Shown here one piece after another: positions 1 through 64,000 of a stretch of 64,000 bases of DNA. This stretch comes from Undaria pinnatifida (Eukaryota; Sar; Phaeophyceae; Laminariales; Alariaceae). The notes beneath the pieces were generated by a model that saw nothing but the letters and a program-made list of their open reading frames with translations, did no database searches and had not been told where the DNA came from. Location: NCBI GenBank assembly GCA_012845835.1, contig JABAKD010000024.1:6288578-6352577 (forward strand). Direction: 5' to 3'. A program made the translations under genes and the position numbers. Numbering within the stretch: position 1 is the stretch's first letter; every line of letters starts with the position of its first letter.

Positions 1-236
1 CCCCACGGTACGGGATGCATTGTTTTAGCCAAGAAAAGGTATACCTGACCGGTTGAGCTCCTCAAGTGTGAAACTATAGCTTAATATGACAATTTTACGA
101 ATGGTGCATAGAAAGGTTGGTCGGGTTGCCCGAACGAACGTCTCCGAGGTCATGCTTCGGGTGAGATGTTGAGCTGTACATGCTAAGAGCTCAGAAATTT
201 CTCAGAAACTTCTGCTTCACCCCTAGCACGGGAGGA
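1..236 (+). mobile_element. Family B MITE, copy 1 (left end at or beyond window edge)
   Basis: The left end reads CCCCACGGTACGGGATGCA and the right end TTCACCCCTAGCACGGGAGGA, matching the ends of the other family B copies (2401-2673, 19656-19945, 33461-33710, and inverted at 3818-4076 and 39126-39420). The interior shares the phrase around GAGCTCCTCAAGTGTGAAAC and the stretch ending in ATGCTTCGGGTGAGAT. It is a non-autonomous TIR element with no coding capacity. The window may cut the outermost bases. Confidence 0.7.
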
Positions 237-769
237 CTAAGCCTGCGCGCATGCTTTGAACTGCCTGCTGTTGGGGAGTGCAGAAGTAGCAGCAGGAGCA
301 GCATCAGCAGCTCTCTAGCGCCCGATCGCGGCGTTTTCCAGTTGTCTGTGATGCTTCCCAATCCACCCTTGATTTTCGTGCCCCCTGCTTCAGTACGGTC
401 GGCCCTAATCCGCTAGTCTGCGGTAATAAAACTTCCCCGCCCAAAAAGTACATCACCTCATACATAGCACCCACGCTTCCAATCGCTGACTGAGTATGGA
501 GAGAGGCATCGGCTTAGATGACGCAGGGGGGGGGGTGTATTCGTCGCATCATGCATGGCCGTAGACGGTGGGACCATGGACCCTCGTATGCCTGGGCGGG
601 GGAGGGGGGGGGCTTCCCATAATGTTTTCGTGAATAACTATTGTGCGAGGAGTTTTAATTTTCAAGATGGTCTCCGACGAACGAAGGACGAGCCCCGCGC
701 GCTTTCCCCAGATCTTCTTCCTTTCCCCGTCTCACCGGCCTTGACCGCCACATGCCTTGTATCTCTCTA

Positions 770-840
770 CTCGTAGGATGAAGAATCAAGATGGACACTG
801 GGTGTGCCGATACATGCCGTTGGCTCGAAAATATCGGGAC
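770..840 (+). repeat. Solo arm of fold-back family I
   Basis: The stretch with TGTATCTCTCTACTCGTAGG followed by a phrase ending GGACACTGGGTGTGCCGAT matches the left arm of the fold-back element at 61020-61260 and the inverted fragment at 61770-61880. It is non-coding. Confidence 0.55.
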
Positions 841-913
841 ACAGTAGGGGTCCCAATAAGGCGGTCTAAATAAGGTGGCATCGCGATGCAAGGCGGTCAA
901 AGTCGGTAGGAGG

Positions 914-1195
914 GACGCGTGCTACGATAGAGGTATTGAGGTATACCCCCTACAGTCTGAAACGGTTTCTGAATGGCGGGGGCTCCTTAACCCAAAATCG
1001 TCGGAAATACCAATACGCCCCATTTATTCTTGCGTGATTCTCCGTCGTGTATCTAGGCCCTGGGATTTGTCCATCCGGTACGAGTAGTAGCTTTTGCTTT
1101 TTTCTCCCAGATCAGTTTTTGGGAGAGTGTGTTAAGCTCTCAAACTGAGGAACCTCAGGAAAAAAGTGGTGCATCTCTCTATCGTAGCACGCATC
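914..1195 (+). mobile_element. Family A MITE, copy 1
   Basis: The left terminal repeat ACGCGTGCTACGATAGAGGT (915-934) is answered at the right end by CTCTATCGTAGCACGC (about 1176-1192). The interior carries the family hallmarks: a GGGGCTCCTTAACCC-type phrase, GTGATTCTCCGT and a TTAAGCTC phrase. The element is about 280 bp and non-coding. Further copies are at 2134-2402, 6294-6557 and 7637-7890 (inverted), 37577-37783 and 42019-42539. Confidence 0.85.
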
Positions 1196-1373
1196 TGGCG
1201 CGGCTGGGGGGAATTTGCGCTCATAACCCGGAACGAATAAGGCGTCTTCCCCCATTAAGACGGCCATCTTGCTCTGGCACACCACCGCTTTTTTCTTTTT
1301 TTTTTTTTTGGGGGGGGGGTACTGTGTAAGGTGAACATAACATAACATTATAGTTGTTTTTTTCGTCGGACGT

Positions 1374-1460
1374 GTGCTTCGATAAAGGTAGCGCTTTTTG
1401 CGGTAGCAGTTTTTTTGTCTGAATTACCGGGGCTCCTTAACCCCAAATCGTCGGAATTTT
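1374..1460 (+). mobile_element. Family A MITE fragment
   Basis: A truncated left half: CGATAAAGGTAGCGC, then GTCTGAATTACCGGGGCTCC and CAAATCGTCGGAATTTT. The right half is missing and family J repeat follows. Confidence 0.6.
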
Positions 1461-1464
1461 GGGG

Positions 1465-1665
1465 GTTTTCAGGGGTCAGATCACCTCTTGCGGGTCGGAT
1501 GGTGTCAGCGTGACCCGGCTCGACCCGCGATATTCGAAAGCTTCCTGACCCCTCCCAACCCGTGAGATTTCGAACACCTTCTGCCCCGACCCGACTCGAC
1601 CCACGAGTTTTCTTTAACCTCCTGAGCCGACCCGCCGGCCGGCCGGATCTTGACCCGTGGCAGAA
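1465..1665. repeat. Family J minisatellite (GACCCG-rich)
   Basis: Degenerate units of about 40-45 bp built around GACCCGNGAGATTT, an AAC run, CTTCTGACCCGAC. Similar blocks are at 7960-8215 (opposite orientation) and 20480-20650. No gene is seen in it. Confidence 0.6.
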
Positions 1666-1950
1666 GCCCTGGCAATTTCATTTCTGTTTTGCAATAATTT
1701 CCATAATTTTATACCTGTTTTATAGTTCGTTTTTTTGTTCATTGGGGTAGTGTTTATTTTCATTCCTGTTTCGCAATATTTTTCATCATTTGATTCCTGC
1801 TTCATAGTTCGTTTTGATTGTTCATCGGGGGTAGTTTTTATTTTCATTCCTGTTTTGCAATAATTTTCATCATTTGTTCCTATTTTATTGTTCGTTTTGA
1901 TTGTTCATCGGGTTAGTGTTTTATTTTCCCTCAAAAATCAGTTTTGGGGG
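1665..1950. repeat. T-rich imperfect tandem repeat
   Basis: Three or four imperfect units of 80-90 bp containing TTTTCATTCCTGTTTTGCAA, then TTCATCATTTG, then TTGTTCATCGGG. Non-coding; AT-rich relative to its surroundings. Confidence 0.6.
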
Positions 1951-2133
1951 GAGAAGGATGAGAGCTCCTCAATGGGGTTATGAGCCTCGGCAAAAAACAT
2001 CGTGCACCTCTTCCGTGGGCAGGCGTTCTTGGTGAAGGATGGAATGCTGTTGTTTTTGTTTACCGCCAGTTTCATGCACTCTCCCCAGCTCAACTCGCAC
2101 GAGGTTTTGCTCGCATTTAGGAGTCATTCCACG

Positions 2134-2402
2134 ACGCGCACTACGATAGAGGTATTAAGGTATACCGTTTTTTGGCAAAATCACATTCTGAATGACGGGG
2201 CTCCTTAACCCAAAATCCTCGGGAATAGGCCATTCTTTTTTGGCGTGATTCTCGTTGTGTACCTGTAGGCCATGGGATTTTTCATCCGGTCTAGAATGTT
2301 TTTTGTGTTCTCCGCAAATCAGTTTTTTCGGAGAATGTCTTAAGCTCCCAAAATTGAGGAAACCTCAGAGAAAAAAGTGGTGCGCCTCTATCGTAGCACG
2401 CC
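2134..2402 (+). mobile_element. Family A MITE, copy 2
   Basis: Left end ACGCGCACTACGATAGAGGT (2134-2153); right end GCCTCTATCGTAGCACGCC (ending about 2402). The family interior is intact: GACGGGGCTCCTTAACCC, GGCCATGGGATTTTTCATCC and a TTAAGCTCCC phrase. The next element (family B) begins directly at its right end. Confidence 0.85.
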
Positions 2403-2673
2403 TCCCACGGTGGGGGTTGCACGTTTTGGGGCCTAATGGTGTTTCTTACCTCTTAACAGGTTGGGCTCCTTAAGCGATGAACTACCGGTTAGGCTGACAA
2501 TTTTACGAGCACACTTGTTTTAGGACTACGTAGCGCGTAAAAGAGTTGGTCGGAATTGCGCGAACGCACGCCCTTCCAAGTCACGTTTCGGGTGATGTAT
2601 TATTGAGCTCCTCTTGGTAGCTCAGAAAATTCTTGGAATCTGCTGCACCCCCTAGCGCGGGATGGCTCCTCAG
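2401..2673 (+). mobile_element. Family B MITE, copy 2
   Basis: The left end CCTCCCACGGTGGGGGTTGC and right end TGCACCCCCTAGCGCGGGAT are complementary. The interior shares GAGCTCCTTAAG, CGGTTAGGCTGACAATTTTA and a GTTTCGGGTGATG phrase with the other copies. It directly abuts family A copy 2. Confidence 0.75.
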
Positions 2674-3100
2674 CGGCCTTCTGGGTGTGCGGACGTACGA
2701 TCTTTCTAAGGTTGACAATCAAGAGCTCAATCGAAAACGCGTACGCGCGTGAGGCACATGCAAGCATAAAAACAACGAAACGGCGATGATATGACTACGG
2801 CACTGAGTTCGCTGCCTGTACGTCATCTATTAAGTACGCGTTGTCTAGGGAATTGTGGTGGACTGCTAGTCCCATTGCGGTAATCTGCGGAATCTCTTGA
2901 GGTTTCTATTTCTGATGGTCGTGCATTTGTGGCTGGCAACGTGTTTTCTACCTGCAGTAGAAGTACTAGATCCTGTTTTGTGGCTTGCTCCGCCGCCCGA
3001 ACAACCAGCCGTCAAATCCTGTTAACTCACAGCCCTACTGGTGGTGGTGAATATCGAGAAACTCGAAAAGCGCAAAGCCGTACTGGTGGTGGTGAATATT
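2673..3100. other. No gene recognised
   Basis: No coding region is recognised. A short direct repeat, ACTGGTGGTGGTGAATAT, occurs twice at about 3034 and 3082. Confidence 0.5.
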
Positions 3101-3179
3101 GAGAAACCCGGAAAGCGCACAAGCAGCCACCCGCGAAAGTGGCGCCGAGTCGCTGAAAACCGCCGTCCTAGAAGTGACC

Positions 3180-3785
3180 GCCTCCCCCCCACAACCCCCC
3201 CTAAAATCTATATGTAATAGTTGGCCTCGGTTGGCACCGACGCTGTAAAACAATGTACGTATACTGGGGTCGGCGTTGGTTGGCAATGACGCTGTAAAAC
3301 ATGCCAATCACTGCGGGAGCTAGTCAACCAGGGTACCGTTTTTTTTTTTTTGGCGGTCATCATAATGGTTATCGAGTAAGATAATATTGGGCAAGGCGGG
3401 GAACCCTAACTCCGCACAAGGGGAATGATCGCATCGCGTAGTGTGAAAATGGCAAGGCACCCACGAGGCAGTAACAAAGTCAATACCTATTGCTGACTCT
3501 GGAATGGCCACACCAGAAAACAAAGTATAACATTGGCGCTGCCATCCATAAGCAAGAAAGTAGGCACAAGGTGCCGTAGTCTGTCTTACGAGCGGTTCTT
3601 GGAAGTATGCAGTTCACGCTTCATGCGACTCGCCGAACACCTCACGGTGCTTCTCGCTTGGTGCAAGCAATGTCTGCCTGGTTGGTGAAAACCTGACGTG
3701 CTCCGTCCCGGCATACTAGGGGTGCGAGGGTCTATGGCCATACGACTACGGCCATGCACAAGCTGACCACCTCCCCACCCCCTCC
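3180..3785 (+). mobile_element. Family D interspersed element, copy 1
   Basis: About 600 bp. It begins near a poly-C tract, contains two GTTGGCACCGACGCTGTAAA-type phrases, then CTAGTCAACCAGGGTACC, GCACCCACGAGGCAG, GCACAAGGTGCCG and CGACTCGCCGAACACCTCAC, and ends with CGACTACGGCCATGCACAAG and another poly-C tract. The same order recurs at 34100-34715, with partial copies at 27340-27865, 37814-38345, 38345-38700 and 32290-32640. No coding capacity is seen. Confidence 0.8.
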
Positions 3786-3817
3786 CCCCCTACGGTAGCT
3801 TGGTCGTTACGGGCAGT

Positions 3818-4076
3818 CATCCTACGCTAGGTGTACAGCAGATTCTAAGAATTTTTTGAGCTCCTAACGTGGGGAGCTCAACGTCTCACCCGAAGCATGG
3901 CTTGGGAAGCATTCAATCGCGCAACCCGACAAACACTTCTATGCGTTATAATAGTTCAAAAGCAACTATACTCGTACAATTGTTCGTCTAATCGGTGGTT
4001 ACTCCCTTGAGGAACTAAACCAGCCAGAAATGCTGTGCTGGGCGCAAAAAAATCAACCTCTACCGCGGGGTGACTC
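3818..4076 (-). mobile_element. Family B MITE, inverted copy, ends 2 bp from a stop codon
   Basis: The left end CATCCTACGCTAGGTGTACA and right end CTACCGCGGGGTGACTC are a degenerate TIR pair of family B, whose ends elsewhere extend to GAGTCATCCCAC. The element lies downstream of the dioxygenase gene, and its last matching base is two bases from the stop codon at 4079-4081. The transcript's 3' untranslated region would therefore be element sequence. Confidence 0.75.
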
Positions 4077-4078
4077 GT

Positions 4079-4864
4079 CTAGTGGAACCATGTCGTCACA
4101 GCCGCCCTCGGCATCGGTCCGGTCACGGGCAGCACCTCGTGCTCCACGGCGCCGCTAAAAAACACCACCGCGCGCCCTGCGCGAGGCGACACATCGATGA
4201 ACTCTTCCTCTAGCCCACTCGTCGAACCGCCAGCCGAGAGGTGCACGCCATCGCCGCCGCCGTTACCGCCGCCGCCACTGCCGCCGCCGCCGACATCACC
4301 CACCCCTACCTCTTGGCCATCGCCTACCTCCGCCTCCAGATCGGCGAACGTGAAGGTGACCTTACCACCCTGAACCTTCCCGCCGTCGTCTGCGCCGCCA
4401 GCCGTGGACGGGGGGTACAACCTAAGAACGCCTCCGTCTGACGGTTCCCAGGGGCTTCCGGCGCCCCGGAGGTAGCATATTGCCGTTACCCTGCGGAAGC
4501 TCACGCTCCCTCCGATGACGCGCTCTTCGTCACCGTCGCCGCCGGTACCACCACCGCCCCTATCATCACCATCGACACCGTTACCGCCACTGCCACCGCT
4601 ATCGCCGCCACTGCCACCGCCATCACCGGCGCCACCACCGGCACCACCACCGCCGCCGCCATTGCCTCCACTACCGCCACCACCCTTACCGTCGCCGCTG
4701 AGGTCGTCACCGTCGATCCCCTCTCCCCTCCGCTCTTCCCCCTCCTCTTCAGGGATTTCCTCGTCGTAGGTATCGATTTCTTCTTCGTATTCTTCTCCGT
4801 CGTCGGGGAAGGCGTCGCGGTGACGCTCGTATCGTGCACGTATACCCGCCGGGTACACGGCCAA
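4079..4864 (-). CDS. Dioxygenase exon 3 (catalytic core)
   Basis: The acceptor CCCGTGCAG precedes TTG at 4864. 261 codons and TAG at 4081-4079. It carries H210, D212, H437 and R448 and the long acidic/Gly-rich insertion encoded by imperfect GGT/GGC-type repeats. The frame stays open upstream to 5044, but that stretch encodes His runs and lies in the intron. Confidence 0.85.
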   Translation of the reverse strand: MAVYPAGIRARYERHRDAFPDDGEEYEEEIDTYDEEIPEEEGEERRGEGIDGDDLSGDGKGGGGSGGNGGGGGGAGGGAGDGGGSGGDSGGSGGNGVDGDDRGGGGTGGDGDEERVIGGSVSFRRVTAICYLRGAGSPWEPSDGGVLRLYPPSTAGGADDGGKVQGGKVTFTFADLEAEVGDGQEVGVGDVGGGGSGGGGNGGGDGVHLSAGGSTSGLEEEFIDVSPRAGRAVVFFSGAVEHEVLPVTGPMPRAAVTTWFH

Positions 4865-6760
4865 CTGCACGGGTGATGGGGAGGCAAACGCACAGGCAGC
4901 AGGGCAGCGGCGTTGGTGATGGCGGTAGCGGTGTTGTTGTTGGTGGGGGTGTTGGCTGTTGAGGTGGTGGTGGTGGTAGTGGTGATGGTGGTGAAGGTGA
5001 TGGTGGCGGGTGTGGCGGGAGGGATGTGTAGTTGTACTTGCCATTTTCTAGTAGAAACAACTATATGGCGTGAGTGTATTAGGGGTGTTGGGTGGCCGGA
5101 TTTTTCGTGTGAACTTGAGGTAAACATTACGACAGCGCAAGACGCGCATGAGGGGGGGGACGTGTGTGTGGTTGGTGTAATCTTCGTCAAGCATGGCCGC
5201 CAGATCATAGACGTTGGGGGGTGGGACTCAAACAACACTACAAGAGAGTGATTGTAATTGCATTGGTTGGTTGATCGATAGTTGACTTGTTGATTGATTG
5301 GTGGAGTTCCCTATTCTTCTGTGTGATATCGATGAAAAAGATGTGAACAGATAACCAAGAGTCGGGGATAACACGCAAAACATATTCCCAAAAACACGTT
5401 ATCGAGGGGGAGAGAGAGTGGACGGAAGGGAGGGAGGGAGGGAGGGACGGGAAGGGATTGTGCGCCGGGCAACAGCACCAGCACTCAGCCACGACGACAA
5501 CCTCACCTGGTGCTCCACGCGACCTCGAAGGCGGATCATGCGCCCCAGGTCCTCGCCAAGCCTTCCCAGGACAGCAAGCGTCCGTCCAATGGCCCCCACT
5601 CCCATCGTGGCTGTCCCTTCCCCTCTATCTCCGTTACCCCCGATACCCTTGCCGCCCGCCGCAGCACTGTCCTCGCCGACGTGGAGATGCGCCGGGACGG
5701 CCGAAATCGCTTCCTCGCGCTCTCGGGTGACGAACGCGGTTAGGTCGTCTCGAACCGACCTAACGTAGCCCGTCACTACGTTTGACCCCCCCCCCTCTTC
5801 CTTTTCTCCCTCGTCAATACCGCCTTCCGTGTTGTCCTTGTCGCCACCACCACCACCACCACCGTGGGCAGGGACTAATGAACCCGAGGACGCCCTCGCA
5901 GTGGCCTGAAATGAAACATAATAGTTATATGCGTCAGTGCGCAGAACGATTCATAGACTGAAGTCGCCGCCTCGACAAAATCAAGGGGAATCATATATTT
6001 TCGAAGAGTAAAAACGCGCGACCGGAGCATCGCGCTATCTTCAAATATGAGAATCAACCCTTAAATTGATCGAACTCACAGCTGACGTATTTTAAACATT
6101 TTTTTGAAACATGTGACGGAAGAGAAAATTGTGTTGCCCTCGCGGTACACCCTAGCCACGACGCGCACTGCCGGTTCTCGCGTTTCCGCTTCAGCCCCTT
6201 GCTACTCCCCCTTACAAGCTACCTCAACGTGTCTAAAACGTGTGTTCTTCCTGAGTTTTTGGGCAGTATCACAAGCTCTGGCCCCACCCCGCGACGCGTG
6301 CTACGATAGACATGCACCACGTTTTTTTCTGAGATTCCTCACTTTAGAAGGTTAAGACATGTCTTTCTTGACCCAAAAAGAACTGATTTTGGAGAAAAAT
6401 AAAACCGCTATGATCCCGGATGAAAAATACCATGTCTTAGGTATACAACGAGAATCATGCGAACAAAAATGGCCTATTTCCGACGATTTGGGGTTAAGGA
6501 GCCCCGTCATTCAGAAAACGTTTCAGACGAAAACTGCTGCCTTTATCGTAGCACGTGCCCCACCCCACTCCCACCTCCTCGTACGCCTCCGCCACCAATT
6601 CCCTAGGTGCCACTTCATCCACTACGACGAAGCCGCGTTGACGGAGAGACAAGCGCTGCTCAGCCGTAAGCACCCGCCAGGGGCCACCACGTTGATCACC
6701 GCCATCGTCGTCCTCGGCTGCGCGTAACAGCCTTTGGCATACTGACAACGGCGGTTCCAT
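4079..6760 (-). CDS. Prolyl 4-hydroxylase-type 2-oxoglutarate/Fe(II) dioxygenase (3 exons)
   Basis: Joining 6760-6575, 5905-5507 and 4864-4079 on the minus strand gives an open frame of 456 residues; both introns are phase 0 with GT...AG ends. Exon 1 holds the N-terminal phrase RQRGFVVVDEVAPRELVAEA typical of this family. Exon 3 carries the double-stranded beta-helix: HxD metal ligands H210 and D212 in RYERHRDAFPDD, RRVTAICYL from about 319, DGGVLRLYP, then distal H437 in VEHEVLPV and 2-oxoglutarate-binding R448 in PRAAVTTWF. All catalytic residues expected for Egl-9/PHD-like prolyl hydroxylases are present, so activity is plausible. An acidic and then Gly-rich insert (about 214-312) separates the ligands and is longer than usual. 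The substrate is unknown; oxygen-dependent prolyl hydroxylation is the family's role. The start at 6760 is the first ATG in frame; an upstream exon cannot be excluded. Confidence 0.85.
5507..5905 (-). CDS. Dioxygenase exon 2
   Basis: The acceptor TTTCATTTCAG precedes GCC (5905); the donor is CAG|GTGAGG at 5507/5506. 133 codons, phase 0 at both ends. It contains a Gly/acidic linker, then VTGYVRSVRDDLTAFV and ...LRGRVEHQ, which joins LAVYP of exon 3 as expected for the start of the catalytic fold. Confidence 0.8.
6294..6557 (-). mobile_element. Family A MITE in intron 1 of the dioxygenase gene
   Basis: Left end ACGCGTGCTACGATAGACAT; right end CTTTATCGTAGCACG. The interior is the reverse complement of copy 1 (GGGTTAAGGAGCCCCGTCAT, AACGAGAATCATGCG). 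Its right terminal repeat stops 17 bp before the exon 1 donor, and without splicing the exon 1 frame reads on into the element. Confidence 0.85.
6575..6760 (-). CDS. Dioxygenase exon 1
   Basis: 62 codons from the ATG at 6760, ending in ...EAYEE with donor GAG|GTGGGAG (phase 0). It encodes the helix-rich N-terminus with GFVVVDEV. The first intron starts at 6574, and a family A MITE lies only 17 bases into it. Confidence 0.75.
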
Positions 6761-6884
6761 CTGTCGGGGGTGGGGTGGAGGGGATGGTTGGGTATGGATG
6801 AACAGGGGGGAAGGGACCGGACGGGGGGACGGGGCGGGATGGGCTGTTGTGAATGCAAGGACGGCGGGGGGCCGGAGGGGGGGG

Positions 6885-7160
6885 GGGGGGCGTACTCAGT
6901 TCATGCATGGCGGTAGTCACGTGTCCCGCATGTAGACCCTTTCATCCTTACAATGCCGGGACAGAACACGCCGGGGTCGGGGGCGGGGGGCGGAGCTGTC
7001 GTGAACGGTGAATCGAAGCGTTGGGGGGGTAGAGGGGAGGAGGGGGGATGTACTCATATTCATGCATAGCTGTAGCCTTAAGACCATTGACCTATCGCAG
7101 CCCTACCAAGCCGAGACGGAGCACGTCGGGTTTTTACCGATCAGGCAGGCATTGCGTGTG
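6885..7160 (-). mobile_element. Two family D end fragments
   Basis: GTACTCAGTTCATGCATGGC, then CCGGGACAGAACACG (6893-6972), and GTACTCATATTCATGCATAG, then CGGAGCACGTCGGGTTTTTA and CAGGCAGGCATTG (7049-7155), are inverted copies of the family D right end. They lie upstream of the dioxygenase start and are separated by G-rich spacer. Confidence 0.6.
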
Positions 7161-7179
7161 CACCAAGAGGGGAGGGCGT

Positions 7180-7500
7180 GGGGATGTGCTCTTGTGAATG
7201 GAAGGATAGGGAGGGTGGGGGGGTCGGGGTGCGGTGAGCTCTAGTGGACGAACAAACGCGGCGGCTCCAACGCAAAGGGTGGAAGGTCGTTGAGTGTCGG
7301 TGGAGGGAGGGGAGGAGGGGAGGGGAGGGGGAGGGGGGGGGGGGGGGGGTGACCTCTTGTGAAAGGAAGGATGGGGGAGGAGGGAGGAGGTGGGTTCTTT
7401 TGACCGAAATGATGGGGGGAGGGCGGTGAGCTCTTGAGAATGGAGGTTGACGGAGGGGTGGGGGGGAGGGGGCGAGCTCTTGTGACTGGCACGATAGGGA
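7180..7500 (+). repeat. G-rich imperfect tandem repeat
   Basis: At least four units built on GAGCTCTTGTGAATGGAAGG, followed by G runs, at about 7190, 7350, 7430 and 7470. Many G3-G8 tracts lie close together. It sits 400-700 bp upstream of the dioxygenase ATG, so it may be in or near the promoter. Confidence 0.6.
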
Positions 7501-7636
7501 CACTGAACCCCCTATCCGCAGCTTTGTCTCGAGCAGGAGCCCCATCTGGCTTGCCTGCCTTGCTGGCACGCTGGCGTCGGTTCGGATGCTTTTCTTGCCC
7601 ATTCCCCCATTGGAATCGGGTTTACTCCAGCAGGTG

Positions 7637-7890
7637 ACGCGTGCTACGCTAGAGGTGCACCACTTTTTTTCTAATACTACCCCTCATTTTGGGAGCTTAA
7701 GACCTCCCCCAAAAACTGATCTTGGAGAAAACAAAAAACTGCAACCGGACGAAAAAACCCGATGGACTAGGTGATCAACGAGAAACATTGAAAAAAAAAA
7801 CTGACGAAATTCCGACAAATTTGGGTCAAGGAGCCCTGCCCTTCAGAAAACATTTCGAACGAAAAGTGCTACCTCTATCGTAGCACGCGG
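7637..7890 (-). mobile_element. Family A MITE, inverted copy upstream of the dioxygenase gene
   Basis: Left end ACGCGTGCTACGCTAGAGGT; right end ACCTCTATCGTAGCACGCG. The interior is the reverse complement of copy 1, including CAAGGAGCCCTGCCCTTCAG and GGGAGCTTAAGACC. Confidence 0.85.
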
Positions 7891-7954
7891 CGGTACCTTA
7901 ACGCATTTTTCAAGAAACTGGTGGCTGCCTGTGCGGCTGAGCCTCGATTTTCTG

Positions 7955-8215
7955 CTGTTGAACCTCGATTTGGGTCGACGTAGGATCAGGGGGCTCGGAG
8001 GGCCCCGGCGGCGGCTACCTTTTATCAGGGCTTTCAACGGGTCATGGCCCGACCCGCCGATCGCGTCGGGAGGTTCTCTAAATCTCGCGGGTCGGGTGGG
8101 GTCGGGTCAGGAGGTGCTTCAAACCTCGCGGGATGGGTCGGGAAGGGTCGGGGTAGGAGGTTGTCAAACCTCGAGAGTCGGGACGGGTTACCCTTGCTTC
8201 GCCTGACTCGTGAAA
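7955..8215. repeat. Family J minisatellite
   Basis: Tandem units around CGCGGGTCGGGTGGGGTCGG and AACCTCGCGGG, opposite in orientation to 1465-1665. Non-coding. Confidence 0.6.
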
Positions 8216-8219
8216 ACCC

Positions 8220-8870
8220 ATGCTTTTTATACCCGGAGTGAGTTTGGAGGGGTAGGGGTGGGAGCACGGTATCATGTGCAATTTGGCGAGTGCATTGGTT
8301 CATCAATGAAACGTCCCGAAATATCAGCAGTTCACCGATGAAAGGGTTTCTCGCTGACCCCGGATGGGTAGGCCTCTGAAGATGCTGTGGACCTAGCTTG
8401 CCGCGGATCTGCACGCTGCCCGGGGCGAGAACGGTCCGACCCCGGGAGGGCGGTTTTTCCCGCGCTCCGCTGGCCGAGATGGGCATCGGGGCGCGTTCTT
8501 TCGGCGGAGACATGTAGGGCTGCTGTGTGGGGCGGGGCGGGCTTGGTGCAGGCGTGCGGTCGCTGGGGACCGGGTGGGAGTACGTGGTACGATGCCACTT
8601 TTTTGCTGTGTGTTGTTCGTGGTTTATTGTGGTGGCGAGTCGGTCTGTTGGTGCTTGCTTGCTTGCTAGGGTGGTGGCTTATTCCTGCCGATTCTTGCCA
8701 CGAAACACGTTGAACCATTAGGGGGGTGGCTGATGCTCCCTGCGGTTTACGAACGTCTCGGTTCTCGTTTTCCTAGAAGTTTACCAAGCGTCCTGATCTC
8801 ACCCCAGCCAAACCCTAGGGTCGGCCACAGAAAATCGAGTGTCGGCCACTCATCCTAATAAAAAATGGCC
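8220..8870. other. No gene recognised
   Basis: Only short open frames occur on either strand, none resembling a known family. Confidence 0.4.
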
Positions 8871-8879
8871 ATGTACCTC

Positions 8880-9700
8880 CAAACCCGAAGAACGCGGAGT
8901 CAGGGAGACGGGACTTCGCACAGGCGCCGGTAGAGGGGGGGGAACCGAGCGGAGGGCGAGGAGGGGGACAAAGAATGTCTACGCATCGCTCTAACCTCAT
9001 TTTGTTTTGGTTTTGTAAGGCCCTGCAGCTCGGCACGCCAAATGTCAGAACGCGACTCTATACGCTGAACCTGACATACGCGGCCTCGGCAAGAGGGTGT
9101 TTCGCGCGGGCGCCGGTGGAGAGGGGGGCAAGCGGGAGGCGAGGAAGGGAACAGCATAATACTTGCGCATCGAATCTTTATAGTCCCAGCGTGCTGTTTT
9201 GAGACCCCTGCAGCTCTGAGGGAGCATTAATGTGCGAGAGTGAAGCTACGTTGCATCCGAAGAACGCGGCGTCGGTGAAGGGATGTTTCCCGCGGGCTCC
9301 GGTGGAAAGGGGAGCAAGCGGGAGGGGAAGACGAGGACAACATGTTTTTTTTGCCAATCGCTCTACGTAACCCCAGTACCTTTTTTTTTTACGACCCCTG
9401 CAGCTCCGCACGCCAGTAACGCCAGAGATCGAATGTGCGTCGAATCCGAACATCGCGGAGTGCGGGGGGGGGGGGGCTATGATCTAGAGGCGTGGACGAC
9501 CACGCGGCTCGGGGCCAGATGCAGATCCATCCATGAAACCAGGGGATGTACCCGGGATGTCCCCTGGCCACCACAGGGTTTCGTCCGGGCGCCGGTGGAG
9601 AGGGGAGTGAGCGGGAGGAGGGTGAGAAGGGGGAAACATTTGCATATCGCCCAGCCCCAGTACGTTTTGTTTTAAAGTCCCTTGCAACTCGGCAGGGAGA
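8880..9700 (+). repeat. ~185 bp satellite, four monomers
   Basis: Monomers begin near 8880, 9063, 9256 and 9441. Each has an AACGCGG-type phrase, GGGCGCCGGTGGAGAGGGG, AGCGGGAGG, GCATCGCTCTA and CCCTGCAGCTCGGCACGCC. The fourth carries an insertion of about 60-70 bp. A fifth monomer at 11835-11975 lies beyond the LINE relic, so the array appears interrupted by it. Confidence 0.75.
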
Positions 9701-9827
9701 TGGTATATTTTCTGCAAACACCCGCCGCCCCCTGTCCGACACATTTGTAGACCATGTGGACGCATAAGGGAAGATAATTCAAGGTAGGAAAAACGCCGGG
9801 CTAACTACGTACTGTTTCTTCCTAGAT

Positions 9828-11700
9828 GTGCAGAATGTCTATGACACAGTATGGAGGAATGGGTTGTGGGAAAATATGTGGGAAATTGGGATCAGAGGAA
9901 AGATGTGGAGAATGATGAAAAATATGACGGAATGTGCGAGAAGTGCTGTGATGCTGGACGGGGAAATATCCAAAAATGTTGATATTTCACAAGGAGTTGC
10001 ACAGGGATGTACACTATCACCCAATTTAGTCAACGCATATATTAATGACATGATAGTAGCAGTCGAAGTAGCACAGCGGAGAATGATGAAAAATATGACG
10101 GAATGTGCGAGAAGAGCTGTGATGCTGGACGGGGAAATATCCAAAAATGTTGATACTTTACAAGGAGTTGGACAGGGATGTACACTATCACCCAATTTAT
10201 TCAACGTATATTAATGACATGATAGTAGCAGTCGAAGTAGCATAGCAAGGAGTGATGATGGGGGAAGATACGGTGTCGGGGTTGATCTTTGCGGATGATT
10301 TCGTGGGGACATCAGAAACACCCGAAGGATTGCAGAACAGGTAGAGAAAGCACTAGAAGAGTACACCAGGAAATTGAGAGTGACAGCGAACGTGAAAGAA
10401 TGCGCAGTAGTAGTATGTAACGAAGATAAGGTGAACCCGGTAAACTTCAAATGGAAGTGGGGAGAAGAAGAACTACCGATCGTAGACCAATATACGTACC
10501 TTGGCGTGGCGATCTCAAAGGACTGCTTTTGGGATGCACACATAGCGACAGTAATAGGAAAGGGTAAATCGCAAGTAGGCAAGACGGATGCGATCCTACC
10601 AGACCCGCACATTGACACGAGGATTAAAATATGTATTCTGATTAACGTGTTTGTACCAAAGTTAGAGTATGCAGGAGAAGTATGGGAAGGGAACGCGAAG
10701 TTCGTAAAACAATTGGTAACAGTGCAGATGACAGCAGGTAAAAAGATGCTAGGATGACCAAGTACGACGAGTAATACAGTATTAAGAGCAGAACTAGGAA
10801 TGCACCCACTTGAAACAAATAGAGACGCGAGAAAGTTGAAATGACAATATAACATAAAAAAATATGCCAGAAAAGAAGTTGCCAGCCAAAGTTGATAATG
10901 CTGTACACGGGAGAACATAACGAAAGGGCGAGCTGGAACAAGATGGGATAACGCAGTCGAGAAGATATGGAAGGATATAGGGGGAGACCAACAAGAGGTT
11001 CTGTCTGCAGAGAAGTTTGGCGGGTACAAGACAGAAGTAAAAGAAATAATAGAGAAAGGGAAAGGCAAGCCCTAAGAACTAAGATGAAAGAGTAGAAACA
11101 CTCAGATGTACGGGGGGTTGAGGGAAGATGTCGGCATGAAAACGTATCCGCACGGCCCAATGGACTACGCGAAAAAGCTAAAACTGCGATTTCGTGTAGG
11201 GACGTGGACTTACCAGAAAGAAGAGATATACCAGTAGTCGGGAGGAGGAGGACGTGGCTACAAATATGTGCCCGTGTGGCACAACAATAGAGAGTAGGAC
11301 TCACATCGTAGGAGAATGTGAAGTACACAAAGAGGAACGGGATGCGTTAGAGGAGGAGGTGACGAAATTTGACGTATGTGACATGGAAGAGTTTGGTAGA
11401 CTAGAGAGTAGCGAGAAAATGATCGCTATGCTAGGAGATAGATCGTGGCCGCAGACGGCGAAGCAGGACGGGGATAGGATAAGCAAACACTTTCTATGTA
11501 GTATATGGAAGAAGCGCAATGAGCGCTCAAATGTTGGACGTGTCTTTATTAGAAGTGGGAACAGTGCTCCGCCTCGAAAGGGATGCGTGGTCGATGATCA
11601 AATGACTTTAAGGTCAGCAACAAATGAGTACGCCCCCCCCCCCCCCCCCCCCTGCCCGACACATTCACAACCCTGCGTTACAACGTCTCATATTTAATTA
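9828..11700 (+). pseudogene. Decayed LINE reverse transcriptase with C-terminal zinc knuckle
   Basis: Reading forward with frameshifts, the region encodes non-LTR reverse transcriptase pieces in the right order: AYDTVWRN-like start (VYDTVWRNGLW), QGVAQGCTLSPNL and YINDM (motifs B and before), LIFADDF (catalytic FADD box, near 10285), QYTYLGVAI (thumb start) and KLEYAGEVW. The C-terminal part MCPCGTTIESRTHIVGECE has the Cys/His pattern found at the end of many LINE ORFs. Stops and frameshifts are frequent (for example after ...LQNR near 10342), so it is inactive. Endonuclease sequence is not seen. A 171 bp segment of the RT is tandemly duplicated. Confidence 0.8.
11627..11655. repeat. Poly-C tract at the end of the LINE relic
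   Basis: A run of C from about 11634 to 11652, ended by TGCCCGACACATTC. A similar GACACATT phrase is at about 9738, just before the LINE relic, and may mark its flanks. Confidence 0.4.
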
Positions 11701-11834
11701 ATTCATACTAATTCGAGACGCTCATTGTTTTTCGTCGTCGAAGCAGCCGATATGGACATCGTGTTACCCCCTGTTTGCTTTCGTGTTACAACTCCTGCAA
11801 CCCGGAACCCTTATATTAGAGGGCGAAACCTGTG

Positions 11835-11975
11835 CTGAACCGGAACAACGCGGTGTGAGCGTGAGGGGGCTTCTTCGCGTAGACGCTGGAAGAGGGGAGC
11901 GAGTGTGAGGAGAGCTGGGAGGTGGGCGGGACGTTTGTACATCGCTCTAGCCGCCGTATGCATTTTTGGTCTTTT
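11835..11975 (+). repeat. Fifth monomer of the ~185 bp satellite
   Basis: AACAACGCGG, ACGCTGGAAGAGGGGAGCGA and ACATCGCTCTAG match the monomers of 8880-9700 in order. It lies on the far side of the LINE relic. Confidence 0.6.
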
Positions 11976-11979
11976 TGCT

Positions 11980-14470
11980 CGCCTTTTATCTTTTCCTAAA
12001 ACTCAAATGTGTTTTTGGTTGGTACCAGGTACATGAGAGGGGGCACGCTGTTTTTTTCGTCAATGGTGACGGGTTCGCCTCGTTGGGTCCGTCTACCGTC
12101 GAAGACGATTTCGCACAGATACCATGGGGACGAGGGCACGGGACTTTTTTAATCGTACCAGGTATATGACACGTCAATTGCGACGCATGCCGTGCGGCCG
12201 GTCGAGCGCGAACCAAGTGATTCACAGACCCAAGCGTAAAGGTTCGACACGGAATTTGTTAGCAGGTTTCGAACAAATCACGATCTAATTCATAGCCCGA
12301 CGTTATTCGTTCAACATAAGAAGCGGCTGATTTATTGTTGACGTTAACATACACACCATAACATCTACCACCTAGGGCATCTCTCGGCAGTAACATGTAC
12401 GGAAGAGTTAGGGCAGACAATCAACCATAGTGTCCAGCCCTCGTTAAGCCGTGTACCCCACCACTGCCCGAACCACACTCATGTTTTCGCCAACCATGAC
12501 GTCACCACCTGAACATCGCTACATATATCGTCTCCCGGACGCACAACAAAAAGTTGAACATGTGAGCTACCTACATCCCTTATACTTCGAAGTACATTAA
12601 AAAAACGGACGACTTCCGTTTGTGTTCCTCTATTCTGTTCTCCATTTTTTCTTATATCTTGTTCTTGTTTATTTTTCTTTCAGCGCTTGTGATCACCTAC
12701 TTTTTTTGGCGCGCTTGATGCAGGACGAACATAACACCACCACCATACGCCGAAAACCAAGAATCACCACCACCACCAACAATAAACACACACTTTTGCC
12801 TGCTCTTTCCTGTTTACTCCCATTACCACACGAACACACTTGCTTGCGGCCGAGGTTTTACCTCGTCTCCACCTCGAGATCGTGGCTAAGCTTCACCTTA
12901 ACCCCCTCCCCCCGCGCGCCGTTCGGTACTTGTCATGCACCAAACCCCGCACGTGGCGACCTACAACAGCACACATGCTGCGGCATACCACTCTGGGTGG
13001 AAATGTAAGGACCGGCTGATTTTCATATGAACGCCCCAACGGTCCCTACATATTCGCCCAGAGTGGCCTAACGTCGTGAACGCCCGCTGTGTGCTCCAGC
13101 AGTACATTCATGCCAGCACCCGTTATATCCCCGCAGGGTCCACACCCATCAATCAACGCAGGAAACCCGGGGACGGACCCGGGGTGTTCCCTGGCGACTA
13201 CAGGTGGAGGAGATGTATGTTTTTTTCTCAGCTTCCTTCACCCTTCTTTAGGGCTGCCAAACTGCCAAAAACGGATCCCAGCCTAATTTTAAGTTGTTTA
13301 CAGCAGCGTACCCAGTTGAAGACCACTCCGTGACTAAAACCAATTTAGGTGGTCTTCTCTCTACTACGGTCTTATATTTTACCTCTGCAAAAAATGATCT
13401 CACACTAATCCCAAGTAAAACAACTTTCCTGACAAGCCGATTCACCTGGTTTTATCTCCACTTTGGTTTCAAACCGGATGGTATTACAATGGGTAAACCA
13501 CTGTATCTCCAAAAAAAACGTGGGTGCCGTTCTACCGAGTAAAACATACTATTAATAGTGAGACTTCAGAGGGAAAAGTTGACGCAAACTGACGATTTCG
13601 GCGTCCGCCAGACTGCTGGCTAGCGAATTATAACATGGCGTCGGAACGACAACAAAGCAAAGACTCGTCGAACGGCACGGGCGCAGCATGATCTTACTCG
13701 CTCGGCTGCGCGCTCACGCTATCGGGTGGCTGTCCAAAATATCGCAATTGTCGTTTTTGCTGGTCGCTATACTATAATCAAGTTCCAAAAGGGTTTGAAA
13801 AAATTCTGCCGCCAAAATGATCCCGCCCCTGTTTTTCAATTATTTGAGTGTTTGCGATTCGCAACCTCTCTTGGGTTGGAAAAAAAAGCAAAAAATAGTA
13901 TTCAAACCGAAGAATGTCAAAACCCCAAAAAGCCAACCAATTAACCCACGAAAGAGCTAGGCTAGAAAAAAAAAATGGCATAGAGGAATATGTACTTTTT
14001 AACCATTTTTATTTATTTTTATCTTTTGTGGGTTGGGCTGGCCTTGGAATGGTGACGTTGGGCGGTCTCAATACTGCTGCAACACTTCGCCGACGCTCTA
14101 ACTCGTATCTAGCTTGGGATCAATGATGCCTCTCTGCTGTGATGAGCCGGAGACTCCCACCCAGGGCTGATATACCCCCGCGTTGATTCGATGGTAATCA
14201 CCGCGGTGCTTCGTTTTCAGGCTTTTCTCCCACCCCGGGGACCGCCTTCTTCCGCCCCCGGGTTTTCGCTCCAAGATTACTATAACAATATGTTTTCCTG
14301 CCCAGCTCCTACCCAACCAAAGGTGGTGCATTCGCAAACACCCTACTTGTCCCCTAAAAAAAGCGGGTGCAGGCGCGTCTAGAGGGGTTGGTGCATCGCA
14401 AACACACTACTCGCCTCCGCCAAAAACGCGGCTGCAGGCGGGTCTACAAGGGCTAACACGCTGACAGGTT
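11980..14470. other. No gene recognised
   Basis: Open frames on both strands are below 135 codons and look compositional. A phrase near 13170 (GACCCGGGGTGTTCCCTGGC) resembles one near 9550 (TACCCGGGATGTCCCCTGGC), pointing to a small shared repeat. Otherwise nothing is identified. Confidence 0.4.
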
Positions 14471-14479
14471 CTTATACAA

Positions 14480-16440
14480 ATTATACCTCACCCAGGCAAC
14501 GATTCTAATGAGCAACAAAACGAACGCGCAACTCAGCCAACAACGCCAAACAAAACGAATACCTGGCACAGATGTACCATGCACAGGGTTGCAAAATATG
14601 TTGGGTAGAGGTCCCCGGCCGGGGAGCCCCTGCCAACGTAATACAGATTTGGGCCCAACAGCAGTACCTCCTTTGCCCTGGTACGGCTCCTCGCATCACG
14701 TCACACATAGGACAGACCACGAGCAAGGTGATCTGTATCCAATTGTTACCGTCATGAGATTTGGTACAAGAGGAAAACCACACAGACCCCACCTGGCAAA
14801 CAGGTTAGCAAGAGCCGTGTCATATACAGATAATAGCCGGACAATACTACATCTAGATCGTGCAGGTCACATAAACCAGGCAAGTGAATGGCTGCCTCAA
14901 AATATTTAACATCATGAAAAGCAAAATCAGACATGTGCGTGCGCAAGAGCTGTATGATACAGATCACCCCTGAGCACCCCTATAAATAAATAGATCGTGC
15001 ACATCACATAGATCAGGCATATAGCTGCCCCGAATAATCTAGCTATGACAAAAAACAACAACAGATTCGTTCGTGTCATACAGGTTCCACCAGAACACCA
15101 TCCAGATCGTGCAGATCACAAAACCAGGCAAGAAACTGCCCCGAAAGCTCAATATCGTGCAGATCACCTAAATCAGGCAAGTAGCTGCCCCAAAATAATC
15201 TAAACCATGAGAAAAAAAACAGACATGTGCGTAAGAGCCGTGCCATACACAGATGATTCCATCCCGACAGCGATGTATCTAGATCGCAAGTAACTGTCTT
15301 GGTATATCTAAATCGTGCCATATAATAAATCATCGTGTCATACAGAATCCACCGGAACAATATCATCTAGATTGTGGAGATAACAAAAATCAGGCAAGCA
15401 GCTGCCCAGAACAGATCTAAATGGCGAACAACAAATCAGACATGGTGCGCAAGAGCTGAACCATACAGATTCCACCCGGACAAGACTGTCTGGATCTTGC
15501 CGATCACACAAACTAGGCAAGGAGCTACCCCGAACTACCTAGATAGTGAAAAAAGGATCTGTGTAACACAGATCTCGCCCAGGCAACATGATCTAGATCT
15601 AGCACATTGCATAAACCAGGAATCTAGCTGTCCCGAAATATCCACACTGCCAAAATGAAAAACCAGGCAAACAGCTGCCCCGAAACATCTATCTACATCA
15701 TGAAACATAAAATCAGACATGTGCGCAAGAGCCGTGCCACAAAGATCACACCCGGACAACACTATTTAGATTGTGTAGATCATATAAACCAGGCAAGCAA
15801 AAGAATTGCCCCAAATGAGCTAGACAATGAAATATATAAACAAGCAAGTAATTGCCGCGAACATCTAGATCATTAAATCGGGTATCTACTCTGAATGGGT
15901 GGGCCATCACGTGCCGACACCGCTCGCTCCTCGTCCGTGTGCCCCGTCGGCGCCAACGATGTAGCTCCAATTTACTAGGACAGTTTTCCTAGACCGTGCA
16001 GATGGCATAGACCAGGCAAGTAGGTGCTCCGAAAGATCTAGATCATGTCATGGGGGGATCTATGTGATCTGTTCGATGTCTGCGTCAGTTTTCAACTTCC
16101 GGCATCGCTCGTCCGTGTCCTCGTAGGCGCAAAACGACACAGGTTCCACTCGGACAACACTCCTTAGATCGTGCAGAACAGGTAAAATCAGGCGTGGAGC
16201 TTCCACAAAAAATCCTGATGACGAAACAAGAATCTGACCTGTCTGATAAATGTCTGCTCAAGTGCGGCACCACGTGCCGACACCGCTTGCCCGTTGTCCC
16301 CGTCAGCTCAAACGGTACGCAATCCACACCGACAACACTAACTCCATCGTGCGGATCACAAAAAAACCAGGGATGTAGCTTTCCCCGAAAGACCTACTCG
16401 TCTAAGCAAGGGATCCAAATCTATGTGAAACTATGCTCAT
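14480..16440 (+). repeat. Dispersed-period satellite (family E)
   Basis: At least twelve imperfect copies of a composite unit: ATCTAGATCGTGCAGATCAC, then ATAAACCAGGCAAGTAGCTG, CCCCGAAA, AAAATCAGACATGTGCGCAA and GAGCCGTGCCATACAGATTC. CTGCCCC-type anchors lie near 14890, 15029, 15136, 15190, 15400, 15527, 15625, 15673, 15808, 15848, 16020, 16195 and 16377, so spacing varies from about 40 to 200 bp. A fragment in opposite orientation is at 28960-29200. Non-coding. Confidence 0.8.
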
Positions 16441-18050
16441 CACGTGCCGACACCAATCCTCGCCCGCGTCCCGGTCGGTGCAAACGCAGAAAAACTCTGA
16501 ATAAACGCGTTTCCCAAGGGTAACTTATCCACATCGTCGTACGCCTGGTCTCTCCCCCGCTTCCCCAGACTACTAAGCTCTGTGCTACCTCTATCCGCCA
16601 GCCCGTTACGACAGTGCTCCGAACCGGCAGGAGGGCTCGCAAGCTTGCAGCCCACAAGCCGCATCACCGCACCGACAGCGGTCCCTGCCAGATGCTGGCT
16701 CCCCGACCCGCCCACCCGAAAAGACTGCATCGTGTAGCGCGTTTCCGCAAGCCCAGCTAGCCGAGCGTGCACTTGCAGGCTAGCCGTCATCTGCGCCTCG
16801 GTGACCGATAACCGACACCGACCCCCGTCCGCCTTCACCGCGGGAAAAATGTGCCCGACCGACATATCCCACTGAGCCTCCGACGCCGCCGTGGTGTACT
16901 CCCACATCGCCCTGATCGGGCAGGTCTCCGGACAATCCTCGTCCTGCCGGACCACCACCGCTTGTGACGATGCTCGCAACAGCTTCCCGAACTGAAAGTT
17001 AAACACCAACCCCTTGTGGTCTGGTAACCGCAGCAGCTCAGTTCCCAACGTTCGAGCAAGGTCAAGGCCTCGCTTCATCGTGTGAAACGCGACACAGAAT
17101 ACCGCGATGTCTCGGGTTACCGCGATGCGCTCCGACGCCGTGGAGCATTGCTTGGCGCGCCGCCGCATGTCCCTCACGAGCTCTTTCAGCTGGGGCGACA
17201 GCATCGGCGGCGGACCCGGCTTTACCAAAACGCCTCCCAGCACACCTCCTTGGCGCTGCTCCTCAGACGCATGTTTCAGGTAAAAGCGCACAATCGGGCT
17301 CGCCACAGGGTTCCCGTGCTGCTTCGCGGGGCACCACTCCTCCACCTTCCCTAACTCCTCGCTTATCGTCCATTTAAGCTTCGACAAAAAGTCTTTATCC
17401 AGGGACTCTGCGGAGTACCGCCTAGTGCAGCTTTCTCCCCCTTCCCCACCACCGCCTCCAGTACACCGCCCACCGTCTGCGGAGCCGATCGCGGGGCATG
17501 ACTTCGCGTGCACGACCACCGTTCCCTGTCCCTGCGTGTCCAGCCAGCACAACCACGCGAACACATCCAAGTCTAACGCGTCCTTCCACCCCCGCCGGTC
17601 GTCCGAGTACTGCCGCAGGAAAGCGTCGAACCCTTCCGTAACCCGACGCTCGCGCCGACGCCCAACACTGTCACTAAACGCGTCCAAAACCGCCACCGCC
17701 CGGGCCGTAATAACATCGCGGTCAATTACCACAGGCCCCGCTAACGGGTCGACGGGCGAGACCGGAACAGCCGGCGGTTCTCGATCAGCGCTTCGCTGAG
17801 TCCCGCAAAAATTGCAAAACTTGTACGTCCCACAATTTTCGGCGTTGCAAACCTCGCACTGTACGTACGGGACACGGTCAGGAGCTCGAGCGGCTGTCCC
17901 GCCCGGGGCGCCGTCGTGCCCTCCCCCTTCCCGTTTGTCTCTCTGCTGTGTACGCGCGCAAAATAGACAACGGCAGCGAGGGGTGGGAGGGGGGGGGTGG
18001 GTAAGGGCGGGGAGGTAAAAGGTGGGTGCGAGCCGCTTGAATTGATTTAT
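16440..18050 (-). pseudogene. Crypton/DIRS-type tyrosine recombinase, probably inactive
   Basis: A single open frame over about 535 codons ending at 16440. Near its start, YVQCEVCNAENCGTYKFCNF followed by CGTQR is a four-cysteine zinc ribbon. A tyrosine-recombinase catalytic domain follows: HTMKRGLDLARTLG holds the first catalytic Arg, CPIRAMWEYTTAA is a family phrase, and YTMQSFRVGGSGSQ is box C, normally HxxR, where Gln replaces His. The C-terminal block GCKLASPPAGSEHCRNG sits where a GWK...Y motif with the nucleophilic Tyr is expected; Trp and Tyr appear as Cys. No in-frame ATG precedes the zinc ribbon, so an upstream exon or start is missing. Satellite E abuts its 3' end. Family assignment is good; loss of activity is inferred from the missing residues. 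Confidence 0.75.
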
Positions 18051-18245
18051 CGCGCTGAACACTTCGCCTCCATCCGCACACACCCCACCCTCCCTCGCGG
18101 GCAAACACCACGCTATGCAACAAATAGAACATAGTAGTCTATAGCTGCAGCCAGGACCCAGCGCAGACCGAGGCTAGCGTCGAGTGGGCGCCCCATTCTC
18201 ACTGTCTTTGAGTTGAGGCCGTTCGCGGGAGTGGCTAGTATGGTA

Positions 18246-18512
18246 CAGCGGGTACCCCGATTAAAGAGCGCCCAGGATGAAGAACATTCGGGACTTAACG
18301 CCTTTACCACTGGAAACCCGTTTTGGGTAAAATCACTTGGAATTAGTATAGGGGCTCTGAAGGGGTTTAAGAGCGGTCATATCGGCTTGTTCCGCCGATA
18401 CTAAAAGCTATGTATTTTTCCCACTTCAGATACGAGCAATGTTGTCGTAGCTTCTAGTTAAGAGCGCTTGCTTCGGCTCGCCACCGGGCGCTCTTAAATC
18501 GGGGTACCCACC
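18246..18512. mobile_element. Family C TIR element, copy 1
   Basis: The left end GGGTACCCCGATTAAAGAGC, continuing GCCC (18250-18273), and the right end 18486-18509 form a 24 bp inverted repeat with one mismatch. The interior (about 210 bp) includes CACTTGGAATTAGTATAGG and is non-coding. A second copy is at 19181-19458, with interior fragments at 39930-40020 and 40600-40720. Confidence 0.85.
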
Positions 18513-19180
18513 TTACATGCACTGCAAAATCAAAGAAAGGCATTAAATAACATGCCCTTGGGTTGGGGTATCTAGAGCAACAGTTGTGTGGCGATTCATA
18601 CCGCCAAACCGAAACGCCCCGAACGCCTCTCGCGCGGCGAACACCTTTGAGCCGCGCTGAAAACTCGTTGCCTTAAGAGTGAGCCCCTGACCGTAGCCTT
18701 CATCCGCAGCACGGGTTTAGTAACCGATGTCAACTTCTGTGCTTTGGTGGTTGGCGGACAACTCGAAGGGCTCCCTATTTATTTCTCGGTGGCGTCAAAA
18801 TTAGAAACTCGCATTTTGCTAAGACAAAATTGTAGCGGTCGATGCAAAAATAACTCAAGTTCGTTACGGTATCTTTAAAACCGAAAACTAAAAAATCGGC
18901 ACGTTATTTTCGAAATCCGAAAGGTGAAATCGATACAAAATCGATACAAAATCGATACGGCGTGCTGATAAGAAAACAAATTCAAATTGATTCGATACCG
19001 ATGACCCGAAAAACATAACCGATACGATTTTGACAACCGCAAAATCCAATCGGTATGACACCGATATCCCCAAGCAAACTTACCGATACGGTGTCAACAT
19101 CACAGACTGCCACATTGTGGGGGCCAACTGCAGCAGATCCGCAGCCTCCCTTGCCGCTAAATAGGGTTATGTTGATACGT
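18512..19180. other. No gene recognised
   Basis: Contains a short tandem stretch, ATCGATACAAAATCGATACA, near 18935-18960 and an AT-rich surround. Nothing coding is supported. Confidence 0.4.
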
Positions 19181-19458
19181 CTACGGTGCGTACCCCGGTT
19201 TAAGAGCACCCGAGTTAACCCCTTTACAGCTGGAAACCCCTTTTTGGGGACACAACTACTTGGAACTAGTATAGGGAGGGGTTTAGGGGCTCTAAAGGGG
19301 TTGGCAGCATTCGGGAGTTACTAGCGGCCAACTCAACATGTTTCGCCACACTGAACGCTACATATTTCCCACAACAGACAAGATCGCTTTGTAGCTAAGA
19401 GCGCATGTTTCGGCTCGTCGCGGGGGGGCTCTTAAATCACGGTACCCACTGTATCATA
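19181..19458. mobile_element. Family C TIR element, copy 2
   Basis: The left end GTACCCCGGTTTAAGAGCAC is mirrored at the right by GGCTCTTAAATCACGGTACC and CACTGT. The interior shares CCTTTACAGCTGGAAACCCC and CTACTTGGAACTAGTATAGG with copy 1. Confidence 0.8.
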
Positions 19459-19655
19459 CGTGCCTGGGTCGTCTATATGGTGGCGCTCCGTGCCGGACAC
19501 ACGTGCTCCCGGTGGAAAAACCCTGCGGCCGGTCAAAACAGGCCATAATAACAGAGGTCTCGGCCAATCAAAACAGATGCGGCTGTGCAGGAGAATAATT
19601 CACCATCGCGCTTTGGAACTCCAGGGGGGAAAACCTCACGAAAAACGATGACGAC

Positions 19656-19945
19656 TAGAGTCATCCCACGTTACTAACGGTACTAACGGTAGGGGTTGCA
19701 GTCGTTGGATTAACTAATAATGTACCGATTGAGCTCCTCAAGTGAGGAACTACCGGTTAGTCGTTGGCCACAGCAATTTCACGAGAACATTTATTCTTAG
19801 TACTAAGGCATAGAAAGCTTGGTCGGGTTGTGCGTGAACGAATGCCTTCGAAGTCATTTTTCGGGTGAGATACTGAGAGGCTAGCTCCTCCTGTTAGGAG
19901 CTCAGAAAATTCTTGGAATCTGCTGCACCCTTCTACCGTGGGATG
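19656..19945 (+). mobile_element. Family B MITE, copy 3
   Basis: Left flank and end GAGTCATCCCACGTTACTAA; CGGTAGGGGTTGCAGTCGTT follows an 8-10 bp tandem duplication. Right end GCTGCACCCTTCTACCGTGG. The interior includes TTGAGCTCCTCAAGTGAGGA and GTTGGTCGGG-like phrases. Confidence 0.8.
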
Positions 19946-19959
19946 TCTCATCACAGCCT

Positions 19960-20470
19960 CATTACAGCATAGGCGACACTCAGCAGCCGGGGCTGCTGAG
20001 ATAAGGGGTGCCGCCGATTTGCAAAAATATAGAGATGCACGAGCGGAGCACATTGTTTTGGACCTCGCGTTCATTGCGGATGGAATTGCACGGCCAGACC
20101 GCCTTGCTCTGTGTGCAATGTGTATCTGCGTCTCGAAGTTTTGTGACCACACAGCTCGCCTCTCTAGGAGGCCTCGGCGCGGACACTGGGGGTGCTGCAT
20201 GTAGATGGGTGGGTGGAAATATCTGTTTCGTGTGAAGAACACACAGAGCACGACGACACTCGTACCGCCGCACGCTCCATTCCTGGATAGTTGATAACAA
20301 CGCACGGTATATATATGTCGCTAGTCGTGGGACCGTGGTGGGTCTGAGGCAGAACTTGTCCTTCATGCGAGTGTCGGCGAGGACATGCGCCGAGGTGGTG
20401 TTGGTGTTGTCAGTGACAGCGATGGTGTTGGCGTCGGTGTTGGTAGTGATGGAGGTTGTGTTGGAAAGTG
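19960..20470. other. No gene recognised
   Basis: Overlapping open frames of up to 182 codons run through here on the minus strand, but none shows a recognisable domain, and part of the longest one is family B sequence. Confidence 0.4.
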
Positions 20471-20479
20471 TTTTCACGG

Positions 20480-20655
20480 GTCAGGTCGAGTCACGGTAAC
20501 CCGGCCCGACCCGCGAGACTTGAAACCTTCTGACGTGAACCGACCCGTCCCGTGAGATTTCAAACACCTCTTGACCCGACCCCACTCGACCCGTGATATT
20601 TTGAGATCCTTCTGGCCCGACACGTGGGTCGGGTCCTGACCCGTGAAAATACCTA
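20480..20655. repeat. Family J minisatellite
   Basis: Units around GACCCGCGAGACTTGAAACC and GACCCGTCCCGTGAGATTTC, the same orientation as 1465-1665. Confidence 0.6.
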
Positions 20656-20669
20656 CATACTATTGGGTA

Positions 20670-20850
20670 TTGGCGATGGTGGTCTCGGTGTTGATGGCGA
20701 TGACGAGGGTGCCTTGGTGTCCGTGTTGGTGACGCCGTTAGTGTTGGGGTATGTGGTGTAGGCGTCGATGTTGGTGTCGGTATTGTTGGTGGTGTTATTT
20801 TCGTTGGCGTCGGTGTTGGTGACTGGCGTTAGAGGTGACATTGGAGTTGG
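20670..20850. repeat. GTTGGTG-rich simple repeat
   Basis: Imperfect GGTGTTGGTGTCGGT units; related in composition to 29285-29535 but shorter. Non-coding. Confidence 0.5.
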
Positions 20851-20854
20851 TGGT

Positions 20855-21580
20855 GGGGACAGGGAAAAAATCTCGCGGGCACGCATCGAGAGTCAACCTC
20901 CATAGAGCGTTCATTTTGCGTCAACCGGGGAAAAGACCCCCATAGCCCAGAGTCTCCGTGCAACGAAGCTGTGCAATACAAGCATGCTATCAACAGACCA
21001 CCACCGCTGCGGAAGGCTCTAGGCGGGAAAAAGCGTTTTCTCCCTAACGTGGCGCACGAAGGCAGGCATCAAATTACAAAACATCGAGCACATCGACAAT
21101 GTTCCAACCGTATGCCAGGTGCAAGGTATGCAACATAACATAATACTCGCAAGGAGGTAAAAAAGGGGGGGGGGGTAAAGGGGTAAGAACTACCGCAAAC
21201 GTTAACATCGTTGTTGGAAGGCCCCAGCTACGAGCATGGCCATTCATATTCTGAAGCATAGGAAAAATATAATGAGTACGATACTTAGCTGTTTACGCAG
21301 AAGAAGGGGCGAGTCTGGTTTTCAGTGCCCTGCCTAGGCAGTGCTGAGCGCAGCAGAACAAAAGGAAACAGTGCTTATTCGATCGTGCCAGCTTCACGTG
21401 CACGGTCGAACGACCACAGCAGACTGACACGAGCGGGCGGTACGCCAGCGGTTGATAGATCTATGTAGAGGCTAGGACTGTAGTTGCGTTTATCTCCGGC
21501 CCACCCGCCCCTTCTTCTCTCAAAGGTGGCTCGAAGTGAGCGGCTAGACATACAAGGTGGGTGCTGCACCGTCGTACGGT
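20855..21580. other. No gene recognised
   Basis: No open frame above 75 codons and no repeat of note. Confidence 0.4.
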
Positions 21581-21593
21581 CGTACACGAATAT

Positions 21594-21727
21594 GGTAACA
21601 TTTGTCCAATTGAGTTACTTCGACACACGACGCGTATGAACATACGTGGAAGTGTGATGAGCTTAACTTTTATTTGTATTTTTCCCCATCCGCCGGAGGA
21701 TAAAAAACGAAAAAGAAAAAGAAAAGA
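21594..21727 (+). mobile_element. Short poly(A)-tailed retroelement, copy 1
   Basis: Flanked by a perfect 10 bp target-site duplication ACACGAATAT (21584-21593 and 21728-21737). The body includes TCGACACACGACGCGTATGA, a hairpin CGCGTAT/ATACGTG with a four-base loop, GGAAGTGTGATGAGC and CATCCGCCGGAGGAT, then an A-rich tail. Two more copies lie at 41508-41598 and 63248-63365. Confidence 0.85.
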
Positions 21728-21739
21728 ACACGAATATTT

Positions 21740-24260
21740 AACAATCTTGTGGGTAGTGTACTGCGCAGTTGAGGAACGCTGTCGGTCACAAACATTTTGG
21801 CCCAAAAGCGCTACCCCCGTCGTAGCACCCCTCAGCACTATCTACTCAAGCAATGCTGAAACACTGACAGTATCGCAGTACCTACTGCCCCCTGCCCCCG
21901 GTACGGTATGCATATTTCTACCTGCTATTAGTTTTTCTATTATACTCTGCGGAAGCGTCGTTCGATGTGTGTACGGTGTTAATCAAGTTTTTGCCCTCTT
22001 CAAGTCTGACAATGGGCAAAAAAAGCTGTGAAGGTACATTGCTGACGACGTGGGATGGGGGTCGACATTTTTTCAGGTGTGGATATGAGGCCCCTGTCAA
22101 GCTACGGTATCGATCTGTCTACAAGAAAGTGTACGTTAAAAAAGTTAGCCTAGTCTAAAACAGAAGACTGCATGCAACCTATATAATCGGCGGCCTTCTA
22201 TAGGACCTTGTAAGAAATCTACTGTACTCCCTTCTTGCTCAGCCAGAAAAATATGCCAGCCTAGAGCTGTATTTCCGGATTCTTGTGAGAGGGTCGATAC
22301 CACCGTACCTGGTACGTGCTATACACGACCTGATTTCCGTGTCTATGAAGACTTATGTTGTGCCTGCTGCTTGGTAACAAAGAGGAGTCCAGTGCAGTTC
22401 GGACTACATCATTATCAGTACGGACTGCTGGCCAAGACAGCAGCAGTGCAAAGACATCGTTGCTGTTGAGAAGTGCTAGGATAACGATTGGTCGAAAAGG
22501 CACGCGAGTACAAGGGGTGTCGTTCCAGATGTTGAATATACTGGTCGCCCCGGTGGCGTATCAGGTTATCCTCGAGCCTGGTATAGGTCAGTTTCGTGAG
22601 TTCGAGCCCCGCCGAGTGCATATTCGTATAAATTCGTTGGGACTTTTTCTTGTGCACAAATTGACTTGAGGAAAGCGCGAGAGCGTGAGTTAGCAACACT
22701 CGATGAAAAATCGACGAGCAGTGGGATTGCTGAACCCTATGCGCGATGAAGATTGAAGGCAAGGACCGGGGGGGAGAGGGGACGACACCTGTGACCACGG
22801 CTTGTCCAGAAGCTGGAAAGTAGAAGTGCAACGAAAAAAAATAAAAAATACATCAACGCGTGCCAATCATATGTTTGCCCAACGAATTGACGCTTGGACC
22901 TTCTAAATAGACAAGTCATTGGAACTCGTATCATAGCCTCAAAGGCACATAGAAGCCTGCCTACTGTACTCATATGATAGCTCAGTGTTAGTAACCTAGC
23001 TTAGAGTCTAGCCCTTGAGTTGCGCCAGGTTGTGCCGAAGAAGCAGCGGTACACCCAACAGAGGCTGTGTAAACCAACAGAGTGCCAGGAGCCGGGTACC
23101 TGGTCGATTGTACCCTCCTTCTCTCCTTACATGGCGCGTGCTCTTCCGAACCAATTGACCCGTGCAACCATAGAAGGCGTTTGCTCCAGCAAGAATCTTA
23201 CGAACGATCTAAAAATAATCGTACACACCGGCAATTTTTCAAAGTCTGAAACATTAGCCCGATCGCGCTTGTACTCATCCCATTGGCCGGGCCCTCCGGA
23301 TGGATTGGTATTGGCTACGTGTGACAGTACTGCAGTTAGATATACGTAACGGCATCAAGCAGCAGCAGAAACACAAGCGGTAGTTGGACCGCATTTTTAA
23401 CGAGAACAGAGTGCCGCACAGCCGCGTAGAAGTGTGCGTATACTCCTGGTTACTCACGGATTCGTGGTGCTGTTGTTGTTACTGTGGCCTACTTGGTACG
23501 TTGTACAATCAGCCAGTATCTGTTTACAACAACATAGCACCCTCCTTTTCTACCTAAATGATGGCGTACATCCAAACGAATTGACCCGTAGATCGAATCT
23601 TACGAACGGTCCAGACAGAACGTTCTGCAGGAGTGCTTGTCGCGAGCTCGTTCCCGGACCAACAACAGTACGAACGAATATCTCCCCTAGCAGCGAGCAT
23701 CTCCGCAAGAGTCGCCCACACTAGGTCAATTAGAGGTCGCCGCGCTCGGCGGCCGCATGTGTCCGCGAGACTGCGCGCGTGGGAGCAGATCCAGCGAAGG
23801 CCACGGAACTCGACCCTCGGAGAGCGCTCGATGATTCGGGTTTCCCCCACGCGGTCGAGGTTCAACGGAACTCGCTTTAAGGGACACATGAAATTATAAT
23901 TTTTTCCGATGTCCGATCGGCTATTGGCTGTCACGAAGGATCGTATTTACGTGTATATCCCCAAGGCCGTACGTAGTTATTACTATTTTTGAGTATTTTG
24001 CCAAATTCTTACTTATCGTTGTCTTCTTCTTGAGCGGGCTCGGTTGGTACATCCCTGGCCTCTCAAGATCTCCCGCTTGAACATCGCCTCCTTCTAATAC
24101 TTGCGGAACGGTCCAGCTTTCTTTTTTTCTCTTTCATCTCTTTTTTTTTAGTTGCGTGAAGCATCATCATACCTGATCCCAGCTGAGCTGAGCTTGGCTC
24201 ATCAGCTGAGCTGAGCTCAGCAGCACACCGCAGAGCTAGCTGAGCATCGCCGCTGAGCCG
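21740..24260. other. No gene recognised
   Basis: No coding region is supported; the longest frame (138 codons, minus, 22415-22831) shows no motif. A tRNA-like internal-promoter match near 22555-22620 is discussed under rejected items. Confidence 0.4.
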
Positions 24261-24269
24261 TGCGGTGCC

Positions 24270-24875
24270 GTGCCGTGCGGGACTGTGCGGTGCTGTACTG
24301 TACCGTGCTACGTGCTTCGTGGTACTCTTTCGTACATGCCAGATATCATTCCAAGTATCATACCAGGTACCGGTACCACTACACCAGGTTTGTACGCACT
24401 ACATTGTTGAATCACAAAAAATGCACTCCCAGCTCAGTTCAGCCCAACTATAGCTCAGCAGCGCAGCGCAGCACCGAGCGGTGCCATGCCTTGCCATGCG
24501 GTGCTATGCCATGCTGCGCTGCGCTGTGCTTTCTAACATCCAGCATACGGTGTCATGCGAAGTACTTGGCAGTACCATGTACCGGCATGCGCGCGAGTGT
24601 ACTAATATCTACGTTTTCTTCATCTGTTGTCCTCTTTCCGTCATATTCATGTCCCCCCCCCCCCGCAAATCACACCCGTACTGCCGATCAGAACGTGGCA
24701 TCGCCAACGAGCACACGGCACAGCGCGCTGGGCAATCCGCTCCACACAAGTAGCTCTTGGCATTATCAAATCGCTATCAATGGTTGCGCCAAATCTGCCC
24801 CCTTCACATTTACTTGTATTGTTCCTTGCGCGGGCGTAGCGAGCGGGCGCAGCGCCCGCGGAGCGGGGCCCTCTC
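24270..24875 (+). mobile_element. Family F interspersed element, copy 1
   Basis: Rich in GCTGAGCT, GCCGTGCCGTGCGG and GCAGCGCAGCGCAG runs, followed by AATGCACTCCCAGCTCAGTT, GATCAGAACGTGGCATCGCC, ACAAGTAGCTCTTGGCATTA and GCGTAGCGAGCGGGCGCAG. The reverse complement of the same order is at 30700-31260, inside the RPC4 gene. About 550-600 bp, non-coding. Confidence 0.7.
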
Positions 24876-25327
24876 AAACAATAAAGACATGACAGCAGTC
24901 GGGACGTGAAGGATACGCAATTACACGAGGCATACTCTGTACCTGGCCTGGTATAGACCAAACCTACTGGTGGGAAAACAACAACATATGGCAGGTTCCG
25001 GGGGAAAACCAGGGCAGTCTTCGGAGAAGATAGGAAACATGGCCCTGGAATCCTGGATGTCGGTCTTGACACTCGGACTTCCCTCAATCGAGGGAAAGGA
25101 AGAGTCCGATGCCGATCCCCCGGTCGCGCACCAGCTCGGACGGCTGTGCTGCGGCTAGGTGCTCTCAACGAGACAAGGCAGACAGACAAAGCACCGGTTG
25201 GTACACACGCCGCGGCTCGACATCATCGGCGTCAATGGATTCCGAATTCCAAGATGATCATTTCGAAAAGAAAGAAAACACACCGCACAAACAGCAGTAG
25301 ATCATCGTGTAGTTAGTTTTTACCTGG

Positions 25328-25776
25328 TCCAACATCCGCAGCATTTCTTCTTCGTCCATGACCACTTCCTCTTCCTCTTCCTCTTCTTCTTCCTCCTCCT
25401 CTTGCTCTTTCTGCTCCTGCTCCTCTTCCTTCACTGCTTTGAAGTCGTGCTGGCCACCACAGACGCGGCGTGCAGTACCTTTCTCATGCCGTTGCTGGAC
25501 GTCTTTCTTGGGTCCACCATCTTCCGCCACTGGTGCAAGCGGTGTCGATCCTTGCGGAAGACCTTCTTGTCTTGCATGCGTCGCCACACCACCGTCTGCC
25601 ATAGCGGTATCCTTCGGGAGAGGGTTCGTCGCGGGCCCTGGCAACTTCGCGAGACCTATCATAAGCTCTCTGCTCTCTGCTCTCTGCTCTGAGCACACCC
25701 CTAGTACACACCCCCGGGCGTGATATCCTTTTTTCGGGGAGTTCAAATGGTTGGAAGGCATATTTAAACCGGGCAT
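25328..25776 (-). CDS. Possible acidic exon of an unrecognised gene
   Basis: The minus-strand frame opens near 25776 and runs through a Glu-rich stretch (about 12 Glu in a row, from a CTT/CCT microsatellite) to VVMDEEEMLRMLDQ, where CAG|GTAAAAAC could be a donor. Cys- and Gly-containing sequence before the acidic run is not repetitive. No domain is recognised and neighbouring exons were not found, so this may be a chance frame. Confidence 0.25.
25360..25432. repeat. CTTCCT microsatellite
   Basis: TTCCTCTTCCTCTTCCTCTT and related units. On the minus strand it would encode the poly-Glu run noted for the possible exon. Confidence 0.8.
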
Positions 25777-25779
25777 GTT

Positions 25780-26580
25780 GTCGTCTACGTATCTAGTGGG
25801 AGGGTAGTGTGTGGGCAGTGTGTCCTGCTAGTAGCAGTGGGTCAGCGGTAGCAACCATGAGCTCTGGGAAAGGTCCAGGAAGGTGAGAAGATAGGAAGCA
25901 GCCAGTCCTTGTCTCCTATGCACCCTCTCCGCCGTCTGTTTGGGTGCCATCTATCGCAGCTGAAGAAGAAGCTGCCTCTTGGCTGGCGCAACAGGGCATC
26001 TCTATAATAGGAGACTCACCGACAGAAACAGTAGCAGAAGCAGCAACAGCAACAGCAACAGAAGCAGCAGAAGTGCAGCAGTAGTACCACCGTAGTACCT
26101 CGATACTCGCACTGGCTGAAGGGTCTATGATTGTATCGCAGAGTATTCACTGCTATGTGTACCAGGCAGACTTTTACGATACATATCAGGTTCAAACCAG
26201 CCGACACATGACGAGTCGACAGTCGGTCGAGTACAGCCTGCTCCGTGCGGCGTGGGCGTGCGGCCAACCTCTCGACCAAGCACTGCAGCCTTTAAAAGCA
26301 ATTGCAGGTGACTGTTACACTGCCGACGCAACGCTGCTACTGTCAATTCTTAGCGTTCTGTTTCGTAGGAGGAGTCCTGCACTGTACTAGTCAGCGTCCT
26401 CCCTGGTGCTGTCGTTGCACTGGCGGCGGGGCGGCGGTTCCTGCGGACTACAGACCTAGTCTATACGGCGAGCGCAACCGCACACCAATGCAGCAGTATA
26501 ACGGTCCTGCCAGAAGAAATAGCTCCACAAGCAACCCAGCCTGACGTTTCCCTGGAAATAAGCAACTCGAGCATGCTTGT
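25780..26580. other. No gene recognised
   Basis: Contains a CAGCAA/CAGAAG simple repeat at 26028-26080; otherwise nothing identified. Confidence 0.4.
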
Positions 26581-26587
26581 ACAACGT

Positions 26588-26905
26588 TAGTGTGGGTTGC
26601 ATTTTTTCTCAGGTAAGAGATTTACGTAGCTTGGGCCAGCATCCCGTTTTCTTATCATGAAAACGGTATATCCTGGTTTCTTCATACCGGTATGGAAAAG
26701 GTACCTCGGGTATAACATCGGCCGTCGACGCATACTCAACCATCTGATGCCTGGTTTGTCCTTTTTCTCGAGTATGATATCTACGTACATAGCCTGCGCC
26801 ATTATCCCGTTTTATCATGAAAAAGGTATATCCAGGTTTCTTGATACCGGTATCAAAAAATTATCTGGTATGATAACATCAGCCGTTGACGCATAGTCAG
26901 CTACT
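26588..26905 (+). repeat. Two ~160 bp tandem units
   Basis: Unit 1 (about 26588-26750) and unit 2 (about 26755-26905) share TATCATGAAAACGGTATATC, TCCTGGTTTCTT, ATACCGGTAT, ATAACATCGGCCGT and GACGCATACTCA, with scattered changes. Non-coding. Confidence 0.75.
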
Positions 26906-27339
26906 TGGTACTGTACCTGGTGGCTGGCCGAAGAAATAGGGATGGCGTAAGAAGGCCGGGTTTTCATGTCGGGAACTCGGGTGTTCACACTACTACTAAT
27001 AATATTAAAATGCGTCTGTGTAAAACCTCGGGACTTTCTTACTTTCTGTATAACTGCTCCGTGTCTTGTTTTTTTCTCTATTTTGTTTCCCAGCCTGTCT
27101 TTTTTGGTGTTCAGTTCTCAAATCTCTCCCTTCCTCTGCCCACAAGACGCTGCGGGTGTTCCACTATTTCGTTCGTTTTTTTTTCAACACATTGCGACCT
27201 CGCCCCCCCCCTATCCTTCCTGTCCCCCACACCCCCAACCCCGTCTTCGCCGCGTCATGTGGCGGGTTCCATCAACCATTGCGACATTCCTTTTTCGTGT
27301 TTTCAACGGCATCTCGTCCCCCCCCTCCACCTTTCCTCC

Positions 27340-27865
27340 TGCTGGGGTTGGCGTCAGTTGGCAACGACTCTGTAAAGGACGCGTCTCGCTACGTGTGCTA
27401 GACAAGACTCACCTTTGGGGTGTTATTGCCTTTGTTCTTCTCTTTTTGATGTTTTGGCGGTACTCGAAATGCGCAGTGTCGATCGAGTTGGATTATATCT
27501 CCGCGCAAGGGGGATGATGTCACGTAGTGTGAATATGGTAATGCACCCACGAGGCAGGTACATAAATATCCCCGTTGCTGTCTCTTCAAGTGGCCACGCC
27601 AGAGAAACAACAAATTTATTCGAAGCTTTCATCCATATGCAAGAAGGTACGCACAAGGTGCGGAAGGCCTCATTAGTGGTTCTTAGGACGATGCAGCTCA
27701 CCCTTCTTGCGACCTGCCGAACACCTCACGACGCTTCGGGCTTGGTGCACGCGATGTTTGCCTGGTCGGCAAAATCCCGACATGCTCCGTCTCGGCATTG
27801 GAGCCATGCGAGTGTATAGGGTCTTGAGACTACGGCTATGCATGAAATGAGTCCCCCCCCCCCCT
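27340..27865 (+). mobile_element. Family D interspersed element, partial copy
   Basis: Shares GGGGTTGGCGTCAGTTGGCA, GCACCCACGAGGCAG, GAAGGTACGCACAAGGTGCG and GACCTGCCGAACACCTCACG with copy 1 and ends before a poly-C tract. The left part is diverged. Confidence 0.7.
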
Positions 27866-28109
27866 TCCCCGGCCTCCTCTTCCTCAGGTTGCCACCCCTT
27901 CATCTTCGCCGTGTCATGTGGCGTATTTAATCAACAACCCCCGACCCCTCTTTTCCTTCCCCCCGCGTTCCTCAAATCCATTTTCGCCGCGTTTTATGCC
28001 TCTTTGTATCAACCATTGCGACAGCGAACCGACCAAGCCGAAGTTCCGACCGAAACCCCAAGCGAGAAAGAAGCCCGCGCCCCCACCGCCTCCGTCAGGT
28101 TGAGAACAT

Positions 28110-28232
<123 letters not shown>

Positions 28233-28234
28233 TT

Positions 28235-28950
28235 TGTCTTGCTTCGAAAGCGAAGGGGGGAGGGGAAGGAGAAGGATAGCGGCTGTTGTTGTCCCGGCAC
28301 GTGCCCATTGAAAACCACCCGGAAGCGCAAATCCAAGGCCATCGCAACCGTTTCACAAATGCCGGAGCGATTTATCCAAACCGGCGATGTTGCCACGAGC
28401 TGCCGCGAGCTGCTACTGGCTGCCTCCTCTCCTTCTCGGGTAGATGGCGTCTGTACGCCGGAACTACCAGCTTGCCCATCTTCGACGTACTTACGTGACT
28501 ACGAGCCGCTAACCCCCCCCTCCCGCTTAAACGCCCGTTCCCGCTTGCTCGTTTTGCAATTTTCAGCTACTGACTACCGAGCAGCGGCAGCTAACTACCG
28601 TTCGGGGGGTGGTGGCGGCGCGCCTGGGAGGGGTGGGGGAGGGGGTTGGGGGGCGGGGGGGCGGGGGCACGAAGGCAAGAGAGGGGGGAGGGGGGGTTTG
28701 TTTTTGGATTCAATGGCGGTTACTAGTTGTGGAGGGTTACACACACCTTCCGATGTGTTTCAAAGGATCATAGTTAACAGTTCGGAGACGTGGAGCGTCG
28801 AGGCTTTCTCTACTGGGTTTGTTGCTGTTCACAGTTGGGTGATACGTCGAACAGATCGTATAGATCCCCATTTCACGATCTAGCCCTTTCGGGACAGATA
28901 GGTCTCTCATCTAACTTTTTTTTTCAACTGCCCGGACGTTTTGAAGGGCA
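28235..28950. other. No gene recognised
   Basis: Contains G-rich runs (28598-28700). A frame opens on the plus strand from the GTT repeat to 28883 but shows no domain. Confidence 0.35.
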
Positions 28951-28959
28951 ATATACTTG

Positions 28960-29200
28960 GGATTTTGGGTCTGGACTGATTTTTTTCAGCTGTATAAAGG
29001 TTAGCATGATCTGCAAGATCTAGATCGTGTTTGCCTGGTGGGATCTGTATACCACCGCCCGTGCGCACAAGTAGACCGGGTGAGATATGTAGGATGCGGC
29101 TCTTGTGCAGCATATCATGACCGCAGATGTATGATCTAGACGATCTAGATCGTGCCTTGTCAGCTGTGTGAGTTTTTCGGGGTCGGGGCTAGGCACGCGG
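28960..29200 (-). repeat. Satellite E fragment, opposite orientation
   Basis: GATCTGCAAGATCTAGATCG, TTTGCCTGGTGGGATCTGTA and GTGCGCACAAGTAGACC match reversed parts of the 14.5-16.4 kb array. Confidence 0.6.
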
Positions 29201-29284
29201 GTGAACAAGGAGGCTCCCTTTTGGGGGAAGCTCGGACCAGTTGTAACTGTAGCGTGAGGGCTTGTTTTTTATAGTGTCGTCGAT

Positions 29285-29535
29285 GTTGCTGGTTTTGGTG
29301 GTGTTGGTGTTGGCGTTGGTGGTGTTGGCGTTGGTGGTGTTGGCGTTGGTGGTGTTGGCGTTGGTGGTGTTGGCGTTGGTGGTGTTGGCGTTGGTGTAAG
29401 TGTTGGTGTTGGTGTTGGTGTTGGTGTTGGTGTTGGTGTTGGTGTTGGTGTTGGTATTGGTGTTGGTGTTGGTGTTGGTGTTGGTGTTGGTGTTGGTGGT
29501 GTTGTTGGTGTTGTTGGTGGTGTTGCTGGTGTGAT
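29285..29535 (+). repeat. (GGTGTT)n / GGTGGTGTTGGCGTT minisatellite
   Basis: Five 18 bp units of GTTGGTGGTGTTGGCGTT type, then more than fifteen GGTGTT units. It lies about 300 bp upstream of the proposed first RPC4 exon. Confidence 0.95.
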
Positions 29536-29837
29536 TGACCTCGTCGTCGATGGTGTTGTCGTTGGTGCTGCTATTCTTGGTAATTGCTGCTGGTTTTGTT
29601 GCCGTTGTGATGGTTGTCTTTGTTTATTGTGGAGGTTGCTGATATTTTTCGTTGTATAAGTTAGCTGCTATGGTTTTTCTTTTGTCGTCGCTAGCTGTTG
29701 TTGTCGTCGCCATTGTTGCCGCTTCTATCTGTGTTGTAAGGGCTTTGGTGTTTATGCACCCCCTTCTCCACGACGCGCTAAGAACCTCGAACCGTTTTCG
29801 TCGTATTCTATCATTCTCCAGGGAGAAGCCAGCGTCC

Positions 29838-29952
29838 ATGGCAGGGCTACAATTCGAGCAGAGGCGGTGGACGAGATGGGCCGGGGGGACGTGGGCGGCA
29901 CGGGGGAAGGGGGCGGGGGAGGGGACGGGGCGGTTTCGTCCCCGTGGGTCAG
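29838..29952 (+). CDS. POLR3D: RPC4 exon 1 (proposed)
   Basis: ATG at 29838, 38 codons plus one base, ending TCAG|GTGAGT, a near-consensus donor. The leftover G completes GAG with exon 2. The encoded GRFRPRGS followed by EEVDRKRQ resembles the basic N-terminal region of RPC4. The start could lie further upstream. Confidence 0.5.
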
Positions 29953-31821
29953 GTGAGTTATTTTTGGCAACTACGCACCGGACTGCTTTTTTTGTATACC
30001 TGGCATATCAGTTTCTTACCAGGTACATACTCTTCTACCTCATCCCCCCCCCCCCCCCCCTCTCTTTCCCTTCCTCTGTTTTTCCCTGTGCCTCTCTGTC
30101 TCTTTGTCTGTCCCTCTTCCCTCTTTTTTTGTCTGTCTTTCTCTCCCCGTCTTCCTTCCTCTCTCTCTGTCTTTTTCTCTTTCTCTCCCTGTCTTCTTTC
30201 TCTGTCGTTCTCCCTCTCATGGCATCTGCTACGATAAGAATGCACTGATTTTGTCGGAGGCTCCTCGTTTTTCATGATCTGTACAGCATGCCTCACCCAA
30301 AACTGACTTTTGCCCTACAGGCGTTTAGCCGAAAAATGGGACTAACTATTGCTTAGAGTTTGTGTGTGGTTATTTTTATTTTCTAATTTGTTCGCGAGAA
30401 TTCAGCACGAATGATCAACCCGACGATTGCTGGATTTTTGACAGTCCCGCCGTTTGGCCAATCAGAGGCACCCAGAGATGCGGTGCGATCACTCTCGGAT
30501 GTACGGCGCGTGGTGCGCTTGTCCTGTGCTGGTGCTGCTGCCGCTGTGGTCACACACGGCAGCAACTTGGTGCGAGGGATACAGCAGCAGCCCGTCCCAC
30601 GAGCAGAGCCTGCTGCCGCACATCGACTTAGAAGACGTGTCTACTCGGGGGAACAAGCTCGCCAAAAGAGAGACTTCGTAGGCTCGCGCAAGGAAGCGTA
30701 CAACAAAATGTGTGCTTTGGGGTGCCGCCGCCCGCTACGCTCGCGCACGGAAGAATACAACTAGATATGAAGGGGACAGAAAGAAGAGGCCCCTAATTTT
30801 GATGCATGTAGCGACTTGATAATGCCAAGAGCGATAATGCCAAGAGCTACTTGCGCAGAGTTGATTGCCCTGTGCTGTGTGCTGTTTTTGTTGGCGATGT
30901 CACGTTCTGATCGGCAGCACCGGCGTAATTTGCTAGAAAAGAAGAACGAAAATACCGTGGAGGGCAATCAATGAACAAGAATTCCAAGAGGATTATTTGT
31001 GGTGTGGGTCACAGGTACGCACGTGCATACCGGTACCTGGTGCCTGGTACCTTGCATGATACCCGGTATTGCTGTATGTGCGAAAGAGAGCACAGCGCAG
31101 CACGCAACACCGCAGGGCACCGCACGGCACCGCGGCGTTGCGCTGCGCTGCTGAGCTAGCTGAGTTGAGCTGAGCTGGGAGTGCATTTTTGTGATGTAGT
31201 ATGTGCATATTTGGTGTGCGGGTACCTGGTGTAATACTTCGTGTTTGTGATTTAAACATTTTCGTTTGCACGGCCCGCCCCTCCGTGTGCTTGTTTTTTT
31301 CTACTGCAGGATTTCTTCGTGGGGGGGGGGGGGGAGCGGTCCCACCGCCTACATGCCGTCAGGAATTCAGAGCGGGGGGGGCGGCGGGGGAGGCGGAGGC
31401 GGAGGCGGGGGAGGGGGGGGGGGTGGGGGCGGGGGGAGAGGCGGCGGTGGCGGTGACACTTCCGAGTCGGAAGGTGCGAGGGGGTGCTGGTGGAGGCACG
31501 GGGAGGGGCGAGGCGTGGGGATGTTGTTTTTGTCTGCGTACCGCTGTAGGGGTGGATAGATGCAACGATGTGGCTGAGTTGGTTGCCTGATTGTTTTATT
31601 GTTGTTGGTGTTGTTTTTGCTGTGTTGGTTGGTTGATTGATACATATATTGTTGGTTGTTGGCTGATTGGTCGTTTTTAGAGTGGTTCGTTGGTTGATTC
31701 TTGGTTAATTGGATAGAGGTTTGATTGGTAAACGGTTACTGGGTTGGGTGTGATTCGTTATGTTGTTGGTTTGGCGGCTGGTTGACTCGTTGACTGGTTG
31801 GTTAGGTTATTGATTGATTGG

Positions 31822-31872
<51 letters not shown>

Positions 31873-34800
31873 GTTGGTTGACTGATTGATCGATCGACAT
31901 CGATGATATGATTGCCCCCCCCTCCCCCCCCCATTCTTCCTCTAAACCAACAACAGAGGAAGTAGACCGCAAACGCCAGACCAAGGCGAAGAACACTTCT
32001 TCAGGGGAGGCGAAGGGGGACAGGGGAAAGGGGAAGGGGAAAAACGCCGGAGGGGAAGGAGCGGGCCAAGGGAGCGACGATGATATGTTCGGGGTTGGCG
32101 AGGGCCTGACGAAGGGGGGAGCTAAAGGGGAAGGGGAGGAGGAGGAGGAGGCGGAGGGAGGGGACGGTGATGTGTTTAGTCTGATGGGCGTGCCTGACGC
32201 GGGCGGGCGGAAGCCGAGGTCGTCGAAGCTTCCGGGGATGAGGGTGAGCGTACGCCCCCCTGCTTTGGTGGAGGAAAGGCCTGTCTAGTCGGTGAAAATC
32301 CGACGTGCTCCGCGCCGGCATTGTAGTGATGTGAGAGTCTATGGTCTTGAGGGCTACAGCCATGCATGTTATGATTACCCCCGCCCTTCCCTCTGAAACG
32401 CCACCCGTGACAAATGCGTCAGCATAGTGCGGAAGTCCGCCTTACACGCGGTTTTTGGCAGCAGCTGCCCCTGCATGCGAGGAGTCGCTGAACACTTCAC
32501 GGCCCTTCGCGCTTGGGGCTTGTACTTTGGGCCTGGTGGTCGAAAACCCGGGGTGTGTTTCGTCCCCGTTTTGTAGGGATTCGAGGGTGTCATAAGGTCG
32601 GAAGACTATGACCATACATGAAGATGAGTACCCCCCCCTCTCCTTCCTCCCCTCTCCTCCCCGCCCCTCACCAGTTCCCCCCCCCCCTCCCCTCCCCCCA
32701 CGCGCCATAGGTTACCGGCAACGTGATGAACGAGGAAGATGGACTGCGACCTGTGGCCCTCCCTGTAACGGCGACAGCGCAAGTGCCCGGTAGTCGCCTC
32801 TTCGCCCAAGGGAATGTGAGGGGATTGTTTGGATAAGGGCGATATTATAGGCGGATGAGGGCAGCTTATTGTTGACGTTGGTGGTGCTGTTGCTGATGGT
32901 GGTGGTGGACGGGAGGCGGCGGTTGAGGCGGTGGTGGTGGCGGTGGTGGTGGCGGTGGCGGTGGCGGTGGTGGTGGCGGCGGTGGCGGCGGTTGAGGCGG
33001 TGGCGGTGGCGGTGGTGGTGGCGGCGGTGGTGGCGGTGGTGGTGGCGGTGGTGGTGGCGGCGGTGGCGGCGGTGGTGGCGGCGGTGGTGGTGATGGGGCG
33101 GGTGCTGCGATCGAGGTAGCACGTTTTGGCTGACACTTTTTCTCTTGACCCTTTAAGCACCGCAGTTCCGACATGGAGACAAAACACTTGAAGTTAGACT
33201 AGGATCATTTTTAGGAGTTGGAAATGGGTTGAAAAAAAAAGCGCTCCTTAACTCGAAACCGTCGGGAACAAAACAAACAGCGATTTTTTTGCAAAATGTT
33301 TTGTTGTTGACCTTCTACGCCAGGGAGCGAGCGTTCATTGGCGACATTTTTTCTTGTTTTCTTTAACTTTGTTTTGGGGTTAAGAAAGGTACAGAGATCT
33401 CAACTGAGGAGGTTTGGAAAATGGTGCGCCTCTACCGTTGCGTGCGTCGTGGCGTGGTGGAGTCATCCCACCGTAGGGGTTGCAGTTGTTGGATTAACTG
33501 TTCATGTATCGGTTGAGCTCCCCAAATGAGGAACTAGCGGTTAGTCTTGACATTTTTATGAGCATGTTTTTTTTCAGGACTGGCGCACATGGATTTGTTG
33601 GTCGGGTTGCGCTATTGAATGCCTTCGAAGTCATGCTTCGGGTGATATATTGAGCTCATGTACGGAGCTCAGAAACGTCCGCTGCACGCCTACGTTAGGA
33701 TCACTCGGTGGTGGTGGTGTTGGTAGTGTTGGTGGTGTTGGTGTTGGTGTTGGTGTTGCGATTGTTGTTGTTGTTGCTGTTGTTGGTGCTGTTTGTTATT
33801 GTTGTTGTTGTTGTTGTTTTGTCTACTCCGTGTCCACAAGGCAGGCTGAAATATTCTGGAGGGTGATTAAAGTAAATAAATACCTGGTACCAGATAACTG
33901 CGTGAATTCCATTTTTACAGTTTTGTAGAGTCGCAAAGCGAAACATACTATGCTTGTGCACTAGAAATGTGCAAAAGTGCACCGATAAAACAGTAAGCGC
34001 TGTGTGTAATATTATGTACGTCGCGCTGCTGTACGGCTTTCAAGAGCAGAAATGTTGTACAGCACAAATCCAGCGACATTCGTTTTAGTTGTGCTTTCCC
34101 AAGGACGACGGACCCCCCCGCCCCCCCGCCCCGTAAAATGTACATATAATAGCTGGCCTCGGTTGGCACCGACGCTGTAAAACATGATTTTTAAATTGGG
34201 GTTGGCGTTGGTTGGCAACGGCGCTGTAACGCATGCCATTCACCGCGTGAGCTAGACAACCAGGGTACCTTTTGTTTTTTTGGTGGTCACCATGATGGTT
34301 ACCGAGTTAGATCGTATTGTGCGGGGTGGACAACCCCAACTCCGCACAATGGGAATGCTTGCATCACGTAGTGTGAAAATGGTAAGGTACCCACGAGGCA
34401 GTTACATAGTGATATCCATTGCTGTCTCTGGAGTGGTCACACCAGAAAACAATGTATAACTCATTGGCGCTGTCACCCATAAGCAAGAAAGTAGGCACAA
34501 GGTGCCGAAGTCCGTCTTACGAGCGGTTCTTGGAAGGATGGAGTTCACCCTTCATGCGACTCGCCGAACACCTCACGGCGCCTCGAACTTGGTGCAAGCA
34601 ATGTCTGCCTCGTCGGTGAAAATCCGACGTGCACAGTTTCGGCGTTGCAGGGATGCGAGGGTCTATGGCATTCAGACGACTACGGCCATGCACAATGTGA
34701 TAACCTCCTCCCCCTACCGTACCCACCCGCGATTCTTCCCTCCTGGCTCCCGAATTAACGCATGGCTACCAGAACCAAGAAGATTTGACGGAGGAGGAAG

Positions 34801-37800
34801 ACAGCAGCCTCTTCTTTGTGCAGCTGCCGACAAAGCTCCCTCGCCCATTACCGGCCTTCCAGCGGGGAAAGGATTCGCCTCCCGTAGATCGAAAGGGTAA
34901 AGGGAAAGCAGCAGGTGCGTGTGTGTGGGTGGGTCGCTATCTCTTCCGCCAGCGTCAGGCGAAAGTGTTCCCCCTTCCCCCAACCCCTATACCTCCTTTC
35001 GTACCTCCGCCTGATCCCCCATCCGAACCCCGCCCTACCCCTCGTCCGACCCCCACCACCTCCGCAACCCCCCCCGGCTCCCAAAACCTCAGCCCTACTC
35101 CCAGTTCTACCCAGACTGTTACTGCCCTATCCCCGCCTCACCTTGACCCCGACTCCTACTCCTACCTCGACCCGTACGCCCCCGCCCCCCCGAACCCTGT
35201 GCGCCGTCGAGAAATACGACGCTTACCGTCTCGTCTGGCCATGAACAAGTCGATTTGTGGTCGGGAAAAGTGATACCTGCCGTCCATTCGCGTCGTGAAA
35301 AATGAGGTCATTGTACTTTACCGTCTGTCCCATCCCGTTGACGTTTTGTTACACCCGCTGTCCCGTGTCGTACCGTCCCACCCAGCCGATCATGTATGTT
35401 CCCGCGTTTTTGCCGTCATATCCAGTCTTCATTGTCCCCCCTGCCGAACACTCCCGTCCCATCCCGGCTAGATCATTATTCACTGATAAGCCTTGCAACA
35501 CGTATAGCATATGCTAAAGGCTGTGCAGAGTCTTGTTTGCACACCCGGTGTGCAGTTAACGCCCCCCGCCCCCCATGTCTTCCCATCCCATCCCATCCTA
35601 TCCCACCCCACCCCATCGCATCGCATCCCATCCCATCCCATCCCAGCCCATCCCATCCCATCCCATCCCATCCCATTCCATCCCATCCCATCCCATCCCA
35701 TCCCATCCCATCCCATGCCATCTCTCGTTCTAAAGCTGGGGGCCTCGCAGTGAATGAGAGACCGGCGACTCCTACCACACGCCTACCGCTACGCCCACCC
35801 TCGTCCCCGCTACCCACCCTCCACACTGCCCCCCGCCCCCGTAACCCCCCCCCCCCCATCCCAACCCCCCGCCCCCATCCCTTCTTCCTGGTACCTCCCC
35901 CGCCGCCCCGTCCCTCCGCTTCATTTTCTCAAGCTAGAGGCTACGCAGTGAACAATGCGATATCCGTAACCCATAACGACCCCCCCCGTCCCTTTCTCGG
36001 CGAACCTCGTCCTATACCCCCTGTTCATATAGCTGGGGGCTTCGCAGTAAAGGAAGAGGTGGGCGAATCCGCGGCATCTACGACACCAGCAGCAGCAGCG
36101 GGTGGTAAAGGAAAGAGCGCGGCCGAGGCTGCGGGTTTGCCCCCAGATGATATGGCTTTTGATCAGGGGCTCCGTCGTATGCGCCCCGGCAAGATTGGCA
36201 AGGTGGGCAGGGAATTAGGAAAGGAGCACGTGGGTAGGAGGAGGGAGGTGGGGAGGAGGCATCGACGCACCGACGCACACCACGTAATATTCGTCCATGT
36301 AGAGACGGGCACGTGTTCGGGAGAAGGCCTGTCTAGGGCAAACTATCAGAACGTCAGAGCATCACATGCATGCCCTCAAGGTCTGAGTACCTTGTGTTTC
36401 GTAAAAAATAGGGTGGGGGGATGAGGAGAGGGGGGAGGGGTGACGGGGGGAGGGAGGGCAGGAAGTATTTCCCATGTCGGAAATATCATTATCTAGACAA
36501 TCCAGATTATGTTCGGCCTCTGCAGGCGAAGATGGACATGCTCTACGTTGGAGCTACAGTAGATCACACAGATCCCTGCAGGTAAGCGTGCGACAGATCG
36601 CACAGACCATTCGTAAGAGACAATCTGTAGTTGACCAGGGGACGGCGTGTGCAAACAGCACCACGGAACGCGCGTACCATGGCTACCCCTGTTCATGTGA
36701 GATCATCGGCGGGCGAAGGAGCCTCCACGCGCAGCTACCACATCACACGCAAGACAATGCACACCCCTTGGGCGATTTTCAGAACCGATTATTTGCATAT
36801 TTAGCAAAATTGAAATACTTTGTAGCTTTGAGATCGAAGAATTTCGCCGAAACTCATCTATGCAAGCTGTGTGTAATACTCCGATCGCGCGTATTGCTGT
36901 GTGTGCCCTCATGAAGGATAGAGGTCGGCGACTCCCCTTAGAACCAGCTTGTACCGGGTTCAACAGAGTGATGCTAGTCTATCATTGCGCGGAAAATATA
37001 AAACCCGTTATTGAGGGGGAAGAAATCTGACGGCTGTGGAATACACCAGTTTATCATGTATATCCTGCAAAATGGAACACCTTCAACGAAAACGGCGGCT
37101 CTGGAAATATATACTACAGTAGCACTAGGGGGAGTCGCCGACCAATACCCGTCATGAAGATGTGTGCAAACGCCCCGCAACAACGCGCGCGATCGGAGGT
37201 TTGCTATACCTGGTATGCTTTTTTGTATATCTAGGTCGTGGGATGGTTTGTCATCGGGAAGCTCTATCCTTTTTTTGTCAAAGTTGGTCTTCGGGTGGGG
37301 CAGCAGAGCTCCTGAAGTCACCGCCCTCAGAAGACAAAAGTAAAAACCGGTACGCGTTCTACGATAAAGGTAGCATTTTTGTTTGAAAAGGTTTGTGAAA
37401 GACGGGGGCTCCGTAACCCAAAAATGTCGGATTTTTTTTTTTTTTTTTTGCATGGTTTTAGTTGTTTGTCTAGGCCATACCTGGTAGGACTTTTCTGCCA
37501 GGAGCAGTTTTGTTTTTCGCCAAATCGTTTTTTGGGAGAGGTCTTAAGCTCCCAAAATTTAGGAACATAAGAAGACGAGTGCTACGATAGAGGTATCACG
37601 TTTTTCGTCTGAAAATGTTTCTGAAAGACGGGGCTCCTTAATCCAGAATCGTCTTAAATAGGCCATTTTTTTTGCACGATTCTCGTTGCGTATGTACCCA
37701 GGCCAGATTTTTGGGAGAGGCCTTAAGCTCCTAGATCGAGGAACCTTGAAGAAAATAAGCGGTGAACGTCTACGGTAGCACGCGTCAGGGTGGTCCTCTA

Positions 37801-40589
37801 CCGTAGCATGCGTCCGCCGTCAAACACCACGCTCACTACGCCAGCTACAGTAGGCTACCAGGATACCGTTTTTTTTTTTGTTTCTTTCTCGTTTTGGTTT
37901 TGGCGGTTCCCGATGGTGACTGAGTTAGATCGTACCTGTGAAAAGTGGAAAATCTTGAATCCGCGCGAGGGGGATGATTTTGCTTAGTGTGTACCAGGTA
38001 CCTCTTATACGGCAAGGCGTCCACGAGGCAGTTACATAGTGCCCCCATTGCTGTCTCTGGAAATGGTTACACCGGAAAACGACCCACTTCATCCGAAGCG
38101 GTCATCCGATGTGCAAGGAAGCACGCACAAGGTGCCGCACTCTGCCTTACAATTGGTTCTTAGTGGGATGCAGCTCACCCTTCATCGACTATTAATAGCC
38201 GAATACCTCACTCGCGCTTCGCGCTTGCTGTAAGCAATGTCTGCCTGGTCGGTGAAAACCCGACGCACTCCATCCCGGTATTGTAGCAATGCGAGGGTCT
38301 ATGGCCATACGACTACGGCCATGCACAAACTGAGTACCTCCCCGGGGATGATATCGGATGATATCGCAGTGTGCATATGGTAAGGCACCCACGAGGCAGT
38401 TGGGTAGTATCCTCATCGCTGTGTTTGGAGTCGCCACACCTGAAAACAAATACATTGATTCGAAGCCGTCATCCGATATGCAAGAACGCACAAGGCGCGG
38501 AATTCCGCCTAACATGTCATGCTTTAGTAGGATGCAGCTCGCCCTTCATGCGACTCGCCGAACACCTCGCGGTGCTGCGCGCTTGGTGCACGCGGTGTGT
38601 GCCTGGTTCGTGAGAAACGTGCTCCGTCTCGGCATTGTAAGGACGCGAGGATCAATGGTCTTAAGACTACAGCTATACATTAAACGAATACCCCCCCCTA
38701 GAACGCCTCCCATTAAAACCATACATGGTATAAATATATGTTTGAAACGGTGCCCTCGCTCATGTGCGTGCGTGCGTGCATTCTCCCCCCCGTGTAACAA
38801 ACATCAGACAGTTCGCCCCCGCCCTCGTCTCCCTAGTCCTGACCCTAACTCTCCCATGGTATTGCGACTACGACTGTGCATGAAATGAGTCCTCCCCCCG
38901 TCCCCCGTCCCCGTCGTGTGCGTGCGTGTCCATTCTCCCTTCCTCCCGTGCCGAAAAATTGGACAGCTGTACGTGCACCAGTCTGGGAAATCGCGGCTGG
39001 TGATCGGCGGCGTGAGCTTCGTGGTTCATCCTGGTTTGCCGGTTTCGTTCGTGGAGAAGGGTGTCAGTATCGACGCGGGCAGTAGCAAGAGCTTCTGCTC
39101 CTTTGGGCAGGTGAGGGGTTAGAGTCGTCCCCCGCTAGGGGGTGCAGCAGATTCTAAGATTTTTCTGAGCTCCTGACAGGAGGAGGTCAATATCTCGCCA
39201 TCATCACCCGAAACATGACTCCGATGACATGCGTTCGAGCAGCCCGACCAACATTTCTATGCGCTATTAACAGTACTCGTGATACTTAGTACTAAAACAA
39301 CCATACTCGTGAAATGATCATGCTGACCGATAGTTGCTCACTTGAGATGCTCAACCGGTAAGAGGGCAGAAACGTTCGACCCCTAAAGCGCAACGCCTGC
39401 CGTGGGATGACCCCTTACGTTTATTTCCATTCTGCTGTGAAGGGCATTCTCCATCGATGTTGCGCTCGTTTTGCCCTAAAAACGGTTATAGCTTTCCATA
39501 GCTATTTACACACCTGGTATATAGTTATGGTCCTATAAGCCCCAATTATCAGCCGCTTGTGCTACATTTAAGCCCTTGAAAGCAACCAGTTAGACTGGCT
39601 AATAGTTGCTAGCTATAGTGGATACCCCGAAACATAACCTTACGAAGGCGAGGTTCCCATCTCAACGGTGAAGTTTCCGCAAACTAGCAAGGCGTGTGTG
39701 GGAAGGGGGTGTGGAAGGTTGGCGGTTGGAGAAGGGTGTCAGTACTGACGCGGGCAACATTAAGAGCTTCTGCTCGTTTGGACATGTGGGGGTTAGGGTT
39801 ATTAAGATAATGTTCATCTGAGTGACGAGGCTTTCCACTAATCTAGTGAGGCGTGTTTAGGTACGGGAGGTTGGGGGGTGAAGGATGTAAGTTAAGAAAT
39901 AAATGAAGTATATACCCAATGCAAACCCTTTGCTACCTAAAACATGTATGCTACACTAATTCCGAATCAGTTGTCCCAGTAAACTTAGGTGCAACTGTAA
40001 CCACGTTAACTTTTTCTGGGAAAAGCATCATACTGGTCCGGGTGGTTCTGCGCTACAACGAAACGGCCTTAACGTGTTCGCCAAATGTATAAACTTGCAG
40101 TTATTGTGGGCTTTGGGCCGAGGGTGACCCCTGCCAGCGAGGAAAGAAACTCGCGGCATCCCTACCACGGTAAAGGCAGTTCGGCGCTGAACGCAGCAGA
40201 AGAAGATCCGCTTCTGTAAACGCGCAAACCGAGCAGTGATGCCCCGCCCCCCTCCTCCCCCTCCCTCCCTACCTTCCCAACATTTGGCGAAAGTGTCAAC
40301 CACGCGTACTTTGCTGGAGACCAATTTGATCGAGTAACTTTTTCGATGGCTCAACAGTGAGCTACCCTCCATGGCCTCCCTTCCGTGCCCCCTCCCCCAA
40401 CAACCTGTTCTCGTGCACCCTGTACAGGTTACGAAACGAGCTGTATGCACGCCGGACTTCGAGCAGCTCTATCGCCGGGCGGACGAGATCAGCGCCGGCG
40501 GACGGGAAGGCTTTGCAGGAGGCCTCCCTGTCGCGGAGTTCGAGGTTGACGGGGGGGGAGCGGGGCCGGTTAAAATGGAAGAGGATTGA
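29838..40589 (+). CDS. POLR3D: DNA-directed RNA polymerase III subunit RPC4-like (6 exons)
   Basis: Exons 29838-29952, 31957-32243, 34773-34914, 36033-36202, 38967-39110 and 40428-40589 join to 1020 nt, 339 residues, all GT-AG with compatible phases (1,0,1,0,0). The C-terminal half fits the RPC4 family: DSSLFFVQLPTKLP (family phrase for Pol III subunit 4), RPGKIGK joined to LYVHQSGKSRLVIGG, VSFVVHPGLPVSFVEKGVSI, FCSFGQ joined to VTKRAVCTPDFEQL. RPC4 pairs with RPC5 (Rpc37/Rpc53 in yeast) and acts in Pol III initiation, termination and reinitiation in the nucleus. The N-terminal half is basic and Gly/Glu-rich, as in the family, so it is weakly conserved. At 339 aa it is in the family's range. 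Introns total about 9.7 kb and are packed with repeats. Exons 2-6 are well supported; exon 1 rests on a good donor and matching phase. Confidence 0.82.
30042..30220 (+). repeat. Pyrimidine-rich tract in RPC4 intron 1
   Basis: About 180 bp of almost pure C/T (CTCTTTCCCTTCCTC, CTGTCTTTCTCTCCC). It begins with a poly-C run of about 17. Confidence 0.9.
30420..30700. other. No exon recognised (RPC4 intron 1)
   Basis: A plus-strand frame of 117 codons lies here with no recognised domain; it is left as intronic. Confidence 0.35.
30700..31260 (-). mobile_element. Family F element inside RPC4 intron 1
   Basis: Reverse complement of 24270-24875: GCCCGCTACGCTCGCGCACG, GATAATGCCAAGAGCTACTT, GCGATGTCACGTTCTGATCG and GCTGAGCTGGGAGTGCATTT in order. 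A 15-base direct repeat, GCGATAATGCCAAGAGC, marks a small internal duplication at 30830. Confidence 0.7.
31319..31460 (+). repeat. G-rich tract in RPC4 intron 1
   Basis: GGAGGC units between G runs up to 13 long (31319-31334 and 31374-31460), a region with guanine-quadruplex potential on the plus strand. Confidence 0.85.
31580..31890 (+). repeat. TTGATTG tandem repeat in RPC4 intron 1
   Basis: GTTGGTTGATTGATA-type units spread to 31750, then about 17 uninterrupted TTGA units (31806-31866). It ends 65 bp before the exon 2 acceptor. Confidence 0.9.
31957..32243 (+). CDS. POLR3D: RPC4 exon 2
   Basis: The acceptor TAAACCAACAACAG follows a C/T tract; the donor is ATGAGG|GTGAGC. It encodes EVDRKRQTKAKN, a charged Gly/Glu region and DVFSLMGVPDAGGRKPRSS. 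Phase 0 at its end. Low conservation is expected for this part of the family. Confidence 0.65.
32285..32640 (+). mobile_element. Two family D end fragments in RPC4 intron 2
   Basis: GTCGGTGAAAATCCGACGTG, CTCCGCGCCGGCATTGTAG and ACAGCCATGCATG (32290-32370), then GAGTCGCTGAACACTTCACG, TTTTGTAGGGATTCGAGGGT and ACTATGACCATACATGAA (32480-32625). Each ends at a poly-C tract. Confidence 0.7.
32876..33098 (+). repeat. (GGTGGC)n minisatellite in RPC4 intron 2
   Basis: About 220 bp of GGTGGTGGCGGTGGCGGC units with several GGTTGAGGCGGT variants. It produces long spurious His/Pro-type frames on both strands, which are not genes. Confidence 0.95.
33225..33452 (+). mobile_element. Family A MITE, left-truncated copy in RPC4 intron 2
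   Basis: GCGCTCCTTAACTCGAAACC, then GGGGTTAAGAAAGG and GGTGCGCCTCTACCGTTGC with the right end GTGCG. The left terminal repeat is missing. Confidence 0.55.
33461..33710 (+). mobile_element. Family B MITE, copy 4 (RPC4 intron 2)
   Basis: Left end GAGTCATCCCACCGTAGGGG, right end CTGCACGCCTACGTTAGGAT then CACTC; the outermost GAGTC/CACTC are also nearly complementary. The interior phrases TTGAGCTCCCCAAATGAGGA and ATGCTTCGGGTGATATATTG match the family. It sits directly after family A sequence. Confidence 0.8.
33710..33825 (+). repeat. GTTGGTGTT microsatellite
   Basis: GGTGTTGGTGTTGGTGTTGG, then (GTT)n. Located in RPC4 intron 2. Confidence 0.9.
34100..34715 (+). mobile_element. Family D element, full-length copy in RPC4 intron 2
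   Basis: Matches 3180-3785 from GGCCTCGGTTGGCACCGACG to CGACTACGGCCATGCACAAT. It ends about 60 bp upstream of the exon 3 acceptor, separated by a C-rich pyrimidine tract that may serve the splice site. Confidence 0.85.
34773..34914 (+). CDS. POLR3D: RPC4 exon 3
   Basis: Acceptor ATGGCTACCAG; donor GCAGCAG|GTGCGT, phase 1. It encodes NQEDLTEEEDSSLFFVQLPT and KLPRPLPAFQRG, the hallmark LFxxQLPTxLP of RPC4. Confidence 0.85.
35543..36032 (+). repeat. Repeated exon-4 acceptor look-alikes
   Basis: A short motif, (C/A)AGCTGGGGGCTTCGCAGT, at the true exon 4 start (36031) recurs diverged at 35734 (AAGCTGGGGGCCTCGCAGTG), 35928 (AAGCTAGAGGCTACGCAGTG) and perhaps 35546 (GTGTGCAGTTAAC). Each follows a pyrimidine tract. 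In one continuous plus frame they read KAGGLAVNE, QARGYAVNN and IAGGFAVKE. They look like tandem copies of intron end plus exon start. Confidence 0.65.
35576..35723 (+). repeat. (TCCCA)n microsatellite in RPC4 intron 3
   Basis: About 28 units of CATCC/TCCCA with few changes. Confidence 0.95.
36033..36202 (+). CDS. POLR3D: RPC4 exon 4
   Basis: The acceptor GTTCATATAG lies after a long pyrimidine tract; the donor is GGCAAG|GTGGGC, phase 0. It encodes AGGFAVKEEVGES, an Ala-rich linker, LPPDDMAFDQGL and RPGKIGK, which joins the next exon's LYVHQSGK. Three look-alikes of its first bases lie upstream (35543, 35734, 35928). Confidence 0.8.
36210..36480. other. RPC4 intron 4 start, family D scrap and G-rich tract
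   Basis: GGAGAAGGCCTGTCTAG, then CATCACATGCATGCCCTCAA (36330-36390), is a diverged family D end. A G-rich stretch of about 60 bp follows. Confidence 0.45.
36790..37075 (+). mobile_element. Family G interspersed repeat, copy 1
   Basis: Phrases in order: GAGATCGAAGAATTTCGCCG, AAACTCATCTATGCAAGCTG, ACTCCGATCGCGCGTATT, AGAGGTCGGCGACTCCCCTT, GCGCGGAAAATATAAAACCC, GGGGGAAGAAATCTGACGGC. Recurs at 44755-45035, 57250-57530 and, partially, 58010-58110 and 58505-58570. Non-coding. Confidence 0.8.
37340..37576 (+). mobile_element. Family A MITE, right end missing
   Basis: CGCGTTCTACGATAAAGGTA, GACGGGGGCTCCGTAACCC and GAGGTCTTAAGCTCCC are present. The next copy begins where its right end should be. Confidence 0.7.
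37577..37783 (+). mobile_element. Family A MITE, short copy
   Basis: Left end CGAGTGCTACGATAGAGGTA; right end ACGTCTACGGTAGCACGCGT. The interior has lost about 60 bp relative to copy 1. A further right-end scrap, CCTCTACCGTAGCATGCG, follows at 37794. Confidence 0.75.
37814..38345 (+). mobile_element. Family D element (RPC4 intron 4)
   Basis: CTACCAGGATACCG, then GCGTCCACGAGGCAGTTACA, GCACGCACAAGGTGCCGCAC and CGACTACGGCCATGCACAAA. A short insertion ACTATTAATAG is at about 38190. Confidence 0.75.
38345..38700 (+). mobile_element. Family D element, tandem partial copy
   Basis: Begins at GGATGATATCGGATGATATC and repeats GCACCCACGAGGCAGTTGGG, ATGCGACTCGCCGAACACCT and GACTACAGCTATACATTAAA, directly after the previous copy. 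A further end fragment, TTGCGACTACGACTGTGCAT, is at 38862-38890. Confidence 0.75.
38967..39110 (+). CDS. POLR3D: RPC4 exon 5
   Basis: Acceptor AAAATTGGACAG; donor GGGCAG|GTGAGG. 48 codons, phase 0. It encodes LYVHQSGKSRLVIGGVSFVV and the FVEKGVSIDAG...FCSFGQ strand region of the conserved C-terminal fold. Confidence 0.88.
39126..39420 (-). mobile_element. Family B MITE, inverted copy in RPC4 intron 5
   Basis: Left end GTCCCCCGCTAGGGGGTGCA; right end CAACGCCTGCCGTGGGATGA. It starts 16 bp after the exon 5 donor. Confidence 0.8.
39723..39795 (+). pseudogene. Relic copy of RPC4 exon 5 end
   Basis: GGAGAAGGGTGTCAGTACTG and TTAAGAGCTTCTGCTCGTTT match exon 5 (GGAGAAGGGTGTCAGTATCG, CAAGAGCTTCTGCTCCTTT), giving EKGVSTDAGNIKSFCSFGH against EKGVSIDAGSSKSFCSFGQ. 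The copy continues into a donor-like CATGTGGGGG. It lacks the first half of the exon and lies in intron 5. Confidence 0.8.
39925..40025 (-). repeat. Family C interior fragment
   Basis: CTACACTAATTCCGAATCAG, then TTGTCCCAGTAAACTTAGG, aligns in reverse with the interior of 18246-18512 and, better, with 40600-40720. Confidence 0.5.
40428..40589 (+). CDS. POLR3D: RPC4 exon 6 (last)
   Basis: The acceptor ACCCTGTACAG follows a C-rich tract. It encodes VTKRAVCTPDFEQLYRRADE and a short acidic tail ending KMEED, TGA at 40587-40589. CTPDFE is the family's C-terminal phrase (CSPDFE in animals). Confidence 0.88.
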   Translation, partial: VTKRAVCTPDFEQLYRRADEISAGGREGFAGGLPVAEFEVDGGGAGPVKMEED

Positions 40590-40599
40590 AGATTGATTC

Positions 40600-40720
40600 G
40601 GCACTTAACCCCGTTTAGAGTCTCAAAATCACACCTATACTAGTTCCAAGTAAGTTGTCCCCACAAACGGGTTTCCAGGTGTAAATGCGTTAACCCCTCT
40701 ACTGTTTGACCGCGCCCTCG
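40600..40720 (-). mobile_element. Family C fragment after the RPC4 stop
   Basis: CTATACTAGTTCCAAGTAAG, then TTGTCCCCACAAACGGGTTT and GCGTTAACCCCTCTAC, is the reverse complement of the family C interior at 19210-19275. It begins within about 15 bp of the RPC4 stop, so it would be in the 3' untranslated region. Confidence 0.7.
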
Positions 40721-40836
40721 TGTTTTGGGCCATAACACTTGCACTCAGTATAGGGGACGTTTTTCAGTAGGAAAATGGGCTAGCCTTGTAGACCTGAAAA
40801 AGACATACCACGCTAACTCCCAAGTTTGTTTTGGGA

Positions 40837-40917
40837 GAGGTTTGAAGCAGGCCTTCGTGTCGCGGGTATCGGCGTTGGCGGTGGCGGGGCGGGGGCGAGA
40901 GGCGGTACTGGTTAAGG
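40837..40917 (+). pseudogene. Relic copy of RPC4 exon 6 end
   Basis: Read in the exon's frame it gives ERFEAGLRVAGIGVGGGGAG, comparable with EGFAGGLPVAEFEVDGGGAG at the end of exon 6, followed by a stop. The nucleotide phrase GCAGGCCTTCGTGTCGCGG matches GGAGGCCTCCCTGTCGCGG. Confidence 0.7.
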
Positions 40918-40934
40918 TGGAGGCGGCCTAAGGA

Positions 40935-41495
40935 CTGACTCTTTTTGTCCAAGCCAACAGAAGTTGGAAATCGCGAAAACCCTAATGGTTGATGCTTTGT
41001 CGGACTCGAGACATGACTCGAGACAGGCGTATTTTCTTATTTGTGCTGGTGGTGGTTGTGTTATTACATTAACGCTTCATCGGAATTAACAAGTCCGCGG
41101 TGTCAGGACATGCTGTCACTCTGGAATGAAAGACTAATGCAGGAGGAACAAACGGAAACAAATCAAAGCGACGCAGATGCCATGGCTGAAGCAAGAGGGG
41201 GACACCAGCCAAAGAAAATGAGCGCCATCAGAAAGCAGCGCACTTTTTATCGCCCACGTGAATCGATTTTCGACCGCAGTGGAAGAATGAGGAGCATGGC
41301 AGAACTAAGGCAGTAGTCAAGCTCGTAAAAAAATCGCCTTTAGCGGGCGGATGATGATACATGGCATTCTTGTTTCGTTCTGCTGCACAGGTTTTATTGA
41401 AGGTCGACAAACGCGTATCATACGAGTAATGGAGTACAGATATACAGTTCCAACTCCTCCGCGTTTGTTATACAGCTTACCAGATACCGGATCGT
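40935..41495. other. No gene recognised
   Basis: A 91-codon plus frame (41041-41316) has no recognised motif. Confidence 0.35.
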
Positions 41496-41507
41496 TTATG
41501 ACTGCAC

Positions 41508-41598
41508 TGTTCGACACACGACGCGTATGAAAATACGTGGAAGTGTGGTGAGCAAAAGCTTTTTTTTTTCCACATCCGCCGGAGGATAAAAAAAAAAA
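41508..41598 (+). mobile_element. Short poly(A)-tailed retroelement, copy 2
   Basis: Flanked by an 8 bp duplication GACTGCAC (41500-41507 and 41599-41606). The body starts TGTTCGACACACGACGCG, so it is shorter at the 5' end than the other copies, and keeps the hairpin (CGCGTAT, GAAA loop, ATACGTG) and ATCCGCCGGAGGAT before the A tail. Confidence 0.85.
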
Positions 41599-41609
41599 GA
41601 CTGCACGAC

Positions 41610-42010
41610 TGTTCAGAAGACCATTAGTCTACTTTATCACGGTATCTTATTGCCAGGTATGCAACAGAGTGGATTAACACTCCTGCAGCACTATTGTACC
41701 AGGTGTCGCTTTTCTGGGAAGGAATATGCGGAAGAGCGTGATCCTTGACTTAGCAACCTGGTGGGATATATCGAGGGGTTTGCGCTCTGATGAAAGGGTA
41801 TCCTGAAACGAAACATGGGTTGAATTTGTGTCATACCGACGTCAGATGGGCGTCGAGTCAACTGTCTGGCATACGATGGCTTTATGGGCAGGACTTTCGA
41901 TGGAATATCTGATGGTCTATCAATAGTGGGGTAGATTCGCTGTTTCTACGGTCTGAAGTGACATTCCGGGTTACCCCCACCTGGGACCTTACACGCCTTG
42001 GTTTCGAGTG
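41610..42010. other. No gene recognised
   Basis: Nothing identified. Confidence 0.4.
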
Positions 42011-42018
42011 GAAAGAAA

Positions 42019-42539
42019 ACTCGTGCTACGACAGAGGTAGCACCGTTAATCTGAAAATGTTTCTGAATGACGGAGCTCCTCAAATCAAAATCGGCGAAAG
42101 TAGGTCATTATTTTTTTACGGATTATCGTTGTACACCTAGGCCATGGGATGGTCCATCCGGTATCAGTTGTATTACATTTCCAAATCAATTTCGTGCAGT
42201 TGTCTTAAGCTCCAAAGGTGAGGGACCCAGGCTACGGTAGGGGGGTCCCCTTTTGGGCCTTTCATTTCAGTGGCTAGGGGTCACTCGCGCGAGTAACCCC
42301 TTTGTTTCTATGCAATCTTACGTTTTCTTTATGTTTTACATTGACAAAATCAATCCGCAATGCAAAGGTGATCTAAGCTGCGGCAAACCAAGTTCCTAAA
42401 CCATCTTCATCCGTAGGGTACAGAGCTACTCGTGCGAGTGGCTCAAACACACCAGTGAAAATGGGGGTACCCCCCCTACCGTAGCCTTGGTCGAGGCACC
42501 CCGGAAAAAAAAGTGGTGCATGTCTATCGTAGAACGCGT
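42019..42539 (+). mobile_element. Family A MITE carrying a nested element
   Basis: Left end ACTCGTGCTACGACAGAGGT; right end GTCTATCGTAGAACGCG. It is about 520 bp because a second TIR element (42230-42486) is inserted near its right side, between AAAGGTGAGGGACC and GAGGCACC, which are adjacent in other copies. Confidence 0.85.
42230..42486. mobile_element. Nested TIR element (family L)
   Basis: The left end GGCTACGGTAGGGGGGTCCC and the right end (reverse complement GGCTACGGTAGGGGGGTACC) are nearly perfect inverted repeats. Further in, both arms hold a CACTCGCGCGAGTA / CACTCGCACGAGTA phrase, so the TIRs are long and imperfect (about 70 bp). 257 bp, non-coding. Confidence 0.85.
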
Positions 42540-43930
42540 CAGAAATAACCCCACTGATGCGTTCATCTAGTGTATGACCGAGCCGGGGTCGCTCTCCGTG
42601 CCATGGTAGAAAATGGCAGTAGGAGTACGGGGCATGGGCTATGTATTTGTGGTGCGTAGGAAGAGTTGGTAGGTATGATGCATGATTAGTCTAATCCTGC
42701 TGAAGCCTGAATCGCCCTGTGGCGATCAACGATGAGTTGAGGGGCTATGATGGTCGACTTTTTCCTTTGAATTTGTATGCTGATCCTTTTGCGGGAGAAT
42801 TTCTATCCTGAGTTTGGTGCACATCTCCGCTAACGACTGACGACAGTAAGGGATTCTTCAACGGCCAGGAAATTCAGAGTATAACCGCGACGAGGACGAC
42901 GCGCGATGCCATGAATAAACGTGACTTACAATGTGCCATACTGCTTTCTCCGTTGAGGATTGCGTGGATTCTAATATTGTGACGCAGGAAATCATACTTT
43001 CTCCGTATAGGACGAAGATAAAGCCACAGGACCAGGTCTGCAGGTCGTTGGGAGGTTTGGAGTAGCTGTAGGGATGTCAGAATTTAGGAAGAACATGTTG
43101 GCTTTTGACGATTTGTGGCCCCACTTCAGAGTAGAGGAGTAATGTCTCAGCTGATTTAAGACCTTCTGCCCCCCGATGACTACTAAGACGCTTCTCTGGT
43201 GTCTCGCAGTTGAGTCACAGGGAAATTGGAGGGACATGGACTGAAAACAGGTCTGGGTTTTAGGGATGATCAGTGTTGAAGATTTGTTGATAAGATACTT
43301 CAGAAGGCAGACTTTATATTACTGCTTGTGAGCTTTGGAGACGTTTTTTCTGCCTTTCTTTGTCTCGCACCAGGTATAACGTTTTTTTTTTTCGAGAACA
43401 TGTTTGGAGTTTGGATGCGTTTAGGTGTGCAGCCAGCCGGGAGGTACCGAATACGACGGTGTACATCACCCTATACGTTGTATACCACACCCCCTGCTCT
43501 CCATCACAGGGGTACGTTTCATATAACACCCCCTGCGGTGTCATGCCTCATACTCACTATGACACCCCACTAATACCAGCTGGGGGACACTTGGGTGACA
43601 CCGTAATGTGAGCAGAGACGTGAGAAAGCACGCAGTATCTACCTGCAGGTGTGCAAGCGTACCACGATATGTAGAGACCAGCAACATGGAGGTGGAGGAC
43701 GTGCAATGTCCTTGCAAACTCGTGGCCAATCGCAGTGGGCTACACTCTTCGGCGGCGCCGGCGGCTGCTGCTACCACGACTGCTAGTTTCAACTAACCAC
43801 GACGTTGGTGACCAGTGTATGATTCCCAACAACTATTCGCATAATTTACTCAACTTGAACGTTGACCATGTGTGTTGAGTGTCATCACTAACGCTTTTGG
43901 AATTTGATTAGTTTCGACTCGAAAACAGAT
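42540..43930. other. No gene recognised
   Basis: Imperfect ACACCCCCTGC repeats occur at 43485-43575; no coding region is supported. Confidence 0.4.
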
Positions 43931-43932
43931 AC

Positions 43933-44220
43933 TTGGTCGAGCGGTCAGTATGCTGTTTTGATCAATATATCTTTGACTTGAGGTTGGTCAACAACCTACC
44001 AGTATGTACTGGACTACACCAATGTAATGGGCGCGACGGTCTCGAATACGGGGCCTTTAGGCTAAGAGCAAGTGATGTGAACTTTTTGAGCCTTTTCCCC
44101 GGATTTCTCGCCGAGTTCAGCGAGCACGATCGCGAGACTTCGCAGATGACGGTACGCGCCGTGTGTAGAGCCACCGCCGCGATCGCGTGGCAGTTGGGAT
44201 TCTGGGACGGAAGTTTTTAA
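43933..44220 (+). CDS. Unrecognised open frame
   Basis: 95 codons from an alternative start, ending QMTVRAVCRATAAIAWQLGF, WDGSF, TAA. Its sequence is complex rather than repetitive and could be a terminal exon, but no family or splice partner is recognised. Confidence 0.2.
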   Translation: MVERSVCCFDQYIFDLRLVNNLPVCTGLHQCNGRDGLEYGAFRLRASDVNFLSLFPGFLAEFSEHDRETSQMTVRAVCRATAAIAWQLGFWDGSF

Positions 44221-44754
44221 CCGCGGTAATACCTGTGCGCACAAAACACGGCGGGTAATCCATTGTGCATTAGAAACGATAACCGTCAGAGGGATAGCCA
44301 AAACAGAAACTAAACCACAAAGGGCTAGAATTGACTCGTTTTACCTTGAATAAATGATACTCAATGTTGTCATGCGGTATCAATTTCGAAGCAGGGGAGA
44401 TGTTGTGGATTGTTCTTGGACATGATGCAGCAACGACGATGGTTGACGATGAAGGGAGTACAACTGTAGATTGGCTCTTTTTTGGTGGGAAATTTATAGC
44501 GGGATATCCCGGGTTTGGCCGCACTTTCCATGGTGATGGATTTCTCGACCCCGCGCTCTACCTCACTACGTTTTTGGTGTCTACGTGGATGCATGCCCGA
44601 CGAGGGCGCATATCTTGTATATGTCAAACCACTTGGGAATCGACAGAGAACCCCTATCCGCACGACTGGAAAGCCCGCTAGGTTCCGAAGACGTGAAAAA
44701 AAGGGCATGAATGATTTGCGATCGGCCAACGAACTTAATCTATAGTCTACATTT

Positions 44755-45035
44755 AATAAAAATGTAAAATACGCTTCATTCAGCTGTGAGATCGACCAAA
44801 ACAAAACTTGATCAAAACTCAGCTTCGGGAGCTGCATGTGATACTTCCATCGCGCGTGTTACGGGGTGTGTATACCCTCGTCAAGGATAGAGGTAGGTGT
44901 CACCCCTGCTAATAATGCCAGCGGCAACAGGACTAAGACGTTCAGCTTTGTTCTTGCACGGAAACTGTATAACCTGCATTGAGGGGGACGAAACCAGACA
45001 TCTGTGGAATTCAGTATATGCATAGTCTACAACAA
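44755..45035 (+). mobile_element. Family G interspersed repeat, copy 2
   Basis: GCTGTGAGATCGACCAAAAC, CATCGCGCGTGTTACGGG, GATAGAGGTAGGTGTCACCC and GAGGGGGACGAAACCAGACA match copy 1 in order. Confidence 0.7.
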
Positions 45036-45039
45036 ATAA

Positions 45040-45820
45040 TTGTTATAGTGTGAGATTACTTTTGGAGTGGGCTACTTGGGTCTACCGGGTTTTGTACGCA
45101 AGTTCCTGTATATGTGGCAGGCCAGCAGAGGTCCAGCCCAGGCCTGATGCTGGGTTGTTAGTAGTGCTGCGGTGGACGTCGATCGCTACTGTTCCGAAGT
45201 GATTACATTTCTGCTCTTGATATAAATATTAATGCGAAAGCACACTCACACACCTGTATTGATAGAAGGAGGGCCGACGAGTGATATCTGGTGTTCTGCA
45301 TCAGGCGCCGGGCGGTGCACACTTGATCTTAAGGCTCTTCGAACGCCCATCTCACACACTGCAAGGGATTACACAAACTAAAGCTTGGATCCAAAACGCC
45401 AGACCCCTGCACTCCCTACAGATGGAAGCTCTTGCGCTAAAACATGATGATCAAAGGTGCGCGTTGCCGTATTGCCGATTGTTTTCGCTGTTTCCAGATG
45501 GCCTCCATATATATTTCTGGGTGGAGCACCCCGCAGGCCACAAATTAGCTCACCTGTAAAAAGGTGTTGAGAAAGGCGGAATCTATATCGTAAAAAGCAC
45601 GGGACGACTTCCTCCATGATTTAAGAAAGCTGTTACGAATGTTGATCGGGACTACGTACAACAGGTAACAAATTCCCGGATGGGTCGATTCCTCCGAAGC
45701 GTCGACGTGTTAATACGGGCATCACTAAAGACGTGAGCCGTACATGGCCATCCGTTTTCTCGGGACACTCACGCTACTTCGTGGGGCCAGCCACTGAGTG
45801 CTTGATATATTGAAAAAAAT
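45040..45820. other. No gene recognised
   Basis: A 92-codon plus frame (45281-45559) shows no motif. Confidence 0.35.
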
Positions 45821-45829
45821 GAAATTTAT

Positions 45830-46305
45830 AAATGGTCAGCCGATTCCGATCCACCAACGATCGCAGAAAGGATTCGTTGGATCGCTGGATCTCGATTAGC
45901 CAGCGATCGTTAACGTAGATCGTTGGATGTTGACCGGCAACAAATGAGTCGTCGGATCGTTGGGCAATTATCAGCCAATTATCGTAGAGCAGGAACATTG
46001 GATTCTGATCCGCTAATGATCGTAAAAAGGGACAGTTTGATCGTTGAATTATTGTTGTCCGAGTATCGCACAAAGGGGTATTCGGATCGTGGACATCGAT
46101 TGGCAACCGACTGCAGAAAGGGTAGCGTTAATTTCCGATCGTTGAACGAACTTATGAATAGGTCGTTGGATTTACCTACCATTCCAATCCGCCAACGATC
46201 GCAAAAACGATTGTTGGATCGCTAGATTCCGAATAGTCAACGGTAGTCCACAGGTATTATTATAGTTGGATTCCGATCGGCCAACGATCGTGAAGGAAGA
46301 GATCG
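45830..46305. repeat. Palindrome-rich minisatellite (family K)
   Basis: About nine imperfect units of 40-60 bp with GATCCGCCAACGATCG and CGATCGTTGGAT in both orientations, so single strands can pair within and between units. No gene is seen. Confidence 0.75.
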
Positions 46306-46414
46306 GGTAATTTGGCATACTATCGCTAAATAACCATTGTTTGATTGTAGCGTGCAACGATAGAAGTGTACGAATATTCACGCCCTGTACAAATACAATA
46401 TTTGCTATTTTTCT

Positions 46415-46795
46415 GGCAGGCAAATACTCTCTGGAAAACCTGCGCAAATATTTGTCTGGAAGCAAATACTTTCTTGAGAAGCTGCGCAAATATTTGTCTG
46501 GAAGCAAATACTTTCTTGAGAAGCTGCGTAAATATTTGTCTGCAGGCAAATACTTTTTTGAGAACCTGTGCAAATATTTGTCTGGCAGGCAAATACTCTC
46601 TGGAAAACCTGCGCAAATATTTGTCTGGAAGCAAATACTTTTTTGAGAAGCTGCGCAAATATTTGTGTGCAGGCAAATACTCTCTTGAGAACCTGTGCAA
46701 ATATTTCTCTGGCAGGCAAATACTCGCTTGAGAAGCTGCGCAAATATTTGTCTGGAGGCAAATACTGCCCTGAGACAAATACACGCAACTATTAT
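46415..46795 (+). repeat. 42 bp minisatellite, about nine units
   Basis: Unit: GCAAATATTTGTCTGGAAGC, then AAATACTTTCTTGAGAAGCT, then GC. Variants alternate (GCAGGCAAATACTCTCTTGA). Units of 42 bp keep one frame open on each strand, producing KYFLEKLRKYLSG-type peptides that are probably not proteins. An ACAAATAC phrase flanks both sides at about 46390 and 46780. Confidence 0.9.
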
Positions 46796-46899
46796 TTGTA
46801 TTTGTTATGGATATTTGTACAGGGTGTGGAGTATTTTCTGGGCCCTCTCACTCGAGGTGGTATTTCCACGACGCAAGCGCGGACCGTAAGAAAAAGTAA

Positions 46900-48640
46900 A
46901 GTGCCACCCGACAAACATCCCCAGGGCCTAGGTATTTTTAAAGACGTCAATGTAACCGACAACTAACTGATATTCCAACGGTGTTGGGTGGTTCTTCAGT
47001 TAAGGGCTCCCTTCACTCAGATATAATATGCTCTGGACAAAAAGTGTTACCGAGAACGTTGGTCGTATGACCACAACCTCTGTACACGCTTCACTGCCGA
47101 ATCAAAGCGTTCTACGTTCAAATGTACAGCTGCTGCAAAAATAGCCATACAGCTCCGAGCATCCCTGCGCGTGATAACAGGGGGACATCACCTCCAAAAT
47201 CCACGATGAAGCAAGCATGCCCCACACTACCTAATATTTCGATGGGTATAACTCTGACCGCCACTCGAGCAGGATCCAGTGCTTTCTGTCCATATTATTT
47301 CCAAACGCAACACGAAACCGGCTAACCTGCAGTCGCGAAACGTTGACTATTCCCACACGCCAAACGTGGATGCACTGCATACTTGAATATCGAACGTGTT
47401 GTGATTATAGCGACACAAGGTAGCGACATTATTAATAACAGTCTCTCACTGAGGGACGGTTTCTTCTTCTCTGGATGGTCGCCTTTCAACCTGTAGACAC
47501 AGGGATTCAAGCCAGAAACGATAGAGATTCGGCTGTGACATATTTAGATGCCACACGCTCACTCCACCGCCCGGCATTGAACAGAGCTTCCTTCAGCCAA
47601 GAGTACCTGGAAAAATGCTCTCAAGAATCAACACACTAAACGACAGTTCGGCATTGCTGGCAAGCCGTGAGAGTATGGCCTGGCGTCGTATACAGACTGC
47701 GCCACAAAGAGAAAACAACACAACAGCACAGTTCGCACGGAACTGCCAACGCCGCCGTCCGTACAGAAACAAGTCATCCCTACATTCATGCTGTTAAACG
47801 TGACGTCCCACTCGCTCAAAGGGATTCAAAACCACAGCGTTGTCGATCCACCATATGTGGAAATATAGTTATCTTGCTTGGGAGACACCAAAAAAAAACC
47901 TAAACAGTAAACTTGCGAGACGTTCGCATACAGGTGAGCCACTTCAACCCCTCCCTCATCCCCCTCCCCCACGTGGAACCATCTACAACAACAATGCCAA
48001 ACGCCACTGAATGGCGAATTCGAAACCGGGCTCATTCCATTGGGTGGTCGGTGGTCACGCCCCACACCGTCTTTCCCCCCAGGCGAACTTCCACTCCATC
48101 ATCGACCACATGCAGCTTGTAGTCGTTGCTCTTCCTCTTCCGTCTCAACCGATTCCTCCACTCGTGCTTGTGCGGGCCGGATCGTGACAAAACCGTTATC
48201 CCGTCGATCGTTACCTCCTGTGCAAATGTTCGGGGGGGGGGTTATATATGCAAGACGAATAGGGTGCAAATGAGGCAGACGCTCCAATTGGAGACGTGGC
48301 GATCAACACGCTTGAAGTAACGAGTTCGTCTGTCCAAGCTTTATTGATCAAACCCTACTCCCAGAAACCGCTGCAGGTCTGTAACCCCGCGCATATTGAT
48401 ATGAAACCCGTCAGGTTGGCTCTGTGAATGGTCACAATATACTTACGGACTTCGTGCTGAGCGTTTTCTTTACGTAGGTACACTCACAAAGAATGTATCA
48501 GTACGAGGACAACGTCCCGCCACTGTCGGCGCTACGACAGCCGCACGTTTGACGGCAACCACGAGAAGTCGCGCTGAGTTTGGTGGTGGCCTCGTGATAA
48601 TCACTGGTACAGCGTGCGTTAAAACGATATTTGCAATACT
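46900..48640. other. No gene recognised
   Basis: Several frames of 60-80 codons with no recognised domain. Confidence 0.4.
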
Positions 48641-48644
48641 ACCG

Positions 48645-49955
48645 CTACTTGCTCAAAACACCGAAACACCCGCTCTCACGACTCACCAGGCGTCCCCTGT
48701 TGTCCAGTGTGATAACCACCCTCCAAAGGTGTACCCTTGCGAGTTCCACATCCTGGTGGTCCCGCCTCCGCCAGGGAAGCCACCCCATAGAACCCCCCGT
48801 ACCCCCTGCGATTACCTTGGACGGCCCATCCCGCATCTGTTGTTGCAGTGCTTTTCTGGCTTGGAGGATTCGCTTAAGTTTACCTCCGTTGGAAGCTAGC
48901 AGCAACGTCGAGTGAACCCGTCGGCAGTCGTCGCTGGGTGCAACAGCCGACGACTTTCCCAACAACCTGGCGAAAATAACGCAACCGTTGCTGGCGGGCC
49001 ATATCATGGACTTGCCAGTCCGCGACTGAAGCTTCCCGTCCAGCTGCTCACCCACGTTAAGCGAGGCCTTCGGGCCTAGCCCCAAGGGGAGGCTGGCGGG
49101 GAGGGTAGGACTGAGGCTGTGGCCGGCGGGTCTGGGGCTGGAGTTGGAGCTCGGACTGGGGCTGGGGCTCGTGCTGGGACTAACGCCGGGCCTGCGTCCG
49201 TTGAGGCAGATGTAGTACGTCCGGCGCGTGGGCTCGGGGGGGGCGGTCCAGCGGTATGGGCTTGGGCTTGAGTCGCGGATGGGTTTGAAGAGTGGGTCGC
49301 TTGGCCGAGGGTGGATGCTTGGTCGCCAAAGTAGCCAACTAACGAGGAAGCGACTAATAGAAAAGAAGGAGTTGTCGTAGGGGAGGCAAGGTTTCGTGAC
49401 GCTATATGGGCCGTCTGGGAGGGGACCGGGGCTGTGGCCGCGCGGATTGAAGGCAAGCGTAAATGTGGCCTCGTTAGGGTAAGGGTTGGGGCTGAATATG
49501 CCGCGGTATGGGCTGGTGCGGGGGCTTGGATTGAGGCCGTTGAGGCCGATGACAAAGGTCCGTCGTTTGCGGCTGGGGGTGATCTGGCCGTCGGAGTTGA
49601 CGTGGTTGGCGTCGGGGCTGGGGCCCGTGCTGAAACCGTGGGCGTCGGGGATGTCGGTGTGATCCTGGTGGGAGTTGGTGTTAGCGTGGTCCAATTGGCT
49701 GTCATCCTCGTCGATGTCGGTTGTGCCGGTGAACGCACAATCGATTTCGGTGGGAGGGGGGAGCGACCGTCCTCCTGTGCTATCAGAGTAGCGAGTCAAG
49801 ACGAAAAAACCTCCCAATGTTTCGTCGTCGCCAATTTCGACAGAAGGAGGAGACGGATACGATGAGGAAAGGGGGGAGGAAGTAGAAATGTCATGGATGG
49901 TGGGGGAGGAAATACTGCCAGGCGCAGGGTTTAGTCTGGCGTGGTAGGCTGCCAT
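48645..49955 (-). CDS. Hypothetical Ser/Pro-rich protein, 436 codons, unrecognised
   Basis: An uninterrupted minus frame from ATG at 49955 (MAAYHARLNPAPGSISSPT) to a stop at 48645. The frame remains open to 50033, and TTCTCCAACTCACAG just before position 50006 could be a splice acceptor, so an upstream exon is possible. Residues 1-340 are Ser/Pro/Asp-rich with PSPSPSPSS-type runs; about residue 200 is a hydrophobic FFSISRFLVSWLLW that could be a membrane or buried helix. The C-terminal 110 residues are less biased: GKLKRILQARKALQQQMRDG is a probable basic helix, and SMGWLPWRRRDHQDVELARV follows. The length without stops is unusual for this window. No family is recognised; compositional bias alone could also keep the frame open. 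Confidence 0.45.
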   Translation of the reverse strand: MAAYHARLNPAPGSISSPTIHDISTSSPLSSSYPSPPSVEIGDDETLGGFFVLTRYSDSTGGRSLPPPTEIDCAFTGTTDIDEDDSQLDHANTNSHQDHTDIPDAHGFSTGPSPDANHVNSDGQITPSRKRRTFVIGLNGLNPSPRTSPYRGIFSPNPYPNEATFTLAFNPRGHSPGPLPDGPYSVTKPCLPYDNSFFSISRFLVSWLLWRPSIHPRPSDPLFKPIRDSSPSPYRWTAPPEPTRRTYYICLNGRRPGVSPSTSPSPSPSSNSSPRPAGHSLSPTLPASLPLGLGPKASLNVGEQLDGKLQSRTGKSMIWPASNGCVIFARLLGKSSAVAPSDDCRRVHSTLLLASNGGKLKRILQARKALQQQMRDGPSKVIAGGTGGSMGWLPWRRRDHQDVELARVHLWRVVITLDNRGRLVSRESGCFGVLSK

Positions 49956-50039
49956 CGAAGCCTTGATTGTGGGCCCTAGCTCGGCCTTCTCTCCGTGGTT
50001 CTCGTCCTGTGAGTTGGAGAAATGCACACACAAAGAAAG

Positions 50040-50570
50040 GTAGACAGCAAGGGCGTACGAGTGAGCCTTCCTGTGTTGGATATGTGGCCATATTTAATCG
50101 TGGGCGAGAAACATGGCACAGCAAGCGAAACAAGGTCAAGTTCGTTAATCTACATGTTGTTCGGGGATTAGTTCTAGGTGCAATAGTCAATTTTACAGCT
50201 CAATCGTAAGCTATACCTTTCTTGCTCGACTTGTGGTACTCTAAAGTTTGCGAATTGGGCATCAAGATCCCGATTGTGTTTAGAGAATGTTTACGTATGC
50301 TGTGAATGGCTCGGTTCGGTTTACCCATTAACGATCACCATGTATGCGCATCCCGCGGGCATATTGGGCTTGCTTAGGTTGCTGTTTTTGCTCGGGAAAC
50401 TGCTCAGCTCATTTGTTGTATACGTGTACCTGATGCTGGAAAAGTACGTCGTAATGGTAAATGTAAAGGTCGAAGAGGCTGCTAGTAGCTCCGGCCTTTT
50501 CGTAGGCCCGCGAATCTATAGTTCAACAATAGTAAGGGGTCATGGGTAAAACTTGCACAAACGGAAAACT
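50040..50570. other. No gene recognised
   Basis: Only frames of 80-99 codons with no recognised motif. It may hold an upstream exon of the preceding minus-strand frame. Confidence 0.35.
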
Positions 50571-50577
50571 GAAGACT

Positions 50578-50845
50578 GATTCTGTAATAGCCCCTCTAAA
50601 AAAAGCGGCGACTTTCTTTAACGAACGTTTCATGGCTGCTTGACACGAGGAAGGATACTATGAAAACATATCTTCGTATAGTTTCTCGATTGCAACGGAC
50701 TATTGAACGACGACGTCGGGGTGGCAAGGGCACCGTATTTGAGGAGATACGACCGGGAGCTGGTTTTAAAACCAGCGATTTCGTTACAGAAACGTTAGGG
50801 GGGCTACCGTTGAACGACTCTGAAACAGGCTGGTCTAGGAATGGA
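50578..50845 (+). mobile_element. Family H interspersed element, copy 1
   Basis: AACGAACGTTTCATGGCTGC, CACGAGGAAGGATACTATGA, GACGACGTCGGGGTGGCAAG, ATACGACCGGGAGCTGGTTT and CAGAAACGTTAGGGGGGCTA in order. Recurs at 55405-55645 (inverted) and 60695-60945. The ends are imperfectly complementary around GGTAGCCCCCC...AACGAA. Confidence 0.7.
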
Positions 50846-50899
50846 ACGTGTAAAGATGTAAAGCAACACCCAAACACGGCACAACATGTACAGAAATAG

Positions 50900-52995
50900 C
50901 TGCGGACCGCACCCTGTGGTTCACGTTCCGACCGTACCGTAGCATCAATGGCACGTACCTGGTACATTGCATGCGGTACGGTTAGCGAGAATGATACACC
51001 TGTATACGATGCCCCAATGTCGCGACGAACGTTACCGGCAACATAAGAATATCGTAAACTCGTTTTTGTTGCCACTGATACCACGGGAGAGCGCTGATCT
51101 GCCGCTGATGAACGTTCTCGCTGAAGGGGAAGCACTAGTTTAATTATATCCTTGGCTTGTGCCTTCCGTTGACATATCTGTGAAAAAAATCAGGTATGCA
51201 ATCCAGATAGAGCGTACGTGTAGCTGCTGCTTTTTGTGTCAACAGGTCAAACTCTCACCAGAGTATCAACCCCTTAGGCTACCATATATTTCAACTTGTG
51301 GTACCCTTGGGGCTTTCGAGTGCTCAGCGGTTTCAGCTCTTGGCACCGATAGAACTAGCCAGGACTCCGCCTCTTCGGCTCCTGGTATCCTTGGGACGGG
51401 CGAGGAATTAGACACTTCTCCTGGTGGCCTCGGCACTTGGGCCTGGGTCATCCACAATGACTGGTACTGCCGAGTCATCGGCTGGGTCCCGTGCAATGGC
51501 ATTGTTACCCGTGGCGCTCTTTGGATTGTGAGGATTCGCATGACGCGGTCCACTGCTATTGCACTATTCTTCAGCCGAGTAGCGGTTTCAACAGTACCGA
51601 GAACGGAGTATAATAGTGCACAGAGCACGTAATAATAGTACAGCAGTACGTCTGCAGCCCAGGCGGGTTTTTGACGCATTGGACGGTGGTGATCATTGTG
51701 CATGCGTACGAGGAGATACTACCAGGTACAGGGTTTAGCGACGACTAACCGCATCAAAAGCAGGAATAATGGTAGAATCACGACGTACCCATTGGGTATA
51801 TATGTTCCGCCGCCGGTTATCATGAAAACATCGGACCGGATGGGGCCTCCTGCCCCGGCTGGGCTCCCACCATCATTGGTCCCTGGCCTGGTGTCGACTG
51901 GGCTCATCTACACCCTCAACTGGAGTATATCGTATCCAAATATAGTTGTCGGCGATCACGCGGTGAACTATTTCCGAGTGCCAGCAACAGTAGTGGCAAC
52001 ACGACTAGTTATAAAGATCCATGTCACAGCTGTACGATACAGAGTATTGGTTTATAAGAGGTACTGCACTCCAAAAAAGGGGTACCCTCGGTGTTCTCAA
52101 CATGCTCGTGACAACCCAAGCCAAAAAAAGATACAACACACCCACGGGCCGATGCTGATCATTTTCATTTTGTTTTCCTTCGAGTCATCAATTTTGCTCT
52201 CCAGCTCAACCCGCATCGGTTTCAACGTCAGCGATCTTCTCGTCAAGCGGTGATCGTAGGTGTCTTCCCTTCTCCCCCGCGGTGTTGGGCATCCTCGTGA
52301 CGAATGTATTCGGTTTATTCCAGTAGTGCGGTCATAATGAAGGTATGCTGTCAAAACGATAATCTGTCACAAACATCCAAAAAGGTACAAGGCATCATGA
52401 CACAATATTAAGGTAGGCACTGGTGACCAAGACGGTATCACGACATGGAGCAAGCGTATGCTGGGGTCGCTGTGCAGACACTTCACATCCCAGGGATTGG
52501 ACAAAGTTACGCTATTGGAAGGGGCCACCACGATGGGACCGTCAGTCGTGAACAATTGTGACACTTTGGCCCCAACTTTCCGAGAGTGACATCCCCGTTT
52601 CTTGCACCTCGCCCTCACTCTCCTCCCCTGCTGCACCTCTGCACACTTCTTAGTTAGTCAAGCCTACCTGTCGGAAAGAACGCTGAAGCGAGTGCCTGTC
52701 TCAACTTCTAACCCCTATTTGTCGTGCGACCTAACTATCCGACATGCAGTGGCTGCTGTCCTCACATCCTACGAGAACGTGGTGCTACCTCACGGGCAAT
52801 GGCGCAATCTTCGGTTGTTGTTTCTTTCCTCTGCTCTTTGCATCAGTCACAATCAGGACAAGCCAATATCAAGAGGTGGCGTGTGAACGTGGAACTGCTT
52901 CAAGCACTACCACTACCACTACCACTGCCGCTCGACGATGCTGGCTGTAGTCGGTCTAAACGCCGCTCACCTTTGGATCCTGGGTGGGATCTTCG
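50900..52995. other. No gene recognised
   Basis: Frames of up to 185 codons (51696-52253 plus; 51159-51632 plus) carry no recognisable domain. A coding role is possible but unsupported. Confidence 0.35.
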
Positions 52996-53012
52996 CATAC
53001 GATGCTCCTTAG

Positions 53013-53166
53013 GAAGGAAGCCGTGTCTGGAGCAGTCCAGTCTCTGGAGGCAAATTTGTGGCAGGACCTCACCACGGAAGGGACACCGCCAAACAGGCTC
53101 TGTGCGGACGCGCTGGTGCTGCCGTTGAAGACGGTCGTGGACAAGATCGAAGCTAAGACGAAATAA
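53013..53166 (+). CDS. Possible terminal exon of an unrecognised gene
   Basis: After a CTCCTTAG acceptor-like site, the frame KEAVSGAVQSLEANLWQDLT...LPLKTVVDKIEAKTK ends at TAA 53164-53166. The peptide is well mixed in composition, amphipathic and unlike the surrounding repeats. No upstream exon was found and no family is recognised. Confidence 0.3.
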
Positions 53167-53525
53167 GTCTTCTTCATCGTGCCTAAAGAGCGATGCTGCC
53201 GCGATCAAACCGGGAAGAACCTTTGCCACAAGCCTTGTCGACTGGGAAGGGCACAGCTGCTGTGGGCTGGGCTGGGTGGAGGCTAACGGGCTGTGGGCTG
53301 TGGGCATGCACTGGAAAGATACAGCCAATCAAATTCGAGGAACATCAATTGACGTAAATGAAATTTCTTTTACATACCACATTTGTACTCCAACAAGCTT
53401 TACATTTACACCCAGAACGGTACAACGGACCAACCCACAATTACCTAAAGAAAGGGAGGATATCAAGCATCAAACATCACAGTTCCATACCATACTTATT
53501 GCGACAGCATCACATCAAAAGCAAT

Positions 53526-53565
53526 GCTGTACAATACAATACAATACAATACAATACAAACAACA
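53526..53565 (+). repeat. (ATACA)n microsatellite
   Basis: Six to seven ATACA units. Confidence 0.95.
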
Positions 53566-53689
53566 TTGTTAGACTTTTAGTTGGAGGATTTCCATGATAT
53601 ATCTGACCAACAGTGTCTACTGTCAAGCTCCTCTGTCCTACAACAACAGCGAGTGGTGTACGTGTACCTTTTTCCCGAAGTCCCATGGG

Positions 53690-54165
53690 ACACTTTGCCG
53701 GAGGCAATCGGCAACCATGCGTAAGCCATGGGCAACCGATGGGCAGCCCATGGGCATCCAAAGGGCAACCCATGGGCTATCATCATCAACCAATGGGCGT
53801 CCTATGGACGGGCATCCCTAGGGCTATCACCGCCAACCCATGTGAGGGAATGCCATGGGTAATCCATGTGCAGCCCGTGAGGAACCCATGGGCTATCACC
53901 ACCAACTCATGGGGATATTCGTTGGCATTCCATGGGCCATTGCCACCAACAAGGGGCAGGTATCCCACCCATGGGCATTCCATGGTAACCCCATGGGCTA
54001 GGTGAAAATAACAGCGCCCAATGAAAGACAAACAACGTAGTTGCTCGTAGGTGCTCGCATCTACACTGTCTTTTTATTTTATATTTAGCATGAGGGACCC
54101 ATGGGCACCCTGTACATACCCTGTACATATTCAACGGGTCGCCCATGGATTGGCCATGAGACCTT
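53690..54165. repeat. CCATGG-rich degenerate array, part 1
   Basis: Units of about 20-30 bp around GGGCAACCCATGGGC and CCATGGGCTATCACC. Part 2 is at 54650-55400 and part 3 at 55650-56175. CCATGG recurs dozens of times through the three parts. Confidence 0.85.
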
Positions 54166-54167
54166 TT

Positions 54168-54528
54168 GGTTTGGGTAAGCCATTGATAAACCTTTTGCAA
54201 GTGGTCCAACTACTAATACCCCACTAATACCTAAAAAAATGGCGTCGTCGGCAAGACGATGGATTTTTTTCGGGTCGTGGGTTCAAATCTCACCATCCAC
54301 AACTATAAACTTCTCCAGACTTTCCCCATGTCGAACTTGAAAAATGCTCTCCCCGGCATACCCAGGAAATGAAGCCGCTTGGATATTGACAGGCCCGCCC
54401 GCATATCCGGCCGACATGGTATCCCGCCGTTTCAGGGGGGGCAGCGTTATAAGGCTTAGTTTGGGTAAGCTACTGGTTAACCTTTCGCAAGTGGTCAAAC
54501 GCACTAATACCCCACTAATACCTTAACA
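54168..54528. mobile_element. Insertion bounded by ~68 bp direct repeats
   Basis: GGTTTGGGTAAGCCATTGAT...CCCCACTAATACCT (54168-54235) is repeated as AGTTTGGGTAAGCTACTGGT...CCCCACTAATACCT (54456-54523), with about 80% identity. Between them is 220 bp including GGGTTCAAATCTCACC, a match to the tRNA B-box/T-arm. It interrupts the CCATGG array. It could be a SINE-like element or a solo-repeat pair. Confidence 0.5.
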
Positions 54529-54649
54529 GCTCTCCGTGGTCCGGCCATAGCTAGTACTCTCGTGCAAAGCATTCAAAATAGGAGAACAAATATGTAGGGC
54601 TCACTAGCCTTTGTGTTGCATTCGAACCTGTGTTGGGATCTACTCTACC

Positions 54650-55400
54650 CCACGCGATGCTCACGGATTGCCTATGGGATGCCCATGGAATGCCCATGGA
54701 ATTCCCATGGGTTGGTGGTGATGGTCCATGGGTGGCCCACGGGTTGGCCACGCGATGCACCTGGATTGCCCCTGGGAGGTTCTCGGGGTGTCCGTGGGAT
54801 ACCGTTGGGGTGCCCATGGGATGTCCAAACGTTTTGCTGGTACTAGACCACGGGTTCATTGGTCACCCACGGTTGACCCATGGGTCACCCACGGCCAGCA
54901 TTTGGTTTCGCCCATCGATCATCCACGGATAGTCCATGTGTCACGCCCGGGATGGCCCATGCGCCACCCATGGTTAGCCCTTGTGTATCCCATGGATCAC
55001 CAGCGGGTAGGGCATGGGTGACCACCGGTTAGCGCGTGAGTCACCCACGGCTAGCCCATGGGTTGCTCATGGGTCACTCATGGTCCCACAGCTATCCCAT
55101 CTTGGGGCATCCGCGGATGACCTATGAGCTGTCCATGTGTGACACCCGTGGGCCACCCATGGGTTGCCCAAGGGTCGCCCACGGGTTGCCGACTACTTTG
55201 GTGTGTTAGGCCATGAGTCATCCATGGTCCGCCCATGCGTCATGCATAAGTTAGAGGTGGCGCGGCAATCCATGGTTGGGGACCTTGTTCATTTTTGGTT
55301 GTGGCGCGCGGGTCACCCATGAATCAATCATGACTTACAGGTGGTAGCCCATGGGTCGCCTATGGGTCACCCGCTGTCTGGAGGTTAGCCCAGAGCCATT
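54650..55400. repeat. CCATGG-rich degenerate array, part 2
   Basis: Period about 23-25 bp: CCCATGGGTCACCCACGGCT, AGCCCATGGGTTGC. Open frames through it (for example 54630-54932) encode HG/TH/PW-rich peptides and are judged compositional. Confidence 0.85.
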
Positions 55401-55404
55401 CTAT

Positions 55405-55645
55405 GGTAGCTCCCCCAACGTTTCTTTAACAAAATCGCCGGATTCAAAACCAGCTCCCTATCGTATCTCCTGAAATATGGTGTCCCTCGACACCTCGACG
55501 TCATCGATTGATCGACCTTTGCACGCAAGAAAATATATGGATACTTTGTTTTCAATAGTATCCTTCCTTGTATCGAGCAACCATGAAACGTCCGTTAATG
55601 AAAATCGCTGGTTTTCGGGGAGGGCTGTCGTAGAATCAGTCCCCA
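55405..55645 (-). mobile_element. Family H element, inverted copy inside the array
   Basis: GGTAGCTCCCCCAACGTTTC, AAAACCAGCTCCCTATCGTA, AGTATCCTTCCTTGTATCGA and AACCATGAAACGTCCGTTAA are the reverse complement of 50578-50845. It splits array parts 2 and 3. Confidence 0.75.
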
Positions 55646-55649
55646 TGAG

Positions 55650-56175
55650 TTCTGTACTCTTAGCCCATGGGTCACCCACATGGGTCACCCATGGCTGACT
55701 GATACACCATAGGTCCCCAACGGGGCACCCATGACTTAGTGGTCCTAGTCTACCGGTCCCCATGGGCCATTCACGGCCCCACGGTTAGGCTATGAGTCAC
55801 CCATGTGCCATGGGTCACCCACGGATGTTCACTCATGGGTTTGTTGTGTTTTGCCCCATGCTTCACCCTTGTGTCACTCACGGTCCCACGGTGTGTCTGG
55901 TCAATGGTTCACCCACGGCTAGCGTATGGGTCAGCCATGGTTAGTCTATGGGTCGCCCAGGGTTCGTCCATGGGTCACCTATGCGTCGCTCATGGATCAC
56001 CCGTGGGCCACCCATGACTTCGTGATACTACCCCATAGGCTACCCACGGGTAGCCCATGACTCGACCATGGGCTACCCACGGTACCACGGCTGGGCCTTC
56101 GGCCAATCGCGGATAGTCTGTGGGTCGCCCTTGGGTGTTCCATGGGAGTCCCATCGGTGGCCCATGGAAGGCGAA
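55650..56175. repeat. CCATGG-rich degenerate array, part 3
   Basis: CCCATGGGTCACCCACATGG to CCCATGGAAGGCG, the same unit type as parts 1 and 2. Confidence 0.85.
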
Positions 56176-56259
56176 AATATAAGCTGGAAATATCGAAAAA
56201 TAGCACATATCACGCAGTTGCAAAACACTGAGTGCAGTACAGTCGTTGTTCCGAATTAG

Positions 56260-57240
56260 TGCAGAGCCTTACCAGATAACACTACCGGCGCTAACGCGAG
56301 ACCCCGAACTACCATTGAGTATTGCTGTACTCTGAAAGACCAGGTTGTGGCAAGTAAATTCCACCGCACTAACGCAGGGAGCCTCATAAATGGGTGCCGC
56401 ATCAACACGGACCCACCGCTGCATCGACAATTCAATCGGTTGAATTCACAGCCCGAGTGTCCGGAATGATTTCGTAGAAATACAAGGGGTACCGAGCCAT
56501 GCGTTCGACTGGCTAAACTTAGCGGTGAAATGGTGGCATATCTCCTTCCGTAGCCTGCGTCAGTGGTCGATGAGATGAAATATACTGTGAATGAGGTGGA
56601 GGGTGTAAGGGAGGAAGTTGAAAAGGTAAAGAGTTGGGACATGGAGACGGGAGATGATGAGGCGCAGGATGAGTGCTGCAGTCACCGCCGGCACCACCCC
56701 GTGCTCGGCTGCGTTCCCACAATGATGAAGGCGACGGGGGAAGGGGATCCTGGACGGCCAAGAGATTGCTCTGCGGTTTGGTTGTGAAACTGAATTATTA
56801 ATACAAGTGTCATATCCATCGAGCTGCGTGGGAACGTGAGTTGCCCAGCCTAGTAACGTGGGGGAATGAGCTGGAATCGGCACGAGGTACCTGGTTACGG
56901 TGAAGGACGCCGAGAGGCACGGGCACTTGGCTGGTGAAGGCTACCCCCCGTTCTGACCACGATAAGACCCTCTGTTTTCGTTTTCGGTTTATATTTGTAC
57001 TCGTTCTGAGTATAGCAGCGTAGCAATCGTAACTATTTGCTTTAATGCGAAGTAGAGGCACCTAGCACAAACAATTCTTCGTCCCATGTTCTTACCATGC
57101 TCTTCATGCGTATAATCGTGCGTAAAATACGCCGGAAGTAAAGAGAAGAAAATGAATTACCCATCTTGGAGAAATATGATGCTGTGTACGAATGATGACT
57201 GATGGCTGCCTTACGTAACGCTGGCTTATGGCGGTCGTAT
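56260..57240. other. No gene recognised
   Basis: Minus frames up to 128 codons (56256-56642) show no motif. Confidence 0.4.
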
Positions 57241-57249
57241 TTTCCAGGT

Positions 57250-57530
57250 ATATATTATAAAAATTAAAATACACTCCAGCTGTGAGATCGAATATTTTGT
57301 CGAAACTCATGTTTGAAAGCTGTATGTGATACTCCGATCGCGCGTATTACGGGTTGTGTGTCCTCACTTAGGGTATAGGTCGGCGACTCCCCTTGCAACT
57401 ACAGTGTAGCAATCAGGGTCAACAAGGTGATGTTAGGCAGTCTGTGCGCGGAAACTATAAAACCGTTTCTCAGGGGGACAAAATCTGACAGCTGCGGAAG
57501 GAAATGCATCAGTTTATCAAGTGAATACTG
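57250..57530 (+). mobile_element. Family G interspersed repeat, copy 3
   Basis: GCTGTGAGATCGAATATTTT, ATACTCCGATCGCGCGTATT, ATAGGTCGGCGACTCCCCTT and GCGCGGAAACTATAAAACCG match copy 1. Confidence 0.8.
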
Positions 57531-57534
57531 TAAG

Positions 57535-58570
57535 CCGAATAACCGGTGAGGGGAGGGCGGAGTTTTTAAGGACGTGGGGGCCTGGTTTTGATCTAAAGGG
57601 GGGAGGGAGGGGGGGAGGGGGGGGAGGGGACGGGTGGGGCAGGTCAATTTGTGCGTGGAAACTATAAATCCTTCTTGTGGGGGAGGGGGGGGGGATATGT
57701 GCCCAGGGAGGCGGGGGGCGGGGGGAGGGGGGTTCAGGTCGCATAGATATAGGGGTTTGCTATACGTGTGGTGCTAGTTCTAGGCGATGGTGCGGGTGGT
57801 GGGGAAGAAGGGGGCGTTAGGGGCGGGGGTGGGTGGGAATTGCAGCAGCGGCATGGACGGCTCTAAAACAATGACGAGGCGATATCCAGGGCGTGGAAGT
57901 GTTTATTACTCTGGCGGATTTCGATATTATTAGGTGGGGTTTTTAAGCAAGAGAAAGCGAGGAAAAAAAAGGGGGAAGGGGAAGGGTTTCCAAGAGGTTT
58001 AGGTCATATACAATATTTAAATACACTCCAGCTATGAGATCAAGGATTTGGTCGACACTGATCTTCGCAACATTGTGTGTGATTCTCCGATCGCGCGTGT
58101 TGATCACATATGTAGGGGCTTGCTATACGCGCGGTGCTGGGTCTAGGCGATCGTGCGGGGTGTGGGGAGGGAGGGGGCGTTGGAGGGGGGGAGGGGGGAT
58201 GAATGAAAGCTACGTCATGGATGGCTGGAAATATAATGACGTGATATCAATTGCTTAGAAGTGTTTATTACTCTGGCTGATTTCGATTGTAAGTGGGGCG
58301 TTTGAACGAACTGGGCGGGGAACAAAAGGGAGGGCGGGGGCGGGGCGGAGGGCGGAGATGAGTTGGAGCTACGGCATGGATGGCTAGATTGATAATGAGA
58401 TTATATCAGCTGGCTGGTAGTGTTTACTAATCTGGTAGATTTTGATTTCAGGTGGGGCGTTTGAACAAGAGGGATCGGGGGGCGGGGGCGGGGGGGCGAG
58501 CATTTCAATATGTGCGCGGAAACTATAGACCTAAACCCTTAAAGGGGACGAATGTGACGGTTGCAGCAAG
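57535..58570 (+). repeat. G-rich repeats with partial family G copies
   Basis: Three or four imperfect units of 190-250 bp near 57640-57940, 58090-58310 and 58330-58480 share TATACGTGTGGTGCTAGTTC, GAAGTGTTTATTACTCTGGC and GATTTCGAT, separated by long G runs. Fragments of family G (ACACTCCAGCTATGAGATCA; GCGCGGAAACTATAGACC) lie within. Confidence 0.6.
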
Positions 58571-58579
58571 AAGACGCCC

Positions 58580-59700
58580 CTTTATATCACCCGCCTGGTA
58601 ATGTTTATTATTATGGAAGGTTTGATGTTACATGTAGTATGCAACCCAGTTCTTAGGTGTTGTAGTAAATAACGTGTTAAAAGCTTCATAATTTGTTACT
58701 GTATATGTATCGAAAGATAGAGTATTTCAATCGATAGGTACAACCATGTAGACACCATTATTTTCTGACATCGCTAATTATAAGAAAGAGATACATATTG
58801 TTAAATACAACAGGCGAGGTGGTGTGGTCATGCAATGTCACCGCCATTGAGAACGAAAGGGAGAAATGCGAATCGTTACGAGTGTTTTGAAAGGAACGCT
58901 TAGTGTACACGCGCTCAATTACGTTACTTCGTTAGTCACACTGCGTAAGGCATAGATTGGGAGGCGATCATGCAGACGGTATGTACGGAATACCTTACGT
59001 AATACTTCGAAGTAAGTTGGTAGTGCGGTTTACCGCAATTTTAACATATTTGTCTGTCGTACCCCCTTTTCACATTGTTATTGTCTCACATATACGATTT
59101 TACGCCTATGATTTTTGCCGTGCCGATGTGGGGCTCAGGGGTCGCCAACTCAAAGCACAGATATACATCTTACAAATAAATATACCAAGCGAGGTGACGT
59201 GGGCATGCGATGTCAGCACTATTGAACGCGAGGGTGACTTTACTTTGTTAGGCATGTGCTACTGCGTTTGGTAGAGGTTTTCAGGCGATCATGCAAACGG
59301 CCGGAGGCACGAAATACCCTGCGTAATAGGTTGGCAGTAGTGTGGTCTACCGCAGTGGTATATATACGGCAGTTTAGACCCTGTTTTTTTTGCAATCAAC
59401 CACTTGATTCCCGACCGAGCAGGTCGGCGAGGTTTGGTTTCTGAGAATTTTTACGCGTTGGGTACGTTAGCAATGAATGGGTAGAATGATTTTTTGGGGC
59501 TGGTCGCACCGTTGCGCAGAAGAAGACGATTGACGGTGGTATTTATTTTATAGGAGTACAGTGTACTTCCGGGATAGCAAAATTTCAACCTCACGGAAAC
59601 CCCACAACAGTAGTGCAACTATTTCCACCTGGAAATACACCGCGTGAATACGGAATAAGGCGGTAAATAGAGCATAACCCATTTATCACAAGACAATACG
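58580..59700. repeat. ~300 bp tandem pair, otherwise no gene
   Basis: GGCGATCATGCAGACGGTAT, then CCTTACGTAATACTTCG and TTACCGC (58963-59036), is repeated as GGCGATCATGCAAACGGCCG, then CCTGCGTAATAGG and CTACCGC (59283-59352). The spacing is about 320 bp. No coding region is supported. Confidence 0.5.
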
Positions 59701-60145
59701 AAAGGTGCCCCTGCTAAAAGCCGAGGTGATGGAGACCCTGCTGTACGGGTGTGACTTGGACGCTCGGCCAGGAGCACTTCGCTGAGCTCTCAATGGCACA
59801 CCACAACCTCCTCCAGACGACCATTGGCTTCAAACGCCGACAACGCACCGACCACACCTCATGTCGTACGCCAAGGCTCTCAAGAAGGCACAAGTGTGGA
59901 AGGATTCAGACGACCATCCGAAAATGACTCTTCCTCTTTGCGGGGACCATACAGTGGGCATCCAATGAGCGGCTGGCTAATCGCGTGACGTCCGAGACGA
60001 TGGCTGGTGGGGAAAACCCGGGACCAGGCCTACCGAAAAATAACTGGGCACACCGCCTAGCAGACGACATGAGGGTATTCCAAGCCACCGAGAGGTCTAC
60101 GGATAGCTCCCTTTTGCCGTTCGGAGTACAGGCGGTTTGATAATA
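59700..60145 (+). pseudogene. 3' fragment of a second LINE reverse transcriptase
   Basis: With frameshifts it reads LLKAEVMETLLYGCD (the METLLYGC phrase typical of LINE thumb regions), HFAELSMAHHNLLQT, FKRRQRTDHTSCRT-like and RLFLFAGTIQWASNERLANR, then ENPGPGLPKNNW. No catalytic motif remains. The relic is diverged from the 9.8 kb LINE. Confidence 0.7.
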
Positions 60146-60429
60146 ATAGCTGAGGGCGGGTGAGAAGAGTGGGCCCACGCAGCATTCGACGCCATGAGCA
60201 GCGACAAGGGGACACCGGGGGGGAGGGGGGGGGGCAGCGGTACTGATATATAGCTGTCGACGAATGCAAGAACAGTGTGGCATGTCGTGTGGCAGTACCG
60301 GTTTGACTAATACGTGGAACGTGTGCTACTATATATAGCCGTGAACCCTACAGTACGGTATATTTTTGCGTTGTTCGTTTTCGTTAATAAGCCCAATCAA
60401 TGGGGGGAGCGCGAAAGCGGCAGCAATGG

Positions 60430-60692
60430 CGCGTGTAGTCTTGCTTGTTTGTTTTGTCCTTTTTGCCTTGTTTCTCTGTTTGTTCTCTTATATTGGCTCC
60501 CCGCCGGCTTTATGCCGGTGTTTTCTTCCTCTTCTTCGTGGTGGTTCGGACGTGCAAGACTGCTATCTGTTATTCTTCAGCATGTATGTTTTTCCTGCAG
60601 CCATTCCGATCTTCTTGCATCACATTCTTCAAAACTCCTGTCGGCGTTCCCCCCCTCTTTTCGTGCTTTTTATATTATTATGTTGACTGATT
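60430..60692 (+). repeat. Family M repeat, direct arm
   Basis: TCTTCTTGCATCACATTCTT, CAAAACTCCTGTCGGCG and neighbouring T-rich phrases are mirrored at 61310-61560. Both translate to FLHHILQN(S/T)CR in the same relative frame, so an old coding origin is possible. Confidence 0.6.
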
Positions 60693-60694
60693 GT

Positions 60695-60945
60695 ACGATA
60701 GCCCTCCCCCAAAAACCAACGATTTTCTATAACGAACGTTTCACGGCTGCTCCACACGAGGAAGGGTGCCACGAGTTCTAAGAGCATCCTCAAATATTTT
60801 CTTGTTTGCGAAGGTCCATCGCACGATGACGTCGGGGTGGTGAGGGGCATTGCTCTTCAGTAAATACGGCCGGGAGCTGGTTTCCGGAGATTTCATTGAA
60901 GAAAAGTTGGGGGCTACCGTCGAACGACTCTGTTTCTTATCTTTA
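60695..60945 (+). mobile_element. Family H element, copy 3
   Basis: AACGAACGTTTCACGGCTGC, CACGAGGAAGGGTGCCACGA, GATGACGTCGGGGTGGTGAG and ACGGCCGGGAGCTGGTTTCC match 50578-50845. Confidence 0.75.
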
Positions 60946-61019
60946 CGGTCTGGCTTGTCAGTTGCTTTGTCGTGTTCTGGTACCCGGTACGATAGCATTT
61001 CACTTGTTGTACCTTGATT

Positions 61020-61260
61020 AATCATGAATTGCGAAGTGTGTGTGTTTTTTCTGTCTGTCTCTGACCACATAACGTGTATCTCTCTAGGATGAATAGTCAG
61101 CACGGACACTGGGTGTACTGATTGTGTGGGTGTTGTACTCACATTAAACAGTTCATTCTACCCAACGACATCAGTACGCCCAGGGTCCGTGCTGATTCCT
61201 CATCCTAGATGAATACAAATTCTGTGGTCACGGAGTGTGACACAGAGTAAACCAAACAGT
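61020..61260. repeat. Fold-back element (family I)
   Basis: The left arm (about 61030-61125, with CTAGGATGAATAGTCAGCAC and GGACACTGGGTGTACTGAT) and the right arm (about 61165-61250, with ATCAGTACGCCCAGGGTCCG and TGCTGATTCCTCATCCTAG) are inverted over some 90-100 bp, around a loop of about 40 bp. Confidence 0.75.
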
Positions 61261-61309
61261 CGCAATTCATCAAGGTAAAGCAAGTGAAGTGCTAGCGTAC
61301 CGGGTACGA

Positions 61310-61560
61310 GAACATATTAAAACAAGCCAGGCCATGTAAAAAGAGAAACAAGGAAAAAAGAAAAATACAAACGACAGGTGTTCTGAAGAATGTGATGCAA
61401 GAAGAAGAGCGGAAAAAGTAGAAAAGGCTGCAAGCGCAACACCATACGTGCTGAAAAGGAACAACAGATACCTGTTGCACGGACAAAACAACAAGAAGAT
61501 AACTTCTTCTGTTGTTGCATGGACAAACAACACAGAGAAGATAACTAAACTGTTGTTTAA
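61310..61560 (-). repeat. Family M repeat, inverted arm
   Basis: ACGACAGGTGTTCTGAAGAA and TGTGATGCAAGAAGAAGAGC are the reverse complement of the direct arm at 60430-60692. Confidence 0.6.
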
Positions 61561-61769
61561 AGGAGTAGTACTCCGAGTGGGGGATGCGTGGTGGGTCGGT
61601 GTTGGTAAGCGTGCTCCTCATGGGTCTCGGGGTCTTTGGTTGGTCTCTCCTCATGCCTCGCTGAATAGACTCAGAACCGTTTATGCATTGTTTCCCTGCA
61701 TAGAATACTAGAAGACAGACAACATAACATGGCTGCAGGGTAGCGCAGGGTAGCGCAGGGTGTGTTTGT

Positions 61770-61880
61770 GTTCTTCACATTAAACCGTTCTTCTACTCGT
61801 CGACATCCAGCACACCCAGTGTCCGTACTGATTCTTCACCCTAGAAAGACCAGCTCTGTGGTCACAAGCTACGACACAGA
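61770..61880 (-). repeat. Solo arm of fold-back family I
   Basis: CAGCACACCCAGTGTCCGTA, CTGATTCTTCACCCTAG and GTGGTCACAAGC match the right arm of 61020-61260. Confidence 0.6.
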
Positions 61881-61984
61881 GATAATGCATCGTAATGCAT
61901 TCGACAACGCAATGTCATGCCCTAGTACTGGGTACGACAGGCACAACATACATACGTCAGCAACAGAAATACATTGGAAGAGAG

Positions 61985-62180
61985 AATACGAAATAAACAA
62001 AAACAAAAAACAAAAACAAAATAATAATAAGAAAACATATAAAACAAAGATAAAAATAAAACAAAAATGAAACAAACAAAATGAGGGGGAAATCGAAGAA
62101 ACAACCCAACCGGAAAGGAGAGCCGAAGCTCGGAAAAGAAACATAATAAAAATAAAATAAAATAAAGTAAGGTAAAACCA
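61985..62180. repeat. A-rich simple repeats
   Basis: AAACAAAAACAAAAAACAAA and AAATAAAATAAAATAAAG runs. Long minus-strand frames here encode Phe/Leu-rich peptides and are compositional. Confidence 0.8.
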
Positions 62181-62184
62181 AAAT

Positions 62185-63235
62185 AAGATAATCCGAACAC
62201 GAGCCAAAAACCAGGGTAGAGCAGGGTAGTGAGATGAAGGGCGTCATGCTAGTCCCATCATCGTCACCTACTTTACCGCCCATCTATGATGTTCTTGACG
62301 TGAATGTGACATGTAATATCACGTGGTTTCGCCTCAACCATGACATGTGTCATGCTTTCACATCGAATCTATAAACTATCCTTCTACGGAGGGCACTCCA
62401 TTACATTTGGCCACCCTGAATAGTCGTAGATGCAGATCACCTAGCAATCAAAGGATGTCGACAAAACATTCAGAATTGGAAAGGAGATCGAAGATGCGGC
62501 TATTTGCAACAAGCGAAATGAGGCTACAGTTTCCCCCACACCTTGTAATATTGAGGCATACATGCTTCATTGCAAGATATACAACCCTATGATGGAGCTC
62601 ACAACCGTGAGAGCTCGAGAAAGGGTAGGTACCTACGGTATACCAGTAGCAATCGGCCTACGAAAACACGAAGAGCGCGGTCACTGAGCGCAAGGATGCG
62701 AAGGGAGCCAAAGAGGAAGGTATAGACAGACGCGGAATCAATGTCAAAAGGCAAGAAGGGAACACGTGTCACGCTGTGAAAGCCAGACAATTTTATGGCC
62801 AGCACACGTGGTGTGCTTGTGTTCTTCGCACGAAACTGATAGTTATATTTTCGTATTGATGTTGTGCTTTCATTAATACCGTACGACGAGATTGTAGTTT
62901 GGCTGTGGGCAAAAATGGTTGATGACGCACGTGTTCTATGACAGAAAATTACATTACCTATGTAGCAAGGATGCGTATTTCCTCACCTCGAACCCAAAAA
63001 TATCCGGGAAACAGTTTTTTTCAGCTTTTAATTTTCCTGACCTAATCCCTTGTTTTCTCTCATTCCAGGAAAAAAGGCGTCATTTGGGGGGGGACAATAA
63101 TTATCATCTCCTGGTGGTCCATGAACCACGCTCGAATACACAATTCATCCAGGCCTCTTGACAGCCATTTTCAGTCATTTACACTCTTCACAGTGGCGTT
63201 AGGTAGAAAGAACGGTATCATGTGAAGACAACAAC
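62185..63235. other. No gene recognised
   Basis: Nothing coding or repetitive is identified. Confidence 0.4.
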
Positions 63236-63247
63236 GACAGCAGTACG

Positions 63248-63365
63248 GCTGCGAAAGCAACTGAGTTAAATCGACACACGACGCGTATGAAAATACGCGG
63301 AAGTGTGGTGAGCTAAAGCTTTATTTTTCCCCATCCGCCGGAGGATAAAAAAAAAAAAAAAAAAA
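63248..63365 (+). mobile_element. Short poly(A)-tailed retroelement, copy 3
   Basis: Flanked by a perfect 12 bp target-site duplication GACAGCAGTACG (63236-63247 and 63366-63377). The body keeps CTGAGTTAAATCGACACACG, the hairpin CGCGTAT, GAAA, ATACGCG (seven Watson-Crick pairs), GTGTGGTGAGCTAAAG and ATCCGCCGGAGGAT, then 18 or more A. Confidence 0.9.
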
Positions 63366-63379
63366 GACAGCAGTACGAA

Positions 63380-64000
63380 GTATTGGCAGGGCAGAATACG
63401 AGGGCCTGATTGAATATATCGGTTTTATTATTAATATTCGTAGTTGATGTTGCACTTGTTCATGCCCTCGATGTTTGTGTCCTGCAGTCGTCCATCGAAT
63501 AGTATTGGAAAACCACTGCTTCTCTTTAGTGCTGGCAGTGATCTCTGATGTACGAATATACTGAGTACGTATTATTATGTTGCGAGGGAAATCAGCAATA
63601 CGAAGTACAAAGCAGGACGCGAGCGGCCACAGCAGAGCGCTGCTGCGCAGTAGTAGTAGGCTTGTAGCGCTTGCGACCGTATCCGCGACTGTAAACCTAA
63701 ACAAACATGGACGCCTCAACGAAATGCCAGCGCCCCAGCTGCATCTCCGCCGAGTTCACGCGTTCCATTTGAATATGACACCTCGCATAATTATAAAATT
63801 ATTTTATTGTATTCCTTCCATGACCTCGTTCGCCATGACTCCTCTCGGTCACATGGTTGGGCGTGAAGGCAACCAGTGTATCACTAATCAAAGAATGCGG
63901 GCAGTGTTTCAAGTAGTGATCGGTACTGTTTCAGTTCAAACAGAGACATTTGTTGCACGAAATGCTTGCGCGCTCTACACTTGGGGTACCCGCTGTGCTC
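63380..64000. other. No gene recognised
   Basis: Nothing identified before the window ends. Confidence 0.4.

What the first reader, a model, noticed from the sequence alone, without database searches (positions are those of the whole stretch)
21584..63377. Short poly(A)-tailed element with conserved GNRA-type hairpin and target-site duplications (three insertions)
Copies at 21594-21727, 41508-41598 and 63248-63365 end in an A tail and are flanked by different perfect duplications (10, 8 and 12 bp), so each was inserted independently by target-primed reverse transcription. All keep a 7 bp stem CGCGTAT/ATACGYG; the second stem pair is G-C in one copy and G-U in two, so pairing is preserved. The loop is GAAA in two copies and GAAC in one. 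5' ends differ in length. No tRNA A/B box is seen, so it may be a hairpin-bearing LINE 3' end or an unrecognised SINE.
Basis: partly seen in the sequence, partly recalled or inferred. Interest (0 to 1): 0.8.

Follow-up and report, generated by a model that had tools for sequence, protein, structure and literature searches.

The report
Abundant SINE-like retroposon in kelp
The three short poly(A)-tailed repeats are broken-off ends of a roughly 406-base "hitch-hiking" jumping element, present in about ten thousand copies in a kelp genome (most likely the wakame, Undaria), that the published annotation seems to have left among unknown repeats.

Summary
In detail: three copies at the stated coordinates, A-rich tails, perfect flanking duplications of 10, 8 and 12 bp, and the hairpin. 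All three are 5'-truncated stubs (last ~75-100 bp) of a non-coding element of ~406 bp plus an A tail, starting CCGAGGACCAACGCC and ending CCCCATCCGCCGGAGGAT(A/G)AAAA. Genome-wide there are 3329 exact copies of its 28-nt 3' end and 1161 copies of its 27-nt 5' head (up to 3 mismatches); total roughly 10^4. Of 72 copies tested, 34 have exact duplications of 8 bp or more (shuffled pairings: mean 0.98, maximum 4). It is a short non-autonomous retroposon moved by target-primed reverse transcription. The host is very probably Undaria pinnatifida (a contig length equals the published scaffold N50), where only 326 SINE fragments were annotated. The hairpin is stable but has no covariation support: the G-C/G-U difference is one recurrent site, and 10 of 13 other inner-stem changes break pairing. 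The 'LINE 3' end' alternative is not supported. The partner LINE was not found: the four LINE 3' ends read differ. No tRNA or Rfam-known head was found. Closest precedent: RTEX-N1 of Ectocarpus. A new family of a known kind.

The parts
21584..21593 (+). 5' target-site duplication of copy 1 (ACACGAATAT)
   Evidence: sequence
21594..21727 (+). copy 1, 5'-truncated, 85% identical to a young full-length copy over 21607-21701; the first ~13 nt do not align to the element
21624..21656 (+). hairpin of copy 1: inner stem 21631-21637/21642-21648, loop GAAC; outer stem 21624-21628/21652-21656
21728..21737 (+). 3' target-site duplication of copy 1
   Evidence: sequence
41500..41507 (+). 5' target-site duplication of copy 2 (GACTGCAC)
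41508..41598 (+). copy 2, 5'-truncated at element position ~331
41515..41547 (+). hairpin of copy 2: inner stem 41522-41528/41533-41539, loop GAAA
41599..41606 (+). 3' target-site duplication of copy 2
63236..63247 (+). 5' target-site duplication of copy 3 (GACAGCAGTACG)
63248..63365 (+). copy 3, 5'-truncated at element position ~307, 99% identical to a young full-length copy over 63247-63346
63275..63307 (+). hairpin of copy 3: inner stem 63282-63288/63293-63299, loop GAAA
63366..63377 (+). 3' target-site duplication of copy 3

Best explanation
The three copies are 3' stubs of a high-copy, non-autonomous, SINE-like retroposon of a kelp (very probably Undaria pinnatifida), with young and old subfamilies. 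The element is ~406 bp plus an A-rich tail. Its RNA is made by an undetermined polymerase. A LINE-encoded protein, supplied in trans, nicks genomic DNA and copies the RNA from its A-tailed 3' end. Synthesis often stops early, leaving stubs like those in the window, and repair leaves target duplications, mostly 8-16 bp where they can be recognised. Shown: repetition, A tails, duplications, frequent 5' truncation, a defined full-length 5' end, no coding frame. Inferred: action of a LINE in trans, and recognition of the 3' terminus (CCCCATCCGCCGGAGGAT) or of the A tail alone. The hairpin is probably part of a folded RNA, but no function for it is shown.
For: 3329 exact copies of the 28-nt 3' end, backwards control 0; 1161 copies of the 27-nt 5' head with up to 3 mismatches, control 0. 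34 of 72 copies have exact duplications of at least 8 bp at the expected place; shuffled pairings give mean 0.98, maximum 4. 30 of 30 loci cut out for the 5' head start within the first 5 positions of the element, and 29 of 30 run to its 3' end. Copies start at many different element positions. 28 of these 30 (one is the query copy itself) are at least 97.5% identical to it, the lowest 92%, though they were picked as best matches; a bystander copy of full length is only 74% identical and has many relatives, so the family has old and young members. No long frame in the copy translated. Precedent: RTEX-N1_Ec32 in Ectocarpus (PMC12477816; passages and the first part of section 5 read).
Against: No LINE with the same 3' end was found: four stretches read about 1-2.6 kb downstream of reverse transcriptases contain a different 3' end...GCGAGTTAATG..(AAC)n or a near form. 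19 of 72 copies have no exact repeat of 5 bp or more at the expected place, and 19 more only 5-7 bp, where the control is not negligible. The 3' terminus is intact (exact CCATCCGCCGGAGGAT) in only 4 of the 10 aligned full-length copies, and the T-rich stretch before it is the most variable window, so its role as recognition site is a guess. No polymerase III promoter could be shown, and T runs at 81-84 and 384-388 would be expected to stop polymerase III (the rule is general knowledge).
Confidence: 0.9

Rival explanations
1. Internal deletion derivative of a LINE (like RIME of ingi, recalled): the 5' head and 3' end are a LINE's own untranslated ends, with the coding part lost. It would still move as described.
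For: Origin of the body is unknown; 5' truncation and A tail are LINE-like.
Against: No LINE with either end was seen: the four LINE 3' ends read differ, and 30 of 30 head loci read are the short element. Only best-scoring loci were read, so a rare LINE could be missed.
Confidence: 0.2
2. 5'-truncated 3' end of a LINE.
For: Hairpin near an A tail; 5' truncation.
Against: A defined 5' head that follows a target duplication directly in many full-length copies; no long frame. Among the 100 tails listed (all on C1), one lies 1.8 kb downstream of a reverse transcriptase; it is a truncated copy of the short element next to the (AAC)n end.
Confidence: 0.04
3. Retrocopies of a host structured non-coding RNA gene, repeatedly copied by LINE machinery, so that a working RNA gene is the source.
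For: The 408-nt copy folds better than 99 of 100 shuffles (z -2.67); windows 85-109 and 97-121 are the best conserved among ten copies (0.976, 0.964); no tRNA head found.
Against: No Rfam family reaches its gathering score in the window or comes near it in two copies; old and young subfamilies look like a self-perpetuating repeat; no covariation.
Confidence: 0.1
4. The hairpin is a selected recognition element for the reverse transcriptase rather than a by-product of common descent. (Compatible with the best explanation.)
For: Cores fold at z -4.1 to -5.7; stem positions vary less than the loop (outer stem 6/711, inner stem without site 358 15/938, loop 10/292, neighbouring positions 114/4597).
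Against: 10 of 13 inner-stem changes outside the recurrent site, and 6 of 6 in the outer stem, break pairs; covariation equals shuffles in ten copies; copies were found by similarity, which biases variation counts.
Confidence: 0.3

Closest known systems
RTEX-N1_Ec32 (Ectocarpus; PMC12477816)
   Same: Brown alga; short non-autonomous element; thousands of copies; 5' region of unknown origin; thought to depend on a LINE.
   Different: ~600 bp against ~406 bp; its 3' end is shared with RTE-X LINEs, which was not shown here. Its sequence was not held, so homology was not tested.
SINEs with tRNA, 5S or 7SL heads
   Same: Short, non-coding, A tail, target duplications, high copy number.
   Different: No tRNA found (ARAGORN), no Rfam match of weight; internal T runs; no convincing A/B box pair.
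RIME / NARTc type LINE-derived short elements (recalled, not looked up)
   Same: Short non-coding passengers of LINEs.
   Different: No LINE sharing the 5' end was found among the loci read.

Membership tests
SINE | short, non-coding, dispersed in high copy number | tested here: met
   ~406 bp, no long frame in the copy translated; 3329 exact tails and 1161 heads
SINE | target-site duplications and 3' A-rich or simple tail | tested here: met
   34 of 72 with at least 8 bp against mean 0.98, maximum 4, in shuffled pairings
SINE | internal polymerase III promoter (A and B boxes) | tested here: inconclusive
   With a short B-box consensus, one-mismatch sites lie at 5, 41 and 329 and a one-mismatch A-box site at 323, overlapping the last; no usual A-B spacing (no shuffle control for these). 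With an 11-nt B-box consensus only 41-51 fits, with 2 mismatches, as in 37% of 2000 shuffles. T runs at 81 and 384
SINE | head derived from tRNA, 5S or 7SL RNA | tested here: not met
   ARAGORN finds no tRNA in 4 loci with full-length copies; no Rfam match at gathering score in the window. At E up to 10, one full copy (L036, best E 0.68) and one partial copy (L028, best E 0.054) give only matches far below gathering scores
SINE | 3' end shared with a partner LINE | tested here: inconclusive
   4 of 4 LINE 3' ends read differ; other LINE families could not be read
RTEX-N1 group (Ectocarpus) | sequence homology to RTEX-N1_Ec32 or RTE-X 3' ends | not testable with these tools
   Sequences not held; only the description was read
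LINE | reverse-transcriptase frame upstream of the shared 3' end | tested here: not met
   30 of 30 head loci read are the short element; the one listed tail near a reverse transcriptase is a nested insertion
conserved RNA hairpin | covariation in the stem | tested here: not met

The most novel reading that the evidence does not exclude
A SINE-like lineage whose body is a self-perpetuating structured RNA of unknown ancestry (no tRNA, 5S or 7SL head), in which the 5' domain (TCCGGCGGA, 49-57) pairs with the 3' terminus (TCCGCCGGA, 394-402), so that only full-length RNA presents the 3' end in the form the LINE enzyme prefers. That would make truncated stubs dead although they keep the 3' end (their being dead is itself not shown).
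Probability: 0.07. Interest if true: 0.65.

Novelty: new member of a known kind. Interest (0 to 1): 0.38.

Why it matters
A family with on the order of ten thousand copies, some nearly identical, is probably a major recent source of insertions in an important farmed kelp, yet the published annotation of the inferred host counts only 326 SINE fragments (0.003% of the genome) and leaves 36.1% of the genome as unknown repeats (PMC7058681, passages). It supplies insertion markers and, with RTEX-N1 of Ectocarpus, suggests that brown algae carry SINE-like elements whose heads do not come from the usual small RNAs.

Tried and rejected
Rejected: LINE 3' end (30 of 30 head loci read are the short element). 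Covariation support for the hairpin. A tRNA or Rfam-known head. The intact LINEs as bearers of the same 3' end (4 read). The window's own LINE remnant as partner: in the 30 loci of its kind (about 1.5 kb either side, the window's own included) the three tail matches are copies of the short element; its own 3' end was not determined. Of 79 tail-like matches in the sequence then held, 74 were preceded by the element body; of the other five, two look like chance, two are the opposite strand of the nearly palindromic tail, and one (L032) led to a search that found only another repeat upstream, so I take it as a very short stub. An A-tailed, LINE-like family has a different 3' end. Clustering the sequences in front of A runs gave no LINE with this tail. 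The hairpin pattern has 0 exact matches in viral contigs and 0 in bacterial/archaeal genome contigs.

Not reached: a random sample for an unbiased copy count; a genome-wide count of the hairpin with mismatches (tool busy each time); an empty-site test in a relative (none held).
Full report
OBSERVATION. The three copies, their A tails and their perfect duplications (10, 8, 12 bp) are in the sequence at the stated coordinates. The hairpin core occurs only at these three places in the window even with three mismatches, and not once in 100 shuffles. The 42-nt cores fold far better than shuffles (z -4.10, -4.95, -5.69).

WHAT IT IS. Searching the whole genome (511,146,479 bases, 68 contigs) with copies 1 and 3 brought in more copies that extend further 5' to different points. 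The longest gave a 5' end directly after a target duplication. A search with that 5' region (153 bp) had 1956 first-look candidates, of which the best 40 were scored: one, the query itself, at 100% and 39 at 99%. In the 30 loci cut out, 30 of 30 start within the first five positions of CCGAGGACCAACGCC, the 40 nt in front differ, and 29 of 30 run to the 3' end; L058 stops at 359. The element is therefore ~406 bp plus an A-rich tail. The copy translated has no long frame. The window copies align to positions 318-406, 331-406 and 307-406. The first ~13 nt of copy 1 do not align.

NUMBERS. The exact 28-nt 3' end occurs 1658 + 1671 = 3329 times, against 0 for the backwards control. The 27-nt 5' head, with up to 3 mismatches, occurs 578 + 583 = 1161 times, control 0. 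I recounted copies that did not themselves bring in their locus: 12 bystanders in L001-L060 (a first count of 11 missed L010:1215), 3 in L061-L094 and 3 in the window, 18 in all. Of these 7 of 18 carry the exact tail, which scales to roughly 8,600 copies with wide error. Three copies in 108,113 bases of L061-L094, loci fetched for other reasons, scale to about 14,000. I put the total at about 10^4. One of the 18 reaches the 5' head; 10 of 18 start between positions 305 and 348. One of the others (L032) is cut by its locus end, and pieces under about 55 bp are not detected. So most copies are short stubs. These samples are small and partly from neighbourhoods of other copies.

INSERTION. From 78 aligned copies I dropped three duplicate views (L001, L009, L031), two that lack the 3' end and one too near its locus end. 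For the remaining 72 I looked for exact repeats between the 5' flank and the sequence after the tail. Lengths found: none 19, 5 bp 9, 6 bp 4, 7 bp 6, 8 bp 9, 9 bp 4, 10 bp 3, 11 bp 3, 12 bp 8, 13 bp 2, 14 bp 2, 16 bp 2, 18 bp 1. So 34 of 72 have 8 bp or more; pairing flanks of different copies, 200 times, gave a mean of 0.98 and at most 4 of 72. The 19 without a repeat and the 19 with 5-7 bp are not evidence for duplications. The script misses imperfect repeats and those more than 6 nt from the aligned start, such as the 10-bp duplication of window copy 1, which it scored as 5. Five of the 34 (L020, two in L030, L047, L012), most of them in simple repeats, were left out of a table of target sites. 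In the 29 kept, A is frequent at -4 (19) and -2 (19) and G at +1 (18); leading A's had been stripped, so +1 cannot be A, and no background was computed. This is at most a weak preference.

AGE AND SUBFAMILIES. One bystander, L012:836-1249, is a copy from position 4 to 408 that is only 74% like the young ones. A search with it had 3529 first-look candidates; 42 matches were returned, itself included, nearly all at 75-79% identity to it. 20 of the 42 stop before query position 381, that is, they do not match L012's own tail region, which carries an insertion. I fetched 8 that reach position 411 or further, so this set is selected for having the 3' end. Aligned with L012 and one young copy, they share the head from AGGACC on. 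The exact terminus CCATCCGCCGGAGGAT is present in 4 of 10 and recognisable in the rest. The best conserved windows are 85-109 and 97-121 (0.976, 0.964), the least conserved 373-397, the T-rich stretch before the terminus (0.836). The family thus has old and young members.

THE HAIRPIN. In 73 copies the G-C/G-U difference is a single recurrent site (358: T 58, C 14, gap 1). In the inner stem 17 changed pair cells keep pairing, but 14 of them are that site; of the other 13, 10 break and 3 keep (23%, against 36% expected for random substitutions). In the outer stem 6 of 6 changes break. The stems vary less than the loop or the surroundings (outer 6/711, inner without 358 15/938, loop 10/292, neighbouring positions 114/4597), but the copies were found by similarity, so this is weak. 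In the ten full-length copies, 42 pairs in 7 helices including this one show what shuffles show: 94.3% of cells paired against 94.2%, covariation score 0.119 against 0.119. Sliding the partners drops pairing to 30-47%, as expected for a structure derived from these sequences. RNAalifold finds 5 of 109 predicted pairs with a change on both sides in some copy, but its covariation term is unfavourable (+1.49). A stable fold is therefore present but not shown to be selected.

PARTNER AND ORIGIN. The genome holds many reverse-transcriptase frames (3526 first-look candidates, 150 scored). Four stretches downstream of such frames were read (L091-L094): each contains an end of the type ...GGACTTGATTATGCGAGTTAATG..(AAC)n or a near form, which I take as those LINEs' 3' ends. 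A family with LINE-like A-rich ends also exists, with a different terminus. Exo_endo_phos_2 (PF14529) has no match. Among the first 100 tails listed, all on C1, one lies 1.8 kb downstream of a reverse transcriptase; it is a truncated copy of the short element beside an (AAC)n end. No tRNA was found, no Rfam family at gathering score in the window. A full copy (L036; best E 0.68) and a partial one (L028; best E 0.054) gave only matches far below gathering scores. B-box-like sites exist (5, 41, 329), but not in the usual spacing with an A box, and the best fit to a longer consensus occurs in 37% of shuffles. T runs at 81-84 and 384-388 speak against polymerase III (general knowledge).

A POSSIBLE HEAD-TAIL HELIX. 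The nine bases TCCGGCGGA (49-57) are the exact complement of TCCGCCGGA (394-402); 1.7% of 5000 shuffled bodies match the last 18 nt as well. The minimum-energy fold of one copy uses it. In the ten copies 88.9% of its cells pair, the lowest of the seven helices; one pair shows a change on both sides in one copy, no more than shuffles give. It was noticed after the fact and remains a lead.

HOST. Contig C34 is 16,510,065 bases long, exactly the scaffold N50 of the published Undaria pinnatifida assembly of 511,280,173 bp in 114 scaffolds (PMC7058681, passages); the total here is 133,694 bases shorter, in 68 contigs. I take the host to be U. pinnatifida (Phaeophyceae, Laminariales), an inference, not a label. 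That paper lists 326 SINE fragments (17,815 bp) and 36.1% unknown repeats. I did not see its repeat library, so that this family lies among the unknown ones is inferred from the numbers.

COMPARISON WITH THE KNOWN. The closest description found is RTEX-N1_Ec32 of Ectocarpus: ~600 bp, more than 6000 copies, 3' end shared with RTE-X LINEs, 5' origin unknown, possibly a SINE (PMC12477816; passages and section 5 part 1). The new family appears to work like it; whether it is related by descent could not be tested. Searches for a printed account of this family (listings only, apart from the two papers named) showed none; the library holds open-licence papers only and repeats are seldom findable by words, so this is not proof.

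Noticed in passing
window 9768-11697 (+): Remnant of a LINE: reverse-transcriptase match (RVT_1, E 5.1e-13) with a 171-bp tandem duplication at 9907-10246; 153 matches of its part 10299-10757 counted genome-wide among 1736 first-look candidates.
   Followed up: partly
window 22536-22852 (+): Copy of another dispersed family ending ...CACCTGTGACCACGGCTTGTCCAGAAGCTGGAAAGTAGAAGTG and an A-rich tail, its end seen in 13 other held loci.
   Followed up: partly
L091-L094, L103: LINEs with (AAC)n ends; among the 150 scored reverse-transcriptase matches, open frames of 1250-1267 aa are common.
   Followed up: partly
window 46406-46766: Tandem array of about 8.5 copies of a 42-bp unit, also reported with periods of 127 and 169.
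   Followed up: no
window 4079-5044 (-): Frame matching 2OG-Fe(II) oxygenase families (PF13640, E 7.1e-10).
   Followed up: no
L019 and L023 (both contig C30, about 97 kb apart): Near-identical truncated copies with nearly identical flanks on both sides, so the element lies inside a duplicated segment or larger repeat.
   Followed up: no
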